Assembly: GCA_025464995.1 (NCBI GenBank)
Contig: JAODMO010000039.1
Span: forward strand, 20,674 to 84,673
Source: Microbacteriaceae bacterium
Lineage (GTDB): Bacteria; Actinomycetota; Actinomycetes; Actinomycetales; Microbacteriaceae
Length of the DNA: 64,000 nt
Reading direction: 5' to 3'
The notes under the pieces were generated by a model. It was not told where the DNA came from, did not search any database, and worked only from the letters and a program-made list of their open reading frames with translations. A program made the position numbers and the translations under genes. Positions 1 to 64,000 of the stretch are shown here, one piece after another (within the stretch, counting starts at the first letter, position 1; each line of letters begins with the position of its first letter).

Positions 1-1951
1 CGCTCGACGTGGTCGTGTTGATCCATGTTTCTACGGTGAACGTGTTGTCTGCCCAGACGTACCCGCTCGAGGCGGCGAGCCCATCACTCGCGCCGCTGAA
101 CGCGGCGGCGGTGTCCGTATCGCCTTCAATCGCGCCGGCTTGGCCGAAGGAGACGCCGGCCCCGGCCGAGGCGTTGTAGCGACCCACGCTGTCGACCGCC
201 GTGCCGCCAGCCGCATCCCCGAGACGCCAGTAGTCGGTCGGCTGGTCGGCAATGACGCCCTTCGCATAGTTGCTCAGGGTGCCGGTCGTTGCGACGGTCG
301 CGGAAACGGTGGTTCCCCATCCGCTGTTGCCCATGGGGTCGATGGCGCGGATGCGGTAGCTATAGGTCTGGCCGGGTGCCAGGCCGGTGTCGACCCACGA
401 GATGGTCGGTCGGTTCCAGAAGCGGGCGCTTCTTGTGGTCGTGTACACCGGCGAAGCCGTGCGGCCGTCACGGATCACCTGGTACGTGAGCTGCTCGTTG
501 TCGCGGTCCCAATCGGCGGGCCAGGCGACGACCATGGTGCCCGGTGCTGTCGACTTGAGCGTGGGAACCAGGTTGTCGCCGGTGAGGCGCGGACCGTCGG
601 TGTTAGGCGCGATCGCCTTCGACGCGAACCGTACAAGCCCTTGCTGAGCCTTGCCGTTGACGGTCGTGAACTCGCCGCCGTAGACGACGTAGTCGGCGTT
701 CGCGTCGACGCTCCACGGGCCTTGGTACTGGCCGGTGAACGAACCGAGGTTGATGTCCGGGTACCAGTTGAGCGCCGTCGGGGCCGGTGTACCGGCCCAG
801 TTCGCGTACCCGAGAGGCTCGGCCGTGAGGGTTCCCGTCGTTTCCTTCGAGAACGCTAGAGCGCGGTGGAACGTCGACGGGTCGGTCTGCGGGAAGTCTC
901 CCACGTTGCCGCAGTAGTGGGGGTGACCGGCGATGTACACGCTGTCCGCCGTCGCGGCGATCGAGTACTCGTCCCCGTGGCAGTCTTGAACCCACTTGAC
1001 TTCTCCGCCGCCCCAACTCGCGCGAAACGCTCCCTCGAGGTTGCCGCCGGCGCCGAAGACGTAGCCTGTGCCATAGACGCTGTCCGCGTCGGAGTCGAGG
1101 CTGTAAACCGCGGAATTCAGGCCGGCGTTTCGCACGCTTCCGTTCGCCGCCCAAGGCAGCGACGCACCCGAGGAGGCATCGACAGCACCGAGGCCGTACC
1201 CCGGATTGCCTGAGCCGTTGAGGGTCGTGAAGTCGCCAGCGATCACAACCTTGGAGAGGTCAGGGGACACCACCATGGCATAAGCGCGGCCGCCGTCGAG
1301 CACCGGGGCCCAAGGCGTCGGGGTGCCGTTCGACGCCGAGATCGCCGCAGCGCCGACGCGGGCGACACCCTTCACGGACGAGAATGCGCCGCCGATGTAG
1401 ACGGTCGAGTTGGTTGCAGCGACGGTGTACACGCGATTGTTCGCTGTCGCAGTGAACGCGGCGTTCAGCCCACCAGAAGCGGTGTCGAACGCGGCGATGC
1501 GGTTCTTGGTCACACCGTTCACGGTGGTGAACTCGCCGACCGCGTAGATCTTGCTGCCGTCAGGCGAGGCATCGAGTTGGCGCACCTGCGCGTTGAGTGT
1601 CGGCGCCCAAGAAAGCAACGCGCCCGTGGAGAGGTTGTACGCCAGCAGGTACGTACGAGCCACTTCGTTCACTCCAGCCGCTGAGCCGGCGGGTCGGGCC
1701 TTCGTGAAGTCGCCGGCGACGTACACCGTCGACCCCACGATCTCCTGATCCCACACCACCCCGTTGATCTGCGGAGCGGCCAGGGCGTCGGATGACACCG
1801 TGGCCGGATCCGTCACCACAGGTGGAACAGTGTCGGCCGCGGCTGCCGTTCCAGGGACAAAAGCGAGCAGGGCGGAAATAACTGCGATGGTCGTTGCGGA
1901 CGCCACTAGGGTCTGGCGTCGCGTCGACACAGGGTTGGGTGAACCCATCAT
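1..1951 (-). CDS. Secreted repeat/LamG surface protein, C-terminus cut by window edge; paralog of the next gene
   Basis: Open minus frame from ATG at 1951 (MMGSPNPVSTRRQTLVASATTIAVISALLAFVPGTAAAADT signal peptide) to the window edge. INGVVWDQEIVGSTVYVAGDFTKARPAGSAAG closely matches the downstream paralog. Ends in a LamG-like ETWI motif. Confidence 0.85.
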   Translation of the reverse strand, partial: MMGSPNPVSTRRQTLVASATTIAVISALLAFVPGTAAAADTVPPVVTDPATVSSDALAAPQINGVVWDQEIVGSTVYVAGDFTKARPAGSAAGVNEVARTYLLAYNLSTGALLSWAPTLNAQVRQLDASPDGSKIYAVGEFTTVNGVTKNRIAAFDTASGGLNAAFTATANNRVYTVAATNSTVYIGGAFSSVKGVARVGAAAISASNGTPTPWAPVLDGGRAYAMVVSPDLSKVVIAGDFTTLNGSGNPGYGLGAVDASSGASLPWAANGSVRNAGLNSAVYSLDSDADSVYGTGYVFGAGGNLEGAFRASWGGGEVKWVQDCHGDEYSIAATADSVYIAGHPHYCGNVGDFPQTDPSTFHRALAFSKETTGTLTAEPLGYANWAGTPAPTALNWYPDINLGSFTGQYQGPWSVDANADYVVYGGEFTTVNGKAQQGLVRFASKAIAPNTDGPRLTGDNLVPTLKSTAPGTMVVAWPADWDRDNEQLTYQVIRDGRTASPVYTTTRSARFWNRPTISWVDTGLAPGQTYSYRIRAIDPMGNSGWGTTVSATVATTGTLSNYAKGVIADQPTDYWRLGDAAGGTAVDSVGRYNASAGAGVSFGQAGAIEGDTDTAAAFSGASDGLAASSGYVWADNTFTVETWINTTTSS

Positions 1952-2110
1952 GTCCTCAATCGGGTCTGGGCGAGTTTCGGGTTTCGCCTGATGGAGGCAG
2001 CATAGGGACCGAACGCACCCCCCCAAAAGGAGTACAGGGGTAAATCACCCCCGAATTGGGGGTCGGCGCGTATGAGACGGGCTCGATTATTGGCGACCGG
2101 GACGGCGTCT

Positions 2111-5100
2111 TCACTGCACCGTCGCTGCAGAAAAGTCGTCATACCGAACCGTTATCGGCCCATTGGTCGCGCCGGATGACAGATAGCCCTCGAGGCCGAC
2201 TGATCCCGCAGATTGCAGGGCTGCCGTGGCATCCGTCGCCGTCAATTGCCACGCCGCGGGTTCCGCGCCGCCAGCCGCCCACGTCTTCGCCCGCAGACTG
2301 GTCGGATTGGTCCCCGTCACCTGAACCCGCAACGCGATGGCGCTTCCCGGTAGATAGGTGAGACCGGGGATCGTCGTGTTGGCAAGCACCGTCGACGAAC
2401 TGCTGAGGAGCTGCAGCCCCACGGTTGCGTCCGGCAGGAAGCGCAGTCGCCCTTGGTAGAAGCCACTCGTGCCCTGTCTGCCGATAGCGCCGGCCGACAC
2501 GCCACCACCGGTGGTCAGCTTGTCGACCGAGATCTTGACCGACACGTCTGCAGAAAGAGTCGATATGGCGCTGAGCAGCGATCGCCTCGTCGCAGATGCA
2601 GTGTGCAGCGCCGCCCCTGAACCCCCGTTGACGACGAAGTTGGTTCCAATCGCCCCCGCCCACGTGCCGCCGATCTGGGCGTTGCCCCAGCCGGAGGTGG
2701 ATTGGCGTTCGAACGTGTCGGACGCAAGCGGCGTAGGCCCGCCGGTGCCCCCGCCGGTGACTGCGACACTACGGCTCGTCGACCCGGTCGCGCCGTCATC
2801 GTCGGTCACCGTGAGCCTCACAGTGTACGTTCCCGCCGCGGCGTAGCTGTGACTCGCGGTTCGGCCGGCGCTCGCCGAGCCGTCGCCCCATGACCAAGCC
2901 CATGACGTGATCGCACCGTCCGTATCGGTCGACGAGGATCCATCGGCGGAGATCGAGAGTCCGTCCACCGCGGTCGTGAGAGATGCGGTCGGCGGCAGGT
3001 TCACTGCGCCGCCGGTGCCTAATTGGAAGTGCTGGGCCACCTTGCTGGCGGGGAGGACGGTCTTATAGACGGCGACCTCGTCGAGGTCGCCCGCGAAGTT
3101 GGCATTGCCGGCAGGCGTCGAGTCTCCTCCGATCTTCCAGTACCCCCAGAATCCGCGCGCGTAGGTGGTTGAGTCGCGGGTGGCCACAAGCGAGCCGTCA
3201 ACGTAGAGCTTCATGCCATCCGGCCCCACGGTGGCGACGGCGTGGTGCCAGACGCCGTCGGCATAGCTGGCGGGACTCTGGATGGTGCGCATTGCGGAGT
3301 CGTACACCGACCACGAGACCCTGCCGCCGCTGAGATACAGCGACTGGTCGATAGTCGATGAGTTGCCCGTCACGGCGCTGCTGCTTCCGAACCCGATCAT
3401 CTTGCCGCTCGCTGAGGTGGTACTGAACCACGTCTCGATCGACATGCTGTCGTCTGAGTAGACGTCGGGCGAGGTCGCGATGCGCCCCTCGTCCGTGCCG
3501 TTGAAACGTGATGCCGTGTTCGAGTCGCCGGCAATGGCGCCTTGGATGCCGCGACTGACGCCAGACCCGGCGGTGCCGTTCACCGCCCGGATGGTGCTCA
3601 CCGTCTGGGTCGCGTTGCCCACGGGGCCGAGGTGATTGGTCACGGTCGTTCCGGCCGACTCGCCTAGACGATAGTAGAAAGTCGGGCTGTCGGTGGTCAC
3701 GGCAATGGCGTAGGGGCTGTACGTGCCCGAGGTCGCCGTGGTCTGAGAGATCGTATTCGTCCAAGCGACGTTGCCGAACGCGTCCGTCGCGCTCACGCGA
3801 TAGCTGTAAGCGGTCCCGGGGCTCCGTCCCGTGTCCACCCAAGCGAGCGTCGGCTGATCCCAGAATCGGGAGGATCCGGTGGTCGTGTAGACGGGCAAGG
3901 CGGTGTTGCCGTTCCGGATGACGCGGTAGGTCAGTTGCTCGCTATCCCGGTCGGTGTTGGCCGGCCAGCTGAGTCGCACAGTGCTGGCGGAGTCTGACGC
4001 CGTGGTGAGCGGCCAATTGCCGCCGCTGAGCTGCGGCCCCTGGCGATTGGGAGCGATCGCCGGAATAGCGAACCGCGACAAGCCCTGCTGCCCGACGCCG
4101 TTCACCTGCGTGAACTCGCCCGCGAACAGAACGTACTGGGAGTTCGTCTGCACAGTCCAGGCGCCTTGGTACTGGCCGGTGAACGAGCCGGCGTTGATGT
4201 TCGGGAAGAATGCCAGCTGCTGCGTCGCAGGCATCCCCGATTGCAGGTCCTGCCGCACGGTCCCCGCTGGCTCCTTCGCGTAGGCCAGACCGCGCATGTT
4301 GATCAACGGCTCGTTCTGCGGGAAGCCGCCGATCCACTGACACTGATGGGAGTGACCGGCGACATACACAGCACCGCCTTGTGAGGCGGCGCTGTAATTA
4401 TCTCCGCGGCAGTCCGCCACCCACAGCAGAGTCCCGTCGTTCCACGACATCCGGAATGTACCTTCCGTATTTCCGCCCGTGCCGAAGATGTAGCCGGATC
4501 CGTAGACGCTGTCGCCGTCGGACGAGAGGCCGTAGACGGCCGACTCGGATCCCGCATTTCGAATCTGGCTGTTGGCGGCCCAGGGAAGATTCGAGCCCGC
4601 GGTGGCCGTGACTGCTCCCATGCCATACCCCGGATTCGTGCTGTCGTTGAGGCTCGTGAAGCTGCCGGCGATCACCACCTTGCTTCCGTCGGGGGACACC
4701 TCCATGCCGTAGGCGCGCCCGCCCGCGAGCACCGGCGCCCAGGGCGTGATCGCCCCGGTCGCGACGCTGGCGGCAGCAGCGTGCCCGCCGCGCGAAACTC
4801 CGGCTGCCTGGCTGAAGTTTCCCGCGAAGAAGACGGTGCTTGCGCTCGCAGTGACGGCGAAGACCTCTCCGTTGGCCGAGGCGCTGAAATTGCCGTCGAC
4901 GGCGCCGCTCGCGGTGTCGAAGGCCACCACGCGATTGTGGGCCACTCCGTTCACAGTCGTGAACGCCCCGACCGCGTACAGGCGGCTGCCATCGGGCGAC
5001 GAGTCCATAGCGCGCACTTGTCCGTTGACTGCCGGTGCCCAGTTGGTGAGTGCGCCCGTGCTCAGGCTGTACGACAGCAGATGGCTACGGACGACCTCCG

Positions 5101-5362
5101 AACTTCCGGATGGTGCGCCGGCCGGTCGCGCCCGAGTGAAGTTGCCCGCGACGAATACCGTGTCGCCCACAATCTGCTGATCCCACACGACCCCGTTGAT
5201 CTGTGCCGTGGGCAGCGAGTCGGCAGAGACCGTCTGGGGCACCTGCGCGGTCGGCGCCGTATCGGCCCACGACGATTCGACGCTGGTGAAAGAGGCGCCG
5301 AGTAAGCCTCCGAGCGCCAGACAACACAGAATCCGGTTGTGATTTGAACGTGTCGGGACCAT
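2111..5362 (-). CDS. Large secreted multidomain surface protein (propeller-like repeats, FnIII-like, LamG-like, PKD, C-terminal jelly-roll-like domain)
   Basis: 1083-aa ORF with signal peptide; VVWDQQIVGDTVFVAGNF repeats; LamG-like SIETWFSTTS...DGVWHHAVATVGPDGMKLYVDGSLVATR; PKD-like SSSTDTDGAITSWAWSWGDGSAS...YTVRLTVTDDDGATGS. Confidence 0.9.
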   Translation of the reverse strand: MVPTRSNHNRILCCLALGGLLGASFTSVESSWADTAPTAQVPQTVSADSLPTAQINGVVWDQQIVGDTVFVAGNFTRARPAGAPSGSSEVVRSHLLSYSLSTGALTNWAPAVNGQVRAMDSSPDGSRLYAVGAFTTVNGVAHNRVVAFDTASGAVDGNFSASANGEVFAVTASASTVFFAGNFSQAAGVSRGGHAAAASVATGAITPWAPVLAGGRAYGMEVSPDGSKVVIAGSFTSLNDSTNPGYGMGAVTATAGSNLPWAANSQIRNAGSESAVYGLSSDGDSVYGSGYIFGTGGNTEGTFRMSWNDGTLLWVADCRGDNYSAASQGGAVYVAGHSHQCQWIGGFPQNEPLINMRGLAYAKEPAGTVRQDLQSGMPATQQLAFFPNINAGSFTGQYQGAWTVQTNSQYVLFAGEFTQVNGVGQQGLSRFAIPAIAPNRQGPQLSGGNWPLTTASDSASTVRLSWPANTDRDSEQLTYRVIRNGNTALPVYTTTGSSRFWDQPTLAWVDTGRSPGTAYSYRVSATDAFGNVAWTNTISQTTATSGTYSPYAIAVTTDSPTFYYRLGESAGTTVTNHLGPVGNATQTVSTIRAVNGTAGSGVSRGIQGAIAGDSNTASRFNGTDEGRIATSPDVYSDDSMSIETWFSTTSASGKMIGFGSSSAVTGNSSTIDQSLYLSGGRVSWSVYDSAMRTIQSPASYADGVWHHAVATVGPDGMKLYVDGSLVATRDSTTYARGFWGYWKIGGDSTPAGNANFAGDLDEVAVYKTVLPASKVAQHFQLGTGGAVNLPPTASLTTAVDGLSISADGSSSTDTDGAITSWAWSWGDGSASAGRTASHSYAAAGTYTVRLTVTDDDGATGSTSRSVAVTGGGTGGPTPLASDTFERQSTSGWGNAQIGGTWAGAIGTNFVVNGGSGAALHTASATRRSLLSAISTLSADVSVKISVDKLTTGGGVSAGAIGRQGTSGFYQGRLRFLPDATVGLQLLSSSSTVLANTTIPGLTYLPGSAIALRVQVTGTNPTSLRAKTWAAGGAEPAAWQLTATDATAALQSAGSVGLEGYLSSGATNGPITVRYDDFSAATVQ

Positions 5363-5479
5363 GAGCTGCCTCGATGCAGGTCGGGCAAGCCCTTCGGGTG
5401 GGCAGCCGGGTTGGCCGACAGCGTAGTAGCGGCCTTCGGTGACTGTAAAGCCCCGGATTTCGGAAATGGACCGGAGTGA

Positions 5480-6148
5480 CTAAGCGGGCACCCCGCCCTC
5501 GAAGACCAGCGCGGGAACGTCCACGGCGTAGTCCACGATGATGCGAACGTTCTGGCGCCGCTCGGACGGAATGGTGAAGATATAAACCCCTGTTGCGGCC
5601 TGCCCCGGCGCCACGGACGCCGGCATCGGGGACGAGCCCGGCTCTCCGAGCTCGAGTGCCGGGGTCTGGTCTGGTTGAAAGTATGCCGTCACCACGGTGG
5701 TCGTCAGGTCGACGGTGTCTTCGGTCGAGTTGGTGACCTCGACCGTGACGCGAATGGATGGTGCCGACACCTCGCCCGGCGCGCGCGCCTCGCCGTCCAC
5801 GGCCTCGAGCTTCGTGATCGCGGCGGTGACGCCGGGCAAGATGGCGGCCGGCTGGTCGATGGGCACTGGGGCGGAAGGCTCGGCGGCAGCCGGCGGAGCC
5901 GCGGAATCCGTGGGCTCTGGCGGGGTGATCGCGCTATCCGTCGCCGTAGGCGTCGAGCTCGGTGCGTCGGCGCGATCGCGAGAGGCGGGTATACCCGACG
6001 TTCCGCTCAGCACGATGGCGGCGATCGCCACTCCGGCCGCCAGCACGACACTGGCCGCCACGATGGACTTGCGGCGCGTGCTCCAAGCCCGCGGGCCGAC
6101 GTCGGGCTGTGGGTCCTGCTTCGGGGGGCGGGGCTCCTCGGTGGCCAT
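5480..6148 (-). CDS. Membrane-anchored hypothetical protein with extracytoplasmic beta-rich domain
   Basis: ORF from MATEEPRPPKQ; one N-terminal TM segment (SIVAASVVLAAGVAIAAIVL), then a Ser/Pro/Ala-rich linker and C-terminal domain. Confidence 0.7.
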   Translation of the reverse strand: MATEEPRPPKQDPQPDVGPRAWSTRRKSIVAASVVLAAGVAIAAIVLSGTSGIPASRDRADAPSSTPTATDSAITPPEPTDSAAPPAAAEPSAPVPIDQPAAILPGVTAAITKLEAVDGEARAPGEVSAPSIRVTVEVTNSTEDTVDLTTTVVTAYFQPDQTPALELGEPGSSPMPASVAPGQAATGVYIFTIPSERRQNVRIIVDYAVDVPALVFEGGVPA

Positions 6149-6359
6149 CGGGGCTCCTGAAATTAGAGGGTGAACTTGGCACAGCAAAGCACTTAACCTC
6201 GTTGTGGAGTACCCCACGTTCGGGGGTGTTTGACGACGAGCAAGCTCACGTAGACTCCACAGCCATCCCGGTCGACGGCGACCCCCGCAGCCGTAAGCGT
6301 GACGCAGCCTTGTGCCGAGCGCCGCGACGGCTCTGGAAACAGGAGTGTGACAGCCCGAC

Positions 6360-7562
6360 ATGACGCGCGAACCCCCTAGCTCCTTCAGCCGACCGACGGT
6401 GCGCATTCTCGGCACGCACGGCGTGCCGGCTGCTTACGGGGGATTCGAGACCGCCGCCGAGAATGTCGGGCTCTACCTCCGCGACAAGGGATGGCGCGTC
6501 ATCGTCTACTGCCAGACGACAGGCAGCGGACCGGTCGAAGAGGACGAGTGGAATGGGCTCGAGCGGGTGACGATTCCGGTCGCGCGTGACGGCTGGCTCG
6601 CGACATCAGAGTTCGACCTGCGCTCCATTCAGCACGCCTCCCGGTTCCGCGACGTGTGCTTGACCTTCGGCTACAACACTGCCGTCTTCAATATCATCCA
6701 GCGGCTCAAGGGAATTCCCAACGTCATCAACATGGACGGCATCGAGTGGTCGCGCGCGCGGTGGGGCAAGCCGCGACAGGCAATCCTGTGGGTCAATGAG
6801 CGCATCGCGTGCTGGGTCGGCAACGATCTCATCGCCGACCACCCCGAGATCGAGATTTATCTCGCCACGCGGGCTCGGCGGTCGAAGATCACGACCGTGA
6901 CCTATGGCGCCCATGCGATCAGCGAGGCTCCGACCGAGCCGGTCACCGCCCGTGGGCTCACGCCGGGCCAGTACCTCACGCTCATCTGCCGGCCGATCCC
7001 TGAGAACTCGATCATGGAGCTCGTGACGGGGTTCTCTTCGCAACGGCGCGGCCATACCTTGGCAATCCTTGGCGATTACCGCCCGGATTCGGACGATTAT
7101 CACCGGGCTGTCGTCGAGGCGGCGAGTGACGAGGTGGTCTTCCTCGGCAGCATCTACGATCCTGCTGAGGTTGCGGCTCTGCGGTTTCATTCCAGCGGAT
7201 ACCTTCACGGTCACACCGTCGGCGGCACGAACCCCTCCCTTGTGGAAGCGCTCGCGGCTGGCAACCCGGTCATTGCTCATGACAACCCCTATAACCGCTG
7301 GGTCGCGGGCGAGGGTGCACTGTACTTCACCTCGGCGCGGGACGCCTCGGAGCTCATCGGCGAAGCTCTCGGCAACCCAGCGCTGCGCGAACGCCTTGGT
7401 GCCGCGAGCCGCGTGCGGCACGCGCAGGAATTCACATGGGAGCACGTTGCCGGTCAGTACGAGAAGCTGCTTCGCCGTCATGTGAGGCTCCGCGCAGCCA
7501 CTCGCGCTTCCGGTGCAAGCGCCAACCTTCCCGACCCCAATCTCTCGAAGGAGACCACGTGA
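6360..7562 (+). CDS. Glycosyltransferase (DUF1972/rhamnosyltransferase-like)
   Basis: 400-aa ORF; RILGTHGVPAAYGGFETAAENVGLYL N-terminus and GGTNPSLVEALAAGNPVIAHDNPYNRWVAGEGALYF GT-B C-terminal signature. Confidence 0.85.
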   Translation: MTREPPSSFSRPTVRILGTHGVPAAYGGFETAAENVGLYLRDKGWRVIVYCQTTGSGPVEEDEWNGLERVTIPVARDGWLATSEFDLRSIQHASRFRDVCLTFGYNTAVFNIIQRLKGIPNVINMDGIEWSRARWGKPRQAILWVNERIACWVGNDLIADHPEIEIYLATRARRSKITTVTYGAHAISEAPTEPVTARGLTPGQYLTLICRPIPENSIMELVTGFSSQRRGHTLAILGDYRPDSDDYHRAVVEAASDEVVFLGSIYDPAEVAALRFHSSGYLHGHTVGGTNPSLVEALAAGNPVIAHDNPYNRWVAGEGALYFTSARDASELIGEALGNPALRERLGAASRVRHAQEFTWEHVAGQYEKLLRRHVRLRAATRASGASANLPDPNLSKETT

Positions 7563-8650
7563 TAAGACTCGGAGTCGTAGGGCTGGGCAAGATGGGGCTC
7601 TCGCATCTCGCAATGGTACGTGCGCACCCCCACGTGAGCGTCGACGCGGTTGTTGATTCCGCGGGCTACATCCTCGATGTGCTTTCGAAGTACACGGGAC
7701 TGACGACGTTCACCGACTACGAGTCGATGCTCGACCAGGCCGACCTCGACGCCATCCTCATCGCCACGCCGACTCGCTTCCATGGGCCGATGGTGCGCTC
7801 AGCGCTGGAACGTGGGCTTCACGTCTTCTGCGAGAAGCCCCTGTGCCTCACATCGCAGGAGTCGCTCGAGCTTGCGGCGCTCGCCGAAGAGAAGGGACTC
7901 ATCACGCAGGTCGGTTACCACAATCGATTCGTCGGCGCGTTCCGCGAGGTCAAGTCGCTGCTCGACGCGGGCGCAATAGGACGAGTCACCCACATCCTCG
8001 CCGAGGCATACGGGCCGGTCGTGCTCAAGTCAAAGGGTTCGACGTGGCGCAGTCAGCGCAACGAGGGCGGCGGGTGTCTCTACGACTATGCGGCGCATCC
8101 CGTGGATCTACTCAGCTGGTACGCGGGCACACCGCTGGGCGTCGGTGGCACCATCCTCGGGAGCGTGTTCTCGGAGAATACGGAGGACGAAGTCTTCTCG
8201 ACCCTGTATTACCCCGACAACGTGAGCGCCCAACTGTCGGTCAACTGGTCAGACGAGTCATACCGGAAGATGACGACACGAATCTCCATCACGGGTACTG
8301 CGGGCCGCATCTTCGCGGACCGCCAGGAGGTGCAGGTATATCTGCGCGACTCGGCCCCGGAGATCGAAGGCTACGACAAGGGTTGGAACGTGAGGTACAC
8401 GACAGAGCTCACCGAGAACGTCTGGTTCTATCTGCGGGGCGAGGAATACAGCGCCCAGCTCGATCACTTCGTGACGCGCATAGAGAGAAACGACGGCGAC
8501 GGCATCAACACTTTCGCCAGCGCCGCCGTCACAGACCGCGTGCTCGAGTTGTTGACGATAGACGCGGCAGCCGGTCCGGCGACGACCAACGCCGAGGCCG
8601 TGAACAACGCACCAGCTGCGCCGAGGCGCAGCCTTCTGAGGAGACGCTGA
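7559..8650 (+). CDS. Gfo/Idh/MocA-family oxidoreductase
   Basis: GTG start; IRLGVVGLGKMGLSHLAMVRAHP Rossmann motif and FCEKPLCLTSQESLELA family signature; overlaps upstream stop. Confidence 0.88.
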   Translation: MIRLGVVGLGKMGLSHLAMVRAHPHVSVDAVVDSAGYILDVLSKYTGLTTFTDYESMLDQADLDAILIATPTRFHGPMVRSALERGLHVFCEKPLCLTSQESLELAALAEEKGLITQVGYHNRFVGAFREVKSLLDAGAIGRVTHILAEAYGPVVLKSKGSTWRSQRNEGGGCLYDYAAHPVDLLSWYAGTPLGVGGTILGSVFSENTEDEVFSTLYYPDNVSAQLSVNWSDESYRKMTTRISITGTAGRIFADRQEVQVYLRDSAPEIEGYDKGWNVRYTTELTENVWFYLRGEEYSAQLDHFVTRIERNDGDGINTFASAAVTDRVLELLTIDAAAGPATTNAEAVNNAPAAPRRSLLRRR

Positions 8651-9564
8651 TGAGTGAACAAGCCATGACGATCGGATCTGCGGACGGATTGGAGCCGCCG
8701 CGCATGGATCGCTTGCTGTTCGGCGACAACCAATTCTTCGGCGTGAACCACATGTCGGAGGAGAAGGCGAGGACGCAGGCCATGCGTTTCCAGGACCTCG
8801 ATGCAGTCATGGCGGTTCTGGACACTGCCTATGACGAAGGCATCCGTACCTTCATGTGCACGACACACGAGCGAATCGCAGAGGTTGCTGAGCGCGTTCG
8901 GCAGAATCCCGACCGTTACACCGATTTCCAGTTCTACCCGTGTATGCCCTACGCGCATAAATACGCCGACGCCGTAACTGAACACGGGATGCTTGGAGCG
9001 GTGCGCCGCTTCATGCCGGAGGAAGGATTGCTGAGCACGGTCGTACGCGGTGGAATGTCCCTGGCCCGCAAGGACGTCGAGGGCATCATCACCGTTCTCA
9101 TCGATGCGGAGCTGGCCCCGTTCCGGGGACTCTCCACCCCCGTCATCTGGCTGCAGAACGTCGTCGTCGACCTGCTGTTGGGCCTGGGTTTCACTGATGC
9201 CTTCACGATCTTCGCGCGACACGTCCGCGAGCGATACAACGCCGAGCCGGGCTTCATCACCATGAACCTGCCCATGTTGCTCAATACCCTCGACGAGGTC
9301 GGTATCGATAATCCCATCGTGTGCTCGAACATCAACAAGATCGGGTTCCGGATGTCGGGGGGCATCGAAGGCTACCAAGCCGCTCTCGAGGGGCGTCGGT
9401 TCCGCGCAGTCGCGATGTCGGTGTTTGCCTCCGGAGCGATACCGCCCCGCGAGGCCATCGAGTGGATCAGCGAACAACCGAACATCGAGTCGATCGTGTT
9501 CGGGGCCTCCGGTCGCGCCAACATCCGGAGCACTCGGGACCTCGTCGGCGAGTTCGACCGCTAG
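8650..9564 (+). CDS. Aldo/keto-reductase-like TIM-barrel protein of unclear specificity
   Basis: 305-codon frame from ATG 8650 (MSEQAMTIGSADG...MDRLLFGDNQFFGVNHMSEEKA); AKR-like C-terminus SIVFGASGRANIRSTRDLVGEF. Confidence 0.6.
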   Translation: MSEQAMTIGSADGLEPPRMDRLLFGDNQFFGVNHMSEEKARTQAMRFQDLDAVMAVLDTAYDEGIRTFMCTTHERIAEVAERVRQNPDRYTDFQFYPCMPYAHKYADAVTEHGMLGAVRRFMPEEGLLSTVVRGGMSLARKDVEGIITVLIDAELAPFRGLSTPVIWLQNVVVDLLLGLGFTDAFTIFARHVRERYNAEPGFITMNLPMLLNTLDEVGIDNPIVCSNINKIGFRMSGGIEGYQAALEGRRFRAVAMSVFASGAIPPREAIEWISEQPNIESIVFGASGRANIRSTRDLVGEFDR

Positions 9565-10340
9565 CGGCCAGGGGCCGCCGTCACGGCGTCCATCCTCCGA
9601 AGCTCGCCCCACCATCGGAGGAGCACCGCGGCGAGCACGAGGGCCTGAGCGGCGAAGAGCGCAGCGTAGATCGCCACGAAGGTGCCGTGCGCCCCGAGAA
9701 AGGCGAAGGCCAGGCAGAGGACCGCGTAGTCAGTGGGAATCGCGACGATCGTCTGTAGAGCGCCGCCCTTGCCCGAGGGCTTCGCGTAGCGAGTGCCGGC
9801 TGTCGCGGCTGCAGTTCGCCGTAGTTGGTCGGTGAGGATCATGGAGAAGAAAAAGACGAAAGACACCACCATGAAACCGAGGGGCACGAGCAGAACTGGT
9901 CCCCTCTCACCATCGAAGCGGTAGAACGAGATGAGCACCGCAGAGTGCATCACGCCGATCTTCGCGGCATCCACCACGTGGTCAAGCCACTCACCTGCGC
10001 TGCTGCCGCCGCCTCGCAGTCGCGCGAGCTGGCCGTCGGCGGAGTCGAGGGCGTACCCGAGCAGCAACAGCAAGAGCACGACCACACCCAACCACCACAC
10101 GGGGTGCACAAAGATCACCAGGAGTAGCGCCGCGAGCGTCATGGCGGCGCTACTCAGTGTCACCTGGTTGGGTGTGAGCCCGAGCGGGAAAGCGGCGGCA
10201 GCCAGCCAGCGCCCCAATCGGCGGTTCACCCAACGGGAGTACGGCGGCGCACCGCGACCCGGCTTTTGGGCCGACGCAAGTCGGGCCAGGGTCGATCGAT
10301 AGCTGACAGGTGTCTCTTGTGTGCTTGCCACTGCCTTCAC
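9561..10340 (-). CDS. CDP-alcohol phosphatidyltransferase family membrane protein
   Basis: Motif DSADGQLARLRGGGSSAGEWLDHVVDA matches D-x2-DG-x2-AR-x8-G-x3-D-x3-D; several TM segments. Confidence 0.9.
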   Translation of the reverse strand: MKAVASTQETPVSYRSTLARLASAQKPGRGAPPYSRWVNRRLGRWLAAAAFPLGLTPNQVTLSSAAMTLAALLLVIFVHPVWWLGVVVLLLLLLGYALDSADGQLARLRGGGSSAGEWLDHVVDAAKIGVMHSAVLISFYRFDGERGPVLLVPLGFMVVSFVFFFSMILTDQLRRTAAATAGTRYAKPSGKGGALQTIVAIPTDYAVLCLAFAFLGAHGTFVAIYAALFAAQALVLAAVLLRWWGELRRMDAVTAAPGR

Positions 10341-10477
10341 GCTCCAATGTGGGTTCGGGCCGCATTGCGGCCCACGTTCATAATGCTTTGTCGCTTCGGC
10401 TCTGACTCCGCGACTCTTCCCCTAATCTGAAGCGCAAGGGGCCGCCGTGCCGGCGTCTGCGAGAGAAGGGCCTGGTC

Positions 10478-11548
10478 ATGCGCATCCTGTTCGACGGTTT
10501 CTGGTGGCAGAACGGTCCCGTATCCAACGGCCAAGTAATGCGGCAGTTCGTTCTCGCCTGGGAGCAAGAGTTTCCCCACGACGAACTCGTTGTGGCCGTG
10601 CCGCGGTCGGACGTCGCGAAGGTACGCGGCCAGCTGCCGAATCGAGTGCGGCTCGTAGCCACGCGACTGCGACCGCAGGGCATCAGCGCCATAGTCGAAT
10701 TGCCGTTCATCGCGAGAAAGATTGCCGCCGATGCGATGGTCGTGCACAATTTCACACCCGCATTCGGTCGGGCGGCGGTTTTCATTCACGACTTCATGTT
10801 CATGTCGAATCCGGAGTGGTTCACCCTCAAAGAGCGCGTCTACTTCTCGCTCATGCCCCTCACGGTGCGCCGCGCCCGTTGGGTGCTCACGTCGTCGCAG
10901 GCGGAGGCCGCTCGCATCTCCAGTCTTGCGCCGGGGCACCCCGTCGTATCCGCGGTCGGTCTCGGACTCTCGCCGGGGCTCGCTTCGGTGAAGCCACGGC
11001 GGCCTCATGACGCGCCCGAGCGGTTTCTGCTGGCCGTGGGCCGGCTCAACGCACGCAAGAATCTGGGGACCACAATCGCCGCTGCACTGGAGTCCGGCGT
11101 CGCCTCTCCGGATGTGCCGCTGCTGGTGGTGGGGGAGCCGCAGGGCAAGAGGGCGGAACTCGGCCCCGCCGCTGCCGCAGCAGTGACTTCGGGAGCGGTG
11201 AGGTTCTTGGGCTATCTCGACGACGCGGAACTTGCCTGGTTGTACGCGCATGCGCGCGTGTTCCTCTTCCTCTCCCTCGATGAGGGATTCGGGATGCCGA
11301 CGCTCGAAGCCGCGCGCTTCGGGGCGCCGGTGGTCGCGAGCGACATCCCAGTCTTTCGGGAGATCCTGGGGGACGGAGCACGATACGTAGCGCCCAACGA
11401 TGTAGCGGCGGCGGCGCACGCCGTAGTGGCGGCATACGAGGCCGGACGCGCGACCCCGGTCGATCCCGCGCGCCTTGGCTATTCCTGGACGCTCAGCGTT
11501 CGCCGCATCCGCACCGCGATCATCGGCGCCCCTCGGGTATCCCGGTGA
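10478..11548 (+). CDS. Glycosyltransferase family 1/4
   Basis: 356 aa; AVGRLNARKNLGTTIAAALE and LSLDEGFGMPTLEAARFGAPVVASDIPVFREILGDGARYV motifs. Confidence 0.9.
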   Translation: MRILFDGFWWQNGPVSNGQVMRQFVLAWEQEFPHDELVVAVPRSDVAKVRGQLPNRVRLVATRLRPQGISAIVELPFIARKIAADAMVVHNFTPAFGRAAVFIHDFMFMSNPEWFTLKERVYFSLMPLTVRRARWVLTSSQAEAARISSLAPGHPVVSAVGLGLSPGLASVKPRRPHDAPERFLLAVGRLNARKNLGTTIAAALESGVASPDVPLLVVGEPQGKRAELGPAAAAAVTSGAVRFLGYLDDAELAWLYAHARVFLFLSLDEGFGMPTLEAARFGAPVVASDIPVFREILGDGARYVAPNDVAAAAHAVVAAYEAGRATPVDPARLGYSWTLSVRRIRTAIIGAPRVSR

Positions 11549-11579
11549 GGCGAGTGCCGACGTGAGAGCCGTCTGTCTA

Positions 11580-12212
11580 CTACAACGCAGTGAGGGCTCC
11601 GTTCAATTCGCGGTACCTGTCGCCGGTCTCCGGACACACGTGGTAGCCGTCGCCGAGATGCTTCAGCGGATGGCCGCTGCGGCCGACCCAGCCCGTTCTG
11701 AAAGCCGGAACCCCGACCATGAGTGCGAAGTCGGGTACGTCAGTCGTCACCACTGCGCCGGCCCCCACAAGAGCCCAACGGCCGATGGTGATCGGGGCGA
11801 CGCACACCGCTCGCGCGCCGACTGAAGCGCCCGTTCGCACGGTCACTCCCACGGCCTTCCAATCGGCATCGGTCTTTCGGCTGCCATCTGGATTGACCGC
11901 TCGCGGGTGCAGCTCGTTGGTGAAGATCACCCCAGCGCCGACGAACACGCCATCCTCGAGAAGAGCGGGCTCATAGAGCGTTGCGTAACCCTGCACCATG
12001 CAGTTGCGCCCGACTATGACGCCCGGCCCGATGTACACCCCCCTGCCCACCGTGCAGCCGCTACTGACCTGCGCATACTCCCGTATTTCGGCGAGCTGCA
12101 GGACTACGCTGCCGGGGCCGACTCTTGCCCGGGGGTCGATGTCTGCGCTCGGCGCGATGCGGGGGGGTTCTTCTACATCGACTTGCCGAGTGATTCCCTC
12201 CACGTCGGCCAT
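11580..12212 (-). CDS. Left-handed beta-helix (hexapeptide repeat) acyltransferase
   Basis: Start at [10 protein letters not shown]; hexapeptide repeats ADIDPRARVGPGSVV...VGRGVYIGPGVIVGRNCMVQGYATLYEPALLEDGVFVGAGVIFTNE. Confidence 0.88.
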   Translation of the reverse strand: MADVEGITRQVDVEEPPRIAPSADIDPRARVGPGSVVLQLAEIREYAQVSSGCTVGRGVYIGPGVIVGRNCMVQGYATLYEPALLEDGVFVGAGVIFTNELHPRAVNPDGSRKTDADWKAVGVTVRTGASVGARAVCVAPITIGRWALVGAGAVVTTDVPDFALMVGVPAFRTGWVGRSGHPLKHLGDGYHVCPETGDRYRELNGALTAL

Positions 12213-13867
12213 CAGTAGGCACCGACTGGCTGGGCGACGACCTTGACGGTTCTCCAGAGGATGATCAGATCCCCCACGAGCGACCAGTTCTCGACGTAGT
12301 AGAGGTCGAGGCGCACGCTGTCTTCCCAACTGAGATTGGAGCGACCGTTGACCTGCCACATCCCCGTGAGACCCGGCTTGATGTACAGGCGGCGGTGAAC
12401 GTGATCTTCATACATACTCACCTCCGTGGCGAGTGGAGGTCGCGGACCGACAAGGCTCATTTGTCCCATGAGCACGTTGATCAGTTGCGGCAATTCGTCA
12501 AGTGAGTACTTGCGGAGGGTGCGCCCGAGGCGAGTCACGCGTGGGTCGTTCTTCATCTTGAAGAGCGTCCCGTTCCCCTCGCTCTGAGCGATGAGCGCTT
12601 GCAGCTGGCGCGGGGCCTCGGCGTTCATGGAGCGGAACTTGAGGATCTGAAACAACTCCCCCTGACGACCGACTCGTTCTTGAGCGAAGAGGACCGGTCC
12701 CTCGCTGTCCAACCGTATGAGAACGGCTATGACCCCGAAGACCGGCGCGAGGACCAGGAGGGCGACGCTGGACAGGACAATATCCATTGCGCGCTTGACC
12801 GCGTGCTTTGCGCCGTCAAACTGCGGAATCTCGACATGGATGAGGGGCAGACCCTCAACCGGTCGGAAGTGGATGCGGGGGCCCGCAACGTTGGCGAGGC
12901 TCGTTGCCAGGATGAGCTCTGCTGTGCCGCCCTCGAGCTGCCACGCAAGGTCGTGTATGAACTCGCCGCCCTGGTGGGGATGCCCGGCGACGATTACGCC
13001 GTCAACCGCGAGAGTCTTGGCGAACTCAGCAATCCGCGTCAGGTCGCTCAGCACGACAACGTCATCCAGTTCAGTCTGATCATCGTCGACGCCCACGACG
13101 GCGCCGACAACCGTGTAGGCAGCGCCGCAATTCGCGCGAACCTGGCTGACGACCTTCTCAACGTCGGGCCGAGCTCCCGTCACGAGGACGCGGGATAGGA
13201 AATGGCCATTGGCTCGTTGCCGAATCAGCCATCGGCGCCAGAGCCATCTGCTCAGCACGAGTCCTGCCAGACCGACGGGGAAGGCGATCGTCAAGAACCA
13301 ACGCGCCGTGTCGGCCTGAACCACGAGAAACACGCCACCGAGGACACCGAAGGTCGAAGTGCTGGCATTGAAGACACGCTTATATTCGTCAGCGCCGACA
13401 CCCATCACCCGAGGCTGACGGCTTCGAAATGCCGAAAGAGTCGCACTCCACACCGTGAACACGAGGATGGCCATCGAGCCATAACGTACTGCCGAGTCAC
13501 TCCCGTAGGCCGCGAGGTCTGCGATGCCGAAGCGGGCGACGAATGCGGCACCGATGGCGGCGATCACGATGATCGTGTCGCTGGCGCGGAGCTTGGTTCG
13601 GTAGCTGCTCGCCCAGAGGGCCCCGCTCGCCGGAAAAACGGGAAGCGAATCGTCGGCGGGCGCGACGCCGCGACGACGAATGGGGTTACGAGTGGTGTTG
13701 CGGCGGGAGCGGGTTCGGGTGACCGCAATTTCGACCATCTGTTTCTTCCTGCGTTTCCAGTAGGGCGGGGACCACTGAGAGCACCGTGGGTGGCGGCGCT
13801 TGACATGCTGGACGAGGGCGACTTCGACTGGGTATTGGTCGATGGGGTATAGCCGCTTGCTCGACAT
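12212..13867 (-). CDS. Polyprenyl-phosphate glycosylphosphotransferase (WcaJ/exopolysaccharide initiating transferase); start could instead be 13738
   Basis: C-terminal sugar transferase domain [57 protein letters not shown]...[28 protein letters not shown]...[14 protein letters not shown]. Confidence 0.93.
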
Positions 13868-13989
13868 CGGGTGTAGCCGCCCCAGAAGGGGGGCGATTCA
13901 CCTGAGGTTAGGGCTCGGTTCATCGCGCCAGGCATCCCCCCTTCGGGGGGAGGCTGGCAGGCATAGAGTGTGCTTTAGTTTGTCAATTT

Positions 13990-14003
13990 GATTTCGCGAA
14001 ATC
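13990..14003. promoter_or_regulatory. Perfect 14-bp palindrome GATTTCGCGAAATC upstream of the WcaJ-type gene
   Basis: Read directly from sequence; 3 bp from a minus-strand TTGACA (13981-13986). Confidence 0.55.
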
Positions 14004-14215
14004 GCCTGATCACGGGCTGGTAGTGGGCAGAATGTCCGCCTCGAGTGACGGGGTACAGGACTCGAGGCCCGACCCGGTGCACCCCGGCCTGGGCATCCAC
14101 TCCGAGTTCTCGTTGGGGGACACGCGGCGATCTGGAGCGGCTTGAGCGACTACTTCCCTCGAGGACGACGGGCAAGGGCTACTCGCGCCTCGAGGGGCGA
14201 CGGTAGCGTAGCCGG

Positions 14216-15091
14216 ATGACGTTCAACGACAACGCCAAGATCGACTCGAGCAAGGTTCGCCGCAGAGGTCGCACCGCCGGCATCGCGACCGGAGGCGGCG
14301 GGCTCGCCGTGGTCGCGATCTTCCTTATCTCCCAGTTCTTCGGAGTCGACCTCTCCGGCTTGGCCGGGGGCGGCGGCGGCGCGGCCAATGCTCCCGACGA
14401 GGCGATCGTCGGATGCGACACGGGAGCGGAGGCGAACAACGACCTCGACTGCCGACTCGCCGCGGCCACAGACTCTCTCGACACCTACTGGGGCGCGGAG
14501 CTGCCGACCACGGGCGTGGCCTACCAGACACCGGGGGTGATCCTCTTCGACGCCCAGACGAACACCGGATGCGGCGCCGCGACGAGCGCGACCGGGCCGT
14601 TCTACTGCCCGCCCGACGCCACGGTCTACATCGACCCGACCTTCTACGACGAGCTGCGCACGCGCTTCGGCTCGTCCGGCGGACCGCTCGCCGAGATGTA
14701 CGTCATCGCGCACGAGTGGGGCCATCACGTGCAGAATCTGAGCGGCACCATGCAGGGCCTCGACCTCCAGGCGACCGGTCCCGAGTCAGACAGCGTGCGC
14801 CTCGAGGTGCAGGCCGACTGCCTCGCCGGAGCGTGGGTGGGCGCGGCGACCGAGGTGCGCGACGACAACGGCACGACCTTCCTGAAACCGGTGACCGAGG
14901 CCCAGATCGCGGATGCGCTCAGTGCGGCATCCGCGGTCGGAGACGACCGCATCCAGGAGTCGGCCACGGGCCAGGTGAACGCCGAGACGTGGACGCACGG
15001 TTCGAGCGAGCAGCGCCAGAAGTGGTTCAACGCCGGGCTCGCCGGTGGTACGGCGGCGTGCGACACGTTCGGAGTGTCGAGGCTGGGCTAG
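14216..15091 (+). CDS. Neutral zinc metallopeptidase family protein (YpfJ/KPN_02809-like)
   Basis: MTFNDNAKIDSSKVRRRG N-terminus; YVIAHEWGHHVQNLSG zinc-binding motif. Confidence 0.88.
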   Translation: MTFNDNAKIDSSKVRRRGRTAGIATGGGGLAVVAIFLISQFFGVDLSGLAGGGGGAANAPDEAIVGCDTGAEANNDLDCRLAAATDSLDTYWGAELPTTGVAYQTPGVILFDAQTNTGCGAATSATGPFYCPPDATVYIDPTFYDELRTRFGSSGGPLAEMYVIAHEWGHHVQNLSGTMQGLDLQATGPESDSVRLEVQADCLAGAWVGAATEVRDDNGTTFLKPVTEAQIADALSAASAVGDDRIQESATGQVNAETWTHGSSEQRQKWFNAGLAGGTAACDTFGVSRLG

Positions 15092-15114
15092 CTGTCGCTG
15101 GGCTAGCTGTCGTA

Positions 15115-15354
15115 TCAGGCTGCGAGGCTCTCCTCGAGGGCCCGTTGCGCCTCCTCCACGGTGGAGAAGGTGCCGAGCGACTTGGCCAGCCGCGTGGTTG
15201 CGGCGAATCCGCTGCCCCAGCGGGCCTCGATCATGCCGACGAAAGTGTCGTTGCGGCGGGCGACCCAGAGGCCGGTCTGCTCGGCGGTCCAGCTGACGGC
15301 GGCCGTGGCGGCGGTCGAGTCGACCTGCTCGTGGTGATTGGCGATGATGCTCAT
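15115..15354 (-). CDS. Small hypothetical protein
   Basis: 80-codon frame MSIIANHHEQVDSTAATAAVSWTAEQTGLWVARRNDTFVGMIEARWGSGF, convergent with the metallopeptidase gene. Confidence 0.5.
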   Translation of the reverse strand: MSIIANHHEQVDSTAATAAVSWTAEQTGLWVARRNDTFVGMIEARWGSGFAATTRLAKSLGTFSTVEEAQRALEESLAA

Positions 15355-15523
15355 CTGCACTCCCTCCCTTAGGCAATGCGCACGAGGGAAACCCGCGGGC
15401 GAATCGCACGATGGACGACAACGGAAAGCGCTATCGAGTCCACTGACAGTAGCGTCCGGGGCCACTCGGCACTTGACCCTGTCGCTTTCGCGCGGGGTGT
15501 GCGTATCGCCGTCGACCGCTGCG

Positions 15524-15907
15524 TCAGGCCGCGCGTGCGGTGAGCTGCGCGCGGAGAGGGAAGTCCTGGCCGTCGAGGATGACCTGGGCGCTCGCCCCCG
15601 TCGCCGCGTTCACGACGATCGGAGCGAGGAGGTTCATCGTCGTGCCACCCGCACCGGGGTTCGCGACGACGAGGACGAGCGCCTGCTCCGCCTCGTGCAC
15701 GTCGAGCGACTGGCAATCCTCATCCGAGATGATGGGGCTGTAGTCGGGAAGGTAGACGGCCGCGTCGAGGACGAAGAGGCGGATGCCCGCGTCGTCGGCA
15801 GACTCGAGTGCGTAGAGGCCGTCGGCGCCCTCGATGTCACGCAGTTCGAACGCCGTGTGCGGCGCGAGTCCGTGCGGCGGCGTCACGAACGTCAGTGTCG
15901 CGCTCAA
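15524..15907 (-). CDS. fliW: Flagellar assembly factor FliW
   Basis: 127-aa ORF SATLTFVTPPHGLAPHTAFELRDIEGADGLYALES... with FliW-like organisation; overlaps flgL stop. Confidence 0.85.
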   Translation of the reverse strand: MSATLTFVTPPHGLAPHTAFELRDIEGADGLYALESADDAGIRLFVLDAAVYLPDYSPIISDEDCQSLDVHEAEQALVLVVANPGAGGTTMNLLAPIVVNAATGASAQVILDGQDFPLRAQLTARAA

Positions 15908-16809
15908 CGGAGGAAGTCCATGAGGCTCGACTGGAGGGAGCGTGCCGTGACGGAGAGTGCTGCCTGGTAGTTCAATTCCTGTGCCTTCAGGTTGATGATG
16001 GCCTGTCCGAGATCGACGTCTTCGACGTCGGCTCGCTGTGCCTCCAGGGAGACGGATTCGCTCACGTTCGCCCCCTGGGCCTTGAGTAACTGCGCCTGGC
16101 GGGCGCCCGCTGCGCCCCGTTGACCGAGGATAGCCGTTGATCGGGCGTCGATCTCGTTCAGGCGCGCGCTGACGTTCACGCCTGAGCGGAGGTCGGTGAT
16201 GATGGTGTCGACGAGCGCGAAGACCGAATCGTCTCCCTCGCCGAATGCCGCGGCGCCGTCACTGTCGACGCGGATGAGCGTGTCGGTGCCGATGCGTCGC
16301 TCGACCGGGCTTCCCGTTCCGGTCGACGTGTACGGCACGGCGGGCGGAACGGCGTTCGAGTCGGTGAAAGCGACGCCGGCATCCGAATTTCCCGCGAAGA
16401 CGGTGCGACCCATGAACTTGGTGTTGGCGGTGGTCATGAGCTCGGCCCGCAGGCTCTCGAGCTCGACGGCCACGGCCTCCTTCTGCGTCGCCGACAGGGC
16501 GCCGTCGTTCGCGCCCTGGACGGTGAGGTCGCGCACCCGTCGCAGGATGTCGGATGTCTTGCCGAGGGCGGTGTCGACGGTCGTGAGCCACGCGTTGCCG
16601 TCGTTGATGTTGCGGCCGAATTGCGTCACGGAGCTCTGCTCGGCACGGACGCGGATGGAGTCTGCTGTGCCTGTCGGGTCGTCGGAGGGCTGCCCGATGC
16701 GCTTGAGGCTGCCCGCCGTCTCCTGCATCTTCGAGAGCTGGCTGAGGCTCTGCTGCAGGTTGCGCTGGGCGCTGACCATGAGGCCCTGGTTGGTGACGCG
16801 GTTGATCAT
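15904..16809 (-). CDS. flgL: Flagellar hook-associated protein FlgL
   Basis: INRVTNQGLMVSAQRNLQQSLSQLSKMQETAGSLKRIGQPSDDPTGTADSIRVRAE N-terminus; adjacent to flgK. Confidence 0.93.
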   Translation of the reverse strand: MINRVTNQGLMVSAQRNLQQSLSQLSKMQETAGSLKRIGQPSDDPTGTADSIRVRAEQSSVTQFGRNINDGNAWLTTVDTALGKTSDILRRVRDLTVQGANDGALSATQKEAVAVELESLRAELMTTANTKFMGRTVFAGNSDAGVAFTDSNAVPPAVPYTSTGTGSPVERRIGTDTLIRVDSDGAAAFGEGDDSVFALVDTIITDLRSGVNVSARLNEIDARSTAILGQRGAAGARQAQLLKAQGANVSESVSLEAQRADVEDVDLGQAIINLKAQELNYQAALSVTARSLQSSLMDFLR

Positions 16810-16812
16810 GAG

Positions 16813-18240
16813 CTATCTCCCGACGATGCCGGTGCGGTTGATGAGGGTGTCGAGCATCTCGTCGACGGCCGTCATCACACGGGCGGCGCCCTGGTATGCG
16901 GTCTGGAAGGTGAGCATGTTGACGTTCTCCTCGTCGATGTCGACGGACGCGTTGGCGAGCTGGTTGCCCACGGCCGACTTCGTCGAGAGGTCGGCGAGTG
17001 CCGACTGTTGCAGCCCGCTGCGCGTGGCGACGCCGATGCCCGTGACGATCGTCGACCACGCCTTGTCTGGCGAGTCGACGGACTTGCCGAGCTGGGCGAT
17101 CTTGTCTGCGATGGACCCGTCGCTGCCGCCGGCGCCCTGGGCGGCGGTGGCTATCTGCGACACGTCGGTGGGCACGACGCTGAGGCCGAGAGCGGCAGGG
17201 CCGCCCGGCTTGATGGCGAAGAAGGCGAGTCCCGTGGTCGTGCCGTCCTTCAGGTAGCCGGTGGCGTGCACGTCGTTGACCTTCTCGGCCATGTAGGTCG
17301 CGAAGTCGTTGTAGTCGGCGGCGGCTTCAGCGAGCGCACCGCCCGTTCCCGTCGTGTTCGCACCCGCGAGGGTCGAGACCGCTCCGGCGATCTCGCCGCC
17401 GTCGACGCTCACCGGCACGTTGGGCCGGGTGACCCACGACAACTGGACCGGGTCGCCCGCCGCACCGGCCATCGCGGAGGTTCCGGTAACGGACACCGCG
17501 TACGACGTGTCGCCGGAGACGAGCGCGTTGCCGCCGATGAGCACTTCGGCGGTGCCGTCGGGCAGGTTGCGCACGGTCGCGCCGGTCAGGGTCGAGATGG
17601 TCGTGGTGAGCACGTTGCGCTGGTCGATGAGCTCGTTGGCCGAGGCGCCGGAGGCGAGGGTCGACCGGATGAGCCCGTTGAGTCCGGCGACCTGCGCCGC
17701 GGCATCGTTCAGTTCCTGCGCCATCCCGGTCACTTGAGACCGCAGCTGAGTCCACTGGCTGTCGACCGCGGTGTAGCCGACGGCGATCTGGGCGGTCAGC
17801 GCGCTCGACTGCTGCAGGAGCACGGCGCCGGTCGCGGGGTCGCCCGGGTGCAGGGCCATGTCTGACCAGCTCGACCACACCTTGGTGAGCTGGTCGGAGA
17901 GGCCCGAGGTTCCCGGCTCGTGCAGTGACGCCTGGAGGGTCGACAGTTCGTTGGCGCGAACACCCCAGTAACCACTCGAGGCGGTGCTCGAACGCACCTT
18001 CGCATCGAGGTAGTCGTCGCCGAGGCGCTGCATCGACGTGACCTGCACACCCTGGCCCACCTTGATCTGGCCGGTGATCGGGCCCACCTGGGCGAGGGAG
18101 CCCACGGCGCTCTGCACGGCGCGTTGGCGTGTGTATCCCGCCGTGTTCATGTTCGTGATGTTCTGCCCGACGACGTCGAGGCCCTGCCGCGCGGCGACCA
18201 GCCCGGTGTATGCGGTGTTGAGTCCGCTGAAAGTACTCAT
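16813..18240 (-). CDS. flgK: Flagellar hook-associated protein FlgK
   Basis: STFSGLNTAYTGLVAARQGLDVVGQNITNMNTAGYTRQRAVQ; C-terminal MLTFQTAYQGAARVMTAVDEMLDTLINRTGIVGR. Confidence 0.95.
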   Translation of the reverse strand: MSTFSGLNTAYTGLVAARQGLDVVGQNITNMNTAGYTRQRAVQSAVGSLAQVGPITGQIKVGQGVQVTSMQRLGDDYLDAKVRSSTASSGYWGVRANELSTLQASLHEPGTSGLSDQLTKVWSSWSDMALHPGDPATGAVLLQQSSALTAQIAVGYTAVDSQWTQLRSQVTGMAQELNDAAAQVAGLNGLIRSTLASGASANELIDQRNVLTTTISTLTGATVRNLPDGTAEVLIGGNALVSGDTSYAVSVTGTSAMAGAAGDPVQLSWVTRPNVPVSVDGGEIAGAVSTLAGANTTGTGGALAEAAADYNDFATYMAEKVNDVHATGYLKDGTTTGLAFFAIKPGGPAALGLSVVPTDVSQIATAAQGAGGSDGSIADKIAQLGKSVDSPDKAWSTIVTGIGVATRSGLQQSALADLSTKSAVGNQLANASVDIDEENVNMLTFQTAYQGAARVMTAVDEMLDTLINRTGIVGR

Positions 18241-18249
18241 GCTCGTGCC

Positions 18250-18735
18250 CTACAGTTTCAGGTCGAACATCCGGGCGGACGCCGGGTTGGTGTCCGCTAT
18301 GCCTCGCGAGTCGTAGGTGCCGCTGGGGGAGCCGTCGTGGGCCATCGCCTCCTGTGTGGACCGGATGGCGACGCGGAGGTACTGCACGTTGAGGTCGCGC
18401 AGCTCCTGGATCTCCCGGGTGAGCTGCGTCATCGCGGTGAGGTGGGAGCTGAGGATGTCGCGCCAGGTGTCGTCCGTCGTGTGCGCCGTGAGCTCACGCA
18501 GCGTTGCCGCGTCGTCGATGCCCCAGTCGTCGGCGATGCTTGCGACCTCGACGGAGCGGGCGAGACCTGCGGCCCGCAACTTCTGCATGACCTGCTCGAC
18601 CTCCTGGGTCGCGTACTGCAGCCAGCGCGACTTGCCCGACGTCAGCAGCAGTTGCTCCTCGGTGAGCTTGAAGACCAACAACTCGAGCAGCTCACGCTCT
18701 CGCCACAGCGACGCTGACAGCTCGTGTGTGCCCAT
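18250..18735 (-). CDS. flgN: FlgN-family flagellar chaperone
   Basis: MGTHELSASLWRERELLELLVFKLTEEQLLLTSGKSRWL frame directly upstream of flgK; helical FlgN-like protein. Confidence 0.72.
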   Translation of the reverse strand: MGTHELSASLWRERELLELLVFKLTEEQLLLTSGKSRWLQYATQEVEQVMQKLRAAGLARSVEVASIADDWGIDDAATLRELTAHTTDDTWRDILSSHLTAMTQLTREIQELRDLNVQYLRVAIRSTQEAMAHDGSPSGTYDSRGIADTNPASARMFDLKL

Positions 18736-18817
18736 GACCGGTTGACCTCTCTGAGATGCTCGAGCGAAGAACCACTGGGGGGATCTGCCTGATGCGGGGG
18801 ATTCGCGTCCACCCCCA

Positions 18818-18844
18818 CTGTCGGCAGCGGTGAGGTGTCGGTTA
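18818..18844 (-). promoter_or_regulatory. FliA/sigma-28-type promoter for flgN-flgK-flgL-fliW
   Basis: Minus: TAAC-N15(cgacacctcaccgct)-GCCGACAG. Confidence 0.7.
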
Positions 18845-18892
18845 GGTGAATCGGAGGGAGATTTGAGGTTCTTCCGGTGGTGATTTCGAGCC

Positions 18893-18906
18893 GATTCCGC
18901 GGAATC
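18893..18906. promoter_or_regulatory. Perfect 14-bp palindrome GATTCCGCGGAATC in flgN/fliA divergent region
   Basis: Read directly from sequence. Confidence 0.55.
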
Positions 18907-19073
18907 CCGCGGAAGCGCACGAAACCTCAATGGGGGGCACCCCTTCGGGTGCGCCCCGCTTTGGGGCTGAGGGTTTGTTAGGTTCGCGGCGTGGCCTCCG
19001 CATAGAGTCGCGAATATCCGAACAATCCCCGCGTTGCACAACTCGCGAGGCTTCGGAGATACGTCCAGAACAG

Positions 19074-19949
19074 ATGCAGAGAGTCGCCGTCCAGAGCGCC
19101 CCGTGCATGCAACAAACCGCTGACGGGGGTCACGCTGTGGAACGAACAGAACGCAACGCACTGGTGGTGGAGAACCTTCCACTTGTCGGCTACCTCGTCT
19201 CGGAGGTGTGGGCCAAGGCCCGTCACCTTTCGCGCGATGACCTCGCGTCTGCCGCCGCTCTCGCCCTCGTCTCCTCCGCCGACGCCTTCCGTCCGGAACT
19301 CGGCGTCCCCTTCGGTGCCTTCGCCCGCCGCCGCATCATCGGCGCCTTCGCCGATGAGATGCGCGCCGGCGACTGGGCCACCCGCGGCGCGCGTCGTCGC
19401 ATCAAGGACACCCTCGCCGTGCAGGAGACGCTGACCGCCGCGATGGGCCGCAAGCCGAAGGTCGACGAGATCGCGTCTGCCCTCGGAGTCGACCGTGAGT
19501 CCGCCGCCGCCGGCATCGCCGACGCATCCCGCGTCGTCGTTGTTCTCGACGAGGCCGTCGCCGGTGCGCTCGTAGCCGAGTCGGCCCTGCCGGAGGAGAC
19601 GCTCCTCTCTGCCGAGCGCCTCGCATACCTGCACGCATCGGTCGACGCTCTCCCCGAGAAGATGCGCGCCGTCATCTCGGCGATCTACTTCGACGACAAG
19701 ACGGTCAAGGAGATCGCTGAGGAGTCGGGTACGACCCACTCCGCCGTCTCACAGTTGCGCTCGGAGGCCGTGCGCCTGCTGCGCGACGGCCTCGAGACCC
19801 ACTACTCCGACTCCATCGCGGAGTACACGCCGACCTCGCGCATCGCCCTCTCGAGCCGAAGCGCCTACCTGGCCCGCGTGGCCGAGCACGCGATGTCGAC
19901 GTCAGTGCGCGACCGCGGCGTCGTGCACACGGAAGCCGCCGCATCCTGA
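19074..19949 (+). CDS. fliA: RNA polymerase sigma factor for flagellar genes (FliA/sigma-28-like); exact start uncertain (19074, 19107 or GTG 19138)
   Basis: Sigma-70 family region 2 (LVSEVWAKARHLSRDDLASAAALALVSSADAFRPELGVPFGAFARRRIIGAFADEMR) and region 4 (LPEKMRAVISAIYFDDKTVKEIAEESGTTHSAVSQLRSEAVRLLR). Confidence 0.9.
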   Translation: MQRVAVQSAPCMQQTADGGHAVERTERNALVVENLPLVGYLVSEVWAKARHLSRDDLASAAALALVSSADAFRPELGVPFGAFARRRIIGAFADEMRAGDWATRGARRRIKDTLAVQETLTAAMGRKPKVDEIASALGVDRESAAAGIADASRVVVVLDEAVAGALVAESALPEETLLSAERLAYLHASVDALPEKMRAVISAIYFDDKTVKEIAEESGTTHSAVSQLRSEAVRLLRDGLETHYSDSIAEYTPTSRIALSSRSAYLARVAEHAMSTSVRDRGVVHTEAAAS

Positions 19950-19976
19950 TGCACTGAAAAAGCTTTGCTTGGTGCC

Positions 19977-20003
19977 TAACGCGATTCCGCGACCGGCCGA
20001 TAG
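19977..20003 (+). promoter_or_regulatory. FliA/sigma-28-type promoter for flagellin
   Basis: TAAC-N15(gcgattccgcgaccg)-GCCGATAG. Confidence 0.85.
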
Positions 20004-20013
20004 CTAGAGGTAT

Positions 20014-20056
20014 CGGCCCATGGATGGGCCGGTGAGGCCAAACCCAATCACGGAGG
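20014..20056 (+). promoter_or_regulatory. Candidate CsrA-binding leader of flagellin mRNA
   Basis: Hairpin CGGCCC-ATGGAT-GGGCCG (20014-20031) with GGA in the loop, plus ACGGAGG (20050-20056) overlapping the Shine-Dalgarno. Confidence 0.65.
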
Positions 20057-20064
20057 AAAACATC

Positions 20065-21207
20065 ATGGGTATGCAGATCAACACCAACGTTGCGGCGCTC
20101 AACTCGTACCGCAACCTGTCCAACACGCAGAACGACCTGTCGAAGTCGTTGGAGAAGCTCTCCAGCGGCCTCCGCATCAACCGGGCAGCGGACGATGCAG
20201 CCGGTCTGGCAATCTCCGAGGGCCTGCGTGCGCAGGTCGGCGGCCTGTCGGTTGCCTCGCGTAACGCACAGGACGGCATCTCGGTCATCCAGACCGCTGA
20301 AGGCGGACTGACCGAGGTCCACTCGATCCTCCAGCGTCTCCGCGACCTCGCAGTGCAGTCCGGTAACGACTCGAACAACTCGGAGTCCCGTGCGGCCATC
20401 ACGACGGAGGCCACGCAGCTGACCTCCGAGCTGAACCGTATCTCCGACGTCACCAACTTCAACGGCACGAAGCTCCTCGATGGCTCATCGCCCTCGATGT
20501 CCTTCCAGGTCGGCGCGGATGGTTCAGCCAGCAGCCGCATCGCGGTGAGCCTCACCGGTGCCGATGTCAAGGGTGTCGCTTCGGCGCTCACCGTTGGTGC
20601 AGCTGGTTCGCAGATCACGGTCGCAACGCCGACCGATGTTACCGGCGCACAGACGTTCACCGTCACGAAGGGCGGTGCTGCGACGGTGGTCACCACCGCG
20701 TCGCTTGGTGCTGCCGGCACCATGACGTCGACCGCCCAGGTCGCCGCAGCGCTCAACAAGGACGCCAGCTTCACGACCGACCTCGTTGCCACGGTCGACG
20801 CGTCGAACAAGCTCATCGTGTCGTCGAAGACCGGCGGAGTCGTCACGGCAGCCACAGCACCCGGCACGGGTCTCTCGGTCGGCGTCGCGGCCCCCGCCGC
20901 AGCGCTCGACTTCACCACCGCGGCAGGTTCTGCAGCAGCGATCACCAGGATCGATGCCCAGATCTCCAACGTGTCGAGCGCCCGCGCCACCCTCGGTGCC
21001 GTGCAGAACCGTTTCGAGTCCACGATCAACAGCCTCAACGTCTCCAAGGAGAACCTCGCCGCTGCGGAGTCGCGAATCCGCGACACCGACATGGCGTCGG
21101 AGATGGTCTCGTACACCCGTGCGAACATCCTCTCGCAGGCCGGTACCGCCATGCTCGCGCAGGCGAACCAGTCCAACCAGGGCGTTCTGCAGCTGCTCCG
21201 CGGCTAG
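20065..21207 (+). CDS. fliC: Flagellin
   Basis: MGMQINTNVAALNSYRNLSNTQNDLSKSLEKLSSGLRINRAADDAAGLAISEGLRAQ; C-terminal DTDMASEMVSYTRANILSQAGTAMLAQANQSNQGVLQLLRG; GGAGG Shine-Dalgarno at 20052. Confidence 0.98.
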   Translation: MGMQINTNVAALNSYRNLSNTQNDLSKSLEKLSSGLRINRAADDAAGLAISEGLRAQVGGLSVASRNAQDGISVIQTAEGGLTEVHSILQRLRDLAVQSGNDSNNSESRAAITTEATQLTSELNRISDVTNFNGTKLLDGSSPSMSFQVGADGSASSRIAVSLTGADVKGVASALTVGAAGSQITVATPTDVTGAQTFTVTKGGAATVVTTASLGAAGTMTSTAQVAAALNKDASFTTDLVATVDASNKLIVSSKTGGVVTAATAPGTGLSVGVAAPAAALDFTTAAGSAAAITRIDAQISNVSSARATLGAVQNRFESTINSLNVSKENLAAAESRIRDTDMASEMVSYTRANILSQAGTAMLAQANQSNQGVLQLLRG

Positions 21208-21223
21208 TCAGATCGGATAGATC

Positions 21224-21283
21224 AACGCCCGGCGGTTCTCGAGAGGGAACTGGACGTCTCGACCGAGCGCCGCCGGGCGTTTT
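21224..21283 (+). terminator. Terminator after flagellin gene
   Basis: 12-bp stem AACGCCCGGCGG / CCGCCGGGCGTT followed by TT. Confidence 0.75.
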
Positions 21284-21331
21284 CCGCACCACAGCATCGA
21301 ACCAGCATCATCCACCCCAAGGAGAACCGAC

Positions 21332-22711
21332 ATGGCTGTAGGGCTCGACGGTCTAGCGAGTGGGCTCCCCACAGCCGATCTCATCGCCTCGCTCATGGCC
21401 ATCGAGGCGGTTCCACAGAATCTACTCAAGAACTCCGCGATCGCCGCGAACACGTCGGTCGCCGCGCTCCGGGCACTGAACGGCCAGATCGCCGCCCTCG
21501 CCACCCTCGCAGGCACCACGGCCAAGCCGGGGTCACTCGACTTCTACTCGGCGACGAGCAGCTCGACCAAGGTCACGGCGACAGCGACCGCTGGCGCCGA
21601 GAACAGCACGCTCGATATCGTCGTCGGCAAACTCGCGCAGTCGCAGGTGGGCGTCACTGCCGCGATGACGCAGTGGTCGACGCCCGCCGTGCTCACCATC
21701 GTCAGGGCCGACGGAACGACCAAGGAGATCACCGCAGACTCGACGTCGCTCGACGACGTGGTCGCGGCGGTCAATGCCGCGGGAACGGGGGTGACCGCGA
21801 CCAAGGTCGCCTCGGGCGCGGATGCGAACGGCGTCTCGCAATTCCGCCTGCAATTCAGCGGCAAGGACACCGGCGCGAGCTCGGCCTTCACCGTGTACTC
21901 CGGATCGGCCGCCGACGTCTCGGCCGGCAGCGCCACCGACGTCCTCACCCAGCCCGGGGCCGCGGTGATCCGCACCGCGCAAGACGCGTCGGTCACCCTC
22001 TGGGCGGGCACGCCCGCCGCCCAGGTGCTCACGTCGGCGACCAACACGTTCACCGACCTGCTGCCGGGAGTCTCGGTCACCGTCTCCGGCGCGTCCGTCG
22101 ACCCGGTCACCATCTCCGTCGCTCGCGACACGACCGCCTCGAGCGCGGCCGCGGCGGCCGTCGTCAACGCGCTGAACGGAGTGCTCGCCTACATCAGCAC
22201 CCGCTCGGTGAGCACCGCGAGCACCGACGCCGCAGGCAAGCCGATCCTCTCCGGAGGAGTGTTCACGGGCGACAACATGACGCGCGTCGTCAGCCAGAAG
22301 CTCCTCGACGCGGCTTCCGCACCCGTCGCCGGCCACTCGCCGTCGGAGTATGGCATCTCCATCACCAAGACGGGGGCGATGGAGTTCAGCGCCCAGAAGT
22401 TCGCCGCGGCGTATGAGAAAGACCCGGTCACGGTACAAGCGGCTGTCTCCGAGATCGCGTCGCGCATCGCGTCCGCGGCGTCCAGCGCGTCGGACAAGAC
22501 GACCGGCACCGTCTCGCAGAAGATCACCGGCACGCAGTCGACCATCACGAATCTCAACGATCAGGTTGCGAGGTGGGACGACCGCCTTGCGACCCGCAAG
22601 ACCAATCTCCAGCGCATGTATTCGGCATTCGAAGTGCGCATGAGCAACATGAACGCGCAAATGACCTGGCTCACCTCCCAGGTGGACTCGCTGCAAGCGC
22701 AGAAGGACTGA
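21332..22711 (+). CDS. fliD: Flagellar filament cap protein FliD
   Basis: MAVGLDGLASGLPTADLIASLMAIE N-terminus and coiled-coil C-terminus MYSAFEVRMSNMNAQMTWLTSQVDSLQAQ. Confidence 0.95.
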   Translation: MAVGLDGLASGLPTADLIASLMAIEAVPQNLLKNSAIAANTSVAALRALNGQIAALATLAGTTAKPGSLDFYSATSSSTKVTATATAGAENSTLDIVVGKLAQSQVGVTAAMTQWSTPAVLTIVRADGTTKEITADSTSLDDVVAAVNAAGTGVTATKVASGADANGVSQFRLQFSGKDTGASSAFTVYSGSAADVSAGSATDVLTQPGAAVIRTAQDASVTLWAGTPAAQVLTSATNTFTDLLPGVSVTVSGASVDPVTISVARDTTASSAAAAAVVNALNGVLAYISTRSVSTASTDAAGKPILSGGVFTGDNMTRVVSQKLLDAASAPVAGHSPSEYGISITKTGAMEFSAQKFAAAYEKDPVTVQAAVSEIASRIASAASSASDKTTGTVSQKITGTQSTITNLNDQVARWDDRLATRKTNLQRMYSAFEVRMSNMNAQMTWLTSQVDSLQAQKD

Positions 22712-22713
22712 CG

Positions 22714-23154
22714 ATGACGATGTATGCCAACACCAAGCAGCAGCGCGACCGCTATGCGGCCGACGCCATAGCATCTGCATCGCCCGTGCGCCTGCTCACG
22801 ATGCTCTACGACCGGCTCCTTCTCGACCTCGCTCGCGCCGAAGAGGCGCACGCGACCAAGAGCTGGTCGGTCGCGTCCGCGAACCTGCTGCATGCCCAAG
22901 ACATCGTCGCCGAGCTCCAGTCGTCGCTCAAGGTCGACGCGTGGGACGGCGGCGAGCGCCTGATGGCCCTTTACGTGTACATCTCCAGCGCCCTCGTGAC
23001 CGCCAACGTGCAGCGCGACACCGCGCTCATCGGCGAGTGCATCACGCTGCTCGAGCCGCTGCGCGAGGCGTGGCACGAGGCGGCCGGCCAGATCGCCGCG
23101 AGCCAGCCGAGCGCACCGGTGTCGTCGTCGAGCGGGATGCTCGGCGTTGCCTGA
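22714..23154 (+). CDS. fliS: Flagellar export chaperone FliS
   Basis: ATG 22714; YAADAIASASPVRLLTMLYDRLLLDLARAE is FliS-like; directly downstream of fliD. Confidence 0.9.
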   Translation: MTMYANTKQQRDRYAADAIASASPVRLLTMLYDRLLLDLARAEEAHATKSWSVASANLLHAQDIVAELQSSLKVDAWDGGERLMALYVYISSALVTANVQRDTALIGECITLLEPLREAWHEAAGQIAASQPSAPVSSSSGMLGVA

Positions 23155-23458
23155 GCTCTCACCGCGCTACGACAGCTGGGTAGAGGTCATGGCCGCGCTC
23201 GAGGCCGCCACCCAGTCGGCGACACGCCTCGACACGGTGCGGGATGCGGCCGCCGACGCCCCCTGGACGGCGCCGACGCACCTCGGGCCGATCCCCGGCG
23301 AGTTGCGCGAACGCGCCGACCGCCTGCTCGTTGACCAGCGCGCCTCCATCCGCAACCTCGAAGACCTGCACCGTGAGACGGGCCGGCACCTGGCCGCGGT
23401 GCGTGCCGTGCCGTCGCCTCGTGACGGCCAGTCGGTCTATCTCGACGTCTCCGGCTGA
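23147..23458 (+). CDS. Small protein in FliT-like position downstream of fliS
   Basis: 103-aa ORF with TTG start overlapping the fliS stop; length and position suggest a FliT-like chaperone but no clear motif. Confidence 0.5.
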   Translation: MPELSPRYDSWVEVMAALEAATQSATRLDTVRDAAADAPWTAPTHLGPIPGELRERADRLLVDQRASIRNLEDLHRETGRHLAAVRAVPSPRDGQSVYLDVSG

Positions 23459-23479
23459 AAGAAAACCTCCACTCACGCC

Positions 23480-23506
23480 TAACGTTTGGCGCTCGTCGTC
23501 CGATAG
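23480..23506 (+). promoter_or_regulatory. FliA/sigma-28-type promoter for flgB operon
   Basis: TAAC-N15(gtttggcgctcgtcg)-TCCGATAG. Confidence 0.8.
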
Positions 23507-23584
23507 GTAGTCACGAGAGCACGGATTGCTCACCATTAGGCCACGGACCGGCCGCTTCGTTTCCTGCTACGAGACGGAACAACC

Positions 23585-23926
23585 GTGCTTGAATCTGTCA
23601 CCTCCGCGGCGCTCAGCAGCGCTCTGGACGGCCTCGCGCTGCGCCAGCGCGTGATCGCGAGCAACATCGCGAACGTCAACACCCCCGGATACGCGTCACA
23701 GCGCGTCCTCTTCGAGGACGCGCTCGCCGAGTCGGTCGAGCGGGGCGACGGCAGGGTCGAGGCGACGACGGCCCGATCGCTCGAGCCCACGCGTCTCGAC
23801 GGCAACAACGTGAACCTCGACACCGAGACGCTCTCCAACGTCGACACCGTGCTGCGCTTCCAATTCGCCAGTCAGGCCATCGGCGGGCAGTTCAGCGCGC
23901 TCCGCACCGCGATGAGAACCAACTGA
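23585..23926 (+). CDS. flgB: Flagellar proximal rod protein FlgB
   Basis: SALDGLALRQRVIASNIANVNTPGYASQRVLFEDAL rod signature. Confidence 0.93.
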   Translation: MLESVTSAALSSALDGLALRQRVIASNIANVNTPGYASQRVLFEDALAESVERGDGRVEATTARSLEPTRLDGNNVNLDTETLSNVDTVLRFQFASQAIGGQFSALRTAMRTN

Positions 23927-24318
23927 TGACATTCGACGCCATCGGCATCGCCGGCACCGGCCTCACACTGCACCGCAAGTGGCTCGACGCGGTCTCCGAC
24001 AACCTCGCCAACATCAACACGGTGAAGCCGACCGACGGCGAGGCGTTCCGCGCCCGCTATGTCGTCGCCCAGGAGGGCGAGGGCACGACGGGTGTCTATG
24101 TCGCCGGCGCCGCCTTCGGCGACGCAGCGGGTCGCCTCGTGTACGAGCCGAACCATCCGCTCGCCGACGCCGAGGGCTACGTGCGCTACCCCGACATCGA
24201 CCTGGCCTCGCAGATGGGCCAGCTCATCATGGCCCAGCGCGGCTACCAGGCCAACGCGGCCGTCGTCGACCGCGCCAAAGAGACCTACCAGGCAGCCCTC
24301 CAGATCGGACGCAACTGA
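23926..24318 (+). CDS. flgC: Flagellar rod protein FlgC
   Basis: IGIAGTGLTLHRKWLDAVSDNLANINTVK... and YPDIDLASQMGQLIMAQRGYQANAAVVDRAKETYQAALQIGRN. Confidence 0.93.
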   Translation: MTFDAIGIAGTGLTLHRKWLDAVSDNLANINTVKPTDGEAFRARYVVAQEGEGTTGVYVAGAAFGDAAGRLVYEPNHPLADAEGYVRYPDIDLASQMGQLIMAQRGYQANAAVVDRAKETYQAALQIGRN

Positions 24319-24623
24319 TGAACCCCCTCTCCGTCTCGTCGGTGCAGGCCACGACACCGACGACGTACCTCTCGAACGTCGGTGGGGTCCAGGCCACCGA
24401 CGGCTCGAGATTCGCCGCCTCGCTCACCGGCGCCGTCGACGGACTGCAGCAGCTGCAGAACTCGTCGAACGATCTCGCCGTCAAGGCGGTCACGGGCAAC
24501 CTCGAAGACATCCACAACGCCACTCTCGCCTCGACGCGCGCCTCTGTCACCCTCGAACTCGTCGCGGCCGTGCGTAACAAGGGCCTCGACGCGTTCACCG
24601 AGATCATGCGGATGCAGGCCTGA
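24318..24623 (+). CDS. fliE: Flagellar hook-basal body complex protein FliE
   Basis: 101-aa frame MNPLSVSSVQAT...NSSNDLAVKAVTGNLEDIHNATLASTRASVTLELVAAVRNKGLDAFTEIMRMQA. Confidence 0.9.
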   Translation: MNPLSVSSVQATTPTTYLSNVGGVQATDGSRFAASLTGAVDGLQQLQNSSNDLAVKAVTGNLEDIHNATLASTRASVTLELVAAVRNKGLDAFTEIMRMQA

Positions 24624-26221
24624 TGCCGCGCCAGGTCACCTCGGCGTTCCGCCAGTTCGCGAACGCCGTGCGCGAGTTCACGATCGCGCAGCGCACCGTC
24701 GCCATCATCGGCATCGCCGTGCTCGTGCTCGGGGTCATCGCCCTCGGCATGTGGATCACGAAGCCCTCGTACACGCCGCTCTTCTCCGGCCTCACCGGCG
24801 CCGACGCCAACACGCTCGTCGAGCAGCTCCGTTCCGACGGTGTGCCGTACGAGCTCAGCAACGGCGGCGCCACGATCATGGTGCCCGAGGCGAACGTCTA
24901 CGACGAGCGCCTCAAGGCGGCCGCAGCCGGCCTGCCCTCCTCGAGCACGGGCGGCTACTCGCTGCTCGACTCGATGGGCGTCACCGCCTCCGAGTTTCAG
25001 CAGGACGTCACCTACAAGCGCGCACTCGAGGGCGAACTCGCCAAGACGATCTCCGCGCTCACCGGTGTCAAGACCGCGTCGGTGCGCCTCGCGATCCCCG
25101 AGGAGACCGTCTTCGTCTCCGAGAAGCGCGACCCGACCGCTTCCGTGTTCGTCGAGACGCAGAGCGGGGTGACGCTGTCATCCGACCAGGTGCAGGCGAT
25201 CGTTCACCTTACGAGCGCGTCGATCGACGGCATGGCGCCGTCGGATGTCGCCGTCGTCGACTCCAAGGGCACCGTGCTCTCCGCCGTGGGCGAGGGTGCC
25301 GTCGGTGGCGCCGACCAGCAGCTCTCCGACTACGAGACCGCCATCCGCGCGTCCGTGCAGACCATGCTCGACAAGGTCGTCGGTGCGGGCAACGCGACCG
25401 TCGCCGTCGCCGCCGACATGAGCAAGGAATCGGGCTCGCGCACGGAGGAGACGTTCGAGTCGCCCGACGGACCGCTCGCGATGAGCGAGTCGGCGACCGT
25501 CGAGGGCACAGCCACCCCCGGCCAGACGGCCGCGGGAGTGCTCGGCCCCGACAACATCGCGGTTCCCGGCGCCGCTGCGGCCGGTGCGGCCGGATCGAGC
25601 TCTTCGACCCTGACCCGCAACAACGCGGTCAACAAGGTCACCGAGTCGACGACCATCCCCGCGGGAGTGCTCAACCGCAAGACGATCTCGGTCGCGATCA
25701 ACCAGGGCGCGGCCAAGGGCCTCAACGTCGCCGACGTCACCGCACTCGTGTCGTCCGCCGCGGGCATCGACGCCGCCCGCGGCGACGTCGTGACGGTCGA
25801 GGTGGTTCCGTTCAACGGTGCCGGCGCGACGCAGGCGGCCGAGGCGCTCGCGGCCGCGGAAGCCGACGCCAACGCCGAGCGTTTCGCCGACCTCATCCGC
25901 ACCGCCGTCATCGCTCTCGCGATCGCCATCCCGATCATCGTCGCCCTCGCCGTCTTCGCGTCGAAGTCGAAGCGCCGCCGCCAGGAGATCGAGGAGGCGG
26001 ACGACCTCGCCGACCTGCGCTCGATCCTGAACGACACGCAGCCGGCCGCCATCACGACGCCGCTCCGCGCCGCCATCCCGACCGTACCGACCTCGCCGCT
26101 GCTCATCGAATCGAACGCCGTCGACCGCACGCGTGCCGAGATCGACGCGCTCGCGGCGCAGGACCCGCAGCGCGCCGCCGAGTTCCTCCGCGGCCTCATG
26201 GATGACAGGCGGCGCGCATGA
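24623..26221 (+). CDS. fliF: Flagellar M-ring protein FliF
   Basis: YTPLFSGLTGADANTLVEQLRSDGVPYELSNGGATIMVPEANVYDERLKAAAAGLPSSS is a FliF signature; two TM segments. Confidence 0.96.
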   Translation: MPRQVTSAFRQFANAVREFTIAQRTVAIIGIAVLVLGVIALGMWITKPSYTPLFSGLTGADANTLVEQLRSDGVPYELSNGGATIMVPEANVYDERLKAAAAGLPSSSTGGYSLLDSMGVTASEFQQDVTYKRALEGELAKTISALTGVKTASVRLAIPEETVFVSEKRDPTASVFVETQSGVTLSSDQVQAIVHLTSASIDGMAPSDVAVVDSKGTVLSAVGEGAVGGADQQLSDYETAIRASVQTMLDKVVGAGNATVAVAADMSKESGSRTEETFESPDGPLAMSESATVEGTATPGQTAAGVLGPDNIAVPGAAAAGAAGSSSSTLTRNNAVNKVTESTTIPAGVLNRKTISVAINQGAAKGLNVADVTALVSSAAGIDAARGDVVTVEVVPFNGAGATQAAEALAAAEADANAERFADLIRTAVIALAIAIPIIVALAVFASKSKRRRQEIEEADDLADLRSILNDTQPAAITTPLRAAIPTVPTSPLLIESNAVDRTRAEIDALAAQDPQRAAEFLRGLMDDRRRA

Positions 26222-27237
26222 CTGAGGCGACGCTCGCCCTGAGCGGCACGCAGAAGGTCGCCGTCGTGCTCATGAGCATGGACCAGGGAGCCGCCGCCTC
26301 CGTCATGAAGCAGTTCAGCGAGGCCGAGGCCGAGGAGATCGCGAGCGAGATCATCAAGCTGCGCCGCGTCGAGTCGAAGGTCGCCGACGAGGTCATGAAC
26401 GAGTACCACGACCTCACGGTCAAGGGTGGATGGAGCTCACGCGGCGGCAAGGACTTCGCGTCGAGCCTGCTCGAGGCGTCGTTCGGCGCCGAACGCGCCG
26501 GCAACCTGATGAACCGCGTCGCATCCAACATGGCCGGCAAGGCCTTCGAGTTCCTCGACTCGGTCGAACACGGCCAGGTCATCACGCTGCTCGACGGCGA
26601 ACTGCCGCAGACCATCGCCCTCGTGCTGGCACACATGCGCCCGGAGCACGCGTCGCCCGTGCTCGCGGGGCTCGACGTCGGCCTGCGCACCGAGGTCGCC
26701 CAGTGCATCGGTACCATGGGCACCGCCATCCCCGAGGCCGTGCGCGTCGTCGCCGACACCCTCAAGCTGCGCGCGGGTGCCGTCAGCTCCGTCGGCGAGA
26801 GTGTCGAGACCGTGGGCGGAGTGCAGCCGCTCGTCGAGATCATCAACAGGTCGGATGTCTCGACCGAGCGTGCGCTCCTCGAGCAGCTCGACGAGATCGA
26901 CCCCGAGCTCGCCGAAGAGGTGCGCTCGCGCATGCTCACCTTCGCCGACATCGTCAAACTCGAGCGTCGCGACGTGCAGCAGGTGCTGCGCGGCATCGAC
27001 ACCGGCGTGCTGGCGATCGCGATGAAGGGTTCGACCGAGGCCGTCATCGAGGTCATCAAGACCAACCTCTCCGAGCGCAACCGCGAGATCCTGGAGGACG
27101 AGGCGAAGCTGCTCGGTCCGGTGCGCGCGTCGCAGGTCGAGGAGGCGCGTGCCGAGGTCGTCCGCGCCATCCGCGACCTCGAGGCGAAGGGGAGCATCAC
27201 CGTGCAGCGCGGCGACGAGGACGAATATGTCTACTGA
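26218..27237 (+). CDS. fliG: Flagellar motor switch protein FliG
   Basis: LSGTQKVAVVLMSMDQGAAASVMKQFSEAEAEEIASEI; C-terminal TFADIVKLERRDVQQVLRGIDTGVLAIAMKGS. Confidence 0.96.
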   Translation: MTEATLALSGTQKVAVVLMSMDQGAAASVMKQFSEAEAEEIASEIIKLRRVESKVADEVMNEYHDLTVKGGWSSRGGKDFASSLLEASFGAERAGNLMNRVASNMAGKAFEFLDSVEHGQVITLLDGELPQTIALVLAHMRPEHASPVLAGLDVGLRTEVAQCIGTMGTAIPEAVRVVADTLKLRAGAVSSVGESVETVGGVQPLVEIINRSDVSTERALLEQLDEIDPELAEEVRSRMLTFADIVKLERRDVQQVLRGIDTGVLAIAMKGSTEAVIEVIKTNLSERNREILEDEAKLLGPVRASQVEEARAEVVRAIRDLEAKGSITVQRGDEDEYVY

Positions 27238-27835
27238 CGCCGAATTCCCGACCATGCGGTACCCGACGCTGCGCAGCAGCGCACAGGGCGATCGTGACGC
27301 CCGCGCCCGCGCCGGCGGTCACGCGGCCGGGTACACCGCCGGGCTCCGCGCCGCCGAGGCGGATGTCGCGGCTCGCATCGCCGCGCTCGAGGCCGAAAGA
27401 GCCGCCGAGTCGGTGCACGCCTCGGCGCGCGTCGACCGCGCCGTCCTCCTCCTCGCCGCAGCGGCCAGGGCGCTCGACGCACGAACCGTGCCCGTGCTCG
27501 CGGGGGCGCAGGCCACCATCGAGGACGCTGCGCTGCAACTCGCCGAGGCGGTCGTCGCCTCCGAGTTCGGCGACTCCGGGTCGGTGGCGAGGTCGGCGAT
27601 GCACCGGGCCCTGTCCGGTGTCGACACGGCCATCGTGCACACCGTCCGCATGAACCCCGTCGACCTCGAGACCCTCGAATCCCTCGACCTCACGCCCGTC
27701 GGCGTCGACTTCACCGCCGACCCCTCGCTCTCTCGCGGCGACGCCGTCACGGAGTTCCCCGACGGCTACCTCGACGCGCGCGTCTCCACCGCGCTCGCCC
27801 GTGCCCGTGCGGCGCTCGAGGGGGCCCGCCCGTGA
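27227..27835 (+). CDS. fliH: Flagellar assembly protein FliH-like
   Basis: ATG 27227 frame MSTDAEFPTMRYPTLRSSAQGDRDARARAGGHAAGYTAGLRAAEADVAARIAALEAER, between fliG and fliI. Confidence 0.8.
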   Translation: MSTDAEFPTMRYPTLRSSAQGDRDARARAGGHAAGYTAGLRAAEADVAARIAALEAERAAESVHASARVDRAVLLLAAAARALDARTVPVLAGAQATIEDAALQLAEAVVASEFGDSGSVARSAMHRALSGVDTAIVHTVRMNPVDLETLESLDLTPVGVDFTADPSLSRGDAVTEFPDGYLDARVSTALARARAALEGARP

Positions 27836-29154
27836 CCCAGACGCTCCTGCCATCGCGAGGCTTCCGCGCGGCCGTCGACGCCGCACGCCCTCAGCGGGTC
27901 GGCGTCGTCTCGTCGATCGTCGGTCTGGGCATCGAGATCAGCGGCCTGGACTGCGCGATCGGCGACCTCGTGACGGTCGGCGACGACGCCTCCGTCGTGT
28001 CGGAGGTCATCGCCTCGTCGCGCGGCGCGCTGCGCTGCATGCCCCTGGGCCGCCTGACCGGTGTCAGCGCGGGTGCGCCAGCCCGTGCACACGTATCGCC
28101 CATGCTCGTGCCCACCGGCAACGGGCTGTTCGGTCGGGTCATCGACGGGCTCGGTCGGCCGATCGACGGCAAGGGCCCGCTCCTCGCCGACTCCTACGTG
28201 TCCATCGACAACGAGAGCCCGTCCGCGATGGACCGCGCTCGCATCGACACCCCGTTGCAGCTGGGGGTGCGCGTGCTCGACACCCTCACGACGGTCGGCC
28301 GCGGCCAGCGCATGGGGCTCTTCGCCGGTTCCGGCGTTGGCAAGTCCTCCCTTCTCTCCATGATCGCGCGCGGCACGGACGCCGAGGTGTCGGTCATCGC
28401 GCTCGTCGGTGAGCGCGGTCGCGAGGTGCGTGAGTTCCTCGAGGACGACCTCGGCCCCGAGGGTCTCGCCCGGTCGATCGTCGTCGTGTCGACATCCGAC
28501 GAGCCGGCCATGATGCGCATGCGGGCCGCCTTCGTGGCCACGCGCATCGCCGAGTCCTTCCGCGACCGCGGCGCCCACGTCATGCTCATGATGGACTCGC
28601 TCACCCGCGTCGCCATGGCGCAGCGCGAGATCGGGCTCTCCGTCGGCGAACCGCCGGCCACGCGCGGCTATCCGCCGTCGACCTTCTCCGTGCTCGCTCG
28701 ACTGCTCGAGCGAGCGGGTACGAGCGAGTGCGGCTCCGTCACCGGCATCTACACGGTGCTCGTCGACGGCGACGACCACAACGAACCGATCGCCGACTCG
28801 GCCCGTTCGATCCTCGACGGCCACGTGGTGCTCGACCGCAAGCTCGCCATTTCGGGGCACTTCCCCTCGGTCGACACCCTCGGTTCGATCTCGAGAGTCG
28901 CCTCACGGGTCAATACGGGCGAGCACACCGAGGTCGCGGCCCAGCTGCGCAAGGTGCTCGCCGCCCGCAAATCGGCGCAAGACCTGCTCGACATCGGCGC
29001 CTACCAGCCCGGCGCCAATCGTCTCGTCGACGCCGCGGTGACCTTCGAGGCCGAGATCAACGACTTCCTCCAGCAGCGGATGACCGACCAGTCGAGTGTC
29101 GACGACGCGTGGGATCGGCTCACCCGGCTCACCCGCGCGTTCGGGGTGAACTGA
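27832..29154 (+). CDS. fliI: Flagellum-specific ATPase FliI
   Basis: P-loop GLFAGSGVGKSSLLSMIARG; VMLMMDSLTRVAMAQREIGLSVGEPPATRGYPPSTFSVLARLLERAG. Confidence 0.97.
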   Translation: MTQTLLPSRGFRAAVDAARPQRVGVVSSIVGLGIEISGLDCAIGDLVTVGDDASVVSEVIASSRGALRCMPLGRLTGVSAGAPARAHVSPMLVPTGNGLFGRVIDGLGRPIDGKGPLLADSYVSIDNESPSAMDRARIDTPLQLGVRVLDTLTTVGRGQRMGLFAGSGVGKSSLLSMIARGTDAEVSVIALVGERGREVREFLEDDLGPEGLARSIVVVSTSDEPAMMRMRAAFVATRIAESFRDRGAHVMLMMDSLTRVAMAQREIGLSVGEPPATRGYPPSTFSVLARLLERAGTSECGSVTGIYTVLVDGDDHNEPIADSARSILDGHVVLDRKLAISGHFPSVDTLGSISRVASRVNTGEHTEVAAQLRKVLAARKSAQDLLDIGAYQPGANRLVDAAVTFEAEINDFLQQRMTDQSSVDDAWDRLTRLTRAFGVN

Positions 29155-29588
29155 TGGCGCGCGCGTTCCGGCTCGCCGGCCTGCTGCGGCTTCGGCAGGT
29201 GCAGCAGGAGCAGGCGGCGAGTGACCTCGCGTCGGCCAACGCCCGCGCTCGCGCAAATGCGCTTCACCAGAACCGCACGCGTGCCGCCCTCGGCGGCATT
29301 TCTGCCGAACCCACGAGCAGCAACGTGCTCTATGCGATCGCGGCGGCGCGTTCGTCGTCACGGAGCATGCTCGCCGAGCTCGAGGCCGTCGACTTCCGCA
29401 CTCAGGCGCAGGTGGATTCGGCGGCAGCGGCCTATGCCGAGGCGCGCACCCGCTCGCTCGGGCTCGAGAAGCTCGAGGCGAGGCACATCGAGACAGAAGG
29501 CGGCGCGGACGTGGCCGCGCAGCAGGCCGCCATCGACGAGATCTCGTCGACGACGATCCACCGCACCCGGAACGGGGACACACCGTGA
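29154..29588 (+). CDS. fliJ: FliJ-like flagellar protein
   Basis: 145-codon frame MARAFRLAGLLRLRQVQQEQAASDLASANARARANAL; helical, between fliI and fliK. Confidence 0.75.
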   Translation: MARAFRLAGLLRLRQVQQEQAASDLASANARARANALHQNRTRAALGGISAEPTSSNVLYAIAAARSSSRSMLAELEAVDFRTQAQVDSAAAAYAEARTRSLGLEKLEARHIETEGGADVAAQQAAIDEISSTTIHRTRNGDTP

Positions 29589-31093
29589 CCATGATCGGAC
29601 CATTCGCCCCGGCGGCGACCGCCCCGGCGGCGTCGTCTGCGAGCGGCACCCAGTCGGGAGCCGCTGATTTCGGCGCGACGATGCTCGGCGCGCTCGCGTC
29701 GGCAACCGCCGCGGCGAGTGACCAGGCCGTGCCAGGGCAGGCCGTGACCGGCCAGGCTGTGACAGACCGGTCGGCGACTCCGCGGTCGGCAACTCCGACG
29801 TCGGCGATCCCGGCCACGTCGACCGAACCCGCGGCGGCCGCCGCCTCCGCGCTGCACATCGCCGGCACGCCGAGGCCCGTGCACGTGGCCGTCGGTGCCG
29901 CAGCGACGCCGCCCGCAGACACCGGCACGCCGGCGGACACCGGCACCGCCAGGCCCGTCGATGCGGACGCGGACGTCTCAGCCGATGCGTCCGCGGACGC
30001 CCCCACGTTCGCCCCGGGTGTGCCCGCCCTTCCGCTCCCGGGTGCGGCGTCGCCCGCGTTGCCCGTCTCCCTTCCCCTCGCTCCGGTCGTCGACGAGGCG
30101 GCCGCCCCCGACACCGCGGTCACGACACCGGACGCCAGCGCGGCGATCGAGGCGGCTCCCGCCGCTCTCCCGTCGGCAATGACCTCGACAGCGGCGGTTC
30201 CGGCGGGGTTGCGCCCCGTCGAGACCCGGATGCCGACGGCCGCCGCGAGCGCCACTCCCGCAATGGACTCCGCCGCCTCGCCGCCGCAGGCGGCACCCAA
30301 GCCCACCGGGTCGGGTGCCGTCGTCGCCACCGCGTTGCCCTCAGTACCCGCCTCCGCAGCACCCGTCTCCGCAGCACCCGTCTCCGCAGCGCCGGCCTCC
30401 GGCGCGCCCGCCTCTGCGGCGCCCGCCGCTCCCACGCCCGCCGCTCCCACGCGTGCTACGGCCGCCGGCGCTGCATCCGGCCTGGCGACGACGATGGCCG
30501 AACCGGCGGTCATTGCGGAAAGCAGCGGTGCCGACACCGTCGCACCCGTCGCCCTCGTGGCTTCGACCGCGGCGGACGCGCCCGGCGACCTGCCGCCCAC
30601 GCTAGCCCCCACCTTCGCCCCGACGCAGATCACGCCCGTCGCGGTATCCGTACCCGTCGCCGCGTCGCCGGTCGCCGCCCCGCCGACGCCGTTCGCGACC
30701 CAGGTCGCGACGCCGATCTTCACGCTCGCCGCCGCCGGCCCGGGGGAGCACGTCATGACCATAGACATCACCCCCGACAACCTCGGACCGATCACCGTCC
30801 GTGCCCACGTCGGCGCGGAGGGCGTGCGGGTGGAACTGTTCGCACCGACCGACCTCGCCCGAGACGCGATCCGCGCGATCCTGCCCGACATCCGTCGCGA
30901 CATGACCGGCGCAGGCCTCGGCACGAACCTCGACCTGTCGTCACAGAACCAGCCGGCCGATCGCGGCCAGGGCGACGGCCAGCCCCGCCGTGACACCAGC
31001 GCCGAACAGCGCGCAGCCGTCGAGACGGCAGCCGCGGCCGAGCGCCCGTGGCTGCTCAGCGACCCGTCGACGACGATCGACGTGATGGCATGA
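29585..31093 (+). CDS. fliK: Flagellar hook-length control protein FliK
   Basis: Ala/Pro/Thr-rich long N-terminus and C-terminal Flg_hook-like domain GEHVMTIDITPDNLGPITVRAHVGAEGVRVELFAPTDLARDAIRAILPDIRRDM. Confidence 0.88.
   Translation: MTMIGPFAPAATAPAASSASGTQSGAADFGATMLGALASATAAASDQAVPGQAVTGQAVTDRSATPRSATPTSAIPATSTEPAAAAASALHIAGTPRPVHVAVGAAATPPADTGTPADTGTARPVDADADVSADASADAPTFAPGVPALPLPGAASPALPVSLPLAPVVDEAAAPDTAVTTPDASAAIEAAPAALPSAMTSTAAVPAGLRPVETRMPTAAASATPAMDSAASPPQAAPKPTGSGAVVATALPSVPASAAPVSAAPVSAAPASGAPASAAPAAPTPAAPTRATAAGAASGLATTMAEPAVIAESSGADTVAPVALVASTAADAPGDLPPTLAPTFAPTQITPVAVSVPVAASPVAAPPTPFATQVATPIFTLAAAGPGEHVMTIDITPDNLGPITVRAHVGAEGVRVELFAPTDLARDAIRAILPDIRRDMTGAGLGTNLDLSSQNQPADRGQGDGQPRRDTSAEQRAAVETAAAAERPWLLSDPSTTIDVMA
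30350..30470 (+). repeat. 15-bp in-frame tandem repeat tract in fliK
   Basis: GCACCCGTCTCCGCA repeated, then degenerate copies; encodes SAAPVSAAPVSAAPASGAPASAAPAAPTPAAPT. Confidence 0.65.
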
Positions 31094-31145
31094 ACGCCCG
31101 GATGACCCCCACGACTGCGACGCCGACCACAAGGAGCACCCGAGC

Positions 31146-31595
31146 ATGAGCATCGACACCATCACAGGCACCGTGAGCTCCCAGGCGGCCGCCGCCGCGG
31201 CTGCCGCAGCGCAGGCCGAGGCCGCGCGCGCGCCGAAGAAGACGATGGACTCCGAGGTCTTCATGTCGCTGCTCGTGTCGCAGCTGCGCAACCAAGACCC
31301 GAGCTCGCCCATGGACACCAACGAGATGATCTCGCAGACGACGCAGCTCGCGATGATGGAGAAGATGACGGAGCTCACCGCGACGAGCACGGAGAACTTC
31401 TCCCTCCAGATGCGCATCGCCGCGGCCGCGATCGTCGGCAAAGAGGTCAGCTACCTGGATGCCACCACCGGACTCCCCGTCACGGGCACCGCCGGCAGCG
31501 TCTCGTTCACCGGGGCGGTGCCGACCGTGTCGATCGGCGGCAAGGACATACCGCTCGATCTCGTCGCCGGCATCACCACCACCAAGACCTCCTAA
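31146..31595 (+). CDS. flgD: Flagellar hook assembly protein FlgD
   Basis: TMDSEVFMSLLVSQLRNQDPSSPMDTNEMISQTTQLAMMEKM signature. Confidence 0.95.
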   Translation: MSIDTITGTVSSQAAAAAAAAAQAEAARAPKKTMDSEVFMSLLVSQLRNQDPSSPMDTNEMISQTTQLAMMEKMTELTATSTENFSLQMRIAAAAIVGKEVSYLDATTGLPVTGTAGSVSFTGAVPTVSIGGKDIPLDLVAGITTTKTS

Positions 31596-31634
31596 CCGCT
31601 TCTCAACCTCCGTCACCAACCGAAAGGCTCACCC

Positions 31635-32813
31635 ATGCTTCGCTCCCTCTATGCAGGTATCTCCGGTCTTCGCTCGCACCAGACCATGCTCGACGTCACC
31701 GGCAACAACATCGCCAACGTCAACACCACCGCGTTCAAGTCGTCGTCCACCCAGTTCCAGGACACTCTGTCGCAGCTGACCCAGGGTGCGAGCGGACCGC
31801 AGACCGGCATCGGCGGAACCAACCCGGCGCAGGTCGGCCTCGGTGTTCTCGTCGCGGGCATCTCCACGAACTTCGCCCAGGGCTCGACGCAGGCCACCGG
31901 CAAGGCGAGCGACCTGATGATCTCCGGCGACGGCTTCTTCGTCACCCGCCAGGGCAACCAGACCTCGTACACGCGGGCCGGCTCCTTCGACTTCGACGCC
32001 GACGGCCGGCTCACAAGCCCAGACGGCTCGCTCGTGCAGGGCTGGTCTGCGGTCGACGGTGTCGTCGCCGACGGTGGTCTCGTCAGCGACATCAAGCTCC
32101 CCCTGAACGCCATCTCCCCCGGTGTCGCCACGACCAGTGCGACAATGGGTGGCAACCTCCCCTCCGATGCGGCGACGGGCTCTGTGCTGGTTCGCGACAT
32201 CGAGGTCTTCGACGCGACCGGCGATTCCCGCAGCCTCTCGCTCACCTTCACCAAGACCGCGGCTGGCTGGAATGTCGGCGGGGTCGACTCCGCGGCGCCC
32301 GGCACCACCGTCACCAGCTCCCTCACCTTCGCCAACGGTGCGCAGACGAGCGCCGGGCTCATGACCGTGAACGGTGTCGCGCTCGACCTGAGCAAGGTCA
32401 GTGGCTTCGCCTCCCTGACGAGCGTCGCGACGACGGCGAAGGACGGCCGAGCGGCCGGCAAGCTCGAGTCGTACACCCTCTCGAAGGACGGCACGCTCAT
32501 CGGCTCCTTCAGCAACGGCGCCTCGCAGGCTCTCGCCCGCGTCGTGCTCGCGACCTTCACGAACCCGAGCGGCCTCGAGAAGGCCGGCTCATCGTCGTAC
32601 CGCGCCACGTTCAACTCGGGCGACGTGCAGATCGGAGCGCCCGGTGCCGACGGTTTCGGGTCGCTCACGAGCGGCGCCCTCGAGATGTCGAACGTCGACC
32701 TCTCGCAGGAGTTCACCAACCTGATCGTCGCGCAGCGCGGTTTCCAGGCAAACGCGCGAATCATCACCACGTCTGACGAGGTCCTCCAGGAGCTCACCAA
32801 CCTCAAGCGCTAG
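31635..32813 (+). CDS. flgE: Flagellar hook protein FlgE (FlgE/F/G superfamily)
   Basis: MLRSLYAGISGLRSHQTMLDVTGNNIANVNTTAFKSSSTQFQDTL and SNVDLSQEFTNLIVAQRGFQANARIITTSDEVLQELTNLKR. Confidence 0.95.
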   Translation: MLRSLYAGISGLRSHQTMLDVTGNNIANVNTTAFKSSSTQFQDTLSQLTQGASGPQTGIGGTNPAQVGLGVLVAGISTNFAQGSTQATGKASDLMISGDGFFVTRQGNQTSYTRAGSFDFDADGRLTSPDGSLVQGWSAVDGVVADGGLVSDIKLPLNAISPGVATTSATMGGNLPSDAATGSVLVRDIEVFDATGDSRSLSLTFTKTAAGWNVGGVDSAAPGTTVTSSLTFANGAQTSAGLMTVNGVALDLSKVSGFASLTSVATTAKDGRAAGKLESYTLSKDGTLIGSFSNGASQALARVVLATFTNPSGLEKAGSSSYRATFNSGDVQIGAPGADGFGSLTSGALEMSNVDLSQEFTNLIVAQRGFQANARIITTSDEVLQELTNLKR

Positions 32814-32844
32814 TCGCCGCGATCGTCATCGGCCGTCGTTTGCC

Positions 32845-32871
32845 TTACACGGGGCAGGCGGCGGCCGATAG
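32845..32871 (+). promoter_or_regulatory. FliA/sigma-28-type promoter for flbD-motA-motB
   Basis: TTAC-N15(acggggcaggcggcg)-GCCGATAG. Confidence 0.8.
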
Positions 32872-32919
32872 TGATGTCTAAGCGACCCAGGAAGGGTCGC
32901 CTCTACTGGGGATGGATCC

Positions 32920-33243
32920 ATGATCGTTGTCACGCGGCTTAACAACAGCCAGTTTGCGATCAATCCCGACCTCATCGAGCGCATCCACTCGAACCCCGAC
33001 ACGACCCTCGTCATGGTGGACGGTGCGAAGTACATCATCACCGAGTCGATGGACGAGGCGATCGAGAAGATCGCCACCTACCGCGCACGCGTGATCGCGC
33101 TCACGCACGAGATCTCGGAGTCGAGACTGACTCCGGGAGCCCGTGCACTCGGCTTGGTCAGCTCCATCGACCACGCCGGGCACAACGACGACGACAATGA
33201 CGAGGACGAAGGCGTTACCTCGATGGGCCCGAGGAAAATTTGA
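32920..33243 (+). CDS. flbD: FlbD-family flagellar protein
   Basis: MIVVTRLNNSQFAINPDLIERIHSNPDTTLVMVDGAKYIITESMDEAIEKI. Confidence 0.9.
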   Translation: MIVVTRLNNSQFAINPDLIERIHSNPDTTLVMVDGAKYIITESMDEAIEKIATYRARVIALTHEISESRLTPGARALGLVSSIDHAGHNDDDNDEDEGVTSMGPRKI

Positions 33244-34007
33244 TGGATCCCGCAACCATAATCGGGCTACTCGTAGCCTTCGGCGCACTCTTCGCGATGA
33301 TCACCCTCGAGGGGTCGAGCATCACGGCGATCCTGCTGCCGGCGCCCATCATCCTCGTCTTCGGTGCGACGATCGCCGTCGGCATCGCCGGCGCGACCAT
33401 CAAGGACGCGATCTCCGCCTTCAAGGCGCTGCCGAGTGCGTTCATGGGTAAGACGTCGAAGCCGCAGAACACCATCGACCTGCTCGTCTCGCTCGCAGAG
33501 AAGGCGCGCACCGACGGGCTCCTCTCGCTCGAGCAGGAGGCGGAGGGCGTGGATGACCCGTTCCTCAAGGGCGCGCTGCAGAACGTCGCCGACGGCACCG
33601 ACGGCGAGGAGCTTCGCATCCTCCTCGAGGACGAGCTCGCCACGAAGGCGAAATCGCAACGCAACGCGGCCAAGTACTTCACGACGATGGGCGGATACGC
33701 CCCCACCGTCGGCATCATCGGCACCGTCGTCTCGCTCACCCACGTGCTCGAGAACCTGTCGACGCCCGACCACCTCGGCCCGATGATCGCCGCCGCCTTC
33801 GTCGCCACGCTGTGGGGGCTGCTCTCCGCCAACTTCATCTGGCTGCCCATCGGCTCGCGTCTCCGTCGTCTCTCCGACCTCGACGTCGACCGAATGACCC
33901 TCACCATGGAGGGCGTGCTCGCGATCCAGTCGGGCAGCCAGCCGCGACTGCTCGGCGAACGACTGCGCGCGATGGTGCCCGCCGACCAGCTGGCGAAGGC
34001 GGCATGA
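33243..34007 (+). CDS. motA: Flagellar motor stator protein MotA
   Basis: DPATIIGLLVAFGALFAMITLEGSS...YAPTVGIIGTVVSLTHVLENLSTPDHLGPMIAAAFVATLWGLLSAN. Confidence 0.95.
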   Translation: MDPATIIGLLVAFGALFAMITLEGSSITAILLPAPIILVFGATIAVGIAGATIKDAISAFKALPSAFMGKTSKPQNTIDLLVSLAEKARTDGLLSLEQEAEGVDDPFLKGALQNVADGTDGEELRILLEDELATKAKSQRNAAKYFTTMGGYAPTVGIIGTVVSLTHVLENLSTPDHLGPMIAAAFVATLWGLLSANFIWLPIGSRLRRLSDLDVDRMTLTMEGVLAIQSGSQPRLLGERLRAMVPADQLAKAA

Positions 34008-34861
34008 GCGCGCCGCGCAAGCGCGGCAGCGGGCTCGAGGAGGAGCACGTAGAACACGTCGACGAACGCTGGATGGCCTCCTACATGGACATGGTCACCG
34101 TGCTCATGTGCATGTTCATCGTGCTCTTCGCCATGTCCACCGTCGACGCGGACAAGTTCGAGCAGCTGCGCAACTCACTCGCGACCGGATTCGGCCAGAT
34201 GGAGGCCGGGTCCGTCGACACCGCGAAGGGCGTCGTCGTGCCGGCCGACCAGGTCGATGACACCGGCGGGCTCGTCGATCTCCCCGTGACCCAGCTCGAT
34301 CTCGCGAAGGCTGAGGTCGACAAGCTCGAGGCGCTCAAGGAGCAGATGCGGGTGAACCTCGAGGCCAGAGGACTCGCGCAGACCGTCCAATTCGAGATCG
34401 ACGAGCGGGGTCTCACCATCCGCCTCGTCGGCTCGGAGACATTCTTCGGCGCCAATAGCGTCGATCTCTCGGCCACGGCGTTCGCCGTACTCGACGCCGT
34501 ATCTCCCGTGCTCGCGAGCACGCACTACGAGATCGCCGTTGAAGGCCACGCAGATGTGCGCCCGCCCGGTGCGCCGTATGCGACGAACTGGGAGCTCTCC
34601 TCGGGAAGAGCGACTCAGGTGCTCCGTCGCATCGTCGAGTCGGGCGGAGTCGCCCAGGAGCGCGTCGGGGCGGTCGGATTCGGGTCCGCCCGCCCCATCG
34701 CCAACGGATCGAGCGAGGCAGACCTGGCCGCGAACCGCCGTGTCGATGTCGTCGTCATCTCCGACCAGCCGGAGTCGGTCCGTGCGCTCATCCCCTCCGT
34801 GCTCGAGAACTACGCGACGATCCCGGCCGATGCCTTACCGGGAGCCGACGCCGGCCGATAG
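34004..34861 (+). CDS. motB: Flagellar motor stator protein MotB
   Basis: ATG 34004; WMASYMDMVTVLMCMFIVLFAMSTVD plus OmpA-like peptidoglycan-binding domain IAVEGHADVRPPGAPYATNWELSSGRATQVLR. Confidence 0.95.
   Translation: MSAPRKRGSGLEEEHVEHVDERWMASYMDMVTVLMCMFIVLFAMSTVDADKFEQLRNSLATGFGQMEAGSVDTAKGVVVPADQVDDTGGLVDLPVTQLDLAKAEVDKLEALKEQMRVNLEARGLAQTVQFEIDERGLTIRLVGSETFFGANSVDLSATAFAVLDAVSPVLASTHYEIAVEGHADVRPPGAPYATNWELSSGRATQVLRRIVESGGVAQERVGAVGFGSARPIANGSSEADLAANRRVDVVVISDQPESVRALIPSVLENYATIPADALPGADAGR
34835..34861 (+). promoter_or_regulatory. FliA/sigma-28-type promoter inside motB 3' end for fliM operon
   Basis: TTAC-N15(cgggagccgacgccg)-GCCGATAG. Confidence 0.75.
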
Positions 34862-35802
34862 TGCCATGCGTGACTGTCCAGGAACACATGGCCGTCGGCG
34901 CGCCCGCGAAGCCCGCCCCCACGGTAGAGCTGTACGACTTCCGTCGTCCCACCACCCTCGCGCGTGAGCACGCTCGCGTGCTCGAGCTCGCATTCGAGAC
35001 CTTCGCGCGCCAGTGGGGAACGCAGCTGACAGCGAACGTGCGCGTCGTCTCCCAGGTGAGCTGCGAGCAGGTCATCATGCAGTCGTACGACGAGTACGCG
35101 TCGGGGCTGCCCTCCATGACCGCCATGGTGCTCTGCACCCTCGATTCGAGCGACGCCAAGGCGGTCGTGCAGCTTCCCGCGGCCGCAGCCCTCGGCTGGG
35201 TCGCCTACATGCTGGGCTCGGCTAAGCCGCGTGCCATCGAGGAGCGCAAGTTCACGCAGATCGAACAGGCCCTCATGCGCCGGCTCTTCGACGACGCGCT
35301 CGAAGACCTCCGCTACTCGTTCGGCCCCCTGCTCGTCACGCCCATCGCCGTCGACGGCATCCAGTACAACTCCCAGTTCGCCCAAGCCGCCGCGACCGGC
35401 GACCTCATGATCGTCGCATCCTTCATCGTCCGTGTCGGTGACACCTCGGCCCCGGCGACGCTCGCCATCCCGGCGGAGGTGCTCTTGCCGCAGCTCGGCG
35501 AGGCGAATCCGACCACCACCGTGGCGAACGCGCGCGACCTGGTCGCCGCACAGCTGAGCGGCGTGCCCGTCGAGGTGGCCCTTCGCCTCACCCCCGCCCG
35601 CGTGACACCGGCGGAGATCCTCGGCCTCGCGGTCGGCGACGTACTGCCCATCCCGCATCCCGCACACCGTCCATTCGAGCTCGCTGTCGACGGCCAAGTG
35701 CTGGCTCGCGGCGCGGCCGGCGCGAACGGCGCCCGCCTCGCGGTCGTCGTCGTCAGCACCTCTCTCACCACCCCAGACTTCAGCACCGAGGAGAACCAGT
35801 GA
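34861..35802 (+). CDS. fliM: Flagellar motor switch protein FliM (start possibly ATG 34888)
   Basis: VELYDFRRPTTLAREHARVLELAFETFARQWGTQLTANVRVVSQVSCEQVIMQSYDEYA. Confidence 0.93.
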   Translation: MPCVTVQEHMAVGAPAKPAPTVELYDFRRPTTLAREHARVLELAFETFARQWGTQLTANVRVVSQVSCEQVIMQSYDEYASGLPSMTAMVLCTLDSSDAKAVVQLPAAAALGWVAYMLGSAKPRAIEERKFTQIEQALMRRLFDDALEDLRYSFGPLLVTPIAVDGIQYNSQFAQAAATGDLMIVASFIVRVGDTSAPATLAIPAEVLLPQLGEANPTTTVANARDLVAAQLSGVPVEVALRLTPARVTPAEILGLAVGDVLPIPHPAHRPFELAVDGQVLARGAAGANGARLAVVVVSTSLTTPDFSTEENQ

Positions 35803-36527
35803 ACACCACAGCCCCCGCAGCCTCGGCCACCACGCGTGAGGCGCTCGCCGCCGCAGAGGCGCTGAGCCGCCTGCTGCCCACGACCGTCGCCCTCACGGCC
35901 ACGCCGGCCAGTGCTGCCGACGCCCCCGTCGACCTCCAGGCCCGTGCCGTCGTCGCCTCGTTCGTCGGCAGCATCTCCGCCGACATCGCGCTCGTGCTCA
36001 TCGACTCCGACGCCCTCGTCTCCGCCGCATCGCCGGATGGCGCCGCCGTCTCCCTCGCAGACATCCTTCGTCCCGCGTTCGAGGCGGCCACCGAGGTGCT
36101 CGGAACCGGCGTGCTCGGCAATGCCCGCATCGACGACGCGTCCGCCCTCTTCGCCGACCCCGAGACCGAGGTCTTCTCGCTCTCGAACGGCGGCGTCGCA
36201 TCGGGCTGGTTCGCCATCCGCACCCGCACGAGCGGCATCCTCACCGGCGGTCGCCGTCTCGAGAGCGACGAGATCGTCGGCAAGCTCGGACGCATCAACA
36301 ACGTCGAGATGTCCCTCACGGTCGAGATCGGCCGCACGCGCATCGCGGTGCGCGACGTGCTCGGGCTCGAGCCGGGCGCGGTGCTCGAGCTCGACCGCTC
36401 GGCCGGTGCTCCCGCCGACGTGCTGCTCAACGGGCGTCTCATCGCGCATGGCGAGATCGTCGTCATCGACCAGGACTACGCCGTTCGCATCACCAAGATC
36501 CTCGACGTCATCGAGGGTCTGAGCTAG
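35799..36527 (+). CDS. fliN: Flagellar motor switch protein FliN with extended N-terminal domain
   Basis: C-terminal SpoA domain LGRINNVEMSLTVEIGRTRIAVRDVLGLEPGAVLELDRSAGAPADVLLNGRLIAHGEIVVIDQDYAVRITKIL, preceded by about 160 aa. Confidence 0.93.
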   Translation: MNTTAPAASATTREALAAAEALSRLLPTTVALTATPASAADAPVDLQARAVVASFVGSISADIALVLIDSDALVSAASPDGAAVSLADILRPAFEAATEVLGTGVLGNARIDDASALFADPETEVFSLSNGGVASGWFAIRTRTSGILTGGRRLESDEIVGKLGRINNVEMSLTVEIGRTRIAVRDVLGLEPGAVLELDRSAGAPADVLLNGRLIAHGEIVVIDQDYAVRITKILDVIEGLS

Positions 36528-36998
36528 ATGGAGACCGCGATAGTCGCACTGCGCGTCGCTCTCTCGTTGGGCGTCGTACTCGGGCTGCTCTGGTTTCTCC
36601 ACCGCCGCATCACCCGAGGCGGCAAGCAGCGCGGGCCGGCGGCCAGCATCACCGTGCTCGGCAAGCAGGCGGTCGGGCAGAAGGCGTCCGTCGTCGTCGT
36701 CGACGCCGACGGCAAGCGCTTCATCCTCGGCGTCACCGAGCACACGATCACCGTGCTGCACGGGCAGGACGCTCCGGCCACGACGTTCGCGGAGGTTCTC
36801 ACCGCATCCACCCCGCTCGCCGGTGCCGCCGCCGCTCCCGCTGCCGAGCCCGAGCTGCTGGGGACGCGCGCCGCGTCCGCCGTGCCCGACACCGACGGCC
36901 TCGCGCCCGGCCTCCGCGCAGCGGGACCGCTCGGGGGCTCCATCCTGTCGCCGACGACGTGGCGCCAGGCCGCTGCCGCCCTCGGTCGCGGCCGGTGA
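36528..36998 (+). CDS. fliO: Flagellar biosynthetic protein FliO
   Basis: N-terminal TM and SITVLGKQAVGQKASVVVVDADGKRFILGVTEHTITVL; between fliN and fliP. Confidence 0.85.
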   Translation: METAIVALRVALSLGVVLGLLWFLHRRITRGGKQRGPAASITVLGKQAVGQKASVVVVDADGKRFILGVTEHTITVLHGQDAPATTFAEVLTASTPLAGAAAAPAAEPELLGTRAASAVPDTDGLAPGLRAAGPLGGSILSPTTWRQAAAALGRGR

Positions 36999-37825
36999 AC
37001 ACCCCTGTCCGTCGCGCGGTATTCCTGCGCATCGGCGTCTTTGCTCTCCTCGCCTGCATCCTGGTCGCCGCCTTCGTGCTGGTCGGCACGGGCCAGGCCC
37101 ACGCGGCCCCCATCGACCCGGTGCCGCCGACCGACCCGACCAATCCCGACGGCGGCGGCCTGAGCATCGAGATCAACGGCCCGAACGGCGCTCCGTCGTC
37201 GGCGATCGTGACCCTCATCGGCATCACGCTGCTCTCGATCGCGCCGTCGCTGCTGCTCATGATGACGTCGTTCACCAAGATCTTCGTCGTGCTCGCCATG
37301 GCCCGCAACGCGCTCGGACTTCCGTCGATTCCGCCGAACCAGGTGCTTGCGGGCCTCGCGCTGTTCCTGTCGCTGTTCATCATGGCCCCGGTCATCGCCG
37401 ACATCAACACGCTCGCCGTGCAGCCCTACCTCGACGGCACGATGACCGTGACACAGGCGATCGACGCGGCATCCGAGCCTCTCCGGGCCTTCATGCTCTC
37501 GAACACGCGCGAGGAGGACCTCGCCCTCATGACTCGCGTGTCGGGTGCCGACAACCCCGACAGCGCGAGCGACGTGCCGATGCTCACGCTCATCCCGTCG
37601 TTCATGATCTCCGAGCTGCGTGCCGCGTTCATCATCGGCTTCGTCATCTTCGTGCCCTTTCTCGTCATCGACCTCGTCGTCTCCTCGGCTCTCATGTCGA
37701 TGGGCATGATGATGCTGCCGCCGGTGATGATCTCGCTGCCGTTCAAGATCCTGCTCTTCGTGCTCGTCGACGGCTGGGCGCTCATCATCACCTCCCTCGT
37801 GACGAGCTACCAGGGCGGTGGATGA
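36995..37825 (+). CDS. fliP: Flagellar type III export protein FliP
   Basis: LTLIGITLLSIAPSLLLMMTSFTKIFVVLAMARNALGLPSIPPNQVLAGLALFLSLF. Confidence 0.96.
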   Translation: MNTPVRRAVFLRIGVFALLACILVAAFVLVGTGQAHAAPIDPVPPTDPTNPDGGGLSIEINGPNGAPSSAIVTLIGITLLSIAPSLLLMMTSFTKIFVVLAMARNALGLPSIPPNQVLAGLALFLSLFIMAPVIADINTLAVQPYLDGTMTVTQAIDAASEPLRAFMLSNTREEDLALMTRVSGADNPDSASDVPMLTLIPSFMISELRAAFIIGFVIFVPFLVIDLVVSSALMSMGMMMLPPVMISLPFKILLFVLVDGWALIITSLVTSYQGGG

Positions 37826-38100
37826 TGGACACGAACGCTGTCATGGACATCGGCCTGCAGGCGTGCGTCATCGCCGCCAAGCTGTGCGCCCCCATCCTCA
37901 TCGTCTCCCTCGTGGTCGGCTTCGCCATCTCGCTGCTGCAGTCGATCACCCAGATCCAGGAGGTCACGCTCTCCTTCGTGCCGAAGCTCGTGGCGGTCGC
38001 GATCGCGCTGCTCGTCTCCGGCCACTGGATGATCTCCGAGATGGTGTCGTTCACGAACGCGCTGTTCGAGCGCATCCCCACGCTTCTCGGCGGGGGATGA
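37822..38100 (+). CDS. fliQ: Flagellar export protein FliQ
   Basis: MMDTNAVMDIGLQACVIAAKLCAPILIVSLVVGFAISLLQSITQIQEVTLSFVPK. Confidence 0.95.
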   Translation: MMDTNAVMDIGLQACVIAAKLCAPILIVSLVVGFAISLLQSITQIQEVTLSFVPKLVAVAIALLVSGHWMISEMVSFTNALFERIPTLLGGG

Positions 38101-38101
38101 T

Positions 38102-38860
38102 GTGGAACTCAACCTCGACTTCGAGTGGATCGAAGCCGTGATGCTCGCGGGAGTGCGCATGGTCGCATTCATCGTCATCGCGCCGCCGTTCTCGGCCAAC
38201 GCCTTCCCGCTGCGGGTCAAGGGCATCCTCGCCCTCGGGCTCGCGCTCGCCGTCGCCCCGGTCGTCGCGCCCGGCTACGTCTCGCCCGACACCGGCGGCT
38301 TCGTCATGGCCCTCGTGCTCGAGTTCGTCGTCGGCGCCGTGCTCGGCTTCCTCGTGATGCTCGTCTTCTCGGCCGTGCAGTCGGCTGGCAACCTCATCGA
38401 CCTGTTCGGCGGATTCACACTCGCTCAAGGTTTCGACCCGCAGCTGCAGATCAACGGCGCCCAGTTCACGCGCCTCTTCCAGATGGCCGGGCTCGCGCTG
38501 CTCTTCGCCTCGGGCGGCTACCAGCTCATCATCGGCGGTCTCGCCCGCACCTTCACCGCCGTGCCCATCGGCGGCGGAATCGACCTCGCCGCGCCCCTCG
38601 AGGCCATCACGATGGCGACCGGGCAGATGCTGCTCTCCGCCCTGCAGATCGCCGGCCCGCTCGTCGTCGTGCTCTTCCTCGCGGATGCCGGTCTCGGCCT
38701 GCTCACCCGCGTCGCCCCCGCGCTCAACGCCTTCGCGATGGGTTTCCCGATCAAGATCCTGCTCACCCTCGTGCTCGTGCCGCTCCTCTTCGTGGCGCTC
38801 CCCGAGATCGTGAACTCGGTCACGAAGACCGCCGTCGACGAGATGACGGGGGTGCAGTAA
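38102..38860 (+). CDS. fliR: Flagellar export protein FliR
   Basis: ELNLDFEWIEAVMLAGVRMVAFIVIAPPFSANAFPLRVKGILALGLAL. Confidence 0.95.
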   Translation: MELNLDFEWIEAVMLAGVRMVAFIVIAPPFSANAFPLRVKGILALGLALAVAPVVAPGYVSPDTGGFVMALVLEFVVGAVLGFLVMLVFSAVQSAGNLIDLFGGFTLAQGFDPQLQINGAQFTRLFQMAGLALLFASGGYQLIIGGLARTFTAVPIGGGIDLAAPLEAITMATGQMLLSALQIAGPLVVVLFLADAGLGLLTRVAPALNAFAMGFPIKILLTLVLVPLLFVALPEIVNSVTKTAVDEMTGVQ

Positions 38861-39993
38861 TGGCCGACGACTCCGGGGAGAAGACCGAACAGGCCACCGA
38901 GAAGCGCATGAAGGAAGTGCGCTCCAAGGGCCAGCTCTCCCGCTCGCAAGACCTCACCGCGTGGGTCGGCGTCGGCGCGGTCGCCGTCATGCTGCCGCAG
39001 ACCATCACTCTCGGCACCGACGCGGGTGTCGACCAGATGTTCTCGATCAAGGGCATCGCCGCGGCGCCCGACCCGGCGCGCGCCGTCCAGGCGCTCGACG
39101 ACGGTCTCGGCTCGATTCTCGGCATGCTCACCCCCATGCTCGTCGTGGTCACGGTCGCGGTGCTCGCCGCGGCTGCAGTGCAGGGCGGCATCCACTTCAA
39201 GAGGCTCTCCGGCAGATTCGAGCAGTTCGACCTCGTCAAGGGGATCGGACACACGTTCGGCGGGCAGGCGCTCTGGAACGGCGCGAAGGCCCTGCTCAAG
39301 ACGCTGGTCGTCGGCCTGGTGCTGTTCATGGTCATCCAGGGGCTGCTGCCCGTGCTCATGACGGCCGGCGGGCTGCCCGTGTCATCCCTCATCGGTTCCG
39401 CGACCGGTGGCGCGGCCGCCCTCGTGCAGTCCGCCGTGCTCGCGGGCCTCATCCTCGCCGCGGCCGACGTCGTCGTGGTCATGCGACGCAACCGCAAGAA
39501 GACGCGGATGTCGAAGAAGGAGATCAAAGACGAGAGCAAGAGCTCCGAGGGCGACCCGCTCATCCGCTCGCAGCGACGCGCGCGCCAGCTCGCGATGAGT
39601 CGCAACCGGATGATGTCGGCCATCGTCGATGCGGACGTCGTGATGGTCAATCCCACCCACTTCGCCGTCGCCCTCAAGTACGAGGCCGGCAAGTCGGCGC
39701 CGCGCGTCGTGGCCAAGGGTGCCGAGGACGTCGCCGCGCGCATCCGCGAGCGCGCCGAGGAGGAGCGGGTTCCGATCGTGCGCGACATCCCGCTCACGCG
39801 CGCACTGCACTCGGCGTGCGAGCTCGGCGACGAGATCCCGGTCGAGCTCTACTCCGCCGTGGCGCGAGTGCTCGCCTTCGTCATGGCCCTCAAGGCGCGC
39901 GGTGCCGCGCAGGGCGTGCACACCATGGCGCCGCAGCCGGGCGCCCCCGCAAGCATCCCCGTCCAGAACCAACTGAGCACCGGAGGTCACTGA
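38860..39993 (+). CDS. flhB: Flagellar export protein FlhB
   Basis: MADDSGEKTEQATEKRMKEVRSKGQLSRSQDL and autocleavage site VMVNPTHFAVALKY. Confidence 0.96.
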   Translation: MADDSGEKTEQATEKRMKEVRSKGQLSRSQDLTAWVGVGAVAVMLPQTITLGTDAGVDQMFSIKGIAAAPDPARAVQALDDGLGSILGMLTPMLVVVTVAVLAAAAVQGGIHFKRLSGRFEQFDLVKGIGHTFGGQALWNGAKALLKTLVVGLVLFMVIQGLLPVLMTAGGLPVSSLIGSATGGAAALVQSAVLAGLILAAADVVVVMRRNRKKTRMSKKEIKDESKSSEGDPLIRSQRRARQLAMSRNRMMSAIVDADVVMVNPTHFAVALKYEAGKSAPRVVAKGAEDVAARIRERAEEERVPIVRDIPLTRALHSACELGDEIPVELYSAVARVLAFVMALKARGAAQGVHTMAPQPGAPASIPVQNQLSTGGH

Positions 39994-39994
39994 C

Positions 39995-42046
39995 GTGAAC
40001 CGCAACCTGGCCAAGCTGGCCGTTCCCGTCGGGGTGGTGGGCATCATCCTGCTGCTCGTCGTACCGGTGCCGGCGGCCGTTCTCGACTTCCTGCTCATCA
40101 TCAGCATCATGCTCGCGCTCGTCACGCTGCTCACGACGATGTTCGTGAAGAAGCCGCTCGACTTCTCGGTCTTCCCGTCGCTGCTGCTCGTGGCCACGCT
40201 GTTCCGGCTCGGCCTCAACGTCGCGTCCACCCGTCTCGTGCTCGGCGACGGCTATGCGGGCCAGGTGATCGAGGCCTTCGGCCACGTCGCCGTCGGCGGC
40301 TCCATCATCATCGGCGCCGTGATCTTCCTCATCCTCGTGGTGATCCAGTTCGTCGTCGTCACCAAGGGCGCCGAGCGCGTCGCCGAGGTCGGCGCGCGCT
40401 TCACCCTCGACGCGATGCCCGGCAAGCAGATGGCTATCGACGCCGACCTCAACGCGGGCCTCATCACCGACGCGCAGGCGCGGCAGCGCCGGGCGGAGGT
40501 CTCGGCCGAGGCCGACTTCTACGGCGCGATGGACGGCGCCTCGAAGTTCGTCAAGGGCGACGCGATCGCCGGAATCATCATCATCATCATCAACCTCATC
40601 GGCGGCATCGCGATCGGCATGGTGCAGCGCGGCATGGAGATCACCGACGCGCTCAACACCTACGCGCTGCTGACCATCGGCGACGGCCTCGTCACCCAGA
40701 TCCCCGCGCTGCTCATGGCCGTCTCCACCGGCATCATCGTGACCCGGTCGAACGCGGAGGAGGAGCTCGGCACCGCGGCATCCGCCCAGCTCACCCAGTC
40801 TCGCAACGCCCTCATGATCGCCGGTGGTGCGGCCATCGGCATGGCCTTCATCCCCGGGATGCCGCTCATCCCCTTCATCCTCGTCGGCGGTGCCCTCTTC
40901 TTCATCGCACAGCGGGTGAAGGCGAACAAGGCGGCCGACCTCAAAGAACTCGAGGACGCCGCTGCCGAGGTGGATGCGGGCTCCCAGCCGATGACGAACG
41001 AGGCGCTCATCGAGCAGATGCGGGTGCACGCCCTCGAGATCATGCTGTCGACCGACCTCGTGGACATCGTGTCGGATGCCTCGGACGACCTGCTCGCGCG
41101 GGTGCGGTCGTTGCGGCGCAAAATCGCGATGGACCTCGGCGTCGTCGTGCCGCCCGTGCGCACACGCGACAGCGTCGAGCTGCCGAGCTCCACCTACGTC
41201 ATCCGCATCGCGGGTGTCGACGCGGGCCGCGGCATCGCGCCGCGCGGAAAGGTGCTCGCGCTCGGCGACTCGCTCGACACCCTGCCCGGCCAGGCCACGG
41301 TCGACCCGGTGTTCGGTCTCACGGGCAAGTGGGTGCCGAGCGAGATGCGGCACAGCGCCGAGATGCTCGGAGCGACGGTCATCGACCGCGTCTCCGTGGT
41401 CGTCACCCACCTCTCGTCGATCATCAGCGCCAACGCGGCGCGGCTGCTCTCGCGGGAGGACGTGCGCGTGCTCACCGAGGGCGTGCGGCAGGTCAACCCG
41501 TCGGCCGTCGACGAGCTGACGCCGGCGCTTCTGAGCCTCGCCGAGGTGCAGCGGGTGCTCCAGGGGCTGCTCGTCGAGCAGATCCCGATCAACGACCTGC
41601 CCCGCATCTACGAGTCGCTGTCGCTGCGCGCCAAGGTGTCGACCGACCCCGAGGGTCTCGTCGAGGCCGCACGCCTCGCGCTCGGGCCGGCGCTGCTCAC
41701 GAGCTACCTCGACGGCGACAACCTGCGTGTGATCATGATCGACCCGCTTCTCGAGCAGTCCATGCTCGAGGGGCTGCGCCCGTCAGACCAGGGAACGCAG
41801 ATTCTCCTCAACCAGAACGCGCTCGAGTCGGTGCTCGGCTCCTTGCGGGAGGCGGTCGACCGCGTGGAGGCGAGCGGACAGTCGGCCGTGCTCGTGTGCG
41901 CGCCGGCCCTGCGCCCCGCCATCCGTCGCCTCGTCTCCGCACAGTCCGGTGGACTGCCCGTGCTCTCGTACCAAGAGGTCACATCGTCGAACGTCGTCAT
42001 AGAAACAGTGGGGGTCGTGCGTGTCACCGAGTCGATATCAGGTTGA
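39995..42046 (+). CDS. flhA: Flagellar export protein FlhA
   Basis: 683 aa; GLNVASTRLVLGDGYAGQVIEAFG...AERVAEVGARFTLDAMPGKQMAIDADLNAGLI. Confidence 0.97.
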   Translation: MNRNLAKLAVPVGVVGIILLLVVPVPAAVLDFLLIISIMLALVTLLTTMFVKKPLDFSVFPSLLLVATLFRLGLNVASTRLVLGDGYAGQVIEAFGHVAVGGSIIIGAVIFLILVVIQFVVVTKGAERVAEVGARFTLDAMPGKQMAIDADLNAGLITDAQARQRRAEVSAEADFYGAMDGASKFVKGDAIAGIIIIIINLIGGIAIGMVQRGMEITDALNTYALLTIGDGLVTQIPALLMAVSTGIIVTRSNAEEELGTAASAQLTQSRNALMIAGGAAIGMAFIPGMPLIPFILVGGALFFIAQRVKANKAADLKELEDAAAEVDAGSQPMTNEALIEQMRVHALEIMLSTDLVDIVSDASDDLLARVRSLRRKIAMDLGVVVPPVRTRDSVELPSSTYVIRIAGVDAGRGIAPRGKVLALGDSLDTLPGQATVDPVFGLTGKWVPSEMRHSAEMLGATVIDRVSVVVTHLSSIISANAARLLSREDVRVLTEGVRQVNPSAVDELTPALLSLAEVQRVLQGLLVEQIPINDLPRIYESLSLRAKVSTDPEGLVEAARLALGPALLTSYLDGDNLRVIMIDPLLEQSMLEGLRPSDQGTQILLNQNALESVLGSLREAVDRVEASGQSAVLVCAPALRPAIRRLVSAQSGGLPVLSYQEVTSSNVVIETVGVVRVTESISG

Positions 42047-42878
42047 GGCGGAGACGCTCGACGAACTGAACGCGCGAATTCTCGCGGAGTACGGGGCGGA
42101 TGCCGCGATCGTCTCCACGACGGTGGTGACGACGGGCGGCCTGCAGGGCTTCTTCGCGCAGCGGCGGTTCCAGGCGACCGTCGAACTGCCCGACGGCACC
42201 CCGAACGACGCGCACTCCTTCGACCTCACCGCCCGCGCCGGAATCGCCGCCTTGCTCGACGAGGCAGACCAGGCCGACACGCTCCAGCGCGTCGACCGGT
42301 CGAACTGGGCGGTCTCCACGTCGACCGTCGACTTCGCCGCCATCCTCGCCGACCTCACGCTCACGACGGCGCGGGACGCCCCGGCGCCGCGTGTGCCGAC
42401 GGCTGTCGTGTCGCCGGTGCCGCTGCGCGGCGCGGGCGACCTCGTGGTCGTCATCGGGCTCGGCGACGACGCGCTCGCGGTGGCCCGCTCGATCGCGGCG
42501 TCGTCGGCGGCCTCCGCGGTGCGCATAGCCGGTGACATAGAGCGCCATTCGATCGCACGCATCGACGACCGCCGTGCGGCCATCGCGGCCCGTGCCGACG
42601 GGGTGCGCAACGGCCAGGGCGTCGTCGTGGCGTTCGGGCTTCCCCGCCGCGGTCCGACGTCGGAGGCGGCGACCGCGCTAGAGAACCTCCACCCCGACCA
42701 GGTGTGGGTCGCCGTCGACGCGGGCCGCAAGCACGAGGACACCGTGCGCTGGGTGCGCGCGATCACCGATATCGTGCCCGTGGACGCCGTCATGAGCTGG
42801 GCGCCGGAGGCGACATCCTCGCCACACTCCGTGAGCCAGCTCGGCCTTCCCGTCGGGTGGCTCGAAGCCGGTTGGTAG
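42021..42878 (+). CDS. FlhF-like protein (SRP-GTPase relative) with degenerate P-loop
   Basis: N-terminus RYQVEAETLDELNARILAEYGADAAIVSTTVVTTGGLQGFFAQRRFQATVEL is FlhF-like and follows flhA. The Walker A position reads VVVIGLGDDALAVARSIA with no GKT/S. Confidence 0.7.
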   Translation: MSPSRYQVEAETLDELNARILAEYGADAAIVSTTVVTTGGLQGFFAQRRFQATVELPDGTPNDAHSFDLTARAGIAALLDEADQADTLQRVDRSNWAVSTSTVDFAAILADLTLTTARDAPAPRVPTAVVSPVPLRGAGDLVVVIGLGDDALAVARSIAASSAASAVRIAGDIERHSIARIDDRRAAIAARADGVRNGQGVVVAFGLPRRGPTSEAATALENLHPDQVWVAVDAGRKHEDTVRWVRAITDIVPVDAVMSWAPEATSSPHSVSQLGLPVGWLEAGW

Positions 42879-42887
42879 GCTGAAGAG

Positions 42888-43184
42888 ATGCTCGTTCTAA
42901 CTCGCAAACCGGGAGAGCGCATTCTCATCGGTGACAACATCGTCGTCACCATCCTCGACTCGCGGGGAGACGGCGTGCGCATCGGAATCGACGCGCCGCG
43001 CGGCATCTCGATCCAGCGCGAGGAAGTGTTGCGCGCGGTCGCCGACGCGAACCTCGCCGCCGCCGAAGCCCGGCCCGACGACGCCGAACGCATCAAGGCG
43101 GCGCTCGGAATCCTGCCGTCTGCGGGCACTGCACCCGAGGCGCCCGCAGTCGCCGGCGCGTCAGAGGAGCCCGCCCAGACCTGA
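42888..43184 (+). CDS. csrA: Carbon storage regulator / translational repressor CsrA
   Basis: MLVLTRKPGERILIGDNIVVTILDSRGDGVRIGIDAPRGISIQREEVLRAVADANLAAA. Confidence 0.97.
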   Translation: MLVLTRKPGERILIGDNIVVTILDSRGDGVRIGIDAPRGISIQREEVLRAVADANLAAAEARPDDAERIKAALGILPSAGTAPEAPAVAGASEEPAQT

Positions 43185-43293
43185 TGGGGAGGGCAGACGC
43201 GGTAGCCCCAGATATGGTGTCGGCATTTATGCCGACATTCGTGTACCCTATTCAACAAGCGCTTTAGTTCCCCCGGATTGATCGCTGACGAGG

Positions 43294-43332
43294 CCCGACG
43301 CCATTACCCGGCGTCGGGCCTTCATCTTTTCC
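43294..43332 (+). terminator. Terminator downstream of csrA
   Basis: GGCCCGACGCC-attaccc-GGCGTCGGGCC followed by TTCATCTTTT. Confidence 0.85.
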
Positions 43333-43428
43333 CGACAGTGCCCGGATGCTCCCAGCCCCTCGAGGGTCACCCGTCTGGTTTACGCTTGTCCCGCATGGCC
43401 GGATGCTTCGTCAACACGAGGAGCAATC

Positions 43429-43821
43429 TTGGAAGTCGTCCGCTGGCAGCCGCCCTGGCCGCTCATCCGAACGAGTGAACGCGAGTGGATCATCCTGCGC
43501 GACGACCCCTCGAAGCCGGTCGCGGTCGTGCGCTACCTCGACAACGCGCCGAGCGGCGGCCAATACCGCGTCGTGCGCTGGGCGCCCAGCTCCGAAGACC
43601 GGCGGCTGTTCGAGTACTTCCCCTCGCTCGAGAAGGCTGACATGGCGGTCACGTTCATGGACAGAGATCCGCTGACCGGTGCGACCGCGCTCACGAGCGA
43701 GCGCAGCCCGGAGTGGGGCCGATTCGAGCGATGGTTCTGGGCGCAGGCATCCGAACGCCTCATTCACGAGGCGGCGCCGGCGTGGCTGTTCCGCGAGCGG
43801 CTGGTGCGGCGCACCGCATAG
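43429..43821 (+). CDS. Conserved hypothetical protein
   Basis: 130-aa ORF (TTG start) MEVVRWQPPWPLIRTSEREWIILRDDPSKPVAVVRYLDNAPSGGQYRVVRW. Confidence 0.65.
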   Translation: MEVVRWQPPWPLIRTSEREWIILRDDPSKPVAVVRYLDNAPSGGQYRVVRWAPSSEDRRLFEYFPSLEKADMAVTFMDRDPLTGATALTSERSPEWGRFERWFWAQASERLIHEAAPAWLFRERLVRRTA

Positions 43822-43964
43822 GGCCAACCCCGGGAGAAGCATTGCTCGTCGCCGAATGCAAGGGGCAACCGAGATTTTGCGGCACTTCGAAGTAGTGATT
43901 ACGTTTCACAAGTCGCCTTTTCGTCGGGCGGCACAACGTAGACAGAAGAAAAGAGGGACCTCAC

Positions 43965-44243
43965 ATGAGTAACACACCCCACAACGGCCGCGTCTCTCGC
44001 CTCTCCACGGAGACCAAGGCCGCGTTCAAGACCACCGAGTTCATCGCGTACGTCGTCATCCTGATCGCGATGTTCATCGCCTCGGCGGTCGTCGACAACG
44101 GTGACGACGGCCAGGGATTCGGCGCGCAGGACGTGTGGCTCTACGCCACGCTCCTCACGATCGGATACATGATCAGCCGCGGGCTCGCCAAGTCGGGCAG
44201 CCGCGAGTTCTACGACAACGACGAGCACACCACGCGTCGCTGA
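43965..44243 (+). CDS. Small membrane protein
   Basis: 92-aa ORF with two TM segments (FIAYVVILIAMFIASAVV; VWLYATLLTIGYMIS); followed by a strong terminator. Confidence 0.75.
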   Translation: MSNTPHNGRVSRLSTETKAAFKTTEFIAYVVILIAMFIASAVVDNGDDGQGFGAQDVWLYATLLTIGYMISRGLAKSGSREFYDNDEHTTRR

Positions 44244-44260
44244 CTGTAATCGCTGAAAAT

Positions 44261-44296
44261 ACGAAGGCCCCTTGCGTCGCAAGGGGCCTTCGTTGC
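44261..44296 (+). terminator. Terminator downstream of the 43965 membrane gene
   Basis: 15-bp stem ACGAAGGCCCCTTGC-gtc-GCAAGGGGCCTTCGT. Confidence 0.8.
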
Positions 44297-44320
44297 GCGG
44301 GCGGCACGGGCCCGGAACGC

Positions 44321-44350
44321 AAAAAAGCCGCTCAATCTCTTGAGCGGCTC
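44321..44350 (-). terminator. Terminator of tRNA-Phe
   Basis: Minus: GCCGCTCAAGAGATTGAGCGGC followed by TTTTTT. Confidence 0.8.
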
Positions 44351-44362
44351 ATGCGCGGTAAG

Positions 44363-44438
44363 TGGTGGCCCCGACCGGCGTCGATCCGGTGACCTCACGA
44401 TTTTCAGTCGTGCGCTCTACCAACTGAGCTACAGGGCC
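44363..44438 (-). tRNA. tRNA-Phe (GAA), CCA encoded
   Basis: Minus: GGCCCTGTAGCTCAGTTGGTAGAGCGCACGACTGAAAATCGTGAGGTCACCGGATCGACGCCGGTCGGGGCCACCA; complete cloverleaf, anticodon loop CTGAAAA. Confidence 0.97.
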
Positions 44439-44461
44439 AAGGCAGACTCTCGTCGCCTAGG

Positions 44462-44492
44462 AAAAATAACCCACCCTTTCGGATGGGTTATT
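44462..44492 (-). terminator. Terminator of tRNA-Glu/tRNA-Asp unit
   Basis: Minus: AATAACCCATCC-gaaa-GGGTGGGTTATT followed by TTTCC. Confidence 0.75.
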
Positions 44493-44500
44493 CATCTTTG

Positions 44501-44574
44501 CGACCCTGACCGGACTTGAACCGGCGACCTCCGCCGTGACAGGGCGGCGCGCTAACCAACTGCGCTACAGGGCC
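44501..44574 (-). tRNA. tRNA-Asp (GTC)
   Basis: Minus: GGCCCTGTAGCGCAGTTGGTTAGCGCGCCGCCCTGTCACGGCGGAGGTCGCCGGTTCAAGTCCGGTCAGGGTCG; anticodon loop CTGTCAC. Confidence 0.96.
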
Positions 44575-44597
44575 ATGCTATTGAGTTGTCAGTTTTG

Positions 44598-44670
44598 TGA
44601 CCCCAACGGGATTCGAACCCGTGTTAACGCCGTGAAAGGGCGCCGTCCTAGGCCACTAAACGATGGGGCC
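44598..44670 (-). tRNA. tRNA-Glu (TTC)
   Basis: Minus: GGCCCCATCGTTTAGTGGCCTAGGACGGCGCCCTTTCACGGCGTTAACACGGGTTCGAATCCCGTTGGGGTCA; anticodon loop CCTTTCA. Confidence 0.96.
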
Positions 44671-44929
44671 ATGCGCAAACAAACCGTCATAGCTACCGAG
44701 AGAAAAGAATACGGGTCTGGGGCTGAAACACCAAACCGAGCGATTCGGCACACACCGGCGGGGGACGCCGGCCAGTGAACATATGGAGCGTAGGTTCAAC
44801 TGAACGTTGAGGCTTGCGGAGAAACCCCGTAGCCTCGGTCACTGGGGCGGAACGCGGCCGGTTGGTACTGTTGACGCAGTTGACAGTGTGACTGGCGTTA
44901 TATTCGCGCCGAACACGATTCGGGGAAAA

Positions 44930-46231
44930 ATGATCTTCTGGCCACGTCGAGCCAATACACACACGACCGTGACGCGCGGGCGCCGCCGCACGCGCCTCGT
45001 CGCGCTCGCTGTCGCACTGTCGTTCGTCTCTGCGGTGGCCATAGTGGAGTCGGACTCCCGAGCCGCCTTCGCCTTCGACTATCCGTCGTGGACCGACGTG
45101 CAGAACGCGCGCTCCAGCGAGCAGGCGACGATCAACCAGATCAACGAGATCAAGTCGCTCATCGAGGGGCTGCGCGTCGAAGTGGAGCGCACCCAGGCCG
45201 AGGTGATCGCCAAGGGCGAGGCCTACCAGGAGGCCGACCAAAGGTTCCAAGAGGCCGCGCTCAAGGCCCAGAAGCTCGATTCGCAGGCCGACGATGCCGA
45301 GGCCAGCGCGACGCAGTCGAAGCAGCAGGCCGGCGAGATCGTCGCCCAGCAGTACCGCTCGGGTAACGGCGACGTCTCCGCGAACCTCTTCGTGAACGCA
45401 TCCAAGGCCGACGACCTGCTCTACACCTACGGCATGGCCGACAAGTTCACCGAGCAGACCGCGGGAATCTACGAGAAGGCGCTTCTCGACATGAACACCG
45501 CTCGGGCGCTGACGAAGCAGGCCGAAAGGGCCCAGTCGCTGCTCGAGGAGCTCAAGGTCGCCGCCGAGGCGGCTCGCGACGCGGCCCAGGCCGCCGCGGA
45601 TGCCGCGGCCGCCGCTGTCGCGGCCCAGGAGGAGAACCAGGCGACGCTCAACGCGCAGCTCACGGTGCTCAGCGAGCGTCGCGCCGTCACGGAGGCCGAC
45701 TTCGTCGTCGGCGAGAACATCCGCATCGAGGCGGCCAGGGTCGAGGCGGCCCGCCAGGCGGAGCTGGCCCGCCAGGCAGCGGCCGCGGGCGCGGCGGCCG
45801 GAGCCGGCGTCGTCGGTCAGAGCGGCTGGGCAAAGCCGGCCTACGGCGGCATCACGAGCGGCTACGGCAACCGGCTGAACCCCTACAGCCACGTCTGGCG
45901 CCTCCACGCCGGAACCGACATCGGCGCGGCCTGCGGTCGACCGATCTACGCGGCCCACGCCGGCTCCGTCGTCTACTCGGGATGGAACGGCAGCTACGGC
46001 AACTTCATCCAGCTCTCCAACGGCGACAACATCTCGACCGCGTACGGCCACATTGTCAACGGCGGCCTGCTCGTCGGCAAGGGTGCGCGGGTCTCGAGCG
46101 GCCAACTCATCGCCTACGTCGGCACCACGGGCGGCTCGACCGGCTGCCACCTGCACTACGAGGTGCGCATCAACAACGTCGCGACCGACGCCGTGCCGTT
46201 CATGCGCAACCAGGGCGTCACCCTTGGCTGA
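44930..46231 (+). CDS. Secreted coiled-coil protein with M23 (LytM) peptidase domain
   Basis: Signal-like N-terminus, long coiled coil, C-terminal GYGNRLNPYSHVWRLHAGTDIGAACGRPIYAAHAGSVVYSGWNGSYGN...GCHLHYEVRIN. Confidence 0.92.
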   Translation: MIFWPRRANTHTTVTRGRRRTRLVALAVALSFVSAVAIVESDSRAAFAFDYPSWTDVQNARSSEQATINQINEIKSLIEGLRVEVERTQAEVIAKGEAYQEADQRFQEAALKAQKLDSQADDAEASATQSKQQAGEIVAQQYRSGNGDVSANLFVNASKADDLLYTYGMADKFTEQTAGIYEKALLDMNTARALTKQAERAQSLLEELKVAAEAARDAAQAAADAAAAAVAAQEENQATLNAQLTVLSERRAVTEADFVVGENIRIEAARVEAARQAELARQAAAAGAAAGAGVVGQSGWAKPAYGGITSGYGNRLNPYSHVWRLHAGTDIGAACGRPIYAAHAGSVVYSGWNGSYGNFIQLSNGDNISTAYGHIVNGGLLVGKGARVSSGQLIAYVGTTGGSTGCHLHYEVRINNVATDAVPFMRNQGVTLG

Positions 46232-46260
46232 CACCGGCCGCTCGCAGATCGTTGCGCGCA

Positions 46261-47616
46261 GTGCCTCGTAGTCGCCGCCCGGCGAGGGCCGTCGTCGTCA
46301 TCGCTGCGACGTGTCTCGTCGTGGGTCTCGGAACGAGCTCGGCCGCATACGCGGATCCCGGTTTCCCCAGTTGGGATGAGGTGCAGGCGTCGCGCAGCTC
46401 CGTGGCGGCGACAGCAGCGCAGGTAGCGGAGATCCGGCACTTCCTCAGCGAGCTCGAGGCCGACGCGATGAGCCTCTCGGTCGACGCCCTGCAGAAGGGC
46501 GAGAAGTACAACGAGACACGCATCGCACTCGATGCAGCATCCACTCGCGCCGACACGCTGGCCGCCGAGGCGGATGCTGCGACCGTCGCGGCGCAGGAGT
46601 CGGCCGATCGCGCCGGACAGCTCGTCTCGCAGCTCGTGCGCACGAGCGGCACCAATCTCACCGTGCAGCTCGTCGTCGACGGCGGGCGGGCCGACGACCT
46701 CCTGTACAAGCTCGGCACGGTCAGCAAGCTCACCGAGCAGTCGGCTGTCGTTCTGCGCCAGGCCGAGGCAGACAGCAACACCGCCCGAGCGCTCACGAGT
46801 CAGGCCGCTGTCGCGCGCGACCGCACGGAGACGCTCGCCGACGATGCCGAGGAGGTGCTGGCGCAGGCCAACGCCGCCGCCGAGAAGGCGCAGGCGAAGA
46901 TCGCGAAGCAGGCGGCGTCAGCCGAGCGCCTGCAGGCCCAGCTCGTGGCCCTCACCGGTACGGCGGATGCCGCCGAGCAGGCCTATCGCGACGGCGTCGC
47001 ATGGGAGCACGCCCACGCCGCCAAGCCCGCCACTCCGGCCGCGGGCGCCCCGGTCGTGACCACCCCGCCCGGCACCACTCCCCCCGCGACGACGCCGCCG
47101 GGCGGCACCCCTCCGGTCGTGACACCGCCCGTCGCCTCCCCGCCGGTTGCCGCTCCGCCGGTCGTCGTCCCGCCCGTGGCCGTCCCGCCCGTGGTCACGC
47201 CGCCCGTCATCACCCCGCCGGTCGTGACAGCGCCGTCCGGCGGCGCGGTCGCCGCCGCGATCGCCTTCGCCAAGGCGCAGCTCGGCGAGCCCTACCTCCT
47301 AAACGGCGCCGGCCCGGACCGCTGGGACTGCTCCGGCCTCACCATGAAGAGCTACGCGGCGGCGGGCGTGAACATCGGAGCTCACCTCGTCAGCAGCCAG
47401 TACAACACCATGGCCAGGGCGGGCCGGCTGTTGCCCGTGGCCAACCGCCAAGCGGGTGATCTCCTGTTCTACGCGAATTCCGGGGGCTTCTACCACGTCG
47501 CCATGTACATCGGCGGCGGGCAGATGATCGAGGCGCCGAACGCGTCGGCGCCCGTGCGTATCGTCGCCGTGCGCAAGGGCGACCTCGTCGGGCAGGCCGG
47601 TCGGCCCACCGGCTGA
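46261..47616 (+). CDS. Secreted coiled-coil protein with NlpC/P60 peptidase domain
   Basis: GTG start; coiled coil paralogous to the previous gene; Pro-rich linker; C-terminal LNGAGPDRWDCSGLTMKSYAAAGVNIG...GDLLFYANSGGFYHVAMYIGGGQMIEAP. Confidence 0.92.
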   Translation: MPRSRRPARAVVVIAATCLVVGLGTSSAAYADPGFPSWDEVQASRSSVAATAAQVAEIRHFLSELEADAMSLSVDALQKGEKYNETRIALDAASTRADTLAAEADAATVAAQESADRAGQLVSQLVRTSGTNLTVQLVVDGGRADDLLYKLGTVSKLTEQSAVVLRQAEADSNTARALTSQAAVARDRTETLADDAEEVLAQANAAAEKAQAKIAKQAASAERLQAQLVALTGTADAAEQAYRDGVAWEHAHAAKPATPAAGAPVVTTPPGTTPPATTPPGGTPPVVTPPVASPPVAAPPVVVPPVAVPPVVTPPVITPPVVTAPSGGAVAAAIAFAKAQLGEPYLLNGAGPDRWDCSGLTMKSYAAAGVNIGAHLVSSQYNTMARAGRLLPVANRQAGDLLFYANSGGFYHVAMYIGGGQMIEAPNASAPVRIVAVRKGDLVGQAGRPTG

Positions 47617-47621
47617 CCGAA

Positions 47622-47658
47622 GAAAAAGGGACCGGGCACCGCGACGGTGCCCGATCCC
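47622..47658 (-). terminator. Terminator of ppa
   Basis: Minus: GGGATCGGGCACCG-tcg-CGGTGCCCGGTCCC followed by TTTTTC. Confidence 0.75.
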
Positions 47659-47678
47659 TCATGAAGCGCTTCGGGGGC

Positions 47679-48170
47679 CTAGTGGCCCTCGGTCGCGAGC
47701 TTCGTCACGCCCGCCTTGACGATCTCCTCGGCCTCGGCCGCGTCGCCCCAGCCCTCGGTACGAACCCACTTTCCGGGCTCGAGGTCCTTGTAGTGCTCGA
47801 AGAAGTGCTCGATCTCCTTGCGGGTGTACTCCGGGATGTCGTTGATGTCCTGGATGTGCGCCCACCGCGGGTCGGTGGCCGGAACGGCGATGACCTTGGC
47901 GTCGGATCCACCATCATCCGTCATGTTGAAGACGGCGACGGGGCGCACGGACACGCCGACGCCGGGGAAGAGCGGGTAGTCGAGCAGCACGAGCACGTCG
48001 ACGGGGTCACCGTCGAGGCCGAGGGTGTTCTCGAAGAACCCGTAGTCGGTGGGGTAGACGAAACCGGTGAAGAGCACGCGGTCGAGGTAGACGCGGCCCG
48101 TCTTGTGGTCGACTTCGTATTTGTTGCGGCTTCCCTTGGGAATTTCGATGATCGCGTCGTAGGCGGCCAT
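47679..48170 (-). CDS. ppa: Inorganic pyrophosphatase
   Basis: [59 protein letters not shown]. Confidence 0.97.
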
Positions 48171-48216
48171 GGTTTCGCGCTCCTTGGTTCGGTGATTGCT
48201 GCAATAACGTTACTGG

Positions 48217-49308
48217 ATGCAGCCAACGCGCCCGAGACTCACCCCGCCCATCGCCGACGTCCGGCGCGCGGTGCGGGCGTCGTTGGGCGGGTCGAGCAGC
48301 TCGCCCAGCCCGCGTGTCGAGACCGTGCCGACGCCCGACGGGGGTCTCGACACGGGCGCCAGAGCGCCCTACTCGACCAGGGAGAGCGACCGCGCACTCG
48401 TCCTCGTCGCCCTCAGCGGCGGCCCTGACTCCCTCGCGCTTGCGGCGGCCACCGCGTTCGAGGCGCCCCGGGCCGCGCTCCGCGCCGGCGCGGTCATCGT
48501 CGACCACAACCTGCAGCCGGGTTCGGCGGATGCCGCAGCCACCGCCGCGCGCCAGGCGCGCGCCCTCGGTCTCGACCCGGTGCTCGTCCGCACCGTCGTC
48601 GTCGACGGCTCCGGTGGCCCCGAGGCGGCCGCTCGCACCGCGCGTTACGCGGCGCTCGAGGCGGCCGCGGCGGAGTCGGGCGCGATCGCCGTGCTGTTGG
48701 GGCACACGCTCGACGACCAGGCCGAGACGGTGCTGCTCGGTCTCGCCCGGGGCAGCGGAGCGGTGAGCCTGAGTGGAATGCGCGCGCGCGCGGGCCTCTA
48801 CCGCCGCCCGATGCTCGGCATCCGCCGCGAGCAGACGGAGCGGTTCTGCGCCGACTCGGGGCTCGAACCGTGGACCGACCCGCAGAACAGCGACGAGGCC
48901 TACACCCGTGTCCGGGTGCGCGCCACGGTTCTCCCCGTGCTCGAACGCGAGCTGGGCCCGGGCATCGCGGAGGCACTCGCGCGCACCGCCGAACAGCTGC
49001 GCGAAGACTCCGACGCGCTCGACCACTTCGCCGAGGAGATGGCGGAGGAGCTCGCCGACATCGCCGAGGCGGGCATCTCGTTGCCGGTCTCCGCTCTCGA
49101 GGCGAACCCGGCCGCGTTGCGCCAGCGCCTGATCCGTCTCGCGGTCGCGAGTGAGTTCCACCTCACCCTGAGCCGTGCCCAGACCCTCGAGGTGGGGCGG
49201 CTCGTGACCGACTGGCACGGTCAGGGCCCACTCGACCTGCCGGGCATTAGGGTTGAACGTCGTGCTGGGCTGCTCGTCTTCAGCGCGAACCCGCACACCC
49301 GGTCGTAG
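48217..49308 (+). CDS. tilS: tRNA(Ile)-lysidine synthetase
   Basis: PP-loop LVALSGGPDSLALAAAT, LGHTLDDQAETVLLGLARGSG; N-terminal insert encoded by a palindromic repeat (see findings). Confidence 0.95.
   Translation: MQPTRPRLTPPIADVRRAVRASLGGSSSSPSPRVETVPTPDGGLDTGARAPYSTRESDRALVLVALSGGPDSLALAAATAFEAPRAALRAGAVIVDHNLQPGSADAAATAARQARALGLDPVLVRTVVVDGSGGPEAAARTARYAALEAAAAESGAIAVLLGHTLDDQAETVLLGLARGSGAVSLSGMRARAGLYRRPMLGIRREQTERFCADSGLEPWTDPQNSDEAYTRVRVRATVLPVLERELGPGIAEALARTAEQLREDSDALDHFAEEMAEELADIAEAGISLPVSALEANPAALRQRLIRLAVASEFHLTLSRAQTLEVGRLVTDWHGQGPLDLPGIRVERRAGLLVFSANPHTRS
48314..48380. repeat. REP-like palindromic element inside tilS coding sequence
   Basis: GTGTCGAGACC-N18-GGTCTCGACAC followed by GGGCGCCAGAGCGCCCTACTCGACCAG. 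Confidence 0.7.
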
Positions 49309-49340
49309 CCGCCGGGAGCGCTCTACAGGACGGAACCCCC

Positions 49341-49892
49341 ATGGAATTCAGTGACATCGAGAATGACATCGCGGAGGTCCTGTACACCGAAGACGAGATC
49401 CACGCGAAGATCGCCGAACTCTCCCGTCGCATCGAGGTCGACTACGCGGGCGAGAAGGTGCTGCTCGTCGGCGTGCTGCGTGGTGCCGTGATGGTCATGG
49501 CCGACCTCGCGAGAGAGCTCACCATCCCGATCGAGATGGATTGGATGGCGGTCTCGTCGTACGGCTCCGGCACCCAGTCGTCCGGTGTCGTCCGCATCCT
49601 CAAGGACCTCGACACCGACCTGCACGGTCGCCACGTGCTCATCGTCGAGGACATCATCGACTCGGGCCTCACCCTGTCGTGGCTCCGCGGAAACCTCGAG
49701 ACCCGGGGTGCCGCGACGGTGGAGATCTGCGCGCTGCTGCGCAAGCCCGATGCCGCGAAGGTCGTGGTCGACGTCAAGTACGAGGGCTTCCAGATTCCCA
49801 ACGCCTTCGTGGTCGGCTACGGCCTCGACTACGCCGAGCAGTACCGCAACCTGCGCGGCATCGCGGTGCTCGCGCCGCACGTCTACGCCTGA
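49341..49892 (+). CDS. hpt: Hypoxanthine phosphoribosyltransferase
   Basis: EKVLLVGVLRGAVMVMADLARELTIPIEMDWMAVSSYGSGTQSSGVVRILKDLDTDLHGRHVLIVEDIIDSGLTLSWL. Confidence 0.96.
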   Translation: MEFSDIENDIAEVLYTEDEIHAKIAELSRRIEVDYAGEKVLLVGVLRGAVMVMADLARELTIPIEMDWMAVSSYGSGTQSSGVVRILKDLDTDLHGRHVLIVEDIIDSGLTLSWLRGNLETRGAATVEICALLRKPDAAKVVVDVKYEGFQIPNAFVVGYGLDYAEQYRNLRGIAVLAPHVYA

Positions 49893-49902
49893 CGCACCAC
49901 TG

Positions 49903-49938
49903 CTGGCCGAGTAGGGCGCCCCGGCACCCGTATCGAAG
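49903..49938. repeat. Second, inverted copy of the same REP-like element, hpt/ftsH intergenic
   Basis: Reverse complement GCTTCGATACGGGTGCCGGGGCGCCCTACTCGGCCAG aligns with TCTCGACACGGGCGCCAGAGCGCCCTACTCGACCAG in tilS. Confidence 0.7.
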
Positions 49939-50100
49939 CCTCGCGAGGAGTGCCGATGCGGTTGCGGACGGCCTATTCAACGGACGGAACATTCCATCTG
50001 CGCCCACGGCGAACATCCAGCGGCCGCCCAGCGCGAAGGCAGTACCCTGAAGCAACGTTTCTTCAGCAGGAAGGTGCTGGGCGTCTCTGCCCGGAACATC

Positions 50101-52104
50101 ATGGACTTCAAGCGCATTTTCCGTGGCCCGATCGTCTACATCGTGGTCGCCATCATCGCCGTCATCGTGGGCTCGAGCCTGCTGACCGGATCGGGCTTCA
50201 AAGAGGTTTCCGTCAAAGACGGCCTCGCACTGCTCGAGGGCAACACCGTCGAGTCGGCGAAGATCGTCGACGGCGAGCAGCGCGTCGACCTGACCCTCAC
50301 GAAGGCCGACGGCGACAAGGGCAAGCTCGTGCAGTTCTACTACGTCGCGCCGCGCGGCGCGGAGGTCGTCGAGGCCATCACGGCCGCCAACCCCAAGGAC
50401 TACACCGACGAGGTGCCGCAGACGAACTTCTTCGCGTCGCTGCTCAGCATCCTGCTGCCGTTCCTCATCATCGGCGTCATCTTCTACTTCCTCATCGGCC
50501 GCATGCAGGGCGGCGGCTCCAAGGTCATGCAGTTCGGCAAGTCGAAGGCCAAGCTCGTCGGCAAGGAGAGCCCCAAGGTCACCTTCGCGGATGTCGCGGG
50601 AGCGGATGAGGCGATCGAGGAACTCGAGGAGATCAAGGAGTTCCTCAAGGAGCCCGCGAAGTTCCTCGCCGTCGGCGCCCGCATCCCGAAGGGCGTGCTG
50701 CTCTACGGCCCTCCCGGAACCGGAAAGACGCTGCTCGCCCGTGCGACCGCCGGCGAAGCCGGGGTGCCGTTCTACTCGATCTCCGGCTCCGACTTCGTCG
50801 AGATGTTCGTCGGCGTGGGTGCGAGCCGCGTGCGCGACCTCTTCCAGCAGGCGAAAGACAACTCGCCCGCCATCATCTTCATCGACGAGATCGACGCGGT
50901 CGGTCGTCACCGCGGCGCCGGTGTGGGCGGCGGAAACGACGAGCGCGAGCAGACCCTTAACCAGCTTCTCGTCGAGATGGACGGCTTCGACGTGAAGTCG
51001 AACGTCATCCTGATCGCCGCGACGAACCGACCGGACGTGCTCGACCCGGCGCTCCTGCGCCCCGGCCGCTTCGACCGCCAGATCGGTGTCGACGCTCCCG
51101 ACCTTCAGGGTCGCAAGCAGATCCTCCAGGTGCACGGCAAGGGCAAGCCGCTCGCCAAGGGCGTCGACCTCGAGGTGCTCGCGCGCAAGACTCCCGGATT
51201 CACCGGAGCCGACCTGGCCAACGTGCTCAACGAGGCCGCGCTGCTCACCGCCCGCAGTAACGCGCAGCTCATCGACAACCGTGCGCTCGACGAGGCAGTC
51301 GACCGTGTCATGGCCGGCCCGCAGCGCCGCACCCGCCTGATGAACGACAAGGAGAAGCTCATCACGGCGTACCACGAGGGCGGCCACGCCCTCGCCGCCG
51401 CGTCGATGCGCAACACCGACCCCGTCACCAAGGTCACGATCCTTCCCCGTGGCCGTGCCCTCGGCTACACGATGGTGCTGCCGCTCGAAGACAAATACTC
51501 TGTGACGCGCAACGAGCTGCTCGACCAGCTCGCTTACGCCATGGGTGGTCGCGTCGCGGAGGAGATCGTCTTCCACGATCCGACCACCGGCGCCTCGAAC
51601 GACATCGAGAAGGCGACATCCATCGCCCGTCGCATGGTCACCGAGTACGGCATGAGCGCTCGCGTCGGATCGGTGAAGCTGGGCCTGACCGCCGGTGAGC
51701 CGTTCCTCGGCCGCGACATGGGGGCCAGCCGCGACTACTCCGACGAGGTGGCCAAGACGATCGACGCCGAGGTGCGACTGCTCATCGAGCAGGCCCACGA
51801 CGAGGCGTGGCAGGTGCTCAACACCAACCGCGACGTTCTCGACCGGCTCGCGACCGAGCTGCTCGAGAAGGAGACGCTCGACCACAACCAGCTGGCCGAG
51901 ATCTTCGAGGGGCTGGAGAAGCTGCCCGAGCGTCCGCAGTGGCTGTCGAGCACGAACCGCCCGCTCTCCGACCGTCCTCCCGTGAAGGTGCCCTCGAAGC
52001 TGCCGATCGACCCCGAGGTCGTCGACGGTGGAGTGGACTCCGAGCCGCCGGCGCCGAAGCGCACGCCGCGCCCGCGCAAGACCCCCGGCATCGCAACAGC
52101 CTGA
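50101..52104 (+). CDS. ftsH: ATP-dependent zinc metalloprotease FtsH
   Basis: [52 protein letters not shown] protease motif. ORF opens at 50074; ATG 50101 preferred. Confidence 0.97.
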
Positions 52105-52113
52105 TCGGCCGGC

Positions 52114-52704
52114 ATGTCAATCGACACCGGACGCATCGAGGCGGCGGTCGCAGAGATCCTCGCCGCCATCGGCGACGACGTGACGAGGCCGGGCATCGCG
52201 GCGACGCCGCAGCGCGTCGCCGCGGCCTACGCCGAGTTCTTCGCCGGGATCGGCGTCGACCCGCTCGACCACCTGACCGAGGCGGTGGACGTCGAGCCCG
52301 GCGAACTCGGCGAGATGGTCGTCGTGCGCGACATCCGCTTCCGCTCGATCTGTGAGCACCACCTGCTGCCGTTTCTCGGTACAGCGACCATCGCCTACGT
52401 TCCCCGGTCGCGCATCGTCGGACTCGGCAGCCTCGCCCGCGTCGTAGAGACGCTCGCCGCCCGGCCGCAGCTGCAGGAGCGCCTCGGCGAGGAGATCGCC
52501 GCGGCGATCGACACCGGGCTCTCCCCGCTCGGGGTGCTCGTCGTGCTCGACGCCGTTCACCAGTGCGTCACCACTCGCGGCCCGCGCCAGACGGCGAGTT
52601 CGACGGTGACGCTGGCCAGCCGGGGAACGCTGCGAGAGACTGGTGCTCGGGCGGAGATCATCGCGGTGATCGGTCATCGCGATGTTCGGAGGGGGAGTTC
52701 ATGA
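52114..52704 (+). CDS. folE: GTP cyclohydrolase I
   Basis: VVVRDIRFRSICEHHLLPFLGTATIAYVPRSRIVGLGSLARVVETLAARPQLQERL. Confidence 0.97.
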   Translation: MSIDTGRIEAAVAEILAAIGDDVTRPGIAATPQRVAAAYAEFFAGIGVDPLDHLTEAVDVEPGELGEMVVVRDIRFRSICEHHLLPFLGTATIAYVPRSRIVGLGSLARVVETLAARPQLQERLGEEIAAAIDTGLSPLGVLVVLDAVHQCVTTRGPRQTASSTVTLASRGTLRETGARAEIIAVIGHRDVRRGSS

Positions 52705-53546
52705 CCAGTGAGATGGTGCTCGTCCGTCGAGCGGCGCGTCCGCGGCCCCGGATTATGGGCATCCTCAACGTCACGCCCGACTCCTTCAGCGACGGGGGCC
52801 GGTGGAACTCCGTCGACGATGCCATCGCCCATGGTGCGGCCATGCACGAGCAGGGTGCCGACATCATCGACGTCGGCGGCGAATCCACCCGACCGGGTGC
52901 CGAGCGTGTTCCCGTCGAGGAGGAACAGCAGCGTGTGCTGCCCGTCGTTCGCGAGCTCAACGACCGCGGCATCCGGGTCAGCATCGACACCCTCAACGCG
53001 TCGACCGCGGCCGCCGCCGCCGAGGCGGGGGCCGGCATCGTCAACGACGTCTCCGGCGGTCTCGCCGACGAGGAGATGTTCCGCACTATCGCGAGCCTGG
53101 AGGTGGACTACATCGTCTCCCACTGGCGCGGGCACAGCGCGCACATGAACCAACTGGCGAGCTACAACGAGCTGGTCGGCGACGTGCGGACCGAGCTCCA
53201 GGCGCGGGTCGCCGAGCTGATCATCTGGGGCGTCGACGAACGCCGGCTCATCGTGGATCCGGGCCTCGGCTTCGCGAAGACCGGTGCCCACAACTGGACG
53301 CTGCTCGGCAACCTCGACCGCCTCCAGAGCCTCGGCTACCCGGTGCTCGTCGGTGCCTCCCGCAAGGGATTCCTCGCGGACCTGCTCGAACACGACGCGA
53401 ACCCGATCGACCGCGATCCCGCCACGGCCGTCATCAGTGCCCTCGCGGCGCAGGCCGGGGCGTGGGGAGTGCGCGTGCACGACGTCGCGTCGACCGCCGC
53501 CGCCCTCGCGGTATGGACCGCATGGGAAACGGGGGCGACGCAGTGA
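52701..53546 (+). CDS. folP: Dihydropteroate synthase
   Basis: RIMGILNVTPDSFSDGG and DIIDVGGESTRPGAERV. Confidence 0.97.
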   Translation: MTSEMVLVRRAARPRPRIMGILNVTPDSFSDGGRWNSVDDAIAHGAAMHEQGADIIDVGGESTRPGAERVPVEEEQQRVLPVVRELNDRGIRVSIDTLNASTAAAAAEAGAGIVNDVSGGLADEEMFRTIASLEVDYIVSHWRGHSAHMNQLASYNELVGDVRTELQARVAELIIWGVDERRLIVDPGLGFAKTGAHNWTLLGNLDRLQSLGYPVLVGASRKGFLADLLEHDANPIDRDPATAVISALAAQAGAWGVRVHDVASTAAALAVWTAWETGATQ

Positions 53547-53911
53547 TGCCGCTCGACACGATCACGCTCACCGGCCTGCGCGCATCCGCCTTCCACGGAG
53601 TGTTCGAGAGCGAGCGACGCGATGGCCAGGTGTTCGTGCTCGACGTCACCGTGCACCTCGACTTCGCCGCCGCCGCCGCGAGCGACGACCTCGGGCTCAC
53701 CATCCACTACGGCGAACTCGCCGAGGAGATCGTCACGGCCGTCGAGCGCGACCCCGTCGACCTCATCGAGACGGTCGCCGAGCGAATCGCGGAGGTCGTG
53801 CTCGCGCACCGCGCGGCGAGGCTCGTGAGCGTCACGGTGCACAAGCCGAGCGCCCCCATCACGGTCCCGTTCGACGACGTCGCCGTCACCATCGTCCGAG
53901 GGCGCGACTGA
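53546..53911 (+). CDS. folB: Dihydroneopterin aldolase
   Basis: DTITLTGLRASAFHGVFESERRDGQVFVLDVTVHLD. Confidence 0.94.
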   Translation: MPLDTITLTGLRASAFHGVFESERRDGQVFVLDVTVHLDFAAAAASDDLGLTIHYGELAEEIVTAVERDPVDLIETVAERIAEVVLAHRAARLVSVTVHKPSAPITVPFDDVAVTIVRGRD

Positions 53912-53927
53912 TGGCGCGATCGTGCTG

Positions 53928-54455
53928 ATGCGCGAGCAGCGCCTCCGGGTCGAACTGCCCGCCGTGCTGTCGCTGGGCAGCAACCTCGGCGACCGGGAGG
54001 GCACGATCCGCGCCGCCGTGGCAGAGATCGCCGCGCTCGACGAGGTGCGTCTCACCGCCGCATCCGGACTCGTCGAGACCGCGGCGCTCAAGCCCGACGG
54101 CGTCGACACGGATGCCCCGGCCTACCTGAACGCGGTCGTCGCCGTCCGCACCACCCTCCACCCCGAGCAGCTGCTCGCCGCGATCAACGCGATCGAGAAG
54201 GAGCACGGCCGGGTGCGCGCCGAGCGGTGGGGCGACCGCACCCTCGACATCGACATCGTCGACTTCGGTGGGCTGCGCGTCGACTCGGAGCGATTGACGC
54301 TCCCGCACCCGCGCGCTGCGGAACGCGCGTTCGTCCTGGTGCCGTGGCTTCAGATCGAGCCCCTCGCCTCGCTTCTCTCCGCGGGCCGCGTCGACCGGCT
54401 GCCCGCGGCCGACGGCGACGGCGTCACCCCCTACAAGGCAAGGCCACTCCTGTGA
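53928..54455 (+). CDS. folK: 2-amino-4-hydroxy-6-hydroxymethyldihydropteridine diphosphokinase
   Basis: AVLSLGSNLGDREGTIRAAV; ERWGDRTLDIDIVDFGGLRVDSERLTLPHPRAAERAFVLVPW. Confidence 0.95.
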   Translation: MREQRLRVELPAVLSLGSNLGDREGTIRAAVAEIAALDEVRLTAASGLVETAALKPDGVDTDAPAYLNAVVAVRTTLHPEQLLAAINAIEKEHGRVRAERWGDRTLDIDIVDFGGLRVDSERLTLPHPRAAERAFVLVPWLQIEPLASLLSAGRVDRLPAADGDGVTPYKARPLL

Positions 54456-54931
54456 CACGCACTCGTCCCTCCATTCTTCTGCTGCTCGCCGTGCTCGGCG
54501 GCGGAGCGGGCTGGTTCATGGAGACGGCGCTCGTCGCGAGCGGGAGACCCACCTTCATACCGCCGATAACGCTCGCGGCCGCGCTCGCCCTCATCGGCGT
54601 CATTGTGGTGCTGCTCGCGCTGCCGGTCTACCGCGTGGTGCGCGGAACGGCGAAGACCCGCGTCGACCCGTTCTACGCGACGCGGGCAGTGGTGCTGGCA
54701 AAGGCGTCGAGCCTCACCGGAACCCTGCTCGGCGGCGCGGCCCTCGCGGTCACGATCTTCCTGCTCACGCGCTCGGTCATCCCACCGGTAGGCTCTGTCG
54801 CGCTGGCGGTTGCGACAACGGTCGCCGGGGTCGTGTTGCTCGCCGGAGGGCTCATCGCTGAGAAGATGTGCACGCTGCCGCCATCGGACGACGACCCGAA
54901 CATCCTCCCCGCGAGTCAGGACCACGTGTGA
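54452..54931 (+). CDS. DUF3180-like membrane protein
   Basis: 160-codon frame with four TM segments immediately after folK. Confidence 0.75.
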   Translation: MTRTRPSILLLLAVLGGGAGWFMETALVASGRPTFIPPITLAAALALIGVIVVLLALPVYRVVRGTAKTRVDPFYATRAVVLAKASSLTGTLLGGAALAVTIFLLTRSVIPPVGSVALAVATTVAGVVLLAGGLIAEKMCTLPPSDDDPNILPASQDHV

Positions 54932-55416
54932 CCGAGCGCCTCGACCTCCCCGAGATCACCACCTGGCATCGGGTGTCGCCGCGCTACGTCGTCGTAGACA
55001 TCGTGGGGGGAATCGTGTTCGGCCTCATCGTGGTGGGCGCAGCATCCGCGGTGGCCTACTTCACCGCGGTGTCGTGGCTGTGGCTCATCGTCACCGCGAT
55101 CGCCATCGTCTTCATCATCACGATCGCCCTCACACCGCGACGAGTGCGGTCCATCGGCTACCAGTTGCGTGACGACGACGTGCTCTTCCGTCGCGGCATC
55201 CTCTACCAGCGCTTCGTCGCCGTGCCCTACGGGCGCATGCAGCTCGTCGACATCAACCGGGGCCCGCTCGCCCGAGCGCTCGGGCTCAGCGAGCTCAAGT
55301 TCGTCACCGCGGCGGCGGCGACCTCCGTCGTCATCCCCGGGTTGGCCGAGGCCGACGCCGAGGAGTTGCGTGACCGGCTCGTCGCCCTCGCCGAGAGCCG
55401 CCGGGCCGGGCTGTGA
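54928..55416 (+). CDS. Bacterial PH-domain membrane protein
   Basis: GTG start; two TM segments then YQLRDDDVLFRRGILYQRFVAVPYGRMQLVDINRGPLARALGLSELKFVTA. Confidence 0.85.
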   Translation: MTERLDLPEITTWHRVSPRYVVVDIVGGIVFGLIVVGAASAVAYFTAVSWLWLIVTAIAIVFIITIALTPRRVRSIGYQLRDDDVLFRRGILYQRFVAVPYGRMQLVDINRGPLARALGLSELKFVTAAAATSVVIPGLAEADAEELRDRLVALAESRRAGL

Positions 55417-56978
55417 GCGACTTCACCGACGGCGAGTGGCATCGCCTTCATCCGCTGACCCCACTGCTGCGCGGCGGAGTGACGTTCGTCGCGATCCTCG
55501 GCGTGCTGCTCTACAACGTGCGCGACATCCTCATCGACATCGCCTTCGGCGGACCAGGCGGCGAGGGCGAGCCGCTCGTCTGGCTCTACGAGAACGGCTA
55601 CGTCGGATTCGCCGCTCTCGCGCTCTTCGTCGGGCTCGTGGTCGTCATCGGCGCCTACTACCTGTCGTGGCGGATGAACACGTTCCGCATCACCGAGGAG
55701 GTCGTGGAGGTGCGGAGCGGAATCCTGTTCCGGCGCAACCGCCGGGGCAGGCTCGACCGCATCCAGGGCATCAACATCGCCCGCCCGTTCTTCGCCCGGT
55801 TGTTCGCCGCGGCACGGCTCGAGGTCAACGTCGCGGGGCAGGACGCCAACGTGAAGCTCGACTACCTCGGGTCGTCTGCCGCAGACGAGCTGCGTCGCGA
55901 CATCCTGAGCCTCGCGTCCGGCACCCGCATCGCCAAGGCGGAGGCACGAGCCGAGGCCGAGGTGCAGGCGGAGTTGCTGACGGATGTCGCGGACCAGCCC
56001 GGTCACCGCGCCGCCGCAGTGTCGCACCTCATCGACCAGCGCGTCTCCGAGCTGCTCGCGCCCGAGCGCGACCCCGACCTCGCACCGCCCGAGTCGGTCG
56101 TCAGCATGCACCTCGGCCGCCTCATCGGCTCGCTCGTGTTGAGCGGCTTCAGCATCTTCGTGCTCGCCTTCATCGGCGGTGTCTTCTGGGGCGTCGTCGC
56201 GACGGGGTCCTGGGTGTTCCTCGTCGGCCTGCTGCCCGCCCTCATCGGCACCGGGAGCTTCTACGTCACGCGCTTCACGAAGTCGCTGCGCTACAGCATC
56301 GCCGGCACGCCCGACGGAGTTCGCATCGGCTTCGGCCTGCTCTCGACGAGCAACGAGACGCTTCCCCCCGGACGCATCCACTCGGTGCAGGTGACCCAGC
56401 CGTTGTTCTGGCGGCCGGCCGGATGGTGGGAGATCAAGGTCAACCGCGCGTCGACCTCGAGCGCGAAGGGCGCGGCTGGCCAGGCCAACACGACGATCTT
56501 GCCTGTCGGCAACATCGACGACGTGCGCAAGGTGCTCGCCCTCGTGCTGCCCGACCTCGCCGACGACGGCTCCGTCGAGCGGCTCACGCGCGACATGACC
56601 TCGAGCGGCGCCCCCGACGACGGCTTCACGAATTCGCCCCGCCGCGCCCGCTTCTACCTGTGGTTCTCGCAGCGCCGCAACGGGTTCGCGATGCTGCCCG
56701 GCGCCGTCGTGCTGCGCCAGGGTGCGGTCTGGCGACAGCTCACGATCGTGCCCGAGGCGCGGATGCAGAGCGTCGCGATACACCAGGGACCGGTATTCCG
56801 GATGGCGCGACTCGCGTCGGTGCGACTGCACACCGTCGCCGGACCGATCGTGCCGCAGCTTGGCGCCCTCGACAGCGCGGAGGCGATGGACCTCTTCCGC
56901 GCGGTCGCGGATGCCGCCGTCCTCTCCTCCTCGACCGACACGAGTCATCGCTGGCGTTCCGGAGAGGCGACGGCGTGA
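55413..56978 (+). CDS. Bacterial PH-domain membrane protein (YdbT-like, 521 aa)
   Basis: Repeated PH-like segments FRITEEVVEVRSGILFRRNRRGRLDRIQGINIARPFFARLF and VRIGFGLLSTSNETLPPGRIHSVQVTQPLFWR. Confidence 0.85.
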   Translation: MSDFTDGEWHRLHPLTPLLRGGVTFVAILGVLLYNVRDILIDIAFGGPGGEGEPLVWLYENGYVGFAALALFVGLVVVIGAYYLSWRMNTFRITEEVVEVRSGILFRRNRRGRLDRIQGINIARPFFARLFAAARLEVNVAGQDANVKLDYLGSSAADELRRDILSLASGTRIAKAEARAEAEVQAELLTDVADQPGHRAAAVSHLIDQRVSELLAPERDPDLAPPESVVSMHLGRLIGSLVLSGFSIFVLAFIGGVFWGVVATGSWVFLVGLLPALIGTGSFYVTRFTKSLRYSIAGTPDGVRIGFGLLSTSNETLPPGRIHSVQVTQPLFWRPAGWWEIKVNRASTSSAKGAAGQANTTILPVGNIDDVRKVLALVLPDLADDGSVERLTRDMTSSGAPDDGFTNSPRRARFYLWFSQRRNGFAMLPGAVVLRQGAVWRQLTIVPEARMQSVAIHQGPVFRMARLASVRLHTVAGPIVPQLGALDSAEAMDLFRAVADAAVLSSSTDTSHRWRSGEATA

Positions 56979-57679
56979 GCCGTTCCGGCCGGCTGGGCGT
57001 CGGCATCATCGGGGCGGGCCGCGTCGGTCCCGTGCTCGGGGCCGCGCTCGCGGGGGCGGGTCACGCGATCGTCGGCATCTCCGCGACATCCCAAGACAGC
57101 ATCGACCGGGCCGAGGCGATGCTGCCCGGCGTCCCGATCCTCGAGATGCCCGACCTCATCGAACGCAGCGAGCTCGTCATCCTCGCGGTGCCGTCGAGCG
57201 AACTCGCTCAGCTCGTCGCCGGACTCGCGGCGGTTGGAGCATGGCAGCCGGGGCAACTCGTGCTGCACACGGCGCCCGGCTTCGGCACCGCGGTGCTCGC
57301 GCCCGCGACGGCCGCGGGGGCCATCCCGCTCGCGGTGCACCCCGCGATGGTGTTCACCGGCACGAGCCTCGACCTTGTGCGACTCGGAGAGAGCTACGCG
57401 GCGGTCACGGCGCCCGCGCCCGTGCAGCCGATCGGGCAGGCGCTCGTCGTGGAGATGGGCGCGGAGCCGATAATCGTCGCCGAGTCCGACCGGGCCGCGT
57501 ACGCCGAGGCGATCGAGACGGCGACGAGCTTCTCGGCTGCCATCGTCAATCAGGCCGTCGGCATCCTCGACGGACTCGGAATCGAGGCGCCTGGGCGTTT
57601 CCTCGGCCCGCTCGTGCGTTCGTCGGTCGAGACCGCGCTGCAGGCGTCCGTCGGCCCGGAGCTGCCCTTCCTCGAGTAG
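56975..57679 (+). CDS. Rossmann-like / DUF2520 family protein
   Basis: LGVGIIGAGRVGPVLGAALAGAGHAIVGISATSQDSIDRAEAMLPGVPI; precedes panC. Confidence 0.82.
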   Translation: MSRSGRLGVGIIGAGRVGPVLGAALAGAGHAIVGISATSQDSIDRAEAMLPGVPILEMPDLIERSELVILAVPSSELAQLVAGLAAVGAWQPGQLVLHTAPGFGTAVLAPATAAGAIPLAVHPAMVFTGTSLDLVRLGESYAAVTAPAPVQPIGQALVVEMGAEPIIVAESDRAAYAEAIETATSFSAAIVNQAVGILDGLGIEAPGRFLGPLVRSSVETALQASVGPELPFLE

Positions 57680-57745
57680 CGCGCCGTCGCTAGTAGCATC
57701 GATAGTCGGTCGCCGTCCGGGGCCACGAGCATTCCAGGGAGCACC

Positions 57746-58585
57746 GTGTCCGTCACCGTCGTCGAGACAATCGCAGAACTCCGCGCGGCACTCGCCGGCC
57801 GCACCGTCGCCCTGGTTCCGACGATGGGCGCGCTGCACGCCGGCCACCTCGCTCTCGTCGAGCGCGCGGGGCAGCTGGCCGAGACGGTCGTGGTCTCCAT
57901 CTTCGTCAATCCGCTGCAATTCGGCCCGAACGAAGACCTCGACACGTACCCCCGCACGCTCGAGACCGACGTCGAGAAGCTCGACGCGGCGGGCGTCGAG
58001 TTCGTCTTCGCGCCCTCCGTCGACGTGATGTATCCGCACGGCCCGAGCGAGACGCGTGTCACCGCTGGCACCGTGGGCACACTCTTCGAGGGACGCTCGC
58101 GCCCGGGGCACTTCGACGGCATGCTCACCGTCGTGACCAAGCTGCTCGGCATCGTGCGACCCGCTGTCGTCTTGTTCGGGCAGAAAGACGCCCAACAGGT
58201 CTTCCTCGTACAGCGCATGGTCGCCGACCTCGACGTTGCGACCCGGGTCTCGGTGGTCGAGACCGTGCGCGAAGACGATGGCCTCGCTCTCTCAAGCCGC
58301 AACCAGTTCCTCGACGAGCGCGAGAAGCGGGCGGCACTCGCGCTCTCCACCGCACTCGAGGCGGCGGAATCGAGCGGAGACCGCGGAATCGACGCCGTGC
58401 TGGCCGCCGCGCAGTCAGTGCTCATGGGCGAGAGCCTCGTGCGCCTCGACTATCTCAGCGTTGTAAACCCGACCACCTTCCTGCCGGTCGATGACGACTA
58501 CCGCGGCAAGGCGCGCGTGCTCATCGCCGCTCGCGTCGGCGAGACGCGGCTCATCGACAACGCGCTCATCCACCTCGGCGGCTGA
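57746..58585 (+). CDS. panC: Pantoate-beta-alanine ligase
   Basis: LVPTMGALHAGHLALVERA, SIFVNPLQFGPNEDLDTYPR, FGQKDAQQVFLVQRM. Confidence 0.97.
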   Translation: MSVTVVETIAELRAALAGRTVALVPTMGALHAGHLALVERAGQLAETVVVSIFVNPLQFGPNEDLDTYPRTLETDVEKLDAAGVEFVFAPSVDVMYPHGPSETRVTAGTVGTLFEGRSRPGHFDGMLTVVTKLLGIVRPAVVLFGQKDAQQVFLVQRMVADLDVATRVSVVETVREDDGLALSSRNQFLDEREKRAALALSTALEAAESSGDRGIDAVLAAAQSVLMGESLVRLDYLSVVNPTTFLPVDDDYRGKARVLIAARVGETRLIDNALIHLGG

Positions 58586-58627
58586 CCTCCGGCGTCTGCG
58601 GATAGCGCCCGCCGTTACCATGGAGCG

Positions 58628-60145
<1,518 letters not shown>

Positions 60146-60161
60146 CGCGCCCGTACCGAAA

Positions 60162-61139
60162 TCAGCCGCGCAGCTTCAGCCGCACCCCCGGCAGCTCGGG
60201 AGCAGGCAGCGGCTGCCCGACGTACCCGGTTACGCGGCCGAAGCGTCCGTCGTCGCGGGCGCCGGCAACGACATCCGCCTGCCACTCGTCACGGAAGCGC
60301 ACGATCTCGTCGTGCGTGCGGCCGATGAAGTTCCACCACATGATGATCTGCTCGCCGAACGGGGCACCTCCGATGAGCAGCAGGCGCGCGCCATCCGCCC
60401 CCGCCTCGATGCGGAGGACGGATGCCCCGGGCTCGCGATAGGCGAGGTGGGCGACGGGCACGTCCTCGCCGTCGACGCTGAGCGATCCGCTGTCGAGCAG
60501 CACGCCGTGTTCGAACGCGGGGTTCACGGCGAGGTGGATGGCGGCGAACGGTGCGACGTCGACCTGCGCGCCGACGAGGGGGCTGAACGCGAGCGCGGGA
60601 GAAGTGCTGCCCGCAAGCGAACCGATGAACACCCGCACCGTCGCACCGCCGATTTCGACCGCCGGGGGTGCGTAGTGCTCGAACGCCGGGGCGATGTGAC
60701 GCGACCCCTCGGGCAGCGCAAGCCATAGCTGGGCGCCGTGGATCACCGTCGTCGTGAGCGTCGACAGCTCGGAGTGCGAGACGCCGCTGCCCGCGGTCAT
60801 GAGGTTAAGCTCGCCGGGCCGCACCGGCGCGTGGCTGCCGACGCTGTCGCGGTGGTCGATCTCGCCGGAGAAGAGCCAGCTCACCGTCTGGAGCCCGGTA
60901 TGCGGATGCGGCGGCACCACCATGCCGCCTCGCGCCGAAACGAGGTCCGGGCCATAGTGGTCGACGAAGCACCAGGCGCCGATGAGAGACCTCGACCGCT
61001 GCGGCAATGTTCGGCGCACGCTCATCGCGCGCGGGCCGCCGAGCGGCACCTCGCGCGGTTCGAGCAGCTCGAGGTGACCGGCGAGGCGCGGGCCCGGCCG
61101 CTCGACGACCTCGAGGGGCTCCTTCTCCAGGTTGCTCAT
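60162..61139 (-). CDS. Pirin family protein
   Basis: [25 protein letters not shown]...[49 protein letters not shown]. Confidence 0.95.
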
Positions 61140-61163
61140 GCGATAAGCGTAAACTCTTGGCTC

Positions 61164-61301
61164 ATGAGCGATCTCAAGCTTCCCGGGGAAGAGAAGAAGA
61201 AGAAGGAGACGTCGTTCGCCCGCGTCGCCATCTGGATCATCGTCGGCGGCATCGGCCTCTACACGCTCCTGTCGGGCATCGTCGGCATCGTGAACAGCTG
61301 A
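61164..61301 (+). CDS. Small single-TM protein (45 aa)
   Basis: MSDLKLPGEEKKKKETSFARVAIWIIVGGIGLYTLLSGIVGIVNS. Confidence 0.6.
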   Translation: MSDLKLPGEEKKKKETSFARVAIWIIVGGIGLYTLLSGIVGIVNS

Positions 61302-61303
61302 TC

Positions 61304-61390
61304 ATGACCCGCCGAACCTCCCGACTACTCATGACGGCGGCGCTGCTGGGAATCCTCGCCGTGATCGTCGTCATCACGCTGCTGCAGTAG
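61304..61390 (+). CDS. Putative membrane microprotein (28 aa)
   Basis: MTRRTSRLLMTAALLGILAVIVVITLLQ directly after the previous small gene. Confidence 0.4.
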   Translation: MTRRTSRLLMTAALLGILAVIVVITLLQ

Positions 61391-61412
61391 CCCCGTCACG
61401 TACTCTGGTCTC

Positions 61413-61592
61413 GTGCTCGAAAACTTCTGGGCGAATGCCGCCTACTCCCTCGCCCCGACCGTGCTGGTCGGGCTCGTCTTCTGGTTCATCATGCGCGCGA
61501 TCATCCGAGCAGACCGCACTGAGCGCAAGGCGTACGCCGACATCGAGGCTCAGGAACGCGCCAAGTTCAACGCCGAGCGCTCGACGGACTAG
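61413..61592 (+). CDS. Small membrane protein (59 aa)
   Basis: GTG start; MLENFWANAAYSLAPTVLVGLVFWFIMRAIIRADRTERKAYADIEAQERAKFNAERSTD. Confidence 0.6.
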   Translation: MLENFWANAAYSLAPTVLVGLVFWFIMRAIIRADRTERKAYADIEAQERAKFNAERSTD

Positions 61593-61622
61593 CTCCGTCG
61601 AGACCGTGTGAAAGGAAATCCG

Positions 61623-62222
61623 ATGGGATTCTTCGACCGACTGTTTGGAAACGCCCCCGACGAGACGCCCGAGCAGCGACCGGCGCCGAGCCGTGATGCA
61701 CGCTCCGACGATGAGATCGCCGTCGAGCGTTACCGCTACCTCCTCCGTACGGCGCCGCCCGAGACCATCGAGAGTGTGCACCGCGAGGCATTCTCGAAGC
61801 TGTCTCCCGAGCAGCGACAACTGCTCTTCACGGAGCTGAGCAAGAATGCGCCGCACGGTGACGCACCGCGGTCGAGCGACGCGGCTGCCCTCGCCACGTC
61901 TGCCACGCGTTCCGAACTCCGCCAGCCCGGCACCATGGAGCGATCCATGTCGGGCGGCGGCCAGGGCATGGGGTTCGGCTCGATGGTCGCCAGCTCACTG
62001 CTCGGCACCGTCGCCGGTTATGTCATCGGTTCGGCTCTCGTGAGCACCTTCATGCCGGACGACATGGGTGGCTCGGATGCTTCGGGGGGCTCAGGCAGCG
62101 ACTCCGGCGACGGCGGCGGCGACTCGGCCGCGGATGCCAGCGCCGACGGCGGCGGCTTCGACGGGGGTGGCGACTTCGGCGGTGGCGACTTCGGTGGCGG
62201 CGACTTCGGCGGCGGCTTCTAG
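61623..62222 (+). CDS. Hypothetical protein with Gly-rich C-terminus
   Basis: MGFFDRLFGNAPDETPEQRPAPSRDARSDDEIAVERYRYLLRTAPPETIESVHREAFSKLSPEQRQLLFTEL, TM/Gly segment, C-terminal GGGDF repeats. Confidence 0.7.
   Translation: MGFFDRLFGNAPDETPEQRPAPSRDARSDDEIAVERYRYLLRTAPPETIESVHREAFSKLSPEQRQLLFTELSKNAPHGDAPRSSDAAALATSATRSELRQPGTMERSMSGGGQGMGFGSMVASSLLGTVAGYVIGSALVSTFMPDDMGGSDASGGSGSDSGDGGGDSAADASADGGGFDGGGDFGGGDFGGGDFGGGF
62158..62222 (+). repeat. 15-bp Gly-rich tandem repeats (GGGDF)
   Basis: ggcggtggcgacttc-type units at the 3' end of the 61623 gene. Confidence 0.75.
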
Positions 62223-62434
62223 CTCAACCGCTCCAACGGGGCTCCGACCTCGCAGTCGAGCGCTTCGCAGATCGCGGAGAGCGTCGAGAACCGGATCGCC
62301 TTCGCCCTGTCGTTCTTGAGCACCGCCAGGTCGACGATGCTGATGCCGACGATCTCGCTCGACCGGGTGAGGGGCATCCGCTATCCGCCGGCAGGGTGTC
62401 GGCGGCAGTGCACACCGGTCTCCTCGTCGCCCAT
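62219..62434 (-). pseudogene. Frameshifted small Cro/C1-type HTH regulator
   Basis: EIVGISIVDLAVLKNDRAKAIRFSTLSAICEALDCEVGAPLERLS is intact in one frame; its expected N-terminus MGDEETGVHCR lies in another frame. Confidence 0.6.
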
Positions 62435-62990
62435 CAGACGAGACCGCCAGTCTCTCGCGTGAGGGGTTCCCGAACCGGAACGCGCTCGCAATGATGCGCA
62501 GGGCGAAACCGAAACCGACGGGCGCCGGATGGTGCGCCATCCCGAGTGGACAGAAGCCGCCATCCGGTGTGGTGTGGCTGCCGAGCCCGAGAACGGCGCT
62601 GCACTGCCCGAACCCGGTGTCGAGCCGTGCGGCGAGGCCCCCGATGGCGGGCGCGGCACCGGCCGCAATGCGGGCGACGGTGAGCGAGGCCATGAACGGC
62701 TTCGCCCGAAGGGGTCGCCACGCGAGATAAGCGAAGGACAGGCGACGGATGGCTGCACGAGCACGCCGAGTGCCGAGCCGACGGTGAGCAGGCCGGCGGT
62801 GCCCGCGCTCAGGTCGGACAATCGCACGCTCGCCGTCTCGAACCGGCCGTCGAGCAGCCTGGCCGATGCCTCGCTCGCCGCGGACGGAGGCGCCTCGTCG
62901 GTGAGGAGCGTGCCCGACATCAGTTCGAGGGCGACGTCCCATGCGCCGAAGAGCAATGCCGAGACGGCCACTGATGACGATGGTCGTCAA
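62434..62990 (-). pseudogene. Decayed membrane protein gene, DUF2975-like
   Basis: Hydrophobic coding signal jumps between minus frames (GTAGLLTVGSALGVLV; FMASLTVARIAAGAAPAIGG; FALRIIASAFRFG; RETGGLV*), next to the HTH gene as in DUF2975/XRE pairs. Confidence 0.45.
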
Positions 62991-63301
62991 TGTCGTGCCC
63001 GATTCGAGCAGGCGCCAAGCGGCTCCGAGCGAAGAACACCGGCAGCCTGCGGGCGGGGGTGTGGCGACACGCCCGGGATGTGGGTTGCTTTGCGGGGTGG
63101 GTGGGGCGCACGTAGAGTAATCACTCGTCACCCCAAAGGTTCGGAAAGCCGCAGAGCTTGCCGGCCTCAAGTAGGGGACTGAATCCCAATCCTGTCGAGT
63201 CGCTCTTGTAGTGGTTTCGGTGGGGTTTTAGGATGAGATTTCCGCTTCATGGCGTGGGGTCTGATTGGCTGGTGTTGGTTCTTCGGGGCTGGCGGGTCGG
63301 T

Positions 63302-63329
63302 TTGACACAGGCTGTGGAAGTGGTAAGTT
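63302..63329 (+). promoter_or_regulatory. Candidate rrn promoter (TTGACA, N16, TAAGTT) ahead of 16S leader
   Basis: TTGACA at 63302-63307 and TAAGTT at 63324-63329; leader contains TTGAGAACTCAACAGCGTGC. Confidence 0.45.
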
Positions 63330-63611
63330 ATACAGGTTGCCCTGAGCGAGACCGTGAGGTTGAATCAGGAGCGTCCGATCCTTGAGAACTCAACAGCGTG
63401 CACAATGTCAAATGCCAAAAACCCGGTCGTTTGGATCTGCTTTTCTAGCGGTGATGAACGGCACGGATTCCTTTGGAAATTGAATTAAAACAAACAAAGC
63501 AAGTCAGTAATGATTTGTTCTGTCAGTTTCAAACTTGTCGCATTCCGCCCTATTCCGGGTGGGTGTGGCGCTAGATGTCACGCCGGGCTTGCTCGGTTAG
63601 TGAGTCAAACA

Positions 63612-64000
<389 letters not shown>

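Follow-up and report, generated by a model that had tools for sequence, protein, structure and literature searches.

A shared FliA-type promoter ahead of early and late flagellar operons and a predicted CsrA gate on flagellin in a Microbacteriaceae bacterium

The sequence analysis supports the view that the rod, MS-ring, export, switch, motor, hook-filament junction, and flagellin operons of this Microbacteriaceae bacterium share one FliA-type promoter. One sigma factor appears to switch on the early and late flagellar gene sets together. We analyzed a window of 64,000 nucleotides from contig JAODMO010000039.1 (assembly GCA_025464995.1). A two-step regulon, with flat FliA-driven transcription and a CsrA gate on flagellin, is the best explanation, and we regard it as highly probable. 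In the first step, fliA would be transcribed from its own non-FliA promoter. In the second step, FliA-RNA polymerase would fire the five promoter sites at once, which would express the rod, MS-ring, switch, export, motor, hook, and filament genes together with fliW and csrA. A first-pass annotation had proposed a flat FliA hierarchy. The shared promoter before all operons stands; however, a fliA tier lies above it, and assembly may still be gated through the flagellin leader.

Five sites with exact 15-bp spacing were all present where the first-pass annotation had placed them, and its operon assignments also held; however, the starts quoted there fall at TAAC or TTAC, and the full motif begins 2–3 bases upstream. 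P-flgN (18818–18846, minus strand; CCTAAC-N15-GCCGACAG) is upstream of the minus-strand genes for the chaperone FlgN (18250–18735), flgK (16813–18240), flgL (15904–16809), and the CsrA antagonist FliW (15524–15907), the last gene in this operon. The other sites and genes are on the plus strand, and all five sites are exact matches. P-fliC (19975–20003; CCTAAC-N15-GCCGATAG) precedes the flagellin gene fliC (20065–21207), beyond which lie the cap gene fliD (21332–22711) and the flagellin chaperone gene fliS (22573–23154 as called, with its real start downstream). P-flgB (23478–23506; CCTAAC-N15-TCCGATAG) is upstream of flgB to flgE, a unit comprising the rod genes flgB and flgC (23585–24318), fliF and fliG (24623–27237), fliH and fliI (27149–29154), and fliK, flgD, and flgE (29585–32813). 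P-flbD (32843–32871; CCTTAC-N15-GCCGATAG) is upstream of flbD, motA, and motB (32920–34861). P-fliM (34833–34861; CCTTAC-N15-GCCGATAG) is upstream of fliM, fliN, and fliO (34861–36998), fliP, fliQ, fliR, flhB, and flhA (36959–42046), and csrA (42888–43184), which ends the unit. The -10 box of P-fliM overlaps the motB stop codon, with its TAG forming that stop; therefore, fliM must start downstream of 34861, and an ATG is available at 34888. In the same unit, fliP was assigned by position and length, and a FliR-FlhB fusion (ORF 38125–39993) was ruled out: its N-terminal 250 residues are read in the wrong frame, and fliR (38102–38860) and flhB (38866–39993) are separate genes, followed by flhA (39995–42046).

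The -10 box is GCCGATAG, TCCGATAG, or GCCGACAG at 5/5 sites, in agreement with the sigma-28 -10 element (GCCGATA). The -35 box, CTWAC, at 15-bp spacing is consistent with the sigma-28 pattern (near CTAAA, 15–16 bp), with one or two mismatches to TAAA. Conservation in related genomes, a check suggested by the first-pass annotation, revealed the sites at fixed positions. P-flgN was kept at 12/13 or better in 52 of the 53 named loci that contain flgN (none in the reversed control). P-fliC was conserved in 58/62, P-flgB in 70/79 (approximately 75 bp upstream of flgB), P-flbD in 42/45, and P-fliM in 34/34, relatives that are not independent samples; only one of 528 control gene starts carried the site. 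Equivalent placement extended over dozens of Microbacteriaceae and Arthrobacter-type genomes. Exact matches in 11 genomes fell inside the flagellar cluster in 32 of 34 cases, and seven relatives lacking FlhA had none. In the rest of the order, CTCA-N16-GCCGAT was found at 81 of 97 operon heads (reversed control, 3).

The regulon promoter code has probably changed in step with sigma regions 2.4 and 4.2, at least twice, as judged from the boxes and sigma sequences. With similar confidence, we arrange the codes as a series from CTCA..GCCGAT in most of the class to CTWAC..GCCGAYAG in the clade of the window and then to GGTTAC-N14-GTCGCGATAG in one genus nested within it. Region 4.2 carries H/A in 11/11 CTWAC genomes and [EQR]/R in 21/21 CTCA genomes. 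In the GGTTAC genus, examined through 3-kb loci, the sigma encoded upstream of fliC has DPAG in place of the FliA hallmark DWxxR (region 2.4), region 4.2 is recast as SHAYVSKLR, and the flagellar operons examined had all switched boxes; the genus also has a second FliA-like sigma. A joint change in sigma and promoter specificity may have been possible because FliA serves only approximately five promoters; a sigma so dedicated and its promoters would be free to shift together.

The first-pass annotation did not include the fliA gene, which sits inside the cluster. It encodes a flagellar sigma of 270 aa from a conserved GTG start (19137–19949, plus strand; longer ORF, 18930–19949), with the Pfam sigma70 r2 and r4 domains and the DWxxR motif as GDWATRGARR, as in group-3 sigma factors. 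It scores 119.8 bits against TIGR02479, under the curated cutoff of 189.6. Since cluster-borne flagellar sigmas across the order score approximately 120–180 bits, FliA of the window is, on sequence grounds, a divergent relative and not a canonical FliA/WhiG member. WhiG and FliA were among its nearest solved chains. The FliA-type site was found at 0 of 43 fliA starts in named loci at 12/13 or better, which rules out FliA autoregulation in this clade. Since fliA has no such site, a first tier still stands above the flat one. A weak candidate -10 element of a non-FliA promoter, TAGAGT, is present at 19003–19008 (plus strand); similar elements are common to a few relatives only (L180, L181, L188, and L202), and no -35 was found for it. 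A scan for a fliA promoter with an E. coli-type sigma-70 consensus over 18200–24000 returned nothing. Housekeeping promoters are difficult to predict at this GC content.

A hidden hierarchy may exist if the sites are real, but the flgB, flbD, and fliM operons are also served by sigma-A promoters that provide a basal level of early expression. The fla/che operon of Bacillus subtilis has a sigma-A promoter and offers a precedent. Moreover, the weak conservation of sigma-A promoters in GC-rich actinobacteria would let them escape notice, and our scan was confined to the interval and consensus given above. However, no element other than the FliA site was found to keep a fixed position ahead of all operons, and this site changes with the sigma in all three lineages, which would hardly be needed for an accessory promoter. 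We consider dual control to be unlikely, although it is the most probable of the alternatives. It is far less probable that the sites serve another regulator, such as a WhiG-like sigma or a DNA-binding activator. The departure of CCTWAC from the textbook TAAA and the score of FliA under the FliA_WhiG cutoff may be taken in its favor. In contrast, the genome encodes no second FliA/WhiG-family sigma besides this one and the primary sigma, the two-box geometry and GCCGATA fit sigma-28, and the recognition helices of the sigma co-vary with the promoter boxes. The claim of the first-pass annotation that the basal-body, export, and switch operons share the promoter type of flagellin was supported by conserved sites, a sole candidate sigma, and boxes that change with that sigma.

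The genome-wide scan that had been suggested with that claim was run with CCTWAC-N15-KCCGAYAG and returned five matches in 2.87 Mb, each heading a flagellar operon, while the reversed motif returned none. Allowing one mismatch to CCTWAC-N15-GCCGATAG added no genomic places and two mismatches added four; at up to three mismatches, the total was smaller than that of the reversed control. The motif is short, degenerate, and was spotted by eye in a GC-rich genome; however, a chance origin was ruled out, with practically no probability left to it, by five matches against 0.16 expected per genome (0.0015 for the flagellar cluster), all within the cluster, by the reversed control, and by the conserved positions.

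Under the flat FliA-driven regulon, the flagellin mRNA seems to have become the point at which assembly is controlled. FlgM (PF04316) was detected in 0/28 and 0/20 flagellated genomes (48 in total) by a search that recovered it from E. coli, B. subtilis, and T. maritima. No FlgM was detected that would restrain FliA before hook completion; an analogue with an unrelated sequence may exist. The small ORF at 23147–23458, considered as a hidden FlgM, matched no family even at E=10. CsrA was found in 28/28 genomes. The flagellin leader carries two predicted CsrA sites on the plus strand, a hairpin with AUGGAU in its loop (20012–20033) and ACGGAGG at the Shine-Dalgarno sequence (20050–20056); the ATG at 20020 belongs to the CsrA-type loop, and the true fliC start is the ATG at 20065. 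An ANGGAN hairpin was present in 88 of 101 flagellin leaders, together with GGA at the Shine-Dalgarno sequence, and a perfect 4-bp stem was missing in 13. The covariation of the hairpin exceeded that of 2000 shuffles. Such hairpins were rare ahead of most other flagellar genes; however, 27 of 94 flbD leaders had them, and the feature is thus not fully exclusive to flagellin. The leader fold of the window alone was not unusually stable (z -0.85), and an Rfam search with the leader returned no family.

Since the leader combines the hairpin with GGA sites, and csrA and fliW belong to the regulon, a translational checkpoint on assembly is predicted, and we infer control of flagellin by CsrA and FliW. 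CsrA would block flagellin translation by binding the loop hairpin and the fliC Shine-Dalgarno sequence. The export of flagellin would then free FliW to sequester CsrA, as in B. subtilis. That bacterium has FlgM and a sigma-A-driven fla/che operon, whereas in the window FlgM was undetected and the basal-body genes carry a flagellin-type promoter. Similar to the window, its CsrA-FliW-Hag homeostasis involves fliW, csrA, and a flagellin leader with two GGA sites, one of them at the Shine-Dalgarno sequence (PMC6529632, PMC7652899). In the window, fliW and csrA are not adjacent, but at opposite ends of the cluster. In the motility island of Kineococcus radiotolerans, fliA and csrA likewise lie within the cluster, flgM is absent, and a GGA at the flagellin Shine-Dalgarno sequence was remarked upon (PMC2587704); promoters and an upstream hairpin were not described there. 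The same study noted the absence of flgM from all flagellated actinobacteria sequenced by 2008.

The flat layout is normal for swimming actinobacteria and belongs to a kind already known. Actinoplanes missouriensis has three FliA-family sigmas and, reportedly, the consensus CTCA-N15-17-GCCGAA, whereas the window has one such sigma and CTWAC-N15-GCCGAYAG. The two appear to be alike in a flat layout with the same promoter type ahead of early and late operons, no transcriptional checkpoint, and a FliA/WhiG-type sigma. The flagellar genes of A. missouriensis, in a regulon reported for zoospores during sporangium formation, are all transcribed together without a transcriptional hierarchy (PMC8306008, citing Jang et al. 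2016, J Bacteriol 198:2219), and post-transcriptional flagellar regulation in Actinoplanes remains unknown according to that review. In the enteric FlhDC/FliA/FlgM three-tier cascade, flagellin and motor genes likewise follow a FliA-type promoter; in contrast, no FlgM was detected for the window and the early genes are also under a FliA-type promoter. The first-pass annotation contrasted this with the enteric tiers; however, enteric bacteria are the wrong yardstick for a group in which the flat layout is normal (PMC8306008). The present study adds the FlgM survey, the covarying leader hairpin with its prediction of a translational checkpoint, and the stepwise change in promoter code with the sigma.

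Textbooks present flagellar regulation as a cascade of tiers in which FlgM acts as the gatekeeper. Flagellated Actinomycetes, taken together, appear to use another layout, in which one sigma serves all structural genes, FlgM is not detectable, and flagellin is predicted to be gated at translation, and the conserved leader hairpin makes post-transcriptional control directly testable. Moreover, three lineage-specific codes with matching sigma changes offer a natural experiment on joint changes in the specificity of a sigma factor and its whole regulon. If this is true, they would represent a natural series in which the sigma-28 code, near-universal elsewhere, was re-specified.

The five FliA-type promoters of the first-pass annotation, placed at 18818-34861 with exact 15-bp spacing, were all read back and located in the window: P-flgN (18818-18846, minus strand), P-fliC (19975-20003), P-flgB (23478-23506), P-flbD (32843-32871) and P-fliM (34833-34861), the last four on the plus strand. 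CTWAC lies 15 bases from the -10 element at all five sites. Across the genome's own assembly (2.87 Mb, 63 contigs), CCTWAC-N15-KCCGAYAG matched these five sites alone, all in the flagellar cluster, against a chance expectation of 0.16 per genome; its reversed control had no match in the same assembly. With one mismatch allowed, CCTWAC-N15-GCCGATAG returned the same five sites and no others, and a second mismatch added four unrelated places. The P-fliM -10 element (34854-34861) includes the motB stop codon, and the site is similarly positioned in most relatives.

The operon contents were confirmed by Pfam and NCBIfam: fliW, flgL, flgK and flgN on the minus strand; fliA between flgN and fliC; fliC, fliD and fliS; flgB, flgC, fliF, fliG, fliH, fliI, fliK, flgD and flgE; flbD, motA and motB; and fliM, fliN, fliO, fliQ, fliR, flhB, flhA and csrA. 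Assignments of fliE and fliP were from position alone. Both fliW (15524-15907, minus strand) and csrA (starting at 42888) are the last genes of FliA-type operons. The ATG at 18930 was rejected as the fliA start; the conserved start in relatives is GTG 19137. The closest named FliG loci were from Microbacteriaceae (Homoserinimonas, Cryobacterium, Salinibacterium, Leifsonia and a MAG at 82%), followed by Arthrobacter-type genomes, so the host is probably an actinobacterium of Microbacteriaceae-like type. For an ORF between flhA and csrA (42021-42878) the sole match, to the N-terminal part of FlhF, was weak (E 6e-4), and a family search gave no match for a small ORF between fliS and flgB (23147-23458). 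Positions 2111-5362 encode a protein of 1083 aa in which laminin-G-like and PKD domains were recognised; sugar-transferase genes lie a few kb away.

The sites are conserved among relatives. In a sample of 80 named loci, a site with at least 12 of 13 positions preceded flgB in 70/79, flbD in 42/45, fliM in 34/34, fliC in 58/62 and flgN in 52/53, counts that are not independent events since the relatives share ancestry. Site positions were almost fixed (about -75, -46, 0 to +2 and -15 relative to the called start). Applied upstream of internal genes (flgC, fliF, fliG, fliI, flgD, flgE, motA, fliN and fliP), this test found a site in 1/528. In 11 genomes, including the window's own, 32 of the 34 exact matches fell within the flagellar cluster, and seven relatives without FlhA had no exact match. 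The regulon therefore appears to extend little beyond the flagellar cluster. At the sequence level, the claim that one FliA-type promoter serves all flagellar units is well supported. Since no site of at least 12/13 preceded fliA in 43 named loci, fliA seems to stand above the regulon. G-run boxes were enriched in the flgN-fliA interval (18770-18940 in the window, and upstream of fliA in relatives): ACTGGGGG occurred in 14/49 intervals vs 2/430 background stretches, and TACCCCC in 18/49 vs 4/430. The regulator that switches on fliA may bind at these boxes. In two compared genomes, G041 and G113, fliA (L170 and L167) lies away from the flagellar cluster, and the cluster promoters still keep the code.

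In other families of the order, CTCA-N16-GCCGAT was present at the same places in 81 of 97 heads of flgB, flbD, fliM and fliC (reversed control, 3). The consensus of Jang et al. 2016 is reportedly CTCA-N15-17-GCCGAA. In other orders of the class, CTCA-N16-GCCGA preceded flgB in 11/11, flbD in 11/11 and fliM in 11/12, a weaker result with a looser score and an internal-gene background of ~10-50%. WhiG-like flagellar sigmas are described as directing flagellar genes (PMC8325347). For Actinoplanes missouriensis, a review citing Jang et al. 2016 describes joint transcription of the flagellar genes with no hierarchy (PMC8306008). Because CTCA sites extend across the order and class, the flat layout appears to be an ancestral trait of the group, not a peculiarity of this genome. 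The annotation had presented a flat FliA-driven hierarchy as unusual; the layout is well supported, but as the normal actinobacterial one it is less surprising than claimed.

The FliA/WhiG model matched two proteins in the genome, FliA and one that is the primary sigma, judged by ranking place and profile coverage. FliA is divergent (119.8 bits vs a cutoff of 189.6). Two positions of the region 4.2 recognition helix are H and A in 11 CTWAC genomes and E/Q/R and R in 21 CTCA genomes, without exception. The third -35 base is A/T in 46/46 CTWAC-group sites and C in 70/81 CTCA-group sites, and the fifth is C in 46/46 and any base, respectively. In the FlhA tree, a fully supported branch sets the CTCA genomes apart (one change), with the CTWAC genomes as a nested derived group. 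A FliA tail of ~50 residues past region 4 (C-terminus at 19794-19949) is not covered by the alignment to solved FliA structures. Its conserved motif, RRRxxY[FYL]xx[IVL], matched 31/34 sequences, and the window's copy, SRSAYLARV, is degenerate. The tail is possibly a partner or anti-sigma contact.

G069, a family member on a long branch within the CTWAC group of the FlhA tree, has no CTWAC site. Its flgB, flbD, fliC and flgN heads carry GGTTAC-N14-GTC[GC]CGAT[AG]. This third code, GGTTAC-N14-GTCGCGATAG, was observed before flagellar operons in 20 genomes of the genus, G069 among them (L288-L317). The 30-base GGTTAC-N14-GTCSCGATRG occurred in 20/149 genomes of that genus, one to six per genome, and the control matched nowhere in the 149. 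All 30 examined matches head flagellar genes (flgB 6, flbD 8, flgN 5, upstream of fliP 9, at fliH 2). The sigma upstream of fliC in these genomes has lost the region 2.4 DWxxR hallmark (DPAG in 16/16), and its region 4.2 reads SH[AP]Y[VI]SK[LM]R in 15/16. A second FliA-like sigma was found at an E-value of 1e-30 or better in 13/20 GGTTAC genomes. At least six of the 20 lack it at that threshold and keep the promoters; therefore, the sigma upstream of fliC is likely the cognate one. In many genomes of the genus, the second sigma (L318-L330) sits at the opposite flank of the flagellar cluster, and its motifs are mostly canonical (DWAPR and SHAAVSQQR). The specificity changes count as two tree events, both observed at the operon heads that were examined.

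A FlgM search that was positive in E. coli, B. subtilis and T. maritima detected none in 48 flagellated genomes; the absence of FlgM from flagellated actinobacteria known in 2008 is already noted in PMC2587704. CsrA was present in 28/28 genomes. The flagellin leader contains a hairpin ~45 bases before the start with the loop A[C/U]GGA[U/C/A], and ACGGAGG at the Shine-Dalgarno. ANGGAN occupied the hairpin place in 101/101 leaders, with a perfect stem of at least four pairs in 88. With the motif anchored independently of the stem, pairing and compensatory changes exceeded all 2000 shuffles (49 compensatory cells vs a mean of 14). The hairpin was rare before most other flagellar genes, the main exceptions being flbD (27/94), flgB (12/127) and flgE (8/122); CsrA may have a second target in flbD. 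CsrA/RsmE is known to bind ANGGAN presented in a hairpin loop (PMC7652899), and a CsrA match at the Shine-Dalgarno was already made for Kineococcus (PMC2587704). According to PMC6529632, CsrA blocks hag translation in B. subtilis via two such sites, FliW relieves the block, and FlgM and CsrA act in parallel with CsrA dominant. The likeness in sequence is two GGA-type sites in the leader, one at the Shine-Dalgarno; in contrast, FlgM is present in B. subtilis. Given the flat transcription layout, we infer that a predicted CsrA translational gate on flagellin may be the main assembly checkpoint. The stronger findings are the CsrA-type element conserved in flagellin leaders and the stepwise co-change of sigma and promoters across the regulon.
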